A stretch of 64,000 bases of DNA from Ischnura elegans. Lineage: Eukaryota; Arthropoda; Insecta; Odonata; Coenagrionidae. Position numbers and translations under genes: made by a program. Under the pieces are notes generated by a model. That model did no database searches. It saw only the letters and a list, made by a program, of their open reading frames with translations, and was not told where the DNA came from. Each line of letters starts with the position of its first letter. Within the stretch, counting starts at the first letter, position 1. The stretch covers positions 49,891,812 to 49,955,811 of the forward strand of contig NC_060259.1 of NCBI RefSeq assembly GCF_921293095.1, in the 5' to 3' direction. Shown piece by piece: positions 1 to 64,000 of this stretch.

Positions 1-668
1 TATTAGGCACACTAATTTCATGTGTTAGAGGTACTTATACTTCTTTTTTGGCACTTTTTCATATCCAGAAATAGAAAACTAAGCAAAAAAATCTGTTATT
101 TAAAAAGTTTTGCGGAGTAAAATTAGATTCTAATGTTTCGTTTACAGCTGAAGCCATCATAAGTATTTTCCTTAACTCTGAAATAAGAGATCATATTTTC
201 TAAAAAAATATTGCCTTTCCAGCCTGAAAGCTTTGCTCTATTGCTCAAAGAGATAAATTTTTTTAAACTAAGAGACTGACAATTAATACTTGAGTGCCTG
301 TATATGACAATGAATACCTATGTGCCTGAGAGTATAAGTATACATATATTTGTACTAATTATTGCTACACTTATGATTTCCTTGGCTTCTTCATATGTAA
401 TATTGATGCAGATGATTTTGTTGGAGACTTATAAAAAGTCATGTTGCCATAGACTTATAAAAAGTCATGTTGACCACTCTTGCATAAGCAACATCTAAGC
501 CAACATTAATACTGATGTTCCAATAAATTCCACAAACAATGATGCAAACAGCTTCATTTGATACAGAGCCTCCTCCCAAACCAACTCTTCTCTCGTATTC
601 TATTCTGCTTGTGCACTGATAATATTCAAGGCCTGAATCTCAGGAGTCTATCATATTGAGAATGGTCA
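1..668. other. Gene-free flank
   Basis: AT-rich sequence with only short chance frames. A short near-duplicate (ACTTATAAAAAGTCATGTTG) occurs twice around 427-472. No gene or element ends seen. Confidence 0.5.
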
Positions 669-1181
669 TACACCCATGTCTCGTATAGCGCAAGGGATGT
701 GTTCCTTGGGGTCTTTGCGCTATACGAATTTGCGTTATACGAGAGCGTTTTAACATAGGGAAGATAGGGATGCGTTCCTGGTAGCATAGGTCTTGGGTAT
801 TGAATTTCCTCTAAAACATCTATATTCCCATAAAAAGCCTTAGAAAACATTATTTCTATAAATATTTATAGTTTAAAACATCTTTAAAGATAGTATTCAC
901 GCATTCAAAGACTTTTATTCACGTTAAAAAAATTCTTACGTGCTTTCGAAATTCCGTCCTGTCGTGCGGGTGGGCTAACATCTGCTATCTCAGGGGATCG
1001 TAATGCGTTGCCGGCAGTTGATGATTTTTCAAACTAGTCTAAAAACAACTATTGTGTCACCCAGGCCCTTTTGTCGCTCATCGAAATGACAGGAAAATGC
1101 TACTTTAAATGCCATTTCATAGCTAGCGGAGTTTATGAATGATAAATCATTTTAATTTGAAGTCCTCCGAGTCATTAGCTG

Positions 1182-1442
1182 CTACGTGAAACAGTCTTTA
1201 AATGCCTTGAAACCTGACCCAGGTTTTCCTTCCCTGAAAATGAATGAACGAGAATGCATTCTTTTCCAAAAGAATATCGTCTCGTCAACACTAAAAACTA
1301 GTTGAGGGGGAAAGGAGCCACTTTCAATAACAGCTTGGAGTTCATCAGAAAATGTTGTGGTGGCTGCGCTATCAACACTTGCAGATTCACCTGATATCGC
1401 CGCACTGAAAATACCTGCTTGCCGTTTAAATTCTGGAACCAA
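1182..1442 (-). pseudogene. Tigger transposase DDE-domain fragment
   Basis: An 86-codon open frame containing VFSVDETIFFWKRMHSR, then FIFREGKPGSGFKAFKD. This follows the known Tigger order NVDET-WK-MPSRTF-REE-PGFKASKDR. It carries the first catalytic aspartate but ends before the second and third acidic residues, so it cannot be active. Confidence 0.85.
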
Positions 1443-1578
1443 CCGGAGCTTTCACTTAATGTCTCGGAGCGATTACCACTCTCGTCTTTTTGTACTGATT
1501 CACCATGAACTTTCCGTATGTGTAGACCGCTTGGTTGAAGTTGGTGCGGCTGAGGTCACTGATATTTTAGCTTCGTCT

Positions 1579-1845
1579 TTATTCAGAATAAGGCATCGCG
1601 AGTTTAAACTTCCGCGCAATATCGCTTTGACGCTCTCCATTTTCAAAGCAATTGACCTCTCTCAAGTCCTCTTCTAGGTTAATGGTTTTTCTTGATAAAT
1701 TCTTGATTTTTCTACACGCATTCCTATTTTTTGCCATATTCTCTTGGTTTTTACCCTGTATGGCTCTATCTAAATCACCTTCTTCTGCTGAACTGTATTC
1801 CTGAGACGCAGAAGGGCTATGACTGCGGGGAGGGAACGAAGCCAT
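1579..1845 (-). pseudogene. Tigger transposase N-terminal fragment
   Basis: An 88-codon open frame. The C-terminal half (NCFENGERQSDIARKFKL) matches the first helix-turn-helix of CENP-B/Tigger transposases, where a growing protein chain normally continues with SxST. Here the frame stops soon after, so the DNA-binding domain is incomplete. The first part is a Ser-rich lead of unclear origin. Confidence 0.7.
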
Positions 1846-2315
1846 TGTGTTTAAGACTCTATAGCGGACCCTTTTATGTGTTGATGCTATTCATGCGCAA
1901 CTCTGTCACCGCTCCATTTCTCCCCCGTGAATACCGATGACCTTGAAGGCTTTAGCGTACTCTCTCTACCTGGAAGGCAATCGCCCGGTAACCTACGACG
2001 GCAAAAATACGTCTCAAACCGTATTGCTGAAAAAAAAACTCTAGACCCAATGACGAGTAATACTTTTGGCAATTGCGCAGCAATGAATTTCGATTAATAT
2101 ATAAACAAAAAAGAAGATTTGAGGCAAGAAATAATATTAATATGCGTTAATTGATAGAAATTTCGTGTGTACGTAGCGCAAGTTCACGTTTTATCACGAG
2201 AGCGTTTAAGATTTTTGATTAGGCTACACTGCGTTGCAATGTTTCCCCGAGGAACGAATTTGCGCTATATCGAAATTGCGCTAATCGAAATTGCGCTATA
2301 CGAGACATGGGTGTA

Positions 2316-5300
2316 TTTCCCTTACTACAATTTAGACAGGTCTATCTGAGCATCCCTCTTCTATTGCATGGTCCAGATGTATCAGGAGGTAACTCTTAGC
2401 ATCCTCATTTACCTCAACCTTGCCAAGATTGACCACATCAAGTATCTCCACCTCATCAAATGATTTCTATCGTAATCCATCAGCCAGTTATCTTGAGCTA
2501 GAGAAAGAGCTTCTTAAATATGCCTCCAGTTACACTTCTCCTCCACATTGTCATTACACTCGACCCTCTTGACACATGTCCTTATTGGAAAGACCTCATT
2601 AAATTGAATATCCACGGGCAATCAACCCTCAAACACATGTGTGTGTGTGTGTGTGATTTTAAGGATCTCTTAGAGAACAATTAGATTGACACAGGTGTGA
2701 TATTCTTCTAAACTGATTGAGTCCCTCTTCTCAAAAAGGTTTCGTGTATTCCAGAACATACTTCTAAGCCATTGACACAAAATCATATTCAAACATCCCT
2801 ACATACTTGCAAAATGTGTCTCCATCAACCTTGGAAATTTGATGTTGGCAACTGGATAGTATTTGAAGAGTTTAAAGTTGAATTCTATCCTACATAAAAA
2901 CCTTCAATGATGATCATTACACCAAACTTGAAAGTAGTATCTCAAATAGAAATCCTATCCTGTGGTTGTATCTCACAATATTTTTAAGGTAGGTTTTTTG
3001 ATGGAAATAAATAACTTTTGGTTAATTTTGTGAATCAGTCGCACTTGTCTGCTATTTTAAAACTCAAATGCTGGTGGTATTTTTGAGCAATTATTTTCAG
3101 TTGGAGGTGTCTTTTTATATGATTAAATAGATGTATTTTTTGTGTTTGTGCATAACATTTGTCTTTGGGCAGCAATAGCTACTCAAATAATGAATAATAG
3201 TATGATTACTACTTTATTTCAATAGATTTACTGAGAGTGGATGTATGTAGTATGTAGATGTATCACACATTATATGAGTCTGGGTAATTAGAACATTGTC
3301 GAGGTAATCCAGGTAGACCTAAAAAGTCCTGAGGATAGTACATCAAGTTTAATCGAATGGATATTGTCGAGAATGGTACTTTTAGTATTTGACTACTGAT
3401 GGCAGTTCTAGTGAATAGTTGGAATCAATATATGTATTAGAATTAGAAAAAAGGGCAACCCAAGCCAAAATTGTAAGGCTAGTTGTGCCCCAAAAGGTAC
3501 TTGGTAGGGAAAATTTAAAAAGGCATGCCAAATGCAATGAAAGCCATGGTGAAAATTGCAACTGCATCCATGTCCAAGAAGCTCCTTCTACAGCTCAATA
3601 CAACCAGCTGATCAGAGTTATAGGACTCATTTAATGAGGGGAGCAAAACAGAAACCACCAAACACATCTGCAGCAAAAATAGAAGTAGGATGCTCAGATA
3701 GAGCTATTTCAACCAAAGTAAATATAGGAAATGATCATTCTCAATGAGATTCACCCCTTGAGATTTGGACCTTGAATGTTGTCATGGCCCAAGTAGAGTG
3801 GAATATGAAAGAAGAGTTGGTTGGGGAGAAGGTTTGTATGATTTGAACACATTGTTTGTGGAATTAAATGGGACATCAGTGTTAGAGTTGACTTATATGT
3901 TGCTCATGCAAGAGTTCTGCTATGGCAACATCACTTTATCCAAGGCTTCAATAAAATTATCCATCTATACAGGATTATGTAACCCCATGTGTTATTTAAA
4001 TTCATGTGAATTTCTTGTGAAGTTACTTATGAAGTAAAATAAATACCCTAATTTTACCTGGTACATTCTTAATTTTTGAATTTGCTGTTTCAATTATTCC
4101 GCACCATATTTTTTAGAGATATTAATTTCAATAGTGCAACAAGAAAAAGTTAAAAGTATCAACGTGGAATCTAAATCACCAAATAAACGGTCTAGTTTCA
4201 CATGTAGGACTAAATGTTTTTCATTTCTCCGATTGAATTATTCCCACACTAGTTTTACTAAGGATAATGAATACCCTGTGTTCACCACATTAATTCTAAA
4301 ACTTTCATTTCATACAAAGAATTAATAAATACTACTCTAAATTAGTTGGAGATATAAATTTAAATTTTTATGGGAATGATTTGTTGATTGACATAGGGAG
4401 AATAGGAGTCAGTGAGGATGCAGAAGAGAGAAACAATTGGAGGCAGACAGTTGGCGAATTTAAATACCATTTAGGGTATAAATAGCCACGGGAGACGGTA
4501 AGTATGAAAATGATTTGGGATGCATAATGTTTTCTATTGAATGAGGATAAATTACATAGTTTAACCACATGTTATGTAAAAGTTTCAGTTCACCATTTGA
4601 AATATCCCCACCCTATATTTGGTGGAGAACTCAACTTTTTGTCCAGTTGTAAAATAGAACTTCAAAGTGTAGAAAGATATGTGTCTAAAGTAAAATCAAT
4701 ACACCCGTTTCAATTGCATTGTAATGGGTGATCTCAGATTTTACCAATTCAACCTATGTCACACATGCAGAAACCGATTCCCAAGTTTTGATGCAAAACA
4801 ATTCGATCTGGGACAAGAGGCAAAATTTCAGACCGATCGAGGAAAACGGCATTGCTACTCAACAGTAGTTGCTGAAAATGCATTCTCATTCCTTACTACT
4901 GCCAATACCTACCCCAAGATCCTTTCAAGAGTAAAGCATCCTAAAACAAAAGCAAAGCATCTCAGGCCTTGGTGCTAAAAAATCTAGAAAACGAGGTCAA
5001 TACAGATGATGAATAAAAGGTAAGAGTAAGATCCCAATGAATTAGTCATAAAGCACCCAGTAGTTTCGCCAAAAAATATTAGCCACCCAATATGCTATCA
5101 ATGCAAAAGGGGAAACCAGCTTAGTTCACACCTTGGTGGAAAGCTTTGATGAAGATGATCATAATTTCCAGTTCATGGATTCACAAATAATATGTTTCAC
5201 ATTATGGTAAGTAATATAGGTACACATGATTTAAATTGTAATTGTAAATTCAATGCTTTGTAAATCAATCTGATGGCACCATTTTGCATCATTAAATGAA

Positions 5301-5535
5301 GAAGCTGCAAGGCTGGAGCAAGGAAGTTTTTTCAGAGAGAGGGAATACGGATATTTTGGGGTGGGAGGAGTTCCTTTGAGGGGGTTCAGCTAGGGATAGG
5401 AGAGTCAAAGTTGACTTCATACTCCAAAAGTTGACTTTTTTGATGTTGACTTCTCATTTTCAAAGGTGATCACAAGTCGACTTTAGTCATTGACATTTGA
5501 CTTCAATGCAACCACAAGTTAAATTTTTTACATGA
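2316..5535. other. Gene-free AT-rich stretch
   Basis: Only short open frames without recognisable domains (the longest about 90 codons, at 3765-4037). Apart from the TG microsatellite at 2638 I see no element with clear ends. Confidence 0.5.
2638..2655. repeat. (TG)9 microsatellite
   Basis: Nine uninterrupted TG units. Confidence 0.95.
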
Positions 5536-6125
5536 ATAGGGTAGATTCCTTCATCAAAGAAAACAAAAGGCAATGATTGCCATTCTTTACCCACCATTAG
5601 CGTATTCATAATATACAAATTATTTGGTTTTAGAAATACCAGTTTAGACGAATGGGAATGGTCAATTTTATCCTCATTTGAAAAAGGCCAGATTGGCGCC
5701 CATGCGATGCCACTCCACGTGACGTCACAGGGACCTAGTTTCTATATGAGTAGATAGGAGGAATGTCTGAGATTACCAATGCATGCATGATGCACAGAGC
5801 TCAGGTAAACATGTCTTAATAATCACCTATTAAAACTGACTAAGGCCAGAAAGTTTTCTTCGATCGATAAGGTATAAATAATCCTTATTTAAGCCAAGCG
5901 CTACCAGCTAGCAGGGTACTCGGCTACCTGCTAGCATCCTGCGTCGTATCAGCGCTCAAGCCTTGCCCCAAGGTCACCTCACTTGCGGCAGCGGGAACCA
6001 GAACGACGTCACACGGAGTTTTCCCAGCATTCATACTTAGCCGTCGCGTTTTCGTTTGCTTGAAAATGTTCACTTTTCATTTAATCGCGAAAAATAGATA
6101 TCGTCATTTAAAAATCTAAAAGCGT
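5536..6125 (+). mobile_element. 667-bp MITE family, copy A (3' truncated)
   Basis: Starts with ATAGGGTAGATTCCT and runs parallel to the full copies at 28310, 40812 and 53771. It diverges at about 6125 and lacks the last ~75 bp and the 3' terminal repeat. It keeps the overlapping E-box/CRE CACGTGACGTCAC (5716-5728). A one-base deletion breaks the antisense ORF that two sister copies keep open. Confidence 0.9.
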
Positions 6126-6479
6126 AGGAAAGCCTTTATCAATTCACATTACTTTGTTTCAAATAACTTGAAGAAATATAATTAACAAGGATAAAATTTG
6201 CAAATACTTTAGAGACTACGAGAGGATAGAAATAAGTAAAAACCATCATCTTCATCAACGTAATAAATCAAAAATGTGCACTTTTTGAATGAGGTTCAGC
6301 AATCACAAATTAGGGCTTCTTATACATTTTTAAACACCCATCGCTAAACAGATGAAAAGATGCAACCATTGCAGCCACGTATGATGGAGAAATTCCATTC
6401 ATAACTTTCCATTACTTCATTTACACTATAAATGGAAAAACTCAGAAAAACTTTTCATTCCTGGTTTTCTTACAAACAG

Positions 6480-6485
6480 TTTATT
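6480..6485 (-). terminator. Candidate polyadenylation signal of the aquaporin gene
   Basis: AATAAA on the minus strand about 440 bases past the aquaporin stop codon. It is a common hexamer in AT-rich DNA, so this assignment is weak. A cDNA 3' end would decide it. Confidence 0.3.
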
Positions 6486-6922
6486 AACCATAAATTTACT
6501 TCAAAACAATCAACAAGGAATTCAATCTTTAACAAAATACTCCAATCTCATCTTATAGCTCCAAAGATGGCTACAAAATGAATAGAAGGGAATCACATGG
6601 TAACAGTTTTTATGCGCTAGATGTGTGTATAAGAGTACTTCCAGAAAATATCCAGTTGGTGGCAGTGAAAATTAGGAGCTTATGAAGCTAATTAAATGGT
6701 ACATTTGTGCATTTTTGCCTCAAAGGTTCCAGTTTTTCCTTCAAAATACCTAGCGTGGACCCTCAATGGGGATATAATTACACCTGAACTCACCCATCAT
6801 CAAAGATGTATCTTAAAGATATTACTTTGTAGCACTTTGAGGTTGAACAGGCAGCATAATTGGTTTCCATTGGACATTTTAGCAGAATAATCAGGCACTT
6901 TAAAAGAAACCACCCAGCAGTA

Positions 6923-7122
6923 TTACTCAGGTTTCTTCTTCTCTTCTCCGACTATCATTCTTTGGACTCTCGGGTGTTTGTATACCATCACAGAGAGGAG
7001 TGCTCCTGAGCATGCCCCAATCCAATAAACCACAAGATGCTCCACAGCGGTGTTTCCCTTGCAGCCAAACTTCAAAGACGTCGCCAGCACTGGGTTAAAG
7101 TAACCTCCAGAATAGTTGAATG
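6923..7122 (-). CDS. AQP12L: Aquaporin coding exon 5 (NPV motif, C-terminus)
   Basis: Starts after the acceptor TTCCTGCAG and reads AFNYSGGYFNPVLATSLKFGC, the canonical second half-helix of superaquaporins. The last membrane helix (about residues 237-253) and a basic tail follow. The final residues GEEKKKPE end with lysines at -3 and -4, a dilysine ER-retrieval arrangement. The stop codon ends at 6923. Confidence 0.94.
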
Positions 7123-10100
7123 CTGCAGGAAAAAAATGGATGTCACATCTATAATTCACATCATAGAGCTCATTCCTAAAAGCTAAAAGAACTCACAGAC
7201 TTCTACAACATAATACTTTATACATTCAGAATCTTCACATTACTCTATACATTGAGAAAGATAATGCCTTATTTAAGAATACCGGGACTAGCCACGGTGA
7301 TAACTTTTACGGAGTCACCCGCAATGCACAAATAGTGCGAAAAATCCACAGGAAAAATCATTCGCCTTGACCGGGATTCGAACCCGGATCCCTCGATTTC
7401 TGGCCGAGTGCTTTAGCCAGTTAAGCTACCGAGGCATCATTCTCATCTGCGGAATCGAGGGATCCGGGTTCGAATACCGATCAAGGTGAATGATTTTTCC
7501 TCTGTGGATTTTTTGCACTATAGATAATGCCATTAGCACCTATTGCAGGCTAAAGACAACAGATTTTCCTGCACAACTGAACCAATGTTGGCTATAGCTG
7601 ACAAAGGAGATAAGAAGTGACCGTCTCCCAAACCATAAACTCTGGCATGCAGCTTCTCCTCACTACCCAGCTTAATGAGGGATCAGGTTCCCATATTTGG
7701 GACATCTATTTGATCCTTAAACTCATTTTCCATGACTCCAGCAAAATAGATTTGCGGTAAAATGATACATAATATTGCCAATGTTTTTCATGAAAAAATA
7801 GTCCTCATGTGCATGAAAATATAAATCCTGGAATAAATAAATTTGATTTAAACCTTGTCCATAATCAAATCCATAATTCAATCAAAATTTTACTGGTAAA
7901 AACTGAGGTCTATCATAGAACTCAACACAACAGAATAGTACTTGTGTCCAGAGTTTTACAACTGTGGTTGTAAATTTTTTTCTTTAGAGTAACCTTCAAC
8001 TTATTTCTTCCTTTTCATGAGTAGCCACATTTAATTATTTTGCTACAAAATTAGGACTAAAATTTTGGTTGTCGAAGGAAAATATTCGTGTGGCTTATCA
8101 TTGCGCTACCAAGTGCGTCCACCGGATTGCAGACAGTGTTAGAGTTAGTATAATTACCCGCAACGACAAGAGAAGTTCCAATAAATGCATCCAAGGCTGT
8201 AGAAAAGCTTGGCTGAAGATCACCCAGAGCTCTTGAGCACACCCGACACAGGCAAGTGGCAGTTGCTTCAATCAGCGCTCCAACAAACATTGTCACCTGA
8301 GAGACCATACAATCATATAATTTCCATCCACTGTGGCATTTACATAATCACAATACTCTGGCTTCACCAAATGGAATGCTTTAATTTCACTTGTGATGAA
8401 AACCCACGGAGTGACCGCAGTATTTAAGTCTTATACATAATTACTTTATTTTGCTAAGTTAAAATTAATTTTCCAGGAACATTTTTCAGGCATGTAAAAT
8501 TCTTTATACACTCAGGATGTAAGAATAATTTCATAAGAAATGACTACATAACACAATGCTTAAATATTTCTCTCACTTAGCACAAAAATCAATTAGAATG
8601 GTTTAGGTTAAAAGAGGGGGAAAAAAACGATTTTTTTCATATGGTTACCAAAGACATCACAAATGATAAAATTCAGACAATTAGTCTAGGTTTTCAAAGC
8701 CACAGATTTAAACCTTTCTAGGTTACTCAATCATGGTTTCATGCTAGGATACTGCATCACTCCTGCTCCAACAATATTTTCACATGATATATTACTCATT
8801 TAAAACATCTCTGTTTGGGTTAGCAGCATGCTCTAAATCATCAGTTCCTTCATAATGGAGAAATGCCACCATGCTAAAACTAATACAAGTCATTTAATGC
8901 ACTTAGCATTTCATAAATGCAGAAATATTCCTGTAATTTTTATTCACCTGGAAAAAAACAAATAAAAAGGATGGTAATGGCTGAGGTGATTGAGGATGAT
9001 ATGATGTTTCCTTGCCATGTGGCCTTTCTGGAGGCCACTCTGCTTCTCCACAGAGTCAAAAACATAATATCTTCCAACATGTCAATTTTGGACTCCTAAT
9101 TTAATTAAATATGTAGTCTGCAGAGATGAAGCATTTCCTATACATATTTACCACACTGAAAACAGCACATTTAAGGCCTTTATATCACAAGAATCCTACA
9201 AACAACAACAGAGAACAAACACAAACACCCATGCCTTGGAGAAGGACAACTTAGATAGGCAGGAGTTGAACCCACGACCTTCCGTTTGATAGGTGAGGAC
9301 TTTATCCAGCCACTATCGAGGCTTTATTTCGTGGCCAGAAGCAGGACCACGCTAAGCCTGAATCACGAGATCATTTTTTCCGTTCCGTGCAAGCAATTAC
9401 TCCAGTGATTGCTCCAATGATGGTGGAAAAATGACCGACCCTTTCACACGATCATTTTCTGTAATGGCTCCAAGGACGGGAATCCCATCCCTTTTTCCAT
9501 CAATCGACACGTCCCTTTCTCAGTAACTGAAACCATTGCTGGCAGTCTTTCAGCCAATCAGAATGTATAGCCACTAACAGCTATTGCAACACCATGTTTG
9601 GCATTTAATGGAATGACAGATGAAAACAAAGAATGTGATGGAAAAAGGGATGGCAGATAAACCATGTAATTCAAGAAATTATAGGTTGAATGATAGCTTT
9701 TAAAGTCTCTGAAAAGCTATCGCTATAGCTAATACTCTCAGGGATGGAAAATGACCTTGTGATTCAGGCTTAACCTTCACAAATGTTCCAATGGGGTACA
9801 AAAAGGAAAGATAATTTTAAAAGGCTATTTGGATCATTTGAAGGTTGTTTATCTAAATAAGAACAAGAATCTGATATCAAACAAAGAACAAACAATGACT
9901 TAAATTTAGCTTATAAAAATAAATTATGACGCTAGGCAGTTACCTGAAGATCTGCAGTGCAGTCTTCCTCAGCTCTTCCAACATGTGTATCAGCCAACTC
10001 AAGTCTCCAAAGAAATTGAATGAAGCTGAAAATAATATGAATAACATGAAATAATGCAAAACAAATTTAATAATACCTAAATAACATGAAAACATGTTAA

Positions 10101-13100
10101 AAAATTTATTTCAAGCTTCTTAAACTAGTATTGTGGTGATGTGAGACCACATTTTTTTTATATTCAAAACTCAATTCCGAGGATTCAATTGGAATTATTG
10201 TTTACAGCAAAGATAACAATCCCATCCAGTTCATTATGATGACATAAGCAAGTTTCAACTTCCATAGGCATTTCCAAGGCCTGCCAGAATCTACGAGTCT
10301 CCCACAAGACTACCTGAATTGGTATTTTACTGAACTAGAAGGTAGCCAAAAGTATTTTCCTTTCCACGGCATACAATGCTTAAAAATCATATAATGTAAA
10401 ACTAATTTTACAGTATTTAAAGCTGAAATTTCTATGAATATATTTTAAAATTATTCATAGATTGGTTTATTCCCATTAATTTCCATGCAACTTAAATCGA
10501 GCAGAGAAAAAGTAGAAGACATAAATTACAAAAAGGTATTCACAATTAGACTTGAAAGATCACATAAACGAACTATGTATTTCAAAGCCTCCCAGCATCT
10601 ATGAGCCTGCCATAATAAAAAACCTGAATTGGTCACTGTCATTCATTAGAGGATGGCCCAAGGTATTTTCCCTTTGAGAGGCTTCACTGTGTGGTGGGTA
10701 AATTTTGACCATGCACACAGCCACCTGGCAATCAAATGCAGGTGGCCACAGATTGCGAATGATACATTGAACTTTTAATGAAATATGCATGGATTTTTTT
10801 GATAATTTTGATATTTTGTGTAAACTGCCACACCTTGACCTCAGCCTGGGCAAATTCATATCCGTCCCAACCCAGATATGAAAAAATACAGAAAGATGGT
10901 TAAGTACTATCATGGTTCTTTTTCCATGGATCTCTAACCTCAGCAATGACTTCACACAGGAGATGTTACACCAACCAAGGAAAGTGAAGAAGGTAGACAA
11001 AACAGAACAGCTGGGCATCAGATGATTCATGAATAAATACCTAAATATTGCTTGACAATATCCTTTTTGAAAAACTCTCTCCCTTCTAGAACTTGCTCCA
11101 TCCAGTGCAGGTGGATGGACAGTCATGGCCCTTTCATCCCAAATCACAAACAAAGGCACGGCCTTTCTACTCCTTCCTCTTTCACTCCAGGGTTTTTACC
11201 TCTCCCGATTACCTCCACTCAAGTCCCGTAATGATATCGATTCACAGACAAAATGTTATAAACCTTCGTACACGAGGAGGTCAAAAATGCATCAAAAAGT
11301 GTACGTCATAGTATGTATGATATTTTCATACCAAAAGATAAATATTTGGAAGAAAATTAAGTCTCTTTCATACGTGAAATTACATTTCCACAAAATTGAG
11401 CCTCATGCTACTTATTGTAAGAGCATCACTGCACTGAGGACAGTCACTTGATTGGCAATATTTCCACGTTTCTTGGCCGTAAATTTCCTTACATCAAAGC
11501 ATCATGCTTTTCCTAACACTCAACAAAAATGTGTGAAATTCCCACACCTTTGGCTTAGCTATAGGTGAGCTCTACATTAGTCAAGAAAAATTCACCAATT
11601 TGCACCATAACAGTAATAAAAATATTGAATTTACTGCTAAATTCCAAGGGGAGTTCATATATTGTAACTGTTTTGAGATATGAACATAAAGTGAGTAAAT
11701 TACATATATACTAGTTATAGACTGAAAAAAGTTTCAATCTGGATTTGATTTCAATGCCCTTCCCAATACATAACTAGTATGTCACTGTCTTATAACAGAA
11801 GCCATCCACTGGAAAACCAGTTAATAGGATACTTATCCAATATAATAGAACACAATAGAAAATCTAATTTGAATGCTCCACTACTTACATGAAAAACTGA
11901 GAGAATGAGCTCTATAACGTTAATTTATAGTCATCTAAATTTTGGCAGCGTCTCCCTAAACTTAACAATAACTAACTACATATGTGCTTCAACCCAAAAG
12001 TTAGTTAGAATAGGTTAAGATAGAATGTATTTCGCATATACAGGGTGGGGAATAGCTTGCTTATCCTAGGATTTGAGATGCAAACCCATTTGTTGGCAAT
12101 AAAACACAACTAAACAAGCATAGACCATATTTTCAGCTCATACAGCCACTTTTAGAGTAAATAACGCTTAAGAATCTCCACCATACTGAATCAAAGGTCA
12201 TAAGAGGGCAGGGATTGCATGGCCAAAAAAGGGGCTTGAACAATGGTTGGATAAAAGAAGATATATTTTAGCGTGGAATGTCATAAGGTATGAAAATGGT
12301 AGGGTGGCCACACCTGTAAGAGGATTACAGCAGTAAAAAGAGATTTCATGCATTCTCATGTGAGGATATTCACTGTAGGAAGACCTTTTACATACCGGAA
12401 TACAGAAATTCCTCCAACTAGTTGGGCAATCGCCTTGAGCAAAGCAGTTCTCATGTCCGTGTCTCCAGTGAGTACATCTTCCAGGTGATTGTAGGGACAT
12501 GCAGTAGCATTTCCCCAACAGTTTGACCACCATATTGTCAAGAGGAATAGAAGTACTGCATACGCAAACACACCATAGTTGTCAGCCACTGAGAGAGTGC
12601 AAAGACAAAAATTACCAATAAAACATCATCATGACAAAAGTGCAAATATATACTGCTGCGCTTGCATGTTAAATATTTGGATTTGAAAAATAGTTTTTCC
12701 CAGGAACAGGTCCTCTAGAAACAAACATCTCTTTTGCACACCACAACAATTAAATTAATAGAATAGGTCCTCCCTCAACATTTCAACGAAAGTTTAGTTT
12801 GGATTTGTGGAGAAGAGCTTACACCAGCCCTTGTCAAATAGGTATCAGTGATGTCAATTTTAACTTTCTCAATTCAGCTAAGAAAAATATAAATAAATTC
12901 TCATGGTAAATAAATTCCCCATAATCTTTAAACATCTCATTGACATTGGATGAATAAATTGGGGTTTTGCCACTTTTTTATGGTGCTGGCAGTCTTTCCA
13001 TGGCACATTGAGTCATAACTCTCTTCCACACATTGCTGATGGGAGAGTCATTATATCTGAGAAAGTAATTCACTTTATGGATTTCTATGACTTCCCTGAT

Positions 13101-16100
13101 TTGTCTTCGGTAGGTAGTAACTAGCATTTAGGAGAAATGCTTGGATGCAATTTTTGCCTTTTCAAAATCAATTTTGTACATCCTGCCAGCCACTTCTTCT
13201 CGGTGTACAGTGTAACTTCCTTCTGTTTCAAGTTCCTTTGATTTTTCCCTAATATAACAGACTTATTAACAAGTTGTACTTTTCTCTGTCTCCTAGGGTC
13301 CGCTCTAACATCGATGTTGTACCTGCAAGGTTCTATACATCCTGTCACATTTCAGTTTATACAGAATATGCTTAATGATTTCTTTTCAGAGGAATACTGA
13401 GTAGTATTTCCATGGTTCATCAGTGATTTTATCCTCTATTTTAGCAATGAACTCTTGAGTATGAATAGTTAATCACCTTGCCAAATCCAATGAAGTTATA
13501 CATATCAAATACCTGAGTAAACATTGCTTTTTGTTTTTACAGCTGATTCTGCTTCTGTTTTTAAGGTTCCAAGAATTATTCTGTGATCACTAATACTGTT
13601 GAGAATATCTGTGTTTTATCAACTTAGGATGGCTTACTAATATTTTATTTCCTCTTATAGGCTTGTTGACTACTTGAGCGAGTAAGTGACTTGAAAATTT
13701 ATTCAGTAAGATCTTGCTGATTTCCCAATTCCTTGAATTTGATCTCACAGTGTAAGAATACCAATTTACAGATGAGAGATTAAAATCTTCACCTTTACAT
13801 GAACATGCTCAAAGCAACATTTAAATTACAGAAAGAAATAATAATGACTTTGGAATCAAGTAATTTCTGAGATGCTTCTAATCCAATGTTTGAGTCTTAA
13901 AAGATAGCCACGCATTTTTAAGTTTTAGGAATATTTTATTCGGAAAGTCCAAACATACCTCACTTTGAAGGCAATGCCAATGCATATTAGAAAATTAATC
14001 AATGTCATAAGCCCAAATGAAGGATTTTATAAGAGGTCTTTCTACTTAAGAGGGGCTTAAATATTCAATAACATGGCTAGCATACTCAAAATATTTAGAT
14101 ATCCCCGTTAAATTGTTTTGTGAAATGGCAAGTGATAGGCATGACATATTGCAAAGTATGCTGATGTTGTTTTTCAGTTTTTTTTCAGTTTCTGCTAATG
14201 ACGTTTTTCAATTCAGATCAGTTTTTTAATAATAATATGGCAGATATCTCAGGATATAGAATCTCCGTTCATTATTCTTATTGATAGCATTAAAGAAACT
14301 AATGCGAGGATACTTATGCACGAAGTAAAAAAATTGGCTGAAATTCAGAACAAAAGTTGAAGTCGATCTAACTTTACTACCGCTGCACATTACAAGGCAT
14401 ATGTGTGTTCGACCACTTACTTCATCATAACGGCAAATTAATCTTTGTTTGGCGATGTTAGCATTAAAAAGCCCGATTTTTATAATTATGATATATTATC
14501 AAAACATATATTTTTTTTGATAAATACATATTAAATGCGAGTGGTGCCATTCAGAGAAAACCGTGAGATAGGTTTCCAGTTCTATCTATCCAAGCCAGGG
14601 TAAATTTGGAATGGACACATGTGTTTCCTCGCGACATGCATGCTTTTGAAGCAAATGCTGATTGACCAAGACCCATTGGGAGGAAATGCATGAACCCCAA
14701 AACGTACCGAGTCGTTCAATGAAATATTCATCCTGCACGCTTATGCAATCTTAACATACTTATAGGTACAATGGGTTGCGTACGCATTTAGGCGAATACC
14801 ATGTCTCCTTATCTATCTTACCGTACTATCTTTTTACACATATATTTGAAACACGAGACAGTTTTTCAAGTTCTATCTACAAGCAGAGAAAACTTTCTTA
14901 AAAACTACTCCTGAGGTTTTCTCAGACTTTCAACAGAAATATTGTTAAATTTAAAAAAAATGTAGAAAGGGAGCCAAAGCAGAAAGCTTGGGGCACTAGT
15001 TTTAAAAAATTGTACGAAGGCAAGTTGAACAAATAACAATGACAAAAGGAAAGGCTGGTCATTTTTTTCCCAAAACTATTTTCCCTACGATTTTTTAAAT
15101 ACTATCAAATACGAAAAGGAAAAAAATGGCATACCTTAAATAAAGCTTTCGCCGAGTTCCCCTCCAGCAAGAGAAAGGCCACCCACGTTGGAGTGGAATT
15201 AAAGCGATCATTTGGAGGCTACATTTTCGCGAATCTTGCTATCCGATAGATAATGGAATAGATAAAAGAGAAATATGCCCACCCAGAGTGGCTACTCAAA
15301 TAAATCAGAAAATTCCCTAATTCTCCAGGCTTTTCTAACTACTTACTGTTTCATCATATGTAGTGTATGGAACATGAACATCTTTACATACAGTATGATA
15401 AATATGATCATGAGCTGTTAAAGATTAACCCCAAAATAGAATAAAATGACGAAAAAAATGAACTTCATCAGCAACGGAGCATCATCTAAACTGCACAACA
15501 TTGCACATTTTCGATGAATCCTACGATGGAAGGCTAAAGATCTAGCTATAGCGATCTTAATGTCACATCTATTACCTCTATCACACCATAACGCCATACA
15601 ACCAACCATCGCTTGACCTAAGCACTTCGTCTCATTATATGAGTACCCTCGATGGCCATATTTGCGCCAATCTTGCATTACGTTGGATAATAAAATAGAT
15701 AATAAAGTAAATAGTACATGCGCCATACAGGGTGGTTTCCCAAATATCAAGCTGGAAATTCTTTGATGCTCCAGATTTTTCAAACTACTCCCAACCTATT
15801 CTACTCTTTCATCCAGCAGATGTCTAAAGACTTGGTTTTGCTTCCCGTTTGTCAACATGCCCACGGAATTTCTTTTTTGTTCATCACTCCAAAAACCTAA
15901 TCCCTAGGACCTAGTTTTATTCACCATGGGCTATTTCCAAGAGCACAAATGTCACGAGAAGTTTTGGCTCGCGCTAGTAAGCAAGCGATAAGGGGTCAAA
16001 TTGTGACTACACTCCCCTTCCTTGATTACGCTGATTCAGAAGATTCATACGCAAAAAGCAATTAGAATTAACTAACAGAAGTAAAAGGCCAGCGTGCATC

Positions 16101-19100
16101 CTCCACGCTTTCCAAATTCCTTGATTTGAATGTTGGCACACTGGAAAAGTCTACCTCATACGAGAATCTATACAAGTTACACATTAACGTAGTATTTTTT
16201 TTCGGATATCACTCGATTTTTATGAGACTTCAAATAGAAAATTTTCAATTCGAAAATCATTATAAACTATTAACTGATTTTTTTTAAAGGAAATAACTTT
16301 TAAAATTAACTTTAAAGGAAATTTTAAGAGATCATCTGGCATACATCTTGGCACAAGCAAAATTACTCGAGGTGCGTAAATTACCCAAGGGAAAACTAAT
16401 TGCCCCGAAGGAGTTGACGATTTCCATGCGAAGGATACGAATAATTTTTTTAAACGTTTTGCTCCCTATAACTGAATACAAAGATTTTTTTTAATGTTTC
16501 CCAATCTTCACAGAGCTCACTTCACTCATCCAATGGATTTCTGATGAGCCGAATGAAACATTTGGTCCAATTAATTAAGCAATTATTACGGGAGATCGGG
16601 GTAATACCGTACGGCACACAGTGGGCTGAAATCGAAAAAGGCTGGAGAAAACCTCAAAAACTATTTTTTTGAGTGCGGAATTTGAAACTTGGCACAGTTG
16701 TTGTCAATACATTAGTGCATTTTTGACGCAAATCGTTTTTCATAGGCTACTTTTTTAAACAAATTACTTGCCCTCAAAGTTGAGAAAATTTCGCAAAAAT
16801 TGCCCGCATTGAATACGTTTTGGAAACTCAGCATGTTAAAACTAATTCCACACCTTCTGTAGTAATTCAATAGCATCAACAATTTTAAATATTATTATGC
16901 GATTTATTAAGGTAAATTCTTGACAACTTTCACGACTCAGTTGTATTATTTGTGGCCAATACGATACAAAATTGCGGACCCTGTTTTTCGTCGAAATGTT
17001 TTGTTCATGTAGGATTATAAAAATAGTATCACCAAGTTACCTCGAGGTATATACGTTAAAATACATCAAACGTTTTAGGGTGTCCATCCAGAGAAATCAA
17101 CTACGACCGTTTGCATCAAGCAAAATAAAATCGATTTTTTTGCCGCGCGCGCAGTCCGCGGCAGCTGTTTGATGGTATAGAATGCCGTGACACGGCGTAC
17201 ATTACAAGGTAAGTGAAACATGTTTTTAGTGACTATATTCAAACTAAAGGTTTTGAATAGCCCATAGCCCATTTTTAACACCAAACACGAGTCCTCTATT
17301 GTCCTTATTATACGTTACGGTTTAAAATGCTGCGCCATGTCGTTTTGGGGCAATTCCGTACACCTTACTTGGGGCAACACCGTGCAAGGCGCAAGGTGTG
17401 CGGTACTGCCCCGTGTTGAACGATAAATACCTCATATAATATTGTAACTTTTCTGAAGAACTTTAAAATTAAAATGTTTATGTTTTAAGAATGTTTATGT
17501 GAATTATGAAGGACCTTTGAATAGGTGAGTTGCCAATCCTTCCAAGTACAGGCGAACCTCGATAGTCCGAACACACGGTAGTCGGAACACCTCAACAATC
17601 CGAACGCCCTACATCCGTCGTGTCGTCAGTTTGTCTGTACTAATTATGGATTTTCATGTTTTGATGCCACAGTAAAACATTTAATCGTAAATAGAAAAGG
17701 ATTTTTTCAATTTTTGTTTTATGTTAGCCGACTTTTATTTCAGCTAAGATCGGGGGTTTGGTATTATTTTAATTTTAATGTACGCTAATACGCCATGTTT
17801 TATTTCTCTCGATCACAAAATAAAATTTTAAATTACATTTTCCATCTTTGATTTTTCCCAAACCAGTTGGGGTAATACCGCACAGAGCGGTACTGCCCCA
17901 ACTGGTTAGGGGTGCACTGTAGGCAAATCAGCCAATGAACACGTTTTCCAGCTGTCACACCCAAGTGTAGAGTACATTTTTCAAAATACTTCCGCTACTT
18001 TCAAACTGTCTCAAAATATGTAGTGTCTGGAATATGAATACCTTCATTGACGGTAAATATGATTATGAGATGCTAAATATTAACCCTAAAATGGAATAAA
18101 ATGACTTACTGAATACAACGACTCTATGATTCGTATTTAGACGTATCGAAAAAATCTTCTTCACACGAGTATTGACACAAGTTACACGTTTTTCCGACAC
18201 ACACATTGTCTTCCACTATTAATCACAAAATTTATCAGAAAACTAAACTGTAAGTAGTGAGGCGAAGAGTCAACATTATATCCGGTCACTACGCCGCACC
18301 TCAACAAAAATTTTGGTCAAAACGGCATTTACACAAGGTTAATACTTGGTGTTTATACTTTATAAAACAATTTGTTTAAGCACTGGACAAAATTTGAAAA
18401 ATATGAAGATGGAAAAAAAATTGAAAAATGTGTATCTTGCACATAACACTAAGCATGACATTCTATAAGTCACAAGGGACTGTGTCACTTGCTTATTTCT
18501 TCCCTTGCTACACTCCTCATTATTCAAAGCTCACCAAATATGTACCTTTTCAGCAATCCCCTAACATGCATACGTCCCTACAAATGCAGTTATTTTCAAA
18601 CAGAATTTTACAACGTGCTCTTGAAAATGGCCAGATGAGACCGAAAGACCTTTTGATTACAATCTAATGTGAAAAAAATATGGAATACAAACCATATAAC
18701 TATTGTCACCATGTCGTTACGATTAAAACAGGTAAATTTTCCGACAGTGGATTTATCTATAGATCATTCTATAGAAGCGTCTCAACATTGGTCAACACCA
18801 AAAGGTATGGAGAATACAAAAAACCCCCATGTAACACGAGGAGTCGAGGAATTTCGATAAAAATGCCACTAAAAATAATGCTTTGAAGATATTCTGAACC
18901 TTGAAATTCTAACAGCAATAGCACGTTTTAAATAACTGTTTTCCCTTAATTTTTAAGTTTCTTTTCTCAATGCAAACCATTCAGAGGGAAAAAAACTCGA
19001 AGATTAAAATCCTGGTTTTTTGCATTAAATCCGTAGAGTCCATGGGTAAAACTCTGTGACAAGGAATCGCAGCTATTGACTCCAACCGTATATAATTATC

Positions 19101-22100
19101 TATCTCTCAGGAGGGGGCTCAACATTTTTTTTCGTTTCGTTTTTTAGCTATGCTTTCGTCCCATATACTCTGTGAGTCAGGCTACGCTTGTCTTCTTGTA
19201 AAACTCTTCACTTTTTCCCTGTGTTCAAACCAGTCGGGAACCCACTCACTTTTTTCGAGTGCTTCGTACTAAAAGAAGTAAATTTTTACTTGGCACAAAC
19301 TCAAAGAATCAGTAATTTTAAAACAATAATACATGAATTGTAGGCCATACTAAACAAATAAGGACACTTCACTAGCAAACACAAACTTATACAAGCTAGT
19401 AGCCGCATGTGAAAAGCTGTTACATGACGTTGCAATGAAGAGAAACAGCAGCAACATCAGTGTGACGCGGCCAAAAGCTAAGAAAAGCAAACCACTCAAA
19501 GGCCAAAACACTTGGGGATTAAAAACATGGATTTTGAGGACTTAGGCTACTTGGAAAGAGACAAGTCATGATTTCGATAATAAGTCATTATGGATAGGAA
19601 TTTTGGTTGGTCTCACAGAAATCAGTGTGGACAGTTGCCACAACTTTCGGAGAATTCATAGGATGCATGCTGGTTAAATACAAACTTCCAGATTCACGTG
19701 CAACCCTAGAGCAAGTTTGTTGTTGACAAAATAATTATATCTGAATGAGGTTTAAACTTTCAGAATTAGAAAACTCAGAGGTCTTCATTTGAACTTTGGT
19801 TAAATCATCTGTTTCACAGTCAATTTCACCTTTTTTGTAAATTAGTACAAAAGACAGCGGGAAACACAAAAAGCTAATATTGGGAAACTCAAAAGAGAAT
19901 TAAATAAATCAGTGTGGAATATAAGACTGTTAATTTTTTTCGAAGCCTCTTGGGTATTTTATCAAAACCTACTTATCTCTTTATTACTATTAATCTCATT
20001 TTTTATGTATACCACATGATGAAAGATTTGAGGCTTTACCGGTGGAGGCAGTGCACATAAATTTCTCAGGTTTTCATCCGAGTCAATGGAAGAAACAATG
20101 AAAAGTTTCAGCAGTTTATCGCCACTTCCCTTAGGAATGAGGTTCACTTTATTCTTGAAGACTAGTGAAGTAAGATGCCGCAACATGACGGAGATAACTC
20201 CACTAGCCGGGATGGAAATCCGATAATTTAATTTGCACATATATCCCACATAATTTAGGCGAATTCAGGCAGAGAAACACTGTAGCCTGGACGAGGAGAG
20301 GTACTTCCAAAAAAAATGTTCTCTCACGCAGATCTAAAATGAAAATACGTGTCGCAGCTCGACAGTGATTTCTACACGATTCAACGATTTCAACACTTCC
20401 AATTCATTTCTACATGAATATAAAAACAGAGGATTCTCCAGCCGGATGAGATGTTACCCACAGCGCATATAAATGGGTTTAAAAAATCGACAATATGGCT
20501 ACACTGACGGATGAGCGATTCGAATGCGCGGGAAAATGAACTATAAAAAGGGATTTAACCAAAATTTATAATACTGATGATATGATTAATCGAGTTTATA
20601 ACTTTTAAAAGTTATTCCTCGAGAATGCAAATACTCTATGGCAAGTACTGAGAATAAACGGATAGCTCCGCATTCATTATCGTCCTATGGGTATTTCTGA
20701 AAGCCGTTAATAATGCACCATAAGTGGAAGTATTCATCAAGATTCTACGGGACCGACTGGGTTTAAGCTCAAACAAAACTACACGGAAATCTATGCATTC
20801 CCTTTTAAAAAAGAACCCGTATAAAAGATTACCCGTACATTACATTTACCCGTACATAATTCCCAATTAATCACACATTTTACGATTCACTCTGTGTTTT
20901 GACCAGAACTGTTTGACCTATTTACCTATTTGACTTTGATGGGTGATGGTGGAGCTAAACTCAGAATAAGCCATAGGCGTGTGAATAACACACATTCAGG
21001 GTCGGGGCCCAGTTTCTTTCCCTGGGCTAAATCATGCTTGAAGGATTTGCGACGCACCTCCTTCACCCAAACACGCTTGTCTTTCCAATAACAAGAAAAT
21101 TCCACAAGGCAGCCAAAATGCCCGGCATTGTGGCCATTTCGTACTCACTAACTATGAAAACAATGAAATTCCACTGCTCCCTAGAATCATTGAAAACATA
21201 GCCCCTTTGTCCAAAAATTGTGATATATATAAATTTTAGATATTCTACCCCCAAATTTTCACGTACAAGAGTTTTTCGGAATTGAGTACCATTAATCAAC
21301 CATACCGAATGCGGTATTTCAAAAAAAAAATACTTACGGCCAAAACTTCGCAATTAGAGAAGTGTTACCCATTTCAATAACCACAAAGCAATGATGACAA
21401 CTAAAAAAACATACGTATGAAGCGGCGATTTTATACGCTGATGTGAATGCAAGCGTAAATTTATGACATTTCGGCAAGGATGAACGGTGAAATTTTATCA
21501 CGGGTTCACATACATGTAAAAAGTTGCTGAATTTCCCTGTGTGTTCTTTCAAAGACACCAGCAACTCACGTTACCGTCCACTCGTATGACGTTACTTTCA
21601 CCATTATATAACCAGGGTAGTATCAGCGGATGTCATTAATTATTTTAAAGGTATTAGTGCTCATAAAACATTATACGTTTACATGATTGAGAGATTACCA
21701 GACGATGTACATACCACATCTATTTCACGAATACTCAGTGGATTAGGCCTCCTGAGAAGCATATTTTCATCCCTTAATAAAATAATTCTTGAGTTTTCTC
21801 AGAACTGTAATTGAATAAATTATTATCTCATTCGCACGTTCGTTAAGTCCTTTCAGATCACCGTGAGCAAGAGTATTGAACTGTTTCTCTTTTATAGAGT
21901 ACCAAACAACAACGATGAGTTTCCATGTATTTCCCTTGTCACCCGTATCATAACCAGCTCCCAAGGGTCACCACAGCCATACTACTCTATTGAACATTCT
22001 ACTTTATTCTACAACAGCCCAAATTTTACCACAAACTAAATCATATCATGTAACCAGTCCCGTTAGAACGGTAGCATACGTGCCCGGGCTAAGAAGAGTC

Positions 22101-23353
22101 TTATTATTTTTGCGTATGTAATAACATGATTGATTTCGAAGAGCCAATGTGTGAGTGACTTAGAACGAATGAGTGTATGTGTGTAATGTGGTATTTCCAG
22201 TTCATTTCCCCCTACCCCTATTTCTTCTACCCCTCCAAGGACAGTGGTCTCAGTCCAGTATTTGACAGCCCAGTTGATACGTAGTGCAGCTTACTAACTG
22301 ATGTATTCCTAAATGCATGTTTCTGAATTTTCTAAGCACTTCCAACAGCATGTTTTGCCTTTTCAACCTTCAGAGGCAGATGCCACCACCACTAGCATAT
22401 AGATTAATCCGATAGATTTTGTGTCATGATTAGCGTGATTGTTGCGTAGTACATGTCAGTAGAAAGTAAATTTAATCCTCTGATGCATGCTGGTGATGAT
22501 TAATCCCCTGCCAAACACCCCTGTTAGTGGCTTGCAGGGTAATACGCAGATGTAGACGATGAAGATGAACAAGTGTTCGAGTGAGAACTGCCGGGAAGAA
22601 CCATCCCCCACCCCTTGAAGGAAGTGAAAGAGACTCCCTCCTCCCCAAAACAACCCCCTAATTATTCTTCCCTTGTCAAGAGATACATGCTGGAATAACC
22701 CTCGCCTACCCCAAGATGAATGGGACGTTGATTCCCTTCGCTTTTCCCAACACTCATTTTCCCTCTGTGCAAATGCAATAAAAAGGGTGATGTCCGCGAG
22801 AAATAACGCATTATGAGAAATTAAGTTCTGTAAAAGGACTTGAGTGAGCAAAAATAAACTAATAGAATTACTTCATCGGAAGCTATTCGAAAACCTTAAT
22901 ATGCACATCAATCAAACCAAAAGATACACCAAAAACACTCATGGCACAAAAACAATATTCAGGAACAAGGAATTTGTTAGCAGGTTAGCAGGAAGATAAT
23001 TCATTCACGAAATATTATCAATTTTCACTTGCAAAACTTCGGCACTCAAAACATTTTGTACTGATGCCAAGGAAGGAAAATTAGTTTTTTTCTTTCGACG
23101 TTTAGGGGCAGGTAAAAGAGCTCTACTCGCAATCAGTGCAAGTACCTATAATCAGCTCAAAGCAGCATCCACACAGTTCCGCCGCAGCTATAGCTTCTTC
23201 TATGAGAACTTGAACAAATGGCACATCTCCAAACGGGTATGCTGCTTCGTAATACGACTTTACTAATCTTCGTAGACCACATGCTAATGCTGATACAAGT
23301 CCAATCCATAGTAATGAGATGCAGAAATCAAAGGCTGACGCCATTTGGAGCAA
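6923..23353 (-). CDS. AQP12L: Superaquaporin (AQP11/12-like), complete gene of five coding exons
   Basis: Predicted membrane channel of the unorthodox AQP11/12 subfamily, which in animals is mostly intracellular (ER) and passes water, glycerol or peroxide. Exons are 23353-23146, 12588-12396, 10025-9944, 8296-8158 and 7122-6923. All introns have GT/AG ends and the phases (1, 2, 0, 1) join into 273 residues. Seen directly: hydrophobic segments throughout, a first pore motif CPY at residues 100-102 in place of NPA, a second motif NPV at 217-219, and Cys228 nine residues after NPV. That cysteine is the family hallmark. The C-terminus is KKPE, which fits a KKxx ER-retrieval signal. The start is the ATG at 23353; a second in-frame ATG at 23344 is possible. 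UTR exons cannot be placed. CPY/NPV matches insect AQP12-like proteins, so I prefer that name; AQP11-like is the alternative. Confidence 0.93.
7288..7530. mobile_element. tRNA-like SINE plus inverted partial copy (intron 4)
   Basis: A minus-strand unit (about 7288-7435) contains a 72-base tRNA-like head at 7364-7435 with a good D arm, anticodon arm and T arm (GGGTTCGAATCCC). A conserved tail follows, ending CACCGTGGCTAGTCCCGG. A second, partial unit in the opposite orientation (about 7452-7530) repeats the 3' half of the head and the start of the tail. The anticodon loop reads CCAGAAA, with C instead of the universal T33, and there is no long variable arm despite a Ser-type triplet. I read it as a SINE head rather than a working tRNA. 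Confidence 0.75.
8158..8296 (-). CDS. AQP12L: Aquaporin coding exon 4
   Basis: Begins VTMFVGALIEA after the acceptor CTCTCAG and contains CRVCSRALGDL, typical of helix 4 in AQP11/12 proteins. It then enters the helix before the second pore motif (FIGTSLVVA). The donor GGTAATTA cuts the frame in phase 1. The open frame beyond the donor, about 25 more codons, has no family similarity and is taken as intron. Confidence 0.9.
9256..9323 (-). mobile_element. tRNA-derived SINE head (intron 3)
   Basis: A minus-strand tRNA-like segment starts GCCTCGATAGTGGCTGGA (A box region) and ends with a B box, GGGTTCAACTCC. The anticodon arm is irregular, so it is not a functional tRNA. The SINE tail is not well delimited. 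Confidence 0.6.
9944..10025 (-). CDS. AQP12L: Aquaporin coding exon 3 (82 bp)
   Basis: This short exon has only 82 bp. The acceptor TTTTCAG precedes it and the donor GTAACTG follows. In the phase set by exon 2 it reads RFIQFLWRLELAD..., with no stop, and ends ...CTADLQ. That matches the variable loop of the AQP11/12 family between the first pore motif and helix 4. It ends in phase 0. Confidence 0.85.
10265..10690. repeat. Degenerate direct duplication in aquaporin intron 2
   Basis: Segments around 10265-10378 and 10590-10685 align with many substitutions. Shared words include CCTGAATTGGT and GTATTTTCC, about 315 bases apart. The repeat family is not recognised. Confidence 0.5.
10599..11159 (-). 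other. Unidentified 186-codon open frame in aquaporin intron 2
   Basis: This is the longest open frame in the window. It reads antisense through repeat-like DNA and starts inside the second unit of the degenerate duplication at 10590. It shows no domain I know; the composition (several Cys, His and Trp, no clear periodicity) is not convincing. It may be a chance frame or a worn transposon piece. It lies on the same strand as the aquaporin but within its intron. Confidence 0.2.
12396..12588 (-). CDS. AQP12L: Aquaporin coding exon 2 (carries the CPY motif)
   Basis: Encodes residues 70-133. It begins after the acceptor CTCTCTCAG with ADNYG, followed by a hydrophobic helix and the degenerate first NPA box, CPYNHLED. 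This is the usual form in insect AQP12-like proteins. It ends before the donor GTATGT. The last two bases (CG) complete an arginine codon with exon 3. Confidence 0.92.
15150..15790. repeat. Unclassified repeat, two tandem-like units
   Basis: A segment of about 200 bp near 15215-15345 recurs near 15650-15790. Both share the order AATCTTGC, then GATA-rich ATAATGGAATAGATAA, then AAATTC, then CTCCAG, then CTAACTACT/CAAACTACT. The part between (15340-15450) recurs at about 18005-18115. Confidence 0.55.
17345..17919. mobile_element. pogo/Tigger-type terminal sequences
   Basis: Several copies of the word GGGGCARTACCGYAC in both orientations lie near 17346, 17370, 17397, 17870 and 17889. The pair at 17867-17907 is a near-perfect hairpin with arms AACCAGTTGGGG and CCCCAACTGGTT. 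The block ends GGGGTGCACTG followed by TA, like a mariner/pogo end. Inside, TACAGGCGAACCTCGATAGT (17546-17565) resembles a second Tigger end. Neither has a visible partner, so these are truncated or nested remnants. Confidence 0.5.
18005..18200. repeat. Second copy of the 15.3-kb dispersed repeat
   Basis: Aligns with 15345-15450 at roughly 80 percent by eye (ATATGTAGTGT, AATATGAT.ATGAG, ATTAACCC.AAAAT, GGAATAAAATGAC). A short CACACGAGTATTGACACAAGTTACAC-like piece near 18160 also matches 16165. Confidence 0.55.
20040..20249 (-). other. Exon-like open frame with donor, unknown product
   Basis: Open frame with an ATG at 20186 (MLRHLTSLVFKNK...) ending in DENLRNLCALPPP just before a fair donor, ACCG|GTAAAG. 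A possible acceptor, GGCTAG, lies at about 20212. It sits inside aquaporin intron 1 on the same strand, so it would be a nested or unrelated first exon. No domain is recognised. It could equally be chance. Confidence 0.22.
21338..21564 (-). other. Exon-like open frame with consensus donor
   Basis: The frame stays open for 76 codons. Its only ATG, at 21372, starts MGNTSLIAKFW and is followed at once by a strong donor (TTTTGGCC|GTAAGTAT). This could be 5' UTR plus a short first coding segment of a small gene inside the aquaporin intron. No downstream exon could be assigned. Confidence 0.22.
23146..23353 (-). CDS. AQP12L: Aquaporin coding exon 1
   Basis: Encodes residues 1-69 and the first base of codon 70. 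It holds the N-terminal membrane helix (about residues 9-26) and the start of the next helical region, ending in a cysteine-rich stretch (CGCC at 61-64). The donor GTACTTGC follows base 23146. Extending the frame past this donor soon reaches a stop. Joining to exon 2 rebuilds a valine codon (G plus TG). Confidence 0.88.
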
Positions 23354-23820
23354 CCTAAAATTAACACGGCAAAGATAAGTAACGTTGGAGATTGGAAAGA
23401 AATTGATTTTAATTCTTTGTTGAATACTTTAGATTAAATTTAGCGCTTTCATTTTTTAAAAAATCATCGACACTGATTCAATAGGTTTGAAGGCCTCTGT
23501 CCTTTATACAGGAAAAGTAATGTTTGAGAAATGAAAATAAATAGTATTTATTTATAAAATGAATGTATGCATTAACAAATCCTCCGATAACAAACTGATT
23601 ACATAGGTCAAAGAAGTCAATGACCCATTCGAGGAAATATCCTTCCCTTAATGAGAAATACCCAAACCTACTGTTAAAGTTTTCATTTTCTCAAGCTCAG
23701 CATATGTAATTATATTTTATTTAATATCCAATTAAAAATTTACAATTATCCAACAAAAATACCATTCTATTTTTTCCGAAAATTGGAGAAAAACATAAAG
23801 AAAACCGTCCCACACAGTAC
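23354..23820. promoter_or_regulatory. 5' flank of the aquaporin gene
   Basis: Sequence upstream of the first coding exon, expected to hold the 5' UTR or promoter. No TATA box or initiator stands out, and a further upstream non-coding exon cannot be excluded. Confidence 0.3.
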
Positions 23821-23849
23821 TAGTTGGGGAAATGATCCATGTGAGAAAA

Positions 23850-24800
23850 TGATTACCATATTGAATTCCAGGAATCCGAAAAATTATTTGATACCGTGAA
23901 TGGATAAGGTGCTAAAGACAACGGAATAAATAGCTTGCATTAAAAAGACTGAGATTTATCTACAATCTGTACCGAGACCAAATGGTGTCAAAGCACATGC
24001 AAGAGAGAAGAAATGTAGAGTCGAAAATTAGCAAAAGGGTCCGGAAGGATGTAACATTTTCCAGCATTCTTCAAGACGTATACGAAGAAAGTAACTTAGA
24101 GAAACGAAAGAAGAAATAAGTTTAAAAACAAGGAATTGAATTACTGCATAATTAAAGAGAGTGTGTAAACAGTGAAGCACACTGGTGCGAAAATGTGAAC
24201 ACAATAGTAATAAATATATTCGAGGTAAATGAATATGAAAACATGCTACGCTTCACAAACGATATCGCAATTGTAACAGGTGACCCACTTGCCTCAGTGA
24301 ATACAATTGAGTCGCGTGTGTTGAAAACAATATGAGAACCTAGATACATCTACGGGGAAGAAAGAAAAGAGCGACTCAGATGAGAGATAGGAGAAAATGG
24401 ATTCATTGATATACTTGGCAAGTACTATTACCTGGGGATAAAAAAGCACAACAGACATCGTCAACTAACCGAAGCTAAGACGTCATTTGTGAAAAAAGGC
24501 TGCAAATCAGCTCGAAATTAGCTTAAGACTGAAGACAAGAACACATCTCGTGACCACATTCTTGTGGGCAGAGGGATTCTACACATCCAATCATGAATTA
24601 TTTGAAAAACTGGACCACCATAGTGAAAATAGTGGACCACAGTGAACTGCCACGTGATGAGAGGCAACGTTATGGAGGGAAAACTGAAGGAAAAGTTCCA
24701 CAAGAAAGAACAAGAGATAAGTACTCAGTAATTCAAACGAAAGGATGGTTTTGTTAGGTGAGCGAATAGACAAACCATTAGCGCGAGACATAGATTCGGG
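23850..24800 (+). pseudogene. LINE reverse transcriptase fragment
   Basis: In shifting frames on the plus strand the translation gives RT landmarks in the right order. They are IYNLYRDQM (read as IYNLYRDQ-like near 23955), VRKDVTFSSILQ near 24040 (family: VRQGC.LSP.LFN), MLRFTNDIAIVTG near 24245 (family: MLRFADDIAIV), and YLASTITWG near 24410 (family: YLGSTIT.DG). The post-RT region, with a W.D.. block near 24610, follows. Frameshifts and stops are frequent, and the catalytic FADD reads FTND. A dead copy of a common arthropod non-LTR retrotransposon. Confidence 0.8.
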
Positions 24801-26430
24801 GTTACACAGGCAACCGTTTCCTTCCTCTGCTACAGTTGCTCAGATTTCTTCCACAAGTTCAGAGAACATAAATGGAAGCAGAATTTTTGCTTTGATGTCT
24901 AAGATATAAAGTGAAAGAGAGCACCGTAATGGTGATATTTGAGACTTATTTCCTTTAGGCTCACTGAATTACTGTTGACACCGAAAGACCAGTTTCAATA
25001 GGATAGCGCAGAGCTCGTCCCGAAACGAGCTATTGTATCGTGAATATCGCATAAATAGACAACCCCTTCCAAAGTAAACGATGCGAAACATTTCTTTGGC
25101 TCTGCCATATTCTCCTTTAGTTTCCACGCGGCCCTTATTATTTTACCGATAAAAATCACAGGAAAAAGCGGAGAAGGGCATTCAGACACTTAAAATACAG
25201 GATACATATTTTTTCTGAGGGAAAAAGAAGCGATTAAATGACTGTTTCGCCATTGGGGACTGAAATGTGTTTTATGCTTCTCATTATTCTCCCATACATG
25301 CCCTTTACAATGCAACCTATACACTTCAATCTTTATTTTATTCCACTGATCTTCTAAGTCTTACATATTGCTCTCCTATCTGGTCTATAGTGTGTATCGA
25401 AACTGGTCTTGTCATTACATAGTTATATAAGCATGTAGTAGAAATTTGCATTTTATTCAAAAGCAGATGATTGCATTTTATTCAACAGCGGATGATTTTC
25501 TCAATACGCCCACTAATACCATTCCCTCCACCTTGTTCATCCTAATCACATCACTTTTAAGGACGGTTATGGGAAAAATAAGCGAAAACTTAAGCACTTT
25601 TTCTCCATTTCTCATTTTCTCCAAAAATTATCTACATGGCTCCGGGGCATTAATAAAAAAAATGAACGTGTACTCGACGCCATCTAACACTCTCCTGTAG
25701 AACTTGACTTTCGTTTTTCGACGCTTTTCTCGATCAGATTTTAAGTTTCATTCCTCCACACCCGCTCTGTATCCCGTGCGGCTAATTTCCATGCTTTGAA
25801 GAACTAAAAGTTTCTCATTTCTTCTACCCCTCCTCTTTACTCAACTCCCTATATCCACACTTCCATTCCTTAGCATTTCCAGTTAATCATTTATAATGCT
25901 TTCCCTTTCAAATCTGCAATTCTACTAGGTTTTCCTCACTACGTTTCCTGTTATGCATTATTTATCCCTCCTAATAATATAGATGTGACTTGCTCGCCAA
26001 CGGGTTAGGCATTTAATTCGCCTATTCTAACTGCTACTTTAGAATGGGTGTTGACTCGGAACCTGAAACGTCGGCTGGCTTTGAATTTGGTCGGCCCGAG
26101 AAATTCTCACTCATACGTGCCTTGTGATTTATTTATTATTCTCAAATATGCCTGTGCATGTCATCAACTTCATGAATTGTTACTCGGCCATTGTAAAACG
26201 GTACTTCTCTTGTATCTTGGTATTCCTTGAAATTAAAAGAAATCTGATAAATTCTCCGTTAAGCCACGTGCATCAGTTTACAAGACAAGAGGCCGAGATG
26301 CGAGAAAAAGCAAGCTAGAAAATAGATTCGGAAAAAAAAGGCTCGTTCAGTCTGACCGAAAATCGTAATTAATTAAAATAATAGGGGATATGGAAGAGAA
26401 AGCAAAGTTACGACGAAAAATAAAATCTTC
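24801..26430. other. Gene-free stretch
   Basis: Only short frames. T/C-rich around 25.3-26.0 kb. Nothing recognised. Confidence 0.4.
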
Positions 26431-26559
26431 TCCATTCCATCAATCTCTCATAACTTCAAAATGAAAAAAGAAAAAGGTTGTAAAAAACGACAGTTGAAGC
26501 CCACTTTTCATAGATTGGTAACGTTGGGTTGGTTTATGCACTTGTTCAGAGGTAACCAA

Positions 26560-26830
26560 AAATTGGAGGAAGGAATCACTAAAACAAATATTGACAACAA
26601 CGAACCACGCACGGCAAATATACGCGCCGCCGACGAGTGCTGGAGAAGCGGTGAACCGCTGTGGATGATTTTGTGATGTTATCAACTTATCCGCGAAGGG
26701 GCTAAGGCCGTTAATTTTCCCAGCGAACATCTCCATAGTTAGGGGACAAATCAAAAAACGGGAAAATGCGGGTGCCTTTATTTTCCAAAATCCATCACAA
26801 TGAGCAGAAAATCAAAATGGTGAACGATCC
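26560..26830 (+). repeat. Unclassified repeat family, copy 1
   Basis: Shares with the copies at 27225, 33740 and 38240 an ordered set of words: AACCACGC, GATG/GACGTTATCAACTTAT, GCGAAGGGGCTAAGGCCGT, CGAAAAA.GGGAAA, and ATCACAAT near the end. No coding capacity and no clear termini. Confidence 0.6.
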
Positions 26831-27224
26831 CAATAGATAGATGTCTAATCGTTAGCTTAAGTCAAACAAAGCAAACAGCGAGACATTTCTGTCTGGAGCC
26901 ATTGGCCCCGTGCTGCCCTCTTCTGGAGAGTGTGAGAGAAAAAAAGATTCTTCCTAATCTGGTCTCGAACCAAGGCCCCTACAGGAGACAAAATTCTAGA
27001 CAGCAAATGGGGTCACTCAAACAGACCCGAAATAGAAATTCATTGAATGAATTCGATAGATGAAATATGATACTTTGAAAATAAATCCTCATATAGCAAT
27101 TCTCTCATGAGTTAAAAATAAAAAATGAGAGAGTTAACACCCATTTTTCTTGAGCTGGTGTCGTCTTTAGAGTATTGTTTATTTATTTTTTCGGATAGAA
27201 CCTTTCATCGAGGGAAGGGATCGC

Positions 27225-27480
27225 TCATAACTACGCACACAACAACAAACCTCGCAAGGCCCACGAACACGGCCAAGGAAAAGACTAAGGAAAAGACTAT
27301 CTCCGCATGAACTCGTGACGCCATCAAATCATCTGCGAAAGGGCTAATTCAATCGAATTTTGGCCGATTATATCTCGAGAAAAAGGCAAAGATCGAAAAA
27401 GGGAAAAACATGGGTATCTTCAATTCTCAATTTCTCCAACAATCGACACTGAAAAACAAATTGGTAAATGAGTCCATTGG
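27225..27480 (+). repeat. Unclassified repeat family, copy 2
   Basis: Matches copy 1 from AACAACAAACC through GTGACGCCATCAAATCATC, GCGAAAGGGCTAA and GATCGAAAAAGGGAAA to CAATCGACA. It lies only about 400 bp from copy 1 in the same orientation. Confidence 0.6.
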
Positions 27481-28309
27481 CTAGGGCACTTGATCAGATA
27501 AGTGGCTCCGGTTTGAGCACTAGTCGCTACGAATGGTATTTCCCCAAGCATTTTGGTACGTCCAGTGCACTTCCGAGTGACTCCTTCAAGCTTCGACGCG
27601 GATTAGTGTCAAAGTAATGAAATCTTCACGGGTTTTCATTCGGGTAAATGAGTTCAAGCCTTAAGAAAGCTTCATCAGCATCATTCGCCGAGATGACCAA
27701 CGTTATAGCACATCCCACAATTACCCATAGTCAAAGAAGAGTGACTGTAGGAAATTATTATATATATATGTTTAAAATGAGAAAGATACTTACAACGGTA
27801 AGAAGAATACAGAATCTCCGATCCGTGCTAATTTACTTACAGAGAAATGAGCCGTTGAAACAACATTTGAACGTCCGATGGCCATGTCAAAAAGGAAATA
27901 AGGTTGTCTATGCCACGAATATTCCGACAACAGGCGAGGATTGCTCACTAAAAAGGGAAACACCCGCTCCGGACTTTTACTGAAGGAGCTCTACACGGAA
28001 CAAAAATGTACTGGGGAAAAATCCCCCACAATGATGATGCCTGGGACATTTGAGAGCGAGCCTAACTGAGAATGCAGGCGAGGGCAACGAGCAGACTCCA
28101 CAAGTGCATGGACCAGAATCGATTCGAAAGACCAAGCGTTCCCTCCAGTGCGTAGACTCAGAGGCGCCGGTGTGGCGCCAATGGGTCCATGCCAAACATC
28201 GCGGTGGATACACGGAGCTCTGCACCACAGCAGCTACGCACGGGGATTCATGATCAGAATTCATACGTTTTGGTTACCTCCGACTGCCATATGACTGTCC
28301 TGAACCAGA
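27481..28309. other. Gene-free stretch with short frames
   Basis: A 111-codon frame (27648-27983) and antisense 95-codon frame (28264-27977) overlap. Neither has recognisable domains, and they look like chance frames. Confidence 0.4.
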
Positions 28310-28977
28310 ATAGGGTAGTTTCCTTCACCAAAGAAAACGAAAGGCATTGATTGCGATTCGTTACCCACCATTAGTGTATTCATAATACACAAATTATTTG
28401 GTTTTAGAAATACCGGAGTAGACGAATGGCAATGGTCAATTTTTATCCTCATTTGAAAAAGGCCAGATTGGCGCCCATGCGATGCCACTCCACGTGACGT
28501 AACAGGGACCTAGTTTCTATACGAGTAGATAGGAGTTTTACATCGTCCGAGATTACCAATGCAGGCATGAGGCACAGAGCTCAGGGAAACATGTCTTAAT
28601 AATCACTTATTAAAACTGGCTAAGATCGGAAAGTTTTCTTCATTTGATAAGGTACTAATAACCCTTATTTAAGCCAAATGCTACCAGCTACCAGGGTACT
28701 CTGCTACCTGCTAGCATCCTGCGTCGTATCAGCGCTCAGAGCCTCGCCCCAAGGTCACCTCCCTTACGGCAGCGGGAACCAGAACGACGTCACACGGAGT
28801 TTACCCGGCATTCATACTTAGCCGTCGCGTTTTCGCGCGCTTAAAAATTTTCACTTTTCATTTAATCGCGAAAAATATTTCATATTTCATTTAAAAATCT
28901 AAAAGCGTGAAATACGTACTCCAGGAGTAATAATCTTTCGATTTAGGCAATAAAAAAGTAATAGTAAACCACCCTAT
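28310..28977 (+). mobile_element. 667-bp MITE family, copy B (full length, 668 bp)
   Basis: Terminal inverted repeats ATAGGGTAGTTTCCT (left) and ATAGGGTGGTTTACT (right, reverse complement). The right end has the conserved CCAGGAGTAATAATCTTTCG block near 28921. TA lies just inside both flanks. The E-box/CRE is mutated at one base (CACGTGACGTAAC, 28491-28503). No transposase is encoded, so it must rely on an autonomous relative. Confidence 0.93.
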
Positions 28978-31900
28978 CAGATATTTCCCAAAATGCTTAC
29001 ACCAAGGATGGACTTTATTACAAAACAATCATTGAGTTTACCCAGGATTTGAACCCGGACCTCCCAATTGCCGATCAAGTATGCTCCCAGTATGGTAAGG
29101 TTTATGTTAGTTCCAGTTTTATTAATCTTCGTGTCTAAAAATCTTACAATATGATATTCAAGGCTTTTTCAAGTCTTCTGAATACTCAAGCTTTTTGAAT
29201 TATGTTCAGACCATTTATTATTTTTGATCGTTCCACGACTGTCTTTTTAGGCGTAAACTATACCTAAATACTCAAGTCGGCGATTACATTGCCCTTACGA
29301 GAAAGGCTCCCACTAAGTGTGAGCAAAAGCGAAATGACGTTTCTGTCGACAAGAAAATTTAGGCCGGCAGCTACCGCACTATTCCGGACATTTAACTGTA
29401 TGATAAACAGGGTTGATAGAGAGAAAAGCCCAATCGCACAGAGACAGCAAGGAATAAACAAGCCACCGTTACAGTGCCTCACGAAAACATGGTGGAATCA
29501 ATTCGCGAGTAACTTCCCCCTTTTTTACCACAGCAATGTGGGATATTATTATTTCGTAAAAATAATGGATAGCTTCGGAGAGAGCGTGCTTTTGTTCCAT
29601 GACTACCATATCGATCACGAAAAGAGAAGACGAGTCGCTAGGGCATGATATCGGCCCCAATATCATACATTTCCATGGGAAGGCTTAAGGAGCTTGGATC
29701 ACTTGCGTCAAACGCTCCATGGGTAGAAATACGTGAAAATCGCGCTTAATTTTTATTTTATCGCACTTTCAATAACAGTTAATCGCATTTTGTAGCGTCT
29801 ATTTTTTATTTTCATAATGAGGTAGATGACGATAAAATGTAGTGAAACACAGTTATATGACAACATACAGAATATTTTAAATAATTATGTGATAGAACAA
29901 TAATAAATTAAGGAATAAGACATATAGTGGTGGAGGTGCAGCTTGCGCGCGCTTATTTGTAGTTCGCGGCCACGTAGAGTCCCAGCCAATTAGCAGCTGG
30001 CCATCGCTCACATGCTTTAAGCGGTGAGTGTCGGCGGGGCATTTAAACTGCGCTCGGCACAAAAGGTACGAATTTTGCCGTCGAAAAGGCAAATTTGCGT
30101 AAAAATATCATAAAAGTCCAGTCATCGCATCTATGTCGCATTTATTTGCGCACATCGCATCTATATATCGCATTTGCGATTTTCACGCATCTCTATCCAT
30201 GAGTCGCGCTGCATAAGCGCACCCCGAAAAAACGATATCAAAGTCATACCATGCATGGGATCTTCGGGTGAAAATGAAAACACTGTGACGTCAGTGGCGC
30301 GGGTTGGTGTTAAGATCAACTGCCACATTGGTTAAGTGGATAGAGGGTCGCGTCTATTGACGAGTATGACCCAATAAATGTAGTCGCACGCAATGCTTCA
30401 ACGAGCTCCGACCAAAGCCAAGCATTCTCGAAGCTCATCCTAACGAATTTACAGGTAAGAGTATGCTATTAAAATCTGAATATTCTCCATGTTGTGAATA
30501 TATTTCGTATAGTATAAAAGCAATCACTGCACTGGTACAAAGATCATCTAACGGTGCAAACATCAATATATTGATGATACACACACGATGTCTCTTCCTT
30601 GCGCTCACTTAAAAGAATAAACGCAATGTTTACATTTTCAACCGGGGATCCCATAGATGATATGGTTTTGATATAATTGTTTCAGGTTGCGCTTATGCCG
30701 CCGCAGGAGGAACTAGGCGAAAAAATACAGTGGCACCACTCCCTTTCGGACATTAACAGTCAAGAAAAATGTATCTTTAATCTAGAGGTTACTTAATCGT
30801 TTTATAATGATTTTACCAAGCAAGTTTTCTTTAAAAGGAATCAAAGGCAGGCGAAAGAAATAATTTCTCGTCAAAAATCAAACTTGAATAACCTATTTCA
30901 AATTGATCAGATATCATCGTTATGCTCTACATTGGGAGAGTAACTGCCAGAAAGTGTGACAGTAGAAAATGAAGTCCTGAAGCCATTGTTCTATGTTAGG
31001 CTTATAAAAGCCATGAAGACCGAATACCGTGGTAAGAAGGGAAATGAGACCGTTGCGTTTAATAAAGGTCCACTGCCATCAAGACCCTCGCCAGGGTCAG
31101 GCGGCAGAAGGCACTTTTTACCGCACAGAGTGGTACGAAAAGTAAGCGGCTGAGGTAGCCGAAGGATTCCTGGGACATCCTCATCCATGTTCTCCGTGAA
31201 TGCGGTTAATCTGTGCAAGTGAGACCATTTTCACTTTCCTACTTCCTATAGCTATCCTATGCTCATGATGTCCGTTTAAGAAAAATTTTCAAAATGGTTC
31301 CCTAAGTGGGAGTGTCGGAGCACAAAAGGTTAGATCCTTAGGCAAAAGAATATCCTTAAGCTGGGTAATTCAAAACTGTCCCTTTATTAACGGCGAGTGA
31401 TGTAAGTGACAGGTGTCTCTAACCAGAGGTTTTACCGTTATACTTCTGACGGACTTTGATCAAATATGAAATGGCCTGATATACGTAATATATATTCCTA
31501 TTTAGTGAAAAAAACCGCAGACTATCCAGCGGCGAATCTCCAAGGTGTCACCTGCAAGTGCACACAGCATGCGAATATTCCAAAGGGTAAAAAAAATCAT
31601 TTGGCTTGACCGGGAATCAAACCCGAACCTCCAGAGTTCATGATTCCCGATTGAAAACAAATTTCCCAATTTGAAAGTACAATTTCCCATTTCAAAGAAA
31701 AAGAATTCCAGAATCATCAAGGGAATTCCCGATCAGTAAATGTCACAGTCAAAGGATTTTGTACCTTGCAATATTTCTCAAATTTCATTTCTCATAAAAA
31801 TGTACATTTTTGGGGAGGAATATTTAACTTTTCGGATTTTAAATAGTGCTCCCTAAATGATCAGAGAAGAGTTGAAAATGTAGTTGGCGATCGCTTGCAT

Positions 31901-33739
31901 GTAGGAAAGCAGCGAAATCATACTTTGGAGTGCAGAAGAGCCGAATTTCTTATCATTGGAGGATAAGTAACTGATGAAGACAGAGAGGCAATGAGTGATA
32001 TGCCGACTGAAACATGCCCTAGAGCCAGACTTGGGTAGTAACTTTTTTCGGGACGTATAGCAAAAATCTCAGAGATTCTTAGAGACTCCTAAGATTCTTG
32101 CAAGCCTTGAATATGGGTTGGGCACCTATCGGTAACCAGCCGAACCTACTCCAAGCGTATTTCATGAAGACCGGTTGAGAAACAAAATTAGCGCTAAATT
32201 AACCGTTCAGAGAGCTTAGCGTAAGATTACCTTTCCCTCTCGCTATAGGAAAACACCATCAAAGCAAAAGTTGACAAATTTTTTGATTGATTGTCAATTA
32301 CCCCGAAATTTAAATGATTAGCTTCATCCTAGTCCTTTTGTGATACTATAAGCTAATCCTTCTACAATAAGGTAAATCGATGAGAAAATTAGCGTAATAC
32401 TTGATCAATTTTTAATTAGCGCGAAATTTCTTGAGTAAGCAGTGTCGCAGTCATTTGTTTCAGCGCCTTCCTTCCGTTTCTTGTTAACTCACGTCGTGAA
32501 TCATGGAAGCATTTCAAGAAGAAAAACAAAATTCATGTATATTTTAAAAATAAACGCCAGAAAAGGTAAATAAAACAGCTAAGGAAGACACAATCTAAAC
32601 TGTAATACCCTGTGTACGGCATTGTGCTTTGAATTCCCAAAAAGGTATAGATGGCGTTCAGTGCGCATAATTTTTTACGAACGCCCTAGAGCTGTGAGAA
32701 ATTTTTTTTTCAGGCATGTGATTAAACTTTTCCGTAAATGTTTCTACAAACCGGCTTAAAGCCTAGTAGCGTTGGGGAGTGCCTACTAGTCCATTGACAC
32801 CTAGTTTCTAGTTTTGTCAGTAAACCCTACTATTTACCCCCTCCACCTTCCACCTTTTTATCAAAATTATGTCTTCCTTTCAGCGATTACGATCAGCTAA
32901 AGCATTGACAGGCTTTAAAAACATTTCAATAAGGAAATATGTTTTAAAATTTCATGAAACATTACAGATAGCAGATAAGAATTGAAAAACATGGTGAATT
33001 AGTACCGCCAGGCAAAAGATACTTCATAGCAAGGAACCGCGGTCAAAGAAATCCTACGCCACTTTCTTATATACATGACAATTAATATTTGGCCAATATT
33101 TATCAATGTATTTTCACTCCATTGACAGCAAAAACATAAAAACTTTCAACAAGAGATTAAAGCTCTATTAACCAGTTAAGGTATGAAAAAGAAGAAATGC
33201 GTCGTTCCTAATATCGTTTTGCGATCTATATCCTCCTCTCTATTTCTAAAATTTCTACTTCTGTCACTTCGTTCTATTTTTCGTGCTTGAGAAAATTTTG
33301 ACGTATAACTGAGTCCACTGCAGATGTCATATTCTGAAGGTGAACTCCAAGGTCACAAAAAAGCAGCGCATCGAATACTTTTGTTAAGTGTCTATAATTC
33401 CAGGGTTAAATAATAATATGAATGTGACTTGATTTTTAGGTCTCAAAGGTCACTACATAGCCCAATCACAAAAAATATCGACATCCTTGAGTAATAATGA
33501 AATATGCTGATGGGGTCTTTCACTCACTATCAGAACAGAAATAGCTATCCATAGAAAGAATTCGGTGTATGGAAAAATAAGGTAAGTTACGACACAAAAA
33601 GCCTTCCCCCTCAATCCATTTAAGTGTAAGTTTACAATAAGAAGTAGCGAAATGTGCCGCCCGCTTTTCACGTCATTACAGTTCTAGGTCATTAACTCAT
33701 CCAGGGAGAAATTTTCATGGATGTTGAGAATCGCTCACA
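28978..33739. other. Gene-free, repeat-bearing stretch
   Basis: Contains tRNA-like scraps on the minus strand (near 29035-29100 and 31605-31640) and a possible SINE A-box region near 30330. The TCGCAT-rich cluster at 30122-30190 is listed separately. No gene seen. Confidence 0.4.
29735..30190. repeat. TCGCAT/ATCGCA word cluster
   Basis: The word ATCGCA or TCGCAT occurs at least seven times, most densely at 30122-30190, where TCGCATCTAT and TCGCATTT alternate. It resembles the sub-terminal repeats of a DNA transposon, but no terminal repeat or target duplication could be fixed. Confidence 0.4.
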
Positions 33740-34000
33740 AACGACAATAAACCACGCTAGGAACTTGCACTTGCCCGAGGATTAGCTAATAAGCGATGAG
33801 TCGCTCGGTATTTCGGCATAAAGAGCATAGTAGGTTAAGGAAAGTAATCAAGTTATCAGCAAAAGGGTTAAGGCCGTCGAGTTTTAGCCGCAAATGGCTC
33901 AAAAAGTAAGAGATAGATCGAAAAACGGAAATATACGGGAATCTTATTTTTTAAACTGTATCACAATCGACAGCAAAAAATAAATTTGGGAACAAGCCCA
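33740..34000 (+). repeat. Unclassified repeat family, copy 3
   Basis: Shared words are AATAAACCACGC, CAAAAGGGTTAAGGCCGTCGA, ATAGATCGAAAAACGGAAAT and ATCACAATCGACA. More diverged in the middle than the other copies. Confidence 0.6.
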
Positions 34001-34239
34001 ATATTATATACTGTTCTCGAGGTATACTGTTCTATAGATATTCTATACCAAAATATATTCGCCCGTATTATTTACCAATCTGGTAATAGGAATGCAACTG
34101 CAGCACACAAGGTAAATAAATTTTAGACGCTAACTTAAAGGCGCTTCTTTTCACCTTTATTTCGTCTTCCTTCAAACCAAAATTCCTACTTCGATTGATG
34201 TTTTCTGACCTTGAAGAATATGCCTGCAACCTAATCAGC

Positions 34240-35000
34240 GTTGAAAGCAAGATCATGCTGCTACAGGAGATTTAAAGGAGTAAAAAGGCTAATATTAAGG
34301 GAAGTCTCACCCATACGCTCAAAATTGAATGAATGGCAATGGTCATGTGCAGACGGATTCCAATTTTCGCCAAATAGACCCAAAAATTTTAGCCTAGGTT
34401 ATCCACCTATCAACCGAAATCACACGCAGAATTGGACACATTTAATACCTAGGACGCCGAATAACCAACGATGAACGCAGCATGAAAGAAATAGTAGAAT
34501 AGCTCAGGCTAAGAGGGCTTTCTACAGAAATAAGAATCTTCTTACAGCTGAGAATACAAGCATAGAATTAAGGAAACAATTCATCAAATGCTACACATGG
34601 AGCATGTTTCTCCATGGGAGCGGATCTTTGACGTTGACAGCTGCAGATAAGTCAAGAGCGGAAGCATTCGAAATGTGGTGCTACCGAAGAATGATAAAGG
34701 TAAAATGGATCGACCGAGTATGTAATGTGGAAGTTCTATGAAGAGTGGTTGAAAAGAGAATTTTTCCAAAAACCCTAAGGATAACTTAGTAAGCCACATT
34801 ATGAGGGATGATGAAAAAAATCGTAGAAGGGCAAGTGGAATGGAAGATAAGCAAGGGACGGCCCCGAATGAATTACATATGACAGGTTATAAAGGATGTA
34901 AAAGAGAATAAATATGCCACTGTGAAAAGGCTAGCGGACAGGAGAGCAGAATGAAGAGCTGGGTCAAACCAATTGTAGGATGGTTGACTTAAGATGATGA
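34240..35000 (+). pseudogene. LINE 3' end (post-RT region and tail)
   Basis: Plus-strand frames give YLGRRITNDERSMKEI near 34450, IELRKQFIKCY near 34565, AADKSRAEAFEMWCYRRM near 34640, then KGRPRMNYI near 34855 and KRLADRRAE near 34930. It closes with a short (GATGAT)-type tail at about 34990-35008. This is the typical C-terminus and 3' end of an RTE/CR1-like arthropod LINE. Internal stops show it is inactive. It is probably the same or a close family to the fragment at 23.9 kb, but retains a different part. Confidence 0.85.
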
Positions 35001-35747
35001 TGATGAGATACAAAATTTTCATCCTAGTTTGACCATCTCTCTACCGAGATCACTCGTAGAATTTAACACAATGAACACAAAGACTTCTCTAAGATGGATT
35101 AAAAGCAACATAGGAACTCAATGATATTCACGTGTTCAGCAAATATTGTTATATTTCAGGACACATCAATTTTCCTCCCTTCCAACATTTTACTCACGCT
35201 ACGCGTTTCATCACCAATGTAAATTGCAATTTCATCATTGAGAATAAATTCCACTACACCTTGCCCGAAGCAATACGTCAGACACGGAAAAAATGGAACG
35301 GAATGACACTTTATCAAGACAGCAAAGAGACAAGTTACCAAGATAGAAAACAAGATAATAGGATGGAATCATAACTAATCCACTTTGAAACCAATATTAC
35401 AACATAAATGAAAGCTCTACGGCGTTATAAAAGACTCCCCTTAAACACATGCAGAACAATTCTGCAGATCGACGAAATAATTGCAGGAAAATAGCATTTA
35501 CCTCAAAAACTTAATTTTCATTTTATCTAATAACCCGTCATAAAAAATACCGGTTATTGTAGCCACAGAAGTTCACAAGCAAACAGCATCAGGGCAAAGC
35601 TGTTTGGCAAGTAAACAAATGTATTATAAAATAAGTTTTTCTTAAGATGCTTGGCCGATTTTCTTTGCGACCTATCTTATGGAAACATGAAAGTCAAAAA
35701 AGCAAAAAAATGATACAGAAATACGTAGGAGTCAGTTTTTAGAATGC
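35001..35747. other. Gene-free stretch
   Basis: Two overlapping frames (35132-35374 plus, 35353-35156 minus) without domains. Nothing else seen. Confidence 0.4.
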
Positions 35748-35952
35748 TTTACTCGTAATGATGAATATTAGAACACACATGACAGAAGAATTGTCTGCCC
35801 TGACGACCATAATGTTAACTTCAGACTCACCGACAACCAAATGTTGACTCGAAGAATAAAAACGATGAGCCAAAAATGTCGAGTAGTGACTTTTCTGAGC
35901 GCCAAACACAAATGAATTACAATGTAATAAAAAGCTTCGTAGTGGTTCACAG
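35748..35952. repeat. Dispersed repeat, copy 1 of 2
   Basis: About 205 bp (from CTCGTAATGATGAATATTAG to AAAAGCTTCGTAGTGGTTCA) recur at 47017-47222 with about 5-7 percent differences by eye and in the same orientation. Flanks differ. No terminal inverted repeats are visible. Confidence 0.9.
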
Positions 35953-36659
35953 GCAAGTGGGCTCTTTCCAAGAAAGCATTTCACGCAATAAAAACACGAA
36001 TGAATATAACTTTTTTGTGCATCAAAAAATTTTCTAGATGCCTTATCGTCGGCAGAACAACATTCGCTCCTACGGTAATACCGTAGCAACAGGCTGTTTT
36101 TCGCCATCAAGCTTTTTGATATAACTTCGTAGTAACTATGTGCTCAGGAAGAGAAAAAAAACGGACTAGCAATGTTTCAAAACAAACAGAACAACTTCTC
36201 TGAACGTCACACAAACAGAAATTATACAGGAAAGGCGATATTCAACCAATATATACATCACTCATTCAACGATTCAACACTACGATTAGTTTGGATTGGT
36301 GAGGGTAGAGCTCCCCACCCTCAAACGAGTAAATTTGCATACACTCCGGGGAAGGACACCATATCCCTGGATCACCTCATACTTCGAGAACTTCTTTTGA
36401 GGGTGTTCGAAAGATTCGCCAAGGGTTTGACCCCAGGAGCATTGATCAGCATACCAACCCTCATCCCGCTGGTCTGCCACACTCCCGACGTTCCCAGATA
36501 TACGACATGATTTACGACAAAAAGACGTGAGCAATCGTGCACAGCGTAATTGCTGTCAACCCAACAACATGAAACGCAGTAGTGGCTCATAAAAACGAAG
36601 GAGTCAAAGCAATCGAGTTTCCTAAAAAAATACAAGAGTGAAGCAGAAATGTCGTGTTT

Positions 36660-37010
36660 TCCGAAAGTAAATACCTCGGGCAGGTCCCCTGTCGGTATCA
36701 CACGAGGATAGCCTTCCGTCAGGAGTGCGGACGATGACTGATCTTGGCCACCATCGCCACTCACGTTTGGCAATTGTCCCGCGCGCCCAGCTACATTTAG
36801 GAGGACGGAAATGGAACGGCCGCGGGCCGCGTCCAACGGCCACAACAGCTGCGGAGACGCGCTCTTTCGCGAACGGCCTCACCGCCGACTCGACTCGGGG
36901 AGTTGACGTCGGGCGGATTCGTTCATTGGCCGAACACGTTCCCTACACGTCTCGTTCACCAAAATTGACAGGTTCAAGGATTCGTTCATTTCCCAGGTGC
37001 TACACCTTCA
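36660..37010. promoter_or_regulatory. CpG-rich island, possible promoter
   Basis: The GC content and CpG density rise sharply against the AT-rich background (GCGCGC, GGCCGCGGGCCGCG, CGCGCTCTTTCGCGAACGG and GACTCGACTCGGGG all within 200 bp). Open frames run through it on both strands (36725-37066 plus, 36845-36372 minus). This is expected for GC-rich DNA and is not evidence of coding. It may mark the 5' end of a gene whose exons I could not identify, or a GC-rich transposon piece. Confidence 0.4.
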
Positions 37011-37066
37011 ATTTCGCGGTGAACACGGAATTTCCGCCTCTTTTCACACTTTTACTCGAAAAATGA

Positions 37067-38239
37067 TAGAAAAGAGTTGCTAAATGATTCCCGAATACGA
37101 ATTCCCTGACTTATACCTGGCAAAAGTCTTAATTCCCCGACTTACTCTCTCCTTTATATAACTGCATAACATTTTCCCTTGTTTCGGCCAATCACGGCCT
37201 ACTTCACCTATAATTCTAGTTTTCCCGGGAAATCATGTCGTAGTTCTTGCGGATTACTCAGAGCAGCTTGCATTGTGTTCCAAATTTTTGAGAGAGAAAT
37301 ACTGCGAATGTGAGAGCGAAGAAGAGGAATTTACTACCAGAATTTGTTGAAGGTATGAAAACATAATAAACATTTGGCGAAAAAGTGCAACAATAACAAA
37401 ACAATGCGATATTTTCAGAATGTTTATTTGCCCAAAATTACGATCAAAATGGTTTAATGCAAAATTATTGTATTTTAAAACGAAAATTTACCTTTTTACC
37501 TTCCCATGTCAAAGATGCAATTCCTCAGCCAGCCGACAGCGTGGTGGCTCTTTCGATTCGCGCGTCATAATATAAATTTTCCCTTATGCCGTGGACGAGA
37601 TTCCCCTACTGAAAGAAACACTTGCAATTTCCCACGATTATCAAATTTATTCCGATCTAGGTTTCGATAAAACTTCATCCTCTTCAAGATACGGAATGGT
37701 GCGTTCTTCATTCAATTTATGCATTTTAATTTCAGAGAGGGAGAGTAAGGAGGAGGAAAAGGAACAATCTGAAGATGAAAGTGAAGGGAATAGAGAGGAA
37801 AGTAAAAGAGGGGATGATGATTCCTGGAAAAACCTAAAATGCTAGAAATTTTAGTTACTTAAATTGCGGTAAAAAAGTATAAATTGAATGCACTACACAC
37901 CATTTTGTACCTTGAAGATGATGTAACATCGCAACCTAGGTCGGAATAAATTTTATAGCGGTGGAAAATTGAAAGTGCTTCTTTCAATACGAAAAAATTA
38001 CACTATCACGCTCGGATATACAGATATTCCCTGAAGTTCCCCTCGTTTCCCGTTTCCATGAACACCAAAAACCTTATAGAAGCCTCAACTCCCTGAAAAC
38101 AATCCTCCTTGGAATTTGTTACCCATTTTATAAAAAAACTGAGGCTCTCAGTTATTAATGAGATTTTTTTCGAACTACATTCTACGAAACTTTTATCCAT
38201 TTTTTCGCTCTACCATCTCTCGTTCCACGAAAATACTCG
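37067..38239. other. Gene-free stretch with a Glu/Ser-rich frame
   Basis: A plus-strand frame at 37591-37845 ends in an acidic Glu/Ser-rich run (ESKEEEKEQSEDESEG). This comes from a purine-rich GAG/GAA tract and is probably low-complexity DNA. Confidence 0.35.
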
Positions 38240-38440
38240 AAACAAAGAAAAAAGAACCACGCGAGACTCATTCACATGGCCGAGGAGTATCGGAGAAATG
38301 GCAACCCGCTCGGCATGAGTTCGTGACGTCATCAACTTATTTGGGAAAGCGTTAAGCCCATCGATTTTTTATCGGGAATGGCTAGAGAAGTAGGGAATGG
38401 ATCGAAAAATGGAAATATATTTAAGTACGGTCAAAGATCA
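38240..38440 (+). repeat. Unclassified repeat family, copy 4
   Basis: Shared words are AACCACGCGAG, CGTGACGTCATCAACTTAT, GGGAAAGCGTTAAGCCC and GGATCGAAAAATGGAAAT. It may begin further upstream (about 38110), where it loosely matches the lead of copy 2. Confidence 0.6.
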
Positions 38441-40515
38441 ACTACATAACCACTATGAAAATATTAGGTGATGTCATGAATTTTGAAAAAGTAAAAGGTT
38501 ACAAAAAACACCGCTCGAACGGGATTGATGCGTCCTTGTAAATATAAATCATGAATGTAGATAGATAGTAATGTATTATACTCGCGACACGAGATGGCCC
38601 AGATCCACTTCATTGGAACGAGTCAATACCCTAAGCCTGATTCGGTCCTCAAGCAGACTCGTACCTACCGAACGATACACCCATAGCATGTCTACGGGTT
38701 GCCCTTGAAAGTCACGCCTCGCGGTTTTGAACGGAAGACCCACAACGGGGAATTTTCGCGCTAGAGAAAGCCTGAGGACGACGTGCAAACTAAGCAGGTC
38801 AGGAAAAAATGAAATCCTACACCACCTTTGAAACAGCGAAGATCTTAGATAGAATGTAGTCAAGCAGTGAAAAGCCATCTGTCAATATTAGATCTGTGCA
38901 CACTTGACACCATTTAAGGAGTGAACTTTTCCGACAGAGGCAATTGAGCAGCCATTCTTCAGCGTAAACGTCGCCCTTACCACCACTACCGCCTATACAT
39001 ATATGTATAAAATGCTAGCACGAGACGTTTCCTTGCCTGTTTGTTTCTTTACCTCTTTAAAAAACCTGAATAGTAGAGGCATTTCCATTGTAGGATTCCA
39101 ATCTGAGGAAGAAAAATAAACTTTTCATACAACAAATTAACTTAAATAATCAACTAGGTTCAATACACTGAATCATCATCAAGACTAGTGGTGAAAGAAA
39201 AAATGACAGTTCGTTCAAATAGTAGAATGCAAAATTAACGTTATAGGAAGCAAAGTTTTTATTTTCCTTTCTCACCAAATATGTAATAAAATTAATCCAC
39301 AGGGTAAAAGTTACTCCATGAACTTCCAGCATCCAAAGTTACACGATAACAAATGGTTTCGCAACGATAACTTACTCACCAAATACTTACTGCATACAAA
39401 ATTGAGACAGGCAAATTTTAAAAAGGGTCTACTCTATGTAACCTCAAAACTTCAAATGGTAACATAATTTATGAGAAAGTAATTCGTCACGAAAGAAGAC
39501 CGGTCGAGCGGGAGTGAGGCATCCTCTCGTCTGCATGACCAATACCGCCATTTATTTTTATTATCCCCTGTAGTCAAGGAATTATTCAACACTTGAATTA
39601 TGGTAAAATGTGAGATTTCTCAACTAAAAATGTGATTTTGAGAAAAATGCGGAGCGTAAAAGGAAATCGCTCCAAAGATCTAGAAACTACTTATTCAGCG
39701 ACCCGATTGATCTCAGCCCTCTAGGAAGGCCACTTGATTTCCCCACCGGATTGTCGTCTACACTGCTGCAGACGTTTCGGAAACATAGTAGGTTCCCAGC
39801 TTCAGGACTTCGAGTCGGCAGCAATGTCAAAAATAGCCGGTGGAAAGCACGAGTAACTTTCCTAGACGCTATACGCGGGTAAAACACAAGCAGCACCGTA
39901 CTCAATTATTAGGAAATAGATCACTAGGAGAAGGCCTACAGGGCCCAGAGGTGGAATTCTGTAACTCGGAGATGCGGAGAAGCCAGTTCTCTGTCGGGAG
40001 CTAGTGCGAGCTCCTCCACCTCCGTGGTTTTCCGTCTGTTTTCTAGCTGTTTCCGAGAATACATTCACAAAACTGCCACCCCTGGCATCGCGCTAGGCCC
40101 CTCTTCCGTATATTTTAGTCAATACAACTTTGTTAAAGAGGTAGAAATTAACAATAAACCCCTTAGAACTTGGGTAAGAACGAGCCAAAGGATATACTTC
40201 GTTATGCTTAAATTTGAGATTTCTAGCCCGACATGGATAAATTATAAAATGTGTAAAATGCATTATTGTCAACATTATTTCCTTCTCTACGGTTAGGTGG
40301 GCTAAGATTTTCTTCAGGGTAGGTCGCCATATTCAGAATGAGTAAAACGTTCTCATGGACTGATTTTGAAAAATCATAGTAACACGGGAATGTAATAAAG
40401 GTGTTATATTTCGTCGATCATCATTTCGGCTCATCGAACACCAATTTCTTTAACGGTCATTGTAGCCATTTACTTAACACACATTGTACAAAAAAATGCA
40501 TACGTGGTTATATAT
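38441..40515. other. Gene-free stretch
   Basis: Contains a locally GC-richer block (38580-38880) with a 100-codon antisense frame and another at 39960-40100. Neither is recognised. Both may be transposon debris. Confidence 0.35.
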
Positions 40516-40705
40516 TGTAACGGGCCGCGGCCTACCTCTTAGCGCACGGAGCCCCTAAGGAAAACCCCGGGAGGTGGGAGGCGTGAGGGCCCTCAACGAA
40601 GGGGATGGGGAGAAGGGCTTTGGCCCATGTAAAACGGGAAATAAAGAGACCTCGAAGTGAGTGAACGTAATTTCTACTATCCTTCTCCCGCCAGCCGGCG
40701 TTACA
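40516..40705. mobile_element. Solo LTR (190 bp) with 4-bp target duplication
   Basis: Begins TGTAACGGGCCGCGG and ends GCCGGCGTTACA, the TG...CA form with a 7-base inverted end (TGTAACG/CGTTACA). ATAT lies directly before (40512-40515) and after (40706-40709), as a 4-bp target-site duplication. It is far richer in GC than its flanks and carries AATAAA near 40640. It could be a solo LTR of a Gypsy-like element or a short TRIM-like LTR. No internal domain is present. Confidence 0.75.
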
Positions 40706-40811
40706 ATATGTATAATCAATACCAACGGCGGTGTATTAACCAACACTGAGATAACACAATTCCGTTTTGACCATCACTATCAAATTCTCATTCATTCATA
40801 TTAAATAGACA

Positions 40812-41477
40812 ATAGGGTGGTTTCCTATTATTTTTTATTGCCTAAATCGAAAGATTATTACTCCTGGAGTACGTACTTCACGATTTTAGATTTTTAAATG
40901 ACGATACCTATTTTCGCGATTAAATGAAAAGTGAAAGATTTCAAGCGCGCGAAAACGCGACGCTTAAGTATGAATGCCGGGAAATATCTCCGTACGTCGC
41001 ATTTCTGGTTCCCCCTCCCGCCTTGTGAGGTGACCTTGATCGAGGCTCTGAGCGCTGATAGGACGCAGGATGCTAGCGGGTAGCTGAGTACCTTGCTGGC
41101 TGGTAGCGTTTGGCTTAAAAAAGGTTTATTAATACCTTATCAAACGAAGAAAACTTTCCGACCTTAGCCAGTTTTAATAGGTGATTATTAAGACATGTTT
41201 CCCTAAGCTCTGTGCCTCATGCCTGCATTGGTTATCTCGGACGATGTATAACTCCTATCCTCTCGTGTAGAAACTAGGTCCCTGTGACGTCACGTGGAGT
41301 GGAATCGCATGGGCGCCAATCTGGCCTTTTTCAAACGAGGATAAAATTTGACCCTTGCCATTCGTCTAAACCGGTATTTCAAAAACCAAATAATTTGTGT
41401 ATTATGAATACACTAATGGTGGGTAACAAATCGCAATCAATGCCTTTCGTTTTCTTTGATGAAGGAAACTACCCTAT
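40812..41477 (-). mobile_element. 667-bp MITE family, copy C (full length, 666 bp)
   Basis: Inverted relative to the other copies. Ends are ATAGGGTGGTTTCCT on the left and AGGAAACTACCCTAT on the right. It contains the intact palindromic GTGACGTCACGTG at 41284-41296. An ORF of about 71 codons (41284-41499) runs from inside it across the right end. It sits 106 bp from the solo LTR at 40516. Confidence 0.93.
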
Positions 41478-42242
41478 TACGTTATTATTCACATATTAGC
41501 ATTCTAAATTCGCGTTAAGTGTGCATTTTAAGAACTGCCTGTAGTAAAACTAAGAGATAACTAATGATTTCCTGAATATTTATGAATTATAAAGCACATT
41601 AAAATTGAAAGAACAAACACTGCGAATCGTTATTAAGATCACAAGCATTCGCAAATACTTTCAATCAAATATTTCTGCAAATTGAACCAACTCAAAATAT
41701 TCGGGGAATATTAACTATGTTTGCCAATTTGGACCACCTCAGTCAGTCGTTGTGTATCCATTTTGTTCTTTTCTCTGTCAAGTTTTGCACAATAGAAATT
41801 ACCATTAGTGCGTTTCATATGGCTTCTCTGTCTTCATTTTCTGGCTGTAGTTTAAGTAGTTAATGGATCAGAAAAAAGATGACTTTTTACAGCACGAGAG
41901 ACAACTTAGGTGATGAAGCTTCAAATTACAAAATAATCTGAACTAATTCGTGCTCTACTACTATCGTTACAGACGTCTCTTCCATTAACTGCAACATTAG
42001 CACCACGAATCAAACTCCTACTAACCTCTCCTTAGCACTGCGGTATAAATGCCTTTTTTTGGAATTTTTTATTTCCTACAACATTAATTAAATCTACTTT
42101 TTTCCTTCCCTGCATGTATTCAAGGCAGGATTCATGTCTTCAAAGGGTCTATTTGCCACTAACATTTTTCATCTTTTATCCAAACTTCCCTTCCACTATT
42201 CCTCTTGACTCTCGATAAAAGAATAAATAGCCAAAGCGTACA
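41478..42242. other. Gene-free stretch
   Basis: AT-rich, no recognisable gene or element. Confidence 0.4.
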
Positions 42243-43820
42243 GGGACCGTAGTCTGTATTTCGTCGGTACCGCACCGGTCGCTTTCCCTTCCCAGCCCAC
42301 CGACAGCACATCATTCCGTACCGACGACTGTTTCCATACCGACGACGGCTAATTCAGCGATTCAGTATGGTCGTCGGTATCAAACCAGTCGGTACGGTTC
42401 CCCCTCCTTCTCAAACAGGGAAAATCCGAATATATCCGAAGTTAGAAGTCATCTAACGTGTCTCCACCAATGAAAGAAGGGTAAAAACAAGTGAAGACTC
42501 ATTGGCACAGTTTGTTGTCGTCATTCTCAATCTTTTTATTTGCGGAAATTACGACTTATTGCTAGATTAAGATAAACGATATTGGATAAGTTGTTAACAA
42601 TGCTTATATAATGTGTGGTAGTAATGCTGTACCTACAGAATCGAAGGAAACAATATTACAACATCACAATAAAGTTTGTATGTGATGGAGATTGTTGTTG
42701 CTGGAATGAATTATTGAAACTATCCTTGGGATCGTAGTTTCTTTTTTTTAATATTGGTTCCGTATACTGCTATTTATTCATGATTTGGTAATATAGTTTT
42801 CATTAAGTAAGTTCCGTCTAAATGTTATCAACGGAAGGTTATGCCATTGGCACCGTAGCAGACCAAAATAACATACCATGGAACGTGAACGTAGGATTCA
42901 AAAGCAAATGTAAATGTCATATTAGAGGAACAAGTTAGGAAATTGTTATAAAAATGTGGAACTGGGTGTAATTAAAAGAAGTGTAATGACGAGGAAGTAA
43001 AGAAATTGTGATTGGGTGAAATACATATGTTTAAGTTGCGCATTCCAAGTGAGAGAAAATGATAATATTACGGTAAACCTCATACTTATTAACAAATGTC
43101 TTCTTTTATCGTCAAGGGAATCAATGGATGACGATAAAATGAAATAAAGTTGCCTGTTACAAATGAAAGAAACTGATACCGTTGTGGCAAACTTCATACT
43201 TAAATAAAAAGATCTTATTTCTATGCCGAGAGAAACGCCAAATGATGATTGAGTGAAATAATAGTTGCCTATTCAGAGTGAGATAAAGTGATAACATTGC
43301 GGTAAAACTCATATTTAATCAAAAATATCTTTTTTATGTCAAAGGAGCAAATAAATGATGATAGAGTGAAAGAAATCCTATTACAAGCGAGTGAAAGTGG
43401 TAACATAAATGAGAGAAAGTCATTATATAGTGGCAAACCTCATGTTTATTAACCATTATCTTATATTTATGTCAAGGTAAACAATTTAGATGTTGACACA
43501 GTGAATTATAGTGGCCTATTCGAAGGGGCAGAAAAAAGATAACATTGCAGCAAACCTCATTATTTACTCGGTGATGAGATAAAAACAAAATAAAACGTAC
43601 AATGCGCACCGGGGAGTTGATGAAACCCACTAGTCGGTGGCCGTACCGACACCTTTTTGCTGTCGGCAAGGCTACCGACGATCTCTCGCCCTCACGTCGG
43701 TGACGCACCGATCGGGTTCGTACAGAATCGCACGACTTCTTACCGGGAGTCGGTGTGACGTCGCACCCGACGAATCGGTGCCGCACCGATCGGTTTGGAG
43801 TTACAGAATACGGCCCCAGA
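42243..43820. mobile_element. TIR-bounded element with internal tandem array
   Basis: The left end (about 42243-42290: GGACCGTAGTCTGTATTTC, then CGGTACCGCACCGGTCG) and right end (about 43770-43815, reverse complement GGGGCCGTATTCTGTAAC, then GTGCGGCACCGATTCG) are imperfect inverted repeats. Both sub-terminal zones are crowded with CGGT/ACCG words (CGTCGGTA, CACCGATCGG). The interior is AT-rich with a tandem array, and no transposase is visible. It is probably a non-autonomous DNA transposon; termini are approximate. Confidence 0.6.
42960..43565. repeat. Degenerate tandem array, about five units of ~117 bp
   Basis: A conserved word, GGTAAACCTCATACTTATTAA and variants, recurs at 43072, 43186, 43301, 43432 and 43549 (steps 114, 115, 131 and 117). 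Each copy is followed by TATCTT-type and TATGTCAAGG-type words and a GATGATnGAGTGAAA block. Units are strongly diverged, so the array is old. Confidence 0.8.
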
Positions 43821-45650
43821 TACGCGTGGTGCGATTTGGGAGAGACCGCCATTTTCTATGAAATCATTTCCATTACCTAAACACAGGATCATACCACGCT
43901 GGTAATAGCGCTAAATAAAACAAAATTAACTTCAGAAATATGATATGTAGTTAAAGCTATGTGAATATAACCTACCTGTTTTCAATAACTTCTTTGTATT
44001 GTGTGCTGCCTAATCACCAGGAAAACCGTTCCCTCGCAATAAGTATCCACGCTCTACAGCTCCCTATATGTGTGTGTGTATGAGCGCACAGTAAAGTTTT
44101 TCGGCCTTGCGGGGTTACGCTACGCCTGAGGCCAGATCCACCACTCGTGAAAATTTTTACCTTGCATTCCCTGAAGGGTCTGGATTTTGAGAGGAGTTAA
44201 CGGTAAGGGTGGGCGACAAATCTGATGTCGCGCGTAATTTTAGAAATGCATCGCAACTTCTTGGGCCGCATATAAAATTGCAGAACTAACGGTTGTTACC
44301 TTCAATGTATCGAGACGATGCAGATATAAACATGGAAGAACCTTAATACCTTTTTGTCGACAGCAATAGTAGAAATTCACGAATTTAAGTTGCAGGAGGG
44401 CACATTCCAAAGGACACAACGAAACAATTTGTGCATACACAAACGCACCCCACCTCTTGCAGCAAAAAAAAAGCCTGCACGCTATCAAAATGTATTTCTA
44501 GCAATATTACTCTTATACGGCACTTGCCTTATCACACAAGCAGAAATTTAATAAAATTCATCGTAATCCGTACAATATTCTTTTTCGCCAAAACCAAAAA
44601 TTCAGCCGCCGATGAATCCACAAAAAAAAAGAAAATAAATACCAATCGCCCTGAGGACCTATAATCCAACGGTCAATAAATTGTCTACATTTATGTAGCA
44701 TTTTCTGAGAGTATAGTTATCTACCATAATCACATCACATCTTATAAATCGTCTTATAATTGCATTCTCACAACAGGTACATCAGAATAAAATTATTCTA
44801 CATAATTAACAAATAGAAATATATCCATCTGACTCGAAATATTCGTAGAAATAGACCTCACATCCTTGTTTTGATTGTGGTCACTGCGTATTTTCACTGC
44901 CGAGTTATTTCTAACACTTTCGCTGCTTCTTTACCGTTCATCTTCCAGCGAAAGTTGCAAATACACACATTTCTAAATATAAAATCACTGAAAACAACAT
45001 TCTTTCGTAAATTATTACAAGTAACTATGCAATCAACGTCAATGGACGCAAAAAGTTAACAACAATCGTTATCGTAAGCTAACTCGCTATCCCGACGCAC
45101 ATTGCATTGGTTTATTACCTCCTTAAATATAGTTTTTCACCACGTTAACAATGTTAAATTCCAACGCATACTCTGCTGAACTTCATCACTTCGATATCCT
45201 TGTATATTTTATCGAACATGAAGATTAATTAAAGTCCATCCCAGAGGACCAATTACAGCGAAGTCAATAAAATAAAAACCTTTTTCTTGAAAAATACATA
45301 CACTTACACTTCTTACATGTTCATCGGTGAAACCATATTTAAGCCAATTGATCTGGAAAATAAAAACATCCACTTTTCATTTTTAGGTAGATAAAAAGAA
45401 AGAAAGCGCGCTTACACGGTGATAACGGCAGCGGTCAGTGAAAATAAACCTTTAAAACAAGAGAGGCTTCCGATAGAACCTAGTCCACCACTTTAAAGCC
45501 TTTCGAGTATTTTAATGGTGGGCCGGGTCCATTTCTTTTCATACCGTAAACCCTAAGATTCAATCAAGCCAGGAAAAGCCACTAGTCACCTAAAAAGCTG
45601 TGTAGTGATTACCCTCTAAGGCATCACCGGGACTTACATCATTAGGCCTT
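43821..45650. other. Gene-free stretch
   Basis: Short frames only (the largest 82 codons antisense at 44488-44240). No recognisable elements. Confidence 0.4.
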
Positions 45651-45654
45651 AGGG

Positions 45655-45890
45655 GATCGGGTTAGTGCGGAAGCTAACGTTGGCTTCCCACCCCGTGGGC
45701 TGGGGTTCAAGTCCGGGCGGTAGCGGAAATTTTTCCAGTCGCTCGATCCCAGATCGAGTGCTTTGTTGAGGGCACTTCTAGTTCATCACATCGTCGGATG
45801 GGACGTGGTTCCCTTGGCGTCTTTCGTTCAAAACAAGCTAATGCCAGAGCCGGGTTTCACTACGCTATTCTTCCGTTACACCCCCCGACG
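45655..45890 (+). mobile_element. tRNA-derived SINE
   Basis: A tRNA-related head with an A-box-like GGTTAGTGCGGAAGC and a B box GGGGTTCAAGTCC. A body follows with GAGTGCTTTGTTGAGGGCAC, CATCGTCGGATGGGACGT and GGCGTCTTTCGTTC, ending near GCCAGAGCCGGGTTTC. This body order is familiar from a widespread arthropod SINE type with Pol III control. Confidence 0.75.
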
Positions 45891-46019
45891 GTGCAAATAA
45901 CATGCGGTCGCCTCCTCCAAATACATTCCAATATCGAGGATGGAGCGAGAGTTAAAATCAAGCATCGCGATGACAATTCCAATTATTACCGCTAAAACTG
46001 TCACGACAAACTATCGTGA

Positions 46020-46735
46020 CATATCACCAGTTAAAAATGGTCTCTCAAAAGAAATCACGATAATTCACCCGATAAAATATCACAAGTCTTTGTATATCAG
46101 CAGGCCACCCGGCGTTGCTGGGGAAGGATTGAACCCAGAGAATTTGGAGAAACTTGGAATTCATGGTCACATGGATGAATTTTTAGCAAAGGAACAAAAC
46201 AGGTATGATGATGGTATACATATGTAGCAACAAACAATCGAAAAAACGACTTCCGTATACCGCGCACAGGATCAGCTTATACCCCGCTTCACAGCATTGA
46301 TCATTAGGTGTGTCCGTACGTGCGTAGGCCAAAAACGTCGAGTGAACGCATACCTCAACAAAAAGGTTTGCACCTAGAGGATTAATAGTTAAGTGTAGAA
46401 TCCTTTGAGTTATGCTTTTCCTTTGAGCGTGTCAGGAGGCGTGCCTACCCGGCAGGATGACCAACCCCAGAAGTTGTGTGACGTGACGTAACTAACGGTA
46501 ATGAGAAAGCGACCTAAAGGACTAGTCGGACGCAACCGAAAGTAGTAAGGTAAAGAACCGAAAGTAGAATGATAGATACCGTGATATAAAATTTTTTGGG
46601 ATGATAAATCATGACATTTCACCGAGAGGCGATGATACACCGTTTATCACGCTGGTCCATCACGATATTTACATCGGGCGTGTCATGGTGATTTTTATTA
46701 TCGGGCGTTATATCACGATTTTTATCGTACAACAA
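46020..46735. repeat. Imperfect inverted repeats with ATCACGAT words
   Basis: The left side (46050-46085: AATCACGATAATTCACCCGATAA) and right side (46650-46735: ATCACGATATTTACATCGGGC and ATCACGATTTTTATCG) are inverted relatives, with further copies nearby. This suggests the ends of a worn DNA transposon. Exact termini are not defined. Confidence 0.4.
46101..46202 (+). other. Exon-like segment between inverted repeats
   Basis: An open segment (frame 45940-46227) reads SRPPGVAGEGLNPENLEKLG, then HGHMDEFLAKEQNR. It has an acceptor-like TATATCAG at its start and a good donor, AACAG|GTATGA, at its end. The amino-acid composition is more protein-like than the surroundings. I do not recognise the protein. 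It could be an exon of an unassigned plus-strand gene, or transposon-derived. Confidence 0.3.
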
Positions 46736-47016
46736 CGCATCAATAATGGCCAAAACTCAAAATAGGATGGCCGATATATTAATTTCGTAATATTTCTATG
46801 AGTCGCCAAGGTCTACTTACCCACTAATACGAACTGGTGTTTCTTGGGGGTCAAGAGGCTAATTCAGCGGATTAGAAGAAAATTCTAAGGATAAAATTCA
46901 CCTTTCGCCGCCCACCTTAGTTACTCCTATGCTTCCTCGTTATTAGAGTACAGAGTGATAGACAGGGGAAAGTAGTATTCACCCAATGGTCAGTGTCATC
47001 GCAGGGTACACACACC

Positions 47017-47222
47017 CTTCTCGTAATGATGAATATTAGAACACACATGATAGATGAATCGTCTGCCCTGAAGACCATAATGTTAACTTCAGACTCACCA
47101 ACAACCAAAAGTTGACTCAAAGAATAAAAACGATGAGCCAAAAATGTCGAGTAGTGACTTTTCTGAGCACCAAACACAAATGTATTACAATGAAATAAAA
47201 AGCTTCATAGTGGTTCACAAGC
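47017..47222. repeat. Dispersed repeat, copy 2 of 2
   Basis: Match to 35748-35952. Both copies start at CTCGTAATGATG and end shortly after TAGTGGTTCACA. This suggests a short interspersed element or a duplicated fragment of a larger one. Confidence 0.9.
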
Positions 47223-49490
47223 ACCAGCCAACCTGGTAAGATCACCCTGGCACCGGGCTTAGGCCCCCCCCCAAAATGCTCTTGTCTACAGTGAAGCTTA
47301 TATAAAAGGTGTAATAAAAAATGACTGTTTACTTGAACTTGAAGTTTTTTTTGCTGTCATAAATTTATCTGTTTTCATTAGTTGCTTCATTTGCAATGTA
47401 CTTAGGGTAAAAAGAATAATTAAAAAATAACTAAACAAAGTTGTCAGAAGATAAAAGAGAACCTGATGTTTTTATAAGGGTTATTTTAGTTTTTTTAAGA
47501 TTTAAGTGCAGTTTCAAGGAACAAACTCAATAAAAAGTATATGACATTATATAATGGCCAACACATGTACTTACTCAAAAACAGCCAAATTGTTCGGCAT
47601 GATTTTTTATAAAACCATGATTAATAAAAATTGCGAAAAAACTAATTTCAAACCCAAAGGATAAAAAACGCATGACTGAAATTTGACTGACTGGTTTGAT
47701 TCATAATTTTCTAAGGCACATATAATGAAATTTCAGAAGAAAAATTGCAATTACATACTTCACTAATCAATTCGAGAGTTGTAAGTTCTTTTGAATTTAT
47801 TTTAATTTTGAGGAATAGGAAAAATGGTAACATAAAAATATTTTACCCTAAACCATGTTGTTTTAATGTAAAAAATTTATTTCACATCATAAATTCATGA
47901 TCTAAAACTTAGATTTATCAATAATTTTGAAATAATGCCTAATATGTGTTGCATCCCAACCATTCACTCTCATTTCCAGGCTATGGTCCAGTCAAAGAAA
48001 GAAATCAGGGGGAGCAATAATAATGTAGTCGCACATTTTTCCACAGTGTTAAGGCATGAAAAACTCACCAACATGAGAGAGTGGTATCACGTGGTGTAAT
48101 ATCAATGATATTTTTAACCCTTGTATATGACCCTCAGCAGTAAGACGGTGAAATGAACGACTTTCAGTTAACTCTTTTGAGTGATACCTTGGGGGATATT
48201 TCCCAGGAAAGTATGATGCACACTTTCGTGAAAAACTACCTCAATACATATCTGAGGGAGATAGTTGCATGGTAGGACCCACAGAAATTGACCACTTTCT
48301 CTGTATCTTACAAAGCTATTTATGCCATCACTTCGCCTCTTGGCGATTAGAAGATACATCACCATATCTTAAATCCATTCACTCTATTAGCTTCTAAACA
48401 CAGTTAAATGGGAAAAGAGATGCATAAATAAAGAGTTGAGCCCAAAGTAATAAATTATATGCTTCTGAGTATGCATAATATGTTTTTAGGAAAAGGCTTC
48501 GGTGGAATTTGACAACTTTCCACCCTTATAAGTATTACCCAAGGTGCAAATTATGTATTACTGTTGCTTCAAAATTCGACTGGGTGTGGGAAGCAGGAAT
48601 GGACTGGCAATCTTATACTTTATACTTTTGGTTAGCTATGATATGGCCTTAAGCTGAGATACCTTAGTTTAAGATTTGCTGTAAGAGGTAAGTTTGACAT
48701 GAACAAAAGGAATAAACTTCAAATCACTATAGCATCTGAAGTTCATTCCTTTAATAGCTATCCTTCACTGTTTTAAGTGTTTCAGTGTCATTATTCATGG
48801 TACAAAATGGTTTTGATTTTGCATGGCTCATTAACTGTTATAAATCCCCTTAAATTCATTGACTCTAATAAACTAATTTCAGTACCCTAAGAATTAAGTT
48901 TTTAAATAGAATTCTTTTAATGTGAACTGCTATGCTGTGATGTAATGAGCTAGGAATTTATTTGGGTTACTTCATTTCTTAGGGCTAACTGCAGCTAACG
49001 CATGCAAGCTATAAGAAGATTTTATAACAATTGCAGCATGACACTGATTTCTTTGCTAACTTGAGATAGCAGTCGCTAATTAAAACAGGAATAAATGTCC
49101 TAGTTAAGTATTTTCAATAATTTAAAATGTTATATCTTCAATAAATTAAATTTTCATTAAAATACTAGCATATTTAACAGTTCCTTCACCTTATTTTCAC
49201 TGTTCAGCTTAGATTCATCTGGTACATCTAGGTTGCATTATTGGACGGTTTTGGGACCAGTGCAAATACCATTTTAAAAAGCCCTCTTATTTGGCTGTGT
49301 TATGGAACAATAACAGATCCTCAAAAATTTCAGGGGGTAAGGTGGGTAGAATGAGGAAGTCCCGATTTTCAACATTGAGTGCCACTGCAATGGGCCAAAT
49401 CTAAGGCCATGTCTCTAATCTTTATGGTCTCTAATCTCTCCAACATTGGAGCTACAAGGTCATGATTTAGTTAAATATTTTGTATTTTCA
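47223..49490. other. Gene-free AT-rich stretch
   Basis: No convincing gene. A splice-acceptor-like pyrimidine tract near 47960-47979 is followed by a 39-codon open frame, judged too weak to annotate. Confidence 0.4.
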
Positions 49491-49494
49491 GTAG

Positions 49495-49740
49495 TTTAGA
49501 GGGTAGAGGAATTGGTTCCTGAATGAAGGTTTCCGGGTTCAAATCCAATTTGAAGGCTTCAGACACCACCTAAGCAAAATCTCAAAGTGTGAAAGGAAAG
49601 GAACTGTCTCCATGCCCTGAAAGTGTATTCCAGTGGTAGTAGTAATATCTATACAGAAAATGACATACAAGTCTAGGATAAAAAAAAATAAGTATTGGAA
49701 CTGCCACTGCCCTGGGTTCACTCAAAATTACATAAATTTA
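49495..49740 (+). mobile_element. tRNA-derived SINE remnant
   Basis: A head-like GAGGGTAGAGGAATTGGTTCC and a B box GGGTTCAAATCC about 40 bases later. A non-coding body of about 190 bp ends near GCCCTGGGTTCACTC. Confidence 0.45.
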
Positions 49741-50006
49741 CTTATTCCCTTCATATAAAATATCACAATTTCCTAAATAAATGTCCAAGTGGGAAAAAAC
49801 AGCATTCCAAGAGTATAAACCCTTTCCTGCCAGCGCCTACAGGAGGTAAATGTTTTCCATGCCACAAGTAGCATAACAATATTTTAACTTCTCTCTATGG
49901 AGCTTTTATTTTGGAAATCAGTTGCCCTGGTATTCTTGTCCCTACAATTCAAGACCCAACTCAACGGAACACCCTGCCATTATCCCCGCCACTGGACTAG
50001 GCCCTC

Positions 50007-50260
50007 CAGTGGCATAGCCAGGAATTTTGTTCGGGAGGGGTCCAAAACCAGGAGGGAATATTTTTGAAAAAAAAAGGTACCAAGTAGAGAATTTTTAACT
50101 AATTTTAACACTTTTCATAATCGAAAAAAACTTCATTTATTGAAGAAATATTTTGTAAACTCATGATTTTTCAATATTTTTTTCCTTAATCAAAGGAAAA
50201 TAATTGTGTTTCTATATTTCAGGGGGACCCTGGACCCTGAGACCCTCTATGCCAATCCCT
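50007..50260. mobile_element. Short hAT-like element, copy 3 (diverged)
   Basis: Starts CAGTGGCATAGCCAGGAAT and ends near a complementary CCTCTATGCC. It is related to the copies at 53388 and 55170 through the GGAGGG, GAATTTTTAACTAATTTT and GGGGGACCC words. No target duplication is clear. Confidence 0.55.
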
Positions 50261-51400
50261 CTAATCCTAAATTAGCACAGTCCACAGTCCACGTATTGAG
50301 TAACTTCTGTTTTTTACACGAAATACTTTAGATTTCCAGTAATTTGCAGTTCTCTAAGAATAACTAACATCATTTAAGCATTGTAGAATTTTAAACTGAT
50401 TTCTAGCAATGATAATAACAAAGTTAGTGAACACAAGGTACTAAGACTCTAACTCCAGATACCCATTAATAGTAACACTTAAATTTTGTTTACAAATCGC
50501 TTATGCACATAAAAAACAATGAATTCATTTAAAAATATTAAAAAAATGGAGTATGCAACAAAATTTTTCTTTGCAAAAACCATTGACAATATAACCACTT
50601 CACAATGGATTTCTACAGTGAGGCAGATCATAAATGAGTAGGAGGGTTGGAGCCAATTGCCGATGAGAGCTAAGGTCTCACTAAGCTGGGTCACAGGCAG
50701 GGCCTGAATACCTCTAACCACTGCTACCTCAGCAGTCACTTCCCTTCCCCTGCCCCAGCTCTGGTGGACGTCCGTTCACTTGCATTGAAAAATTCACGTC
50801 AGCTGCGGCCAATGTTAGATCTTTCGCAAATGAAAATGCTCTTCGGCTAGAGCAAACTTTCAGCATGAATGAGTTAAGGGCATCACCTAAGAAAAATGAT
50901 GCTTAAACCATGACAGATATGACAAACAATATGGTCATACCACCATGAACACTTAAACAGAAAACCTCAATCTCCTCCTTTAAATATGAAGTAAAAATAG
51001 CAACCATCAATTGGCCACCAGCAGAAAAAGGATCATTCCCTCAAATCCAAAATTGTAATTCATTGAAAGGATTTAGTAGATGAAAGTGAAAGATGAGTGA
51101 AAACAAAAAAAAATTTTCTCATTCAGCCATTCTTTCCTAAATTTAAAATATAAAAACTCGGAAGTTATTCCCCACCCACTTCCCATGCGTTGGTGACATC
51201 ATTCGAGTTCTATTCATAAACTCACTTAGTAGGAAGTTGTGAGATCATCAACGAGAAACCCAGCATCAGCATTAGCCTGATATGTATTCAAGAAAGGTGC
51301 CAAGGAGACCATAGCTTAACGTCCCACTCAACATGGAGATGGAGGACTGTACACAAAGTGCCTGCCATAAAGCACTAAAATAGGGTTCTGGCAAACTCTG
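50261..51400. other. Gene-free stretch
   Basis: An 86-codon antisense frame (50739-50479) is hydrophobic at its end but resembles no family. Nothing else seen. Confidence 0.4.
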
Positions 51401-51404
51401 AAAG

Positions 51405-51485
51405 ACCTCCACCATTGCCAGGATATGAACTCTGTCCCACAGGATGGGAAACCGCTCTAGCCACCACACTAACCCATTGCCCTGG
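51405..51485 (-). mobile_element. tRNA-derived SINE head
   Basis: On the minus strand GGGTTAGTGTGGTGGCTAGA (A-box region) is followed by a B-box-like GAGTTCATATCC. The order and spacing fit a SINE head. The anticodon arm is not tRNA-like. Confidence 0.5.
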
Positions 51486-52047
51486 ATTCCTGCATATCTA
51501 TGACAGGACTACATATCTCAATATGCTTAATCCTATAATTACAGCTGACACCTAAGACAAACCCTTCTTAATGAATCAGCTGTAATCATTTGGTATGACA
51601 GCAGAACGATTAACATGAAAAGTGAACCTAGAAAGAGACCAGCACATCCCCCAATCCTCATAGGTTAACTTCCACCGTAAAACATAAGGTTTCTTTATCT
51701 AAGGCCTTGGTGGATTATTAAAACCAAACAAAAAAGAGATGTATTATTAAAATTACCATTTGCTTGGACGTTCATGGTCAGTCTCAGGTAATGGAACCGC
51801 ATACATTTCTGCTTTCTTCCCTGGATTGAACTTTCATTGTCAACACTACAGGGAACAATTTACACCATCACTATTTCCATGGAGTATCCATGATCTCGAG
51901 CTAAAACTAAGAATGCTATTATAAGTTTCACAGAATCCCAGGATGCAGATCATGGGTGTAAAAATGTTCATTTCGACAAATACCATGTACGTTGATAGGA
52001 GACAGAGCTTTAATAAATAGTTGGGCCGACATTCGAAGTTTCAAGAA

Positions 52048-52236
52048 CTACTGTCGTTTTTTGAACGAATAATCCAGATAATAGGAAATGGCCACGACCA
52101 CACCGACATAAAATGCACAATGATAACACTGGTTACTTGATAACTGTTCCACGGAGTCATGGTTAACTTCCAAAAGACAATACGTCATAGCCTCCCACAA
52201 AATGATAATACAAAATATATATAGCCCTCGGTGCAA
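52048..52236 (-). other. Small open frame ending in a membrane segment
   Basis: The frame (first ATG at 52188) gives about 46 residues: MTYCLLEVNHD..., a CYHC motif, a hydrophobic segment (AFYVGVVVAISYYL) and the basic end SFKKRQ. An ATTAAA poly(A)-like hexamer follows within about 40 bases of the stop. It could be the last exon or sole coding exon of a small membrane protein. It lies just downstream of the promoter-like stretch at 52.3-52.9 kb. No family recognised. Confidence 0.25.
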
Positions 52237-52274
52237 TAATCAATTATTAGGTGTCTAATAATGTCCATTCTCAC

Positions 52275-52317
52275 CAGATATACGCCAGCTGCCATCGATT
52301 TCTCCAGTATTCTTCAA
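52275..52317 (-). other. Candidate short first coding exon
   Basis: An acceptor (TGTGTTGCAG) precedes 52317, and an ATG at 52295 in fair context (AAATCGATGG) gives MAAGVYL. A donor, GTGAGA, follows directly. The phase is 0. The rest of the gene cannot be assigned. Confidence 0.2.
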
Positions 52318-52399
52318 CTGCAACACAGAGAACTTACAGAATTTGAGTACAGACAAATAGGTACACCGTAAACGATAGTCGACTAACAGCGTCATTTTT

Positions 52400-52900
52400 T
52401 TCATTTCTTCAACCCATAACCGACAAAAATTTCAAGCTCGGATTGCAAATACAAATTATAAATAAAGCTTTAATTACAAATAGTTGAAAATCAACGATAC
52501 CAGAGGCAATTACCAGCCGCCGCAAGTGAGAAAATGTAGCATTGCTTTTAACCTTGAATGGTGGTTAAATTAAAATTAAATAGTTACGATCATAGAAACT
52601 GTATTCTTTACGCCCATATGCAATTAATAAAGTTAGCGGAAAATTTCTCGCGCGTAACCACTTAAATCAAAACCCCACGTGATGAAACAACTGAACATCG
52701 TGATCCAGCGAAACAAAACATTGACCGCCAAATTCAATTGCTAGATAACTGCTTGCATACACTTCGTATAAGTTACTGCTGGGTAAATAGCGCATGCGCT
52801 CATATATTTGAAATTCTTCAGCTATTACAGAAAAAATAAAACTATAACCACTAATAAATGGGTGCGGTAATAACTTCAGGTTCAGTTACAAGTTAGGTTG
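52400..52900. promoter_or_regulatory. Promoter-like stretch with NRF-1/ewg-type palindrome
   Basis: A perfect GCGCATGCGC palindrome at 52790-52799 matches the NRF-1 (insect ewg) core, which is typical of housekeeping promoters. GC-richer patches lie around it. On the minus side, a start-codon/donor pair lies at 52275-52317. Confidence 0.35.
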
Positions 52901-53387
52901 AAGTTATATCTTTATGTTAATTGCAAATCTCAATACTTTCATCAAGTTGTAAAGTGTTATCACGAGGTATATCATTATTTTGAGCACATGTTAATAGAGC
53001 ACTTGATCTAAAGGACTCACAGGACATTTTTTGTCCGGAGGTATTGGATGGGACCAAAAGCTGCCAACCTTCTGGCACCTTGAGCTAAGGGCAGGCTAAC
53101 TCTGACATTTGGTGCTCTCCAACCTTCCTTTCCAATAAAGTCCTCCTAGAACATATGTCCAAAGCTCTCGGCCGCCTCCTTCAAACACAGTGACCAATTA
53201 ACAGTGAAATAATCAGGTAGGAAGTTAATGGAACATTCAGAACAAGGCAAAAAGTAACTGCTTGATTTTCTACTCTAACAGACACCAAATGCAACATATA
53301 TGCAGCAGAGCTAGCTTCACCCTCAGCCTTATTTTTTTTTTATTTACCAGAGACCTATCCATTAACTCATGTGACAACTATTCTGGG

Positions 53388-53673
53388 CAGGGGCGCAGTC
53401 AGGAATCAAGGCTAGGGAGGGTTTTAGGCGCAACTAATACTGGGGGTCTGGAATACCCACCAGGGGAAGTAGGAGATGCAGGGGCTCTCCCCCGGAAATT
53501 TTTGAGGTAAATAGTTAAAAATGGTGAGTTTTATGGCTTTCTGAGGGATATTTTATTAATCTTTACACTACTTTTTAAGTAATATTAATCCAATTAAGTA
53601 AAATGGATTAATTAAACTTAAAAATTTCTCTGGACTCTGGGGGTTTATCCCCGAAAACCTTGCTGCGCCACTG
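53388..53673. mobile_element. Short hAT-like element, copy 1
   Basis: Starts CAGGGGCGCAGTCAGG and ends TGCTGCGCCACTG, short inverted ends of the hAT form CAGNG. It is flanked by ATTCTGGG and ATTCAGGA, an 8-bp target duplication with two changes. 286 bp, non-coding. Confidence 0.75.
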
Positions 53674-53770
53674 ATTCAGGATGCTGGTGCACCACTCTTG
53701 GAATGCAACCCTCCTGTTTGATCCTCTTACCACACCATAATCATATCTGCCCTTGAAAAAATTTACACCA

Positions 53771-54437
53771 ATAGGGTAGTTTCCTTCATCAAAGAAAACG
53801 AAAGGCATTGATTGCGATTCGTTACCTACCATTAGTGTATTCATAATACACAAATTATTTGGTTTTTGAAATACCGGTTTAGACGAATGGCAAGGGTCAA
53901 ATTTTATCCTCATTTGAAAAAGGCCAGATTGGCGCCCATGCGATTCCACTCCACGTGACGTCACAGGGACCTAGTTTCTACACGAGAGGATAGGAGTTAT
54001 ACATCGTCTGAGGTTACCAATGCATGCATGAGGCACAGAGCTCAGGGAAACATGTCTTAATAATCACCTATTAAAACTGGCTAAGTTCGGAAAGTTTTCT
54101 TCATTTGATAAGGTATTAATAAACCTTTTTTAAGCCAAGCACTACCATCCAGCAAGGTACTCAGCTATCCGCTAGCATCCTGCGACGTATCAGCGCTAAG
54201 CCTCGCCTCAAGGTCACCTCACCGGGCGGGAGGGGGAACCAGAAATACGACGTACGGAGATATTTCCCGGCATTCATACTTAAGCGTCGCGTTTTCGCGC
54301 ACTTGAAAATTTTCACTTTTCATTTAATCGCGAAAAATAGATGTTGTCATTAAAAAATCTAAAAGTGTGAAATACGTACTCCAGGAGTAATAATCTTTCG
54401 ATTAAAGCAATAAAAAAATAATAGGAAACCACCCTAT
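53771..54437 (+). mobile_element. 667-bp MITE family, copy D (full length, 667 bp)
   Basis: Ends are ATAGGGTAGTTTCCTTC on the left and GGAAACCACCCTAT on the right. The CACGTGACGTCAC composite site is intact (53952-53964). The antisense strand keeps an ORF (from 53964 downwards) closely matching the one in copy C. Interior base differences from copy C are few. Confidence 0.93.
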
Positions 54438-54474
54438 TCTTTCAGTTGAGTTTTTGGTCGCAGAATGGGCAACC

Positions 54475-54625
54475 AATACCTGGCCATCCTCATACCTCTT
54501 CATAGAAACATATTTTGTCTTATTCATAAGTTGCCTTGAGAAAAAATTCCCCTCACAGTAATTGGACCAGAGAATTTTGGCTTTCCAGGTCACAGCGTAG
54601 ATCACTACACTATAAATTTTCCTGA
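54475..54625 (-). mobile_element. tRNA-derived SINE, cluster copy a
   Basis: The minus strand carries TAGTGTAGTGATCTACGCTG and CTGGTCCAATTACTG at the spacing seen in copy c. It is followed by a GAATTTTTTCT-type junction and an AT-rich body. Confidence 0.55.
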
Positions 54626-54774
54626 ATTACCATGGCTATAGTACCAAAACTTATGGTACTAGATGTTAGGCCCTTGTGGTGCATCAAGGATAGCAATGCA
54701 AGGAGAAAAAACTTAAATGAAGCCACAACCGCTTGTGAGCCTCAAACCTCCACTAAATCCACTCATGGCATTTC

Positions 54775-54925
54775 GTAATATTTTGAAGCTTACTGTGTGA
54801 ATGGAGGTGAAATGTTTAAGATTTTCCAGGAGAAAAAAATTCCCCTGGACCAGGCATCAAACCTTTGGCATTCCAGGCCACTGCACAGACCACCATAGTT
54901 TATGTTATCCAGGTTCCATCGTATC
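54775..54925 (-). mobile_element. tRNA-derived SINE, cluster copy b
   Basis: The minus strand reads GGAACCTGGATAACATAAAC, then GTGGTCTGTGCAGTGGCCTG, with a B-box-like GGTTTGATGCC and GAATTTTTTTCTCC. Same order as copy c, head-to-head with it. Confidence 0.6.
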
Positions 54926-54959
54926 TAGCACCATGAACCTCAGTACAATTCCCAAGGGA

Positions 54960-55125
54960 ATTCGGGAACCTGGATAGTGTAGTGGCCCAGAAAGACGAAG
55001 GTGCGTGGTTCGATTCCTGGTCCATGTGAATTTTTTCTTATGGCATTTTGTCAATATTTCACTGCTGTTCATACAACAAGCTTCGAAGTACTACACATAT
55101 TTTGATTTTATTGTCTTGAAATCCA
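54960..55125 (+). mobile_element. tRNA-derived SINE, cluster copy c
   Basis: A head with GGGAACCTGGATAGTGTAGT and a B box GTGGTTCGATTCCTG. It is followed by GTGAATTTTTTCTTATGGCA and a body of about 100 bp ending near the AAATCC at 55122. The best preserved of the three. Confidence 0.7.
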
Positions 55126-55169
55126 CAGGAGTATATAGGACTCTCTGTTTACTGCAAAGATGGTTAGCA

Positions 55170-55459
55170 CAGGGGCGCAGCTAGGAATTTAGGCAATTTT
55201 AGGCGCAACAAGCCCTGGGGTGTGTGGTATGCCCGCCAGGATTAGTGGGAGGTGTGGAGACCCTCCCCCAGAAATTTTTTAAGATAAATGGTTCAAAATG
55301 GTGAGTTTTATAGCTTTGTGGGGGATATTTTATTAATCCTTAGACTCTTTTATAAGTATATTAATCAATGAAACAAAATGGATGTAACTTGAAAGTTTCT
55401 CTTAACTCTGGTGGGGGGGGGGGGGTTATCCCCAAAACCCCCCCCTCGCTGAACCACTG
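55170..55459. mobile_element. Short hAT-like element, copy 2
   Basis: Starts CAGGGGCGCAGCTAGG and ends CTGAACCACTG. It is flanked by GGTTAGCA (55162-55169) and GATTAGCA (55460-55467), an 8-bp target duplication with one change. 290 bp, closely related to copy 1. It contains a run of 13 G (55413-55425) facing a run of 8 C. Confidence 0.8.
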
Positions 55460-56314
55460 GATTAGCAGTATTGCTATTCTCACTCTTCTTAGAAGTATTG
55501 CACTCACATATAATTTATCAAAACATTAAAAAGATTGTAATTATCAAGGTGGGTCTCGGATGTGCATTTTCATTCAACCAGCTCAACAATGTTTAAAAGT
55601 AAGTGATGGATATCTAAAAGTCCACCTATATCAGACCTCAGATGCATTATTACTGCAAGATCTTGCGTATCACCACTGTGCAGCAGTAGGTAATGATCTG
55701 TCTCCCCAAAACAATGGCCCCAACTTGCCTCTGCCCAGGCCAGAAGTTGTTTTCCACCTTTCTGGCCATGGGCAGGAGATAGCCTTGACCCCTTAATACT
55801 TGGGATGATTATTATTTGCATTCAACTATTTTTTTAAACAATGGCTTTGCCAAAAAGTCATAGATACAGGCGGGACATCTATTTCATCAGAAAATAATAA
55901 TTTTTTTTTCTCAAAAGAAAAAGTTATGCCATTTTAAAATGTCATTCGTTCTCTTGCAAAGAAAAATGTATGCTACCTTAACCTGTCACTTGAAATAAAA
56001 GGGTTACTGAGTGATAGCATAAAAAATGCAGTGTTAAAAGAAAATCTTAAAATAATTTGATGCAAATTACGAACACTTGGAAAAAAAATTCTGTGCAAAA
56101 GATTGACTTTTACATCAACACTTTGAAAATTAATGGGATAATATCCGTGCGCATTTTAACTACTACAACAGTGAGTGATGCAATATTATGTCCACCACTA
56201 AATAACATTAATTTTTCTGTCGATAATTTTATTTTATACTATTCTACCAATCCTAAAATTGGAAGGTCTAAAAGAAAGATAAAATAAAAATCAGCACAAT
56301 AACAAAGTAGAAAT
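55460..56314. other. Gene-free stretch
   Basis: Overlapping frames at 55560-55821 on both strands without domains. AT-rich beyond that. Confidence 0.4.
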
Positions 56315-56588
56315 TGCGAAAAATCCACAGAGGAAAAATCATTCGCCTTGACCGGGATTCGAACCCGGATCCCTCGATTTCCGGCCGAGTGCTTTAGCCA
56401 GTTAAGCTACTGAGGCGTCATTCTCCCGGGTGGAAATTTGTGGACTATACCACATATAGTCCACAAATTTCCACACGGGAGAATGACGCCTCAGTAGCTT
56501 AACTGGCTAAAGCTCTCGGCCGGAAATCGAGGGATCCGGGTTCGAATCCCGGTCAAGGCGAATGATTTTTCCTCTGTGGATTTTTCGC
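56315..56588. repeat. Large palindrome of two head-to-head tRNA-like SINE units
   Basis: Arms of about 134 bp (56315-56448 and 56455-56588) are almost perfectly complementary around a 6-bp centre. Each arm holds a 72-base tRNA-like segment (56345-56416 minus and 56488-56559 plus) and the first part of the SINE tail. The right unit continues to about 56650 (CACCGTGGCTAGTCCCGG). The tRNA-like loops read CCGGAAA (Ser-GGA triplet), again without T33. A transcript or single strand could fold into a very long hairpin. Confidence 0.85.
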
Positions 56589-56659
56589 ACTATTTGTGCA
56601 TTGCGGGTGACTCCGTAAAAAGTTATCACCGTGGCTAGTCCCGGTATACTTTTAAAGTA

Positions 56660-59600
56660 GAATGTATCTTGCAGGCTTTTATGGTTATGGAAAATTGGCC
56701 CACCAAAACCAAAGGCACCCCTTTAAATCAGGCCATCCTCAAAGTAAGAATGAGTACACTAATTAGGTATTGATAAATTAAAAAATTGGCATTAAAATAA
56801 CAATTTTTAATTTAAATAAATATGAAAATAAATGCCTATGAGAAAGCAGTATAGAAGATATAGGCATTAATTTATCTGTTCCAGCAATGATGGGGACAAA
56901 TAGATAATATAATATCCTGGTGCATTGCCTCGACTAAAAGTATGTAGCAGTATGTAGTGCCTACAGGCATTATATACTGCTACCTTTTGGATGACCCACT
57001 GAAGCGGACATTCATGGACATAAATATACATGGGTAGTGGAGCATTAGCAGCAATGAAGTACACAAGAGGCTCATGAAAAATTTTCTCCTCGGGTCCCTT
57101 CATCCTATCACTCACCACCATTCCCTGAAAAGTGCTGACCTGGAGCAAACTGTCCTCCTGAGAGCTCCACTCTAAATAGCCCTGAAGAGGTGTAGTTATC
57201 ATCCCCATATTTAAGTTGTCAAATTGTCTGCTAGCAGTCATACACTTACCACCACATGCTTACAAATAGTAGCAAATATCAAATAGGTATGTACCTACTA
57301 TTTTTATCCCCTTTCAATTGGGTGATTTCCAGCTGTTCCCTTTTGGTAGATGAGAGTTACCACCTTATTTAACAATAAATAAATGCCAGAAGAGTAGATA
57401 TAGAGCATGTTTTCCCATTTACCTTGAACACGAATGAGGAGCTTCTTCATTCAAATTTCCCAGAATAACAGGTTGACAAATGTATGCAACCCACGGCTTA
57501 CATCAGCTACATAATCCCATGTATTTTATTCAAATACAGTGGCATGTTAACCCTTATGCAAAGTGATTTTTGGAAAAATTGATAAGATGGCAATCTTTGA
57601 AATGGCTCTCCAATGAAAGTTTTTATTTCAGGAGCTAAAAGAAAACAAACAATTGATGAATATCTGAAAGGAAGTCGTCTATGCATACAACACCTCAGAG
57701 ACATTATTAATGTATAGCATTGCATACCACCAAGGTGCAGTGGAAAGTGATAAACCCCTGTGAAAAAATGAAGTTTATGCTACTTGCGCCTAAATGTAGA
57801 AGTAAATAAAAGGCAACACGAATTATGATGATCCTTTGAAGCAGATATTTTTTCTGAATGGAGGAAGCTGCTCTGCTGTAGGGTAGTAGTGCAGATGGTA
57901 TTTTGCATGCATGATTCCAGTTGAGAAAGTAACTTTGTGATTGCAGGAGCTGAAACCTGTTTGGCTATTAGTATTTCGAGTGGTCACCTTTAGCAATGAA
58001 CGGAGATGAGAAGTTGAAATGCGAGTATTTTCAGACAAAATGTAGTAAATTCGATTCATTACTCATAGGTATTGTGAGTACTGCAACATTGCTTTCAGAT
58101 TTAAGGCTTTCTGTTTCTTATTTTACCAACAAATCCAGGGGTAAAAATGGCCCCTTTGTCCACTAAAGTGGTTGACAAATAAAGTCCTAAAATGTACAGA
58201 ACTCCGTAGTAATAATTTGATGCCCAAAGACTAAGTGAGTCAGACATAGGCATGGATGGGATTCATAAATTAGCTTCCATAACGACGAAGGAGAACCCTT
58301 GGTCTAGCAATATCCACATCATTTGTACTGAATTGGAAATATCATCAATTTTGAGAGGGCAGCCACCTTCTTGGTTGGCTATCATCCAATCAGATGTGTT
58401 CCTCCTGCAAACTTAAAAAAATACCTGTTCTCCACTATTTCCATCACATAAAGCTGCTCAGATGTGACAAGAAACTCAAACTTTAGACAATCCCAAGGAT
58501 CTCTTCAATCTACTATGTATATGTTTTTAATAGAGGTGATTTTAATAGAGGAAATAAATTCCAGCGATATATTGAGGTTTTTCATCAATCAATGATCGAA
58601 AAACATCCATGATATCCAGCTGGAATGCTTTCCCTCTATTAAGAGTGCTAGTGAAGGAGAACAAGCAAAGCTATCAAAAGATAACACCAGGAGTCAAAAC
58701 CTAGGTCATCACATTACACCTTAATGCAGACTTTTTTTCATTTATCCATATGATCATTTCACTCAAATGGCCTGGAAATGTAAAAAAATGTGACCATTAT
58801 GACATATATTCATGCACTTTTTCAGTTACATTTATTCTGGAGGATATTTAAAAAAATTGCTCCTATGGCAAATGTTTAATTGTCTTGCTTCATAGATGTT
58901 CAGTACTCACATAAAAGCTTCCACAAAGCAACAGTTGCACATTGCACACACAATATCTTAAGATTTTCAGAAAAATACAGCCGTTATGGACAAATGTATT
59001 CAAAATATAATAACAAAAATTCATAACATATTTAAAAAATATTAAAATTACTGAAATAACATAGATTCAAAACTTAACATGACACAACTTATGACCATAT
59101 TACAAAACTAAATTGGGTTTCACAAATTTCCAAAATCTATACAAGAAAAATAATGATTGTTACTGCTACTTTATTTTCTGAAACCTAAAAATTATAACTA
59201 CTCACCCATTGCTTTTACACGTTTTAACATGTGTGAAATCATCATATTTTTCTTCATTATAATTATATTTTCTGTGTTTCATTAAAAGTAAAACAGTAAA
59301 AACTTTGACAATTTTAAAGGAATGGCTGGAAAAATCTTTTGAGTACGCCCTGCCAACCCCATCTACCCTCATAGCCATTCCGTAAATAAACATATGCCCA
59401 ATAAATAGATCACATCAAATGAAAATTAACTTATGGGTTGGCACATGAACTAAGTCATTACATTATCAAAGCGAGACCTCCAAAAGAGTCATAAATAAAA
59501 AACAGAAATATCAACGATAAATCAATATACATGCAGCAATATCAAATTTAAACAAAAATTTTTGGCCCAACTCATGCCCATAATTAACATATTTTAAAGC

Positions 59601-62278
59601 TAATAATAATTTAACAATAAGGCAAAATAAGTGAAGACAAGAGTGCAGCTGATGGAAACAGAAACACATCGAATGAATGATTCTTAGGAGTGTAACCAGC
59701 TTTGCACACTGTCAATTTTCAATCAAGCAAACATACAATTTACACCTACGATAAAAATATCACAATGCACATGACTTAATCAATCAATCACATCAACAAC
59801 ACAGTATTTTAAAATTCCAAGTAGATAGTATTAATGCCAGGTTTCCATTCATGACTTCCAATATATATTTTTATTAAGTATGTTATTCACTTGTGAAATT
59901 TTTAGAATCTCAAGGCAATCCACAAATACTCAAATATACTCAGAGTGATAGGACCCTGTCAGCTCTGACCCTGCGATGCTGATGGTGAGGTAAAATAAGC
60001 CACAGCAGGTAAAAACAAAAAAACAAGCAAAACTTTTATGCACTCTTACCTTACCTTCAGTGTCTACGCAATGATATCAAATCTAAAAAGAGCACTAGGA
60101 AGCAAAAGAGACCACAAGACAAAGCTAAATTCTATCCCAAGTTGTAAGTATCCCAAGTATCACTCTAGGATTTTATCTCGAGATCACTTCCATACTACCA
60201 TGAAAAAGGAAAAAATACCCTGAAATTAGCTTGAATCTTCTCAATACTTCTTACAGGATATTGATCTCAAAAAATTCAAAAGCTAAAAGAATGTTATGAG
60301 GGCAATGCCTCCTGATTAACTCAAAGGAAAATCCACATTAGTGTCATATGGACACACATTAGCAACTGAGTGTAACAGGCCTATGAAGCACGCAGTGTTT
60401 GGAGAATGTCTGAAACATGTCCTCTACATTGAAAATCTGTCAGCAATTTTCACGACTATCATAGGATGTCTGGCTGATGCCCATGGTCTCCGTCTGCTAA
60501 CAGCATGAATTCATGTGTCCAAATGATTTCTGATCACTCTCCCAAGCATTCACTTCATTATTCATTTAATTATCATCGTTACTTGCAAGGAAGACAGTTA
60601 TGGCGGCTAAAATCCTATTTGTTAGGTGTTCTTTTATAAATTATACTTGAATTCTTTCATGTGCTTAACCCAACCTGGGTTTTGTACATATTTCAACCCC
60701 AAGGAGAACAAGTTTTGAACAGATATGCATTTTATCATTTAGATTTAAAAATGTGAATTTATTGCTCCAATTTTGAGTTTAAAACCTATTAATTGAATTT
60801 GTCTCCAAGTCATGCCAATGACCCAAAATATGTACACTAACAATGGAGTTCTTTCGTATACCCTTAGCTCCATCACTTGACAATTGGTTTCTTAAAAAAT
60901 TCTATAAACATAATTTTACGGTAGAAAATGAGATAAAATTGATGAAATTCATGAGTTGTAACAAATATTAATTCAGAAGTGATTTAGTTTTAGAATTCTA
61001 CTAGAAAAGTAAAGATTTAGAAGTGGAGCATAAAAGTTAACTCTGTGAAATAATTGGTGAGCTGGAAACCTGGAAATTATGTAATCTATACGAAATGAGG
61101 CAGGTAGGTTTCATTGCGTCTTGGATGGACATGTGAATTCAAGACCTTCATGGAACTAAACCAACTGTTGGTGGTAGTCAAGTCATTGAGGCATCGCTTA
61201 CAGGTCCATGATCACTGTTGCACTGCATTTACGACAGATTAATGGATGGATATATATGCAATTACTCTGCTCCAGGTTATTATAAGAATGAAGAAAAAAT
61301 AATCATAGGCAAAACCATACATGCCTCCCCTTCGTTTAGGCCTAAAATCATAGCTAATGTGTCGTTCTTACCCTGGTCTGAATGTGTCAGTTTCAATTCC
61401 ACGGCAGAGAATTAATGCTTGGCTGTCCTGCTGACACCTGCTCTGTGAACATGAACTAAATAAATAAATAAAAACGACTAAGTTCTTGAAGGCATATAGG
61501 TCATGTAGGTTTCTGGCATTCGGCTACAAATGAGGTAGGAATTGGAATTTACGAAATAAAAATTTCTGAAAATAATTGCTCAAATCAAATTGCATCTTCC
61601 AAATAATAGGGTGGAATCATATTATTTGAGGCCAGTATGCACATATTTTACGAGTCATGGATTTGTTTTTAACATCTGTGTTAGTATATAATTTTAGTAG
61701 CAAGTCCCAACATCATGCATTGAACAAGGATTATTATTGTCAAATATAGTTGGAAGATATTAAATTCAATCAGCCATCTTTAAAGTTAACAGGTTAAAAA
61801 AAATGAAGAGCATAAAAATTTCTAACACTCACTAGAGAGCTACCGGCCATGGTAGACCAACAGAAGTAAGTCAGAGACAACAAAGGTCTAAGCAGATAAT
61901 GTGCATTTGAGTAATTCCAGCATGAAGCCGTAATCATGAATTGAAATGTTGAATAACACACTAAATAGAATTGGAAATCATGATCTGCTCATTTTTTAGG
62001 TTTGCAAGAGATGACTACTCAAAGAAACATGAATGCACATCATGAGGTATACACAATTTCTTCTTTGCATGCATCTTAACATATTTCACTGCCAGTGATT
62101 TCCAGCCATTACTTGACATGTGAGTATTTTTACACCCCTCATGCTATGGCTGGATATTAGCAGATAATGGTAAAAAGGCAATAGTCATACTAAGATGAAA
62201 TACCTGAAGTCATAATCATTCCAATGGCCTAGCATGATTTGAGGCATGACTCAATGCATTTACATTTTGACCAAACAA
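56660..62278. other. Gene-free AT-rich flank of the zinc-finger gene
   Basis: No supported exon apart from the weak candidate at 56867-57241. The sequence from about 59 to 63.5 kb could include a long 3' UTR of the zinc-finger gene on the minus strand, but no unique poly(A) site can be chosen. Confidence 0.35.
56867..57241 (-). other. Exon-like antisense frame, unknown product
   Basis: A 124-codon open frame with protein-like composition (PLQGYLEWSSQEDSLLQV, and EPLVYFIAANAPLPMYIYV). An acceptor-like GCTAGCAG lies near its 5' end (57231) and a donor-like CAAAAG|GTAGCA near 56990. I do not recognise the family, and no neighbour exon is assigned. Confidence 0.25.
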
Positions 62279-62574
62279 AAATAAATGGGAGATAATCATT
62301 GTCTGAGCAATGCCACGCACTAGCTTAGAGAACTAAATCCTAGTCCAGAATAAAATATCCAGAAAATAACACTTCATTTACAGAAACACAATAATCCATA
62401 TGTCAGCCATGAAATGTTGACCACAGATAAATAAATGGGAGATAATCATTGTCTGAGCAATGCCACGCACTAGCTTAGAGAACTAAATCCTAGTCCAGAA
62501 TAAAATATCCAGAAAATAACACTTCATTTACAGAAACACAATAATCCATATGTCAGCCATGAAATGTTGACCAC
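62279..62574. repeat. Perfect tandem duplication, period 150 bp
   Basis: Bases 62279-62424 are repeated without a mismatch at 62429-62574, joined by AGAT. The identity shows a very recent event (or an assembly artefact). Non-coding. Confidence 0.97.
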
Positions 62575-63595
62575 CATTTAATAGAGAACAAACTTGGAAT
62601 AATCTGTCAATTACTCCTTCATCACACAAAACAATTAAAAAACTTCTTCCCACAAATAACAATGGTAGCATGGGGTGAAATTGACTTTCATACATGAGCT
62701 ATCACTGCATAATTTCGTTTATCAAAACATTAGCATATTTTACTTTTAAATTCTAAAACAAATATAATTTGGCCCATATAGTTGGACATCAAAGGCCAAA
62801 AGCATTCATATAACTTTTTATTCAGTAATATGCACCATCCGAGAGTAACATAATAACATAAAACGATTAGACCACTTTTGGCCTTAGAAAGACAATTATT
62901 CCATAAAATGACATACGCTTAATGCAGGGCCTTCACAATATCAAAAAAGCAAACAGGTAAAATTATACGATACACTGGGAGTTATTGCCACTGACAAAGA
63001 AACTTAATATGGGCTCTGAAAGAGTTCTCTTGCAAAATAAACCCCTAACAAAACCCAACCCCTCAGTCCAAATTTATTGTATAGGAAAAATGCAAGCCTT
63101 GCAACATAAACAAGCATATTTTTGTCTTTGAAACTTAAAAATGAAACTATCACAAATCACATACCTCTTATTGAAAAATAGTTGCACCTATCAACATATT
63201 AACTAGCAATATTGAGTGTTTCAGTAGTGGTGGTTGCAGATGAATTGTAAAATTTAAAAATGCAATCACCTTCACAGTCTTACGGAGTCAAAAACCTGGT
63301 TGCAATAAAAAGGAATAATCTTAATATGATTTAGAGGACTTGATCTTTGCTAATGAAAACTGGACTTCCAAGATTCAAAATAGTTTTATCCAGCTTTACC
63401 ATCTAATGGCCATCATTTCCGCAAAAAAGAAACCTACAAATTGGACTTGCAGCAGTCCTTGAAAAGTACATGGAATCTTACTCGAGTTTCCAGCAAGCGC
63501 AATGGCACATATATGACCAGAAAAATAATAACTTGACCATTCACTTTTTTTTTTTAGAATGAGTGAATGAAAATTGGTGTAGCTTTGAGTTTTCT
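62575..63595 (-). other. Probable 3' UTR and flank of the zinc-finger gene
   Basis: Follows the stop codon of the C2H2 gene on the minus strand. AT-rich, with a run of 12 T at 63546-63557. No other gene is supported. Confidence 0.4.
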
Positions 63596-64000
63596 TTAGT
63601 GGAGGTGTGTAGTTAAATGTTTGGAGAGGTAATCGGCTCGTGCAAAGCGCTTGGAACATACATTGCAGCGATATGGCCTTTCGCCGGTGTGAATTCGCAA
63701 ATGTCGCGTCATATCACTCTTGCCTCCAAAGGCTCGGCCACAAACCGAGCACTCAAATGGGCGCTCACCCGTGTGCTTCCTCACGTGCAGGCGCAGGTTC
63801 TCTCGAGAGCGGAAACCCTTTCGGCAGAAGGGGCAATCCAGGAAGGAGCGACTTGAGCTATCCTTTGCAGCAGAAGTACCCGAGTCCTCCTCTTCCTCCG
63901 GCTCTCCATCTTGAGCAGTGTTTGCATTGCGCGTGGATGAGGATGTTTGTAGGAGAAGTTCCCAAAGCTGAGGCGTATCCTGGTTGGCAACACTCGTCGC
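63596..64000 (-). CDS. C2H2 zinc-finger protein, C-terminal 134 residues (partial)
   Basis: The frame is open from the window edge to the stop codon ending at 63596. It starts with a low-complexity linker rich in Ser, Glu and Asp (an acidic EPEEEED stretch). Three consecutive C2H2 fingers follow, each C-x2-C-x12-H-x3-H: CPFC...HVRKH, CSVC...HLRIH and CNVC...HLTTH. Fingers are joined by TGERPF and TGERPY linkers, the Kruppel-type signature of DNA-binding transcription factors. The protein ends three residues after the last histidine, so the fingers are C-terminal. An upstream BTB or other domain may lie outside the window. The exon's 5' limit is not visible, and the frame could be cut by a splice acceptor near the edge. 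The GC content is well above the surroundings, as expected for a real exon. The specific gene cannot be named. Confidence 0.93.
   Translation of the reverse strand, partial: ATSVANQDTPQLWELLLQTSSSTRNANTAQDGEPEEEEDSGTSAAKDSSSRSFLDCPFCRKGFRSRENLRLHVRKHTGERPFECSVCGRAFGGKSDMTRHLRIHTGERPYRCNVCSKRFARADYLSKHLTTHLH

Follow-up and report, generated by a model that had tools for sequence, protein, structure and literature searches.

The window, by which we mean the whole 64-kb stretch of DNA analysed here, contains a family of one interspersed element with four members. BLAST and a profile built from the four copies agree on this, and both bear out a preliminary description of this DNA that had placed copies at 5536, 28310, 40812 and 53771. 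The same description gave the complete length as 666-668 bp, and the complete copies do measure 668, 666 and 667 bp. The extents of copies 2 to 4 come from inspection of their ends together with the profile, and that of copy 1 from the alignment and from the profile, of which it matches positions 1-600.

5536..6128, + strand: copy 1, 593 bp, right end missing
28310..28977, + strand: copy 2, complete, 668 bp
40812..41477, - strand: copy 3, complete, 666 bp
53771..54437, + strand: copy 4, complete, 667 bp

With 5536-6203, the region of copy 1, as the query, BLAST returns the three other copies at 90.2, 87.6 and 87.2% identity. The family match of copy 1 breaks off after 6128 and its right terminus is absent, so three of the four copies are complete. 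The profile finds no further convincing copy in the 64 kb, its next match (E=0.023) being an internal reverse match within copy 2. The flanks are unrelated, in that the flank of one copy has no match to the flank of another.

Copy 1 has a gene as its neighbour, lying outside the element.

6926..7192, - strand: open frame with the last exon of an aquaporin-11-like gene

The best solved-structure match of this frame is an aquaporin-11 fusion (E=1.7e-4), and its Pfam MIP match (E=0.025) is below the cut-off. It had been claimed that one copy sits about 0.8 kb past the 3' end of the aquaporin gene, and this is correct: from the stop of the frame it is 795 bp to the end of copy 1 and 1196 bp to the composite site within that copy, both lying past the stop. 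A second aquaporin exon is weakly suggested in 8060-8347 on the minus strand, where a human aquaporin-1 query gives E=0.85 and Pfam gives nothing. Between the two possible exons, in what is presumed to be an intron, is a tRNA-Ser(AGA)-like unit accompanied by part of a second one in inverted orientation (7322-7521). No gene is linked to copies 2, 3 or 4.

The rest of the window has several features of its own. The unit at 7322-7521 is related to tRNA-Ser(GGA)-like units at 56315-56589, where two such sequences with shared tails stand head to head (56315-56449 and 56455-56589). These arms are 135 nt each, 99% complementary and separated by 5 nt, which makes a near-perfect palindrome of two tRNA-derived units that appear to be SINE-like. 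Several zinc fingers of the C2H2 type (Pfam zf-H2C2_2, E=1.5e-20) are encoded in an open frame that reaches the window end on the minus strand (63599-63997); together with the aquaporin-11 match they suggest an animal-like genome. There is also a 150-bp tandem duplication of 97% identity (62264-62413 and 62414-62563), and a further interspersed repeat pair of 204 nt and 94% identity (35752-35955 and 47020-47223).

Inside the element is a composite E-box/CRE-like site, which reads CACGTGACGTCA where intact.

5716..5727, + strand: composite CACGTGACGTCA of copy 1, intact
28491..28502, + strand: composite site of copy 2, E-box intact, CRE half TGACGTAA
41285..41296, - strand: composite site of copy 3, intact
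53952..53963, + strand: composite site of copy 4, intact

CACGTG is bound by bHLH factors and TGACGTCA by CREB/ATF factors. The preliminary description had the two overlapping at the same place in every copy, and they do: the E-box is intact in 4 of 4 copies, while TGACGTCA is intact in all but copy 2, which has TGACGTAA instead, and the first base of CACGTGACGTCA is element position 181 for copy 1 and 182 for copy 4. The length given there, 13 bp, has to be corrected to 12. In the 64 kb there are 3 intact 12-mers (2 on the plus strand, 1 on the minus) against 0.0008 expected on the plus strand. The three are one inherited sequence, however, so the figure restates the kinship of the copies and no more. 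A motif present in the source element passes to every copy, and its recurrence is therefore no independent evidence and counts once. The component motifs are found elsewhere as well. CACGTG occurs 11 times in the window against 5.5 expected, 4 of them in the elements and 7 outside, and TGACGTCA 5 times against 0.53 expected, 3 in the elements and 2 outside.

The differences between copies fit a decaying family. The three complete copies diverge by 5-9%; the lowest pairwise difference is between copies 3 and 4 (34 of 664 aligned positions, 5.1%) and the highest between copies 1 and 3 (68 of 591, 11.5%). The commonest pattern of shared variants, seen in 22 columns, sets copies 1 and 2 against copies 3 and 4, while 5 two-letter columns group the copies in other ways and 29, 17, 10 and 10 columns carry changes private to copies 1, 2, 3 and 4. 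These patterns suggest that the copies stem from two or more source variants and then decayed separately. In the four-copy alignment 28 of 271 CpG bases are changed, against 104 of 2116 others, so CpG changes about twice as often, and an excess of this kind is expected of decaying copies.

The ends of the element are sharp. Each complete copy is bounded by imperfect terminal inverted repeats of 15 bp, as in copy 4:

53771..53785, + strand: left inverted repeat of copy 4, ATAGGGTAGTTTCCT
54423..54437, - strand: right inverted repeat of copy 4, ATAGGGTGGTTTCCT (read on the - strand)

Left and right repeats are identical at 14 of 15 positions in copies 3 and 4 and at 13 of 15 in copy 2, and position 8 distinguishes them (A on the left, G on the right). 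Of the 7 ends present, 5 agree fully with the common start reported for the repeats, ATAGGGTRGTTTCCT; the left end of copy 1 and the right end of copy 2 each depart from it at one base. Symmetry beyond the repeats is slight, 14 of 20 over the first 20 terminal bases. A repeat search within copy 4 (seed 8) returns one inverted pair, which is the composite palindrome itself, and a single direct repeat of 17 nt at 82%. The terminal repeats are absent from its output because they contain no 8-base exact seed. Folded as single-strand DNA, copy 4 has its two ends paired together, with a z-score of -3.1 (20 shuffles).

We scanned the three complete copies for target duplications of 2-12 bp at end offsets from -4 to +8. 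At symmetric offsets the only duplication present in all three is 2 bp, AT or TA. One asymmetric offset (left 8, right 3) also gives TA in all three, and four other 2-bp matches occur in two of three. No duplication of 3-12 bp was found in at least two of the three copies at these offsets. Both AT and TA fall inside palindromic ends, which alone would yield them, so they are compatible with a duplication and are no proof of one. The base before the AT is A at all 4 left ends, and the base after it is T at 2 of 3 right ends (C in copy 2). The tetranucleotide CAGA flanks both 15-bp repeats in copy 2 only, the corresponding flanks being mismatched in copy 3 (CGTA/TGTC) and copy 4 (ACCA/TCTT). Flank searches found no empty site within the 64-kb window. 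The flanks recur convincingly nowhere else in it, with one exception: a repeat pair of 76% identity (53388-53643 and 55170-55414) adjoins copy 4, but it is partial and stops short of the insertion point. Shorter repeats lie to the right of copy 4, and shorter inverted matches near the same pair.

The element does not appear to encode anything. Pfam gives nothing above its cut-off for eight frames that lie within the copies or cross them, the two sub-threshold matches having E=0.16 and E=0.12. We reject the idea that the copies are a coding relic: the plus-strand frames of copies 1, 3 and 4 (82, 80 and 76 aa) have no Pfam match above the cut-off, and the first part of the frame in copy 4 fails to align with the frames of copies 1 and 3. 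No transposase was among the matches listed when 20 frames from the window were compared with Pfam, these frames being a sample from a window with at least 139 stop-to-stop frames of at least 70 aa. A tRNA-derived SINE or other known RNA is likewise rejected: the window has 3 matches to tRNAs and 3 to Rfam, all of them outside the four copies. A 25-mer with the composite site has 0 matches among viral contigs, the 32-mer that is the longest invariant run has 0 among prokaryotic genome contigs, and a 120-aa frame across copy 4 has no relative among viral contigs; this is as expected, since those collections are viral and prokaryotic. Terminal-repeat 14-mers in both versions and both orientations have no match in a library of open-access papers, and neither does the composite 12-mer in one orientation. 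Terminal-repeat 12-mers match 11 papers there, and the 9 of these that were listed concern other matters, judging by title and the start of the abstract.

We believe these copies are a non-autonomous, MITE-like family of inverted-repeat DNA transposons that carries the composite site passively. We put the probability of this reading at somewhat under nine in ten, a figure that does not cover the choice of superfamily. The preliminary description had proposed a MITE, and that part of it stands: the element is short and repeated, with terminal inverted repeats, sharp ends, different flanks and no coding homology found. The regulatory part is unsupported: in these four copies the 12 site columns show no more conservation than the element does overall. 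In the scenario we favour, a source element of about 667 bp with imperfect 15-bp terminal inverted repeats and no recognisable gene would have been moved to new places by cut-and-paste, presumably by a transposase supplied in trans. Its targets would have been AT-rich, each insertion duplicating 2 bp (AT or TA), and the copies would have decayed afterwards. The composite 12-mer would already have been in the source element and would simply have been carried along. The family is like Tourist-like and Stowaway-like MITEs in being short, repeated, bounded by inverted repeats and without a recognisable gene. It is unlike MITEs in general in combining 667 bp with 15-bp repeats, with little further terminal symmetry and no 3-bp duplication seen in as many as two copies.

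Which superfamily supplied the transposase is a separate argument. Our first guess is an ISL2EU-like relative of PIF/Harbinger, which we offer as a lead, with Tc1/mariner second and a live rival. The element does differ from PIF/Harbinger (Tourist) itself, since no 3-bp (TWA) duplication occurs in at least two of the three complete copies at offsets from -4 to +8. ISL2EU, one member of the PHIS group (PIF/Harbinger, ISL2EU, Spy), is described in an excerpt of PMC4482050 as making an AT duplication that is preceded by a conserved A and followed by a conserved T, the target being A|AT|T, and as having repeats of 6-259 bp that usually start GG. The possible AT duplication here, with its A and T neighbours, resembles this, and the 15-bp repeats fall within the range reported in that excerpt (PMC4482050). 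Differences from it are apparent too: with AT as the duplication the repeat here starts AGGG and not the usual GG, and the copies are far shorter than autonomous ISL2EU (about 4840 bp; PMC4482050, same excerpt). An autonomous ISL2EU partner would carry a DDE/THAP transposase and a YqaJ protein, and neither is among the Pfam matches listed for the 20 frames sampled from the window. Since ISL2EU repeats only usually start GG, the AGGG start weakens this assignment and does not exclude it; it does make the match to ISL2EU a partial one. The other possibility is that the element is of Tc1/mariner type, in which case TA would be the duplication and the repeat would start GGGTRGTTTCCT. The TA at the symmetric ends of all three complete copies speaks for it, and yet the A outside TA at every left end and the T outside it at two of the three right ends would then demand a target preference. 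Repeats starting GGG are also atypical of Tc1/mariner, and on balance we think this assignment unlikely, while taking it seriously as the second choice.

The MITE-like reading treats the composite site as cargo, so the question is whether the site evolves any more slowly than the DNA around it. Over the four copies, 108 of 599 columns or indel events in the whole element are variable against 1 of 12 in the site (P=0.33). Of the 588 windows of 12 columns, 249 are as invariant as the site or more so (249 of 594 if gap columns are counted singly). Special conservation of the 12-mer was not found at the power that four related copies allow. Wider windows centred on the site are quieter. There is 1 variable column in 24 against 4.3 expected (P=0.053), 2 in 40 against 7.2 (P=0.017), 6 in 68 against 12.3 (P=0.027) and 12 in 100 against 18.0 (P=0.070), where none of the P values is corrected and the windows are not independent. 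The quietest 68-column stretch anywhere in the element has 2 variable columns and includes the site (scan P=0.008, the window length having been chosen with the data in view), and the quietest 100 columns have 7 (scan P=0.034). Shorter scans, over 12, 24 and 40 columns, reach no significance (P=1.0, 0.59 and 0.22). This gives a weak hint of a quiet region around the site, as opposed to a protected 12-mer, in four copies that share descent.

If that quiet block is real, it could serve the element itself, as a binding place for transposase or a host factor or as an internal promoter, and not host genes. The 68- and 100-column scans and the 40 columns centred on the site argue for this, as does a second GACGTCAC, which in copy 1 follows the first at a distance of 284 bp (5721 and 6005) and which copy 2 shares. 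The same stretch is GACGTACG in copies 3 and 4, however, the shorter scans are not significant, and there are only four related copies to go on. Transposase sites are also usually terminal or subterminal. We regard this explanation as improbable.

Use of the site by the host is possible, and as already said it is unsupported. The proposal is that a working bHLH/bZIP composite site is being spread by the element and that some copies enhance their neighbours, for example the aquaporin-11-like gene. Its proponents could point to the E-box intact in all four copies and the CRE in three, to a neighbourhood less variable than average, and to the four CpG bases of the site, which are unchanged in 4 of 4 copies although CpG changes about twice as often as other bases. 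Unlike hAT elements, to which hobo with its 8-bp duplications belongs, this family has no 8-bp duplication in at least two of the three complete copies, and it is known here from sequence alone. There is a precedent among hobo relatives for factor sites in a small transposon, the hobo-related MITEs of Drosophila carrying developmental factor sites according to an excerpt of PMC5913719, and the present element resembles them in being a small transposon with candidate transcription-factor sites. Against the proposal, the 12 columns are ordinary by both measures given above, the motif was picked after looking, the site in copy 1 is downstream of the gene, and two TGACGTCA and seven CACGTG also occur outside the elements. 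We think it very improbable that the element is a working enhancer of this kind. Its fullest form, in which the internal E-box/CRE block of a DNA transposon family is constrained and bHLH/bZIP-responsive elements have been spread genome-wide, some of them used by neighbouring genes, seems to us even harder to credit.

The passive, MITE-like reading is the one we prefer. What it means at present is annotation: these four copies belong to a small DNA transposon family. If the site should prove constrained or active, the family would be one more transposon that distributes control sites, a principle that is already known.
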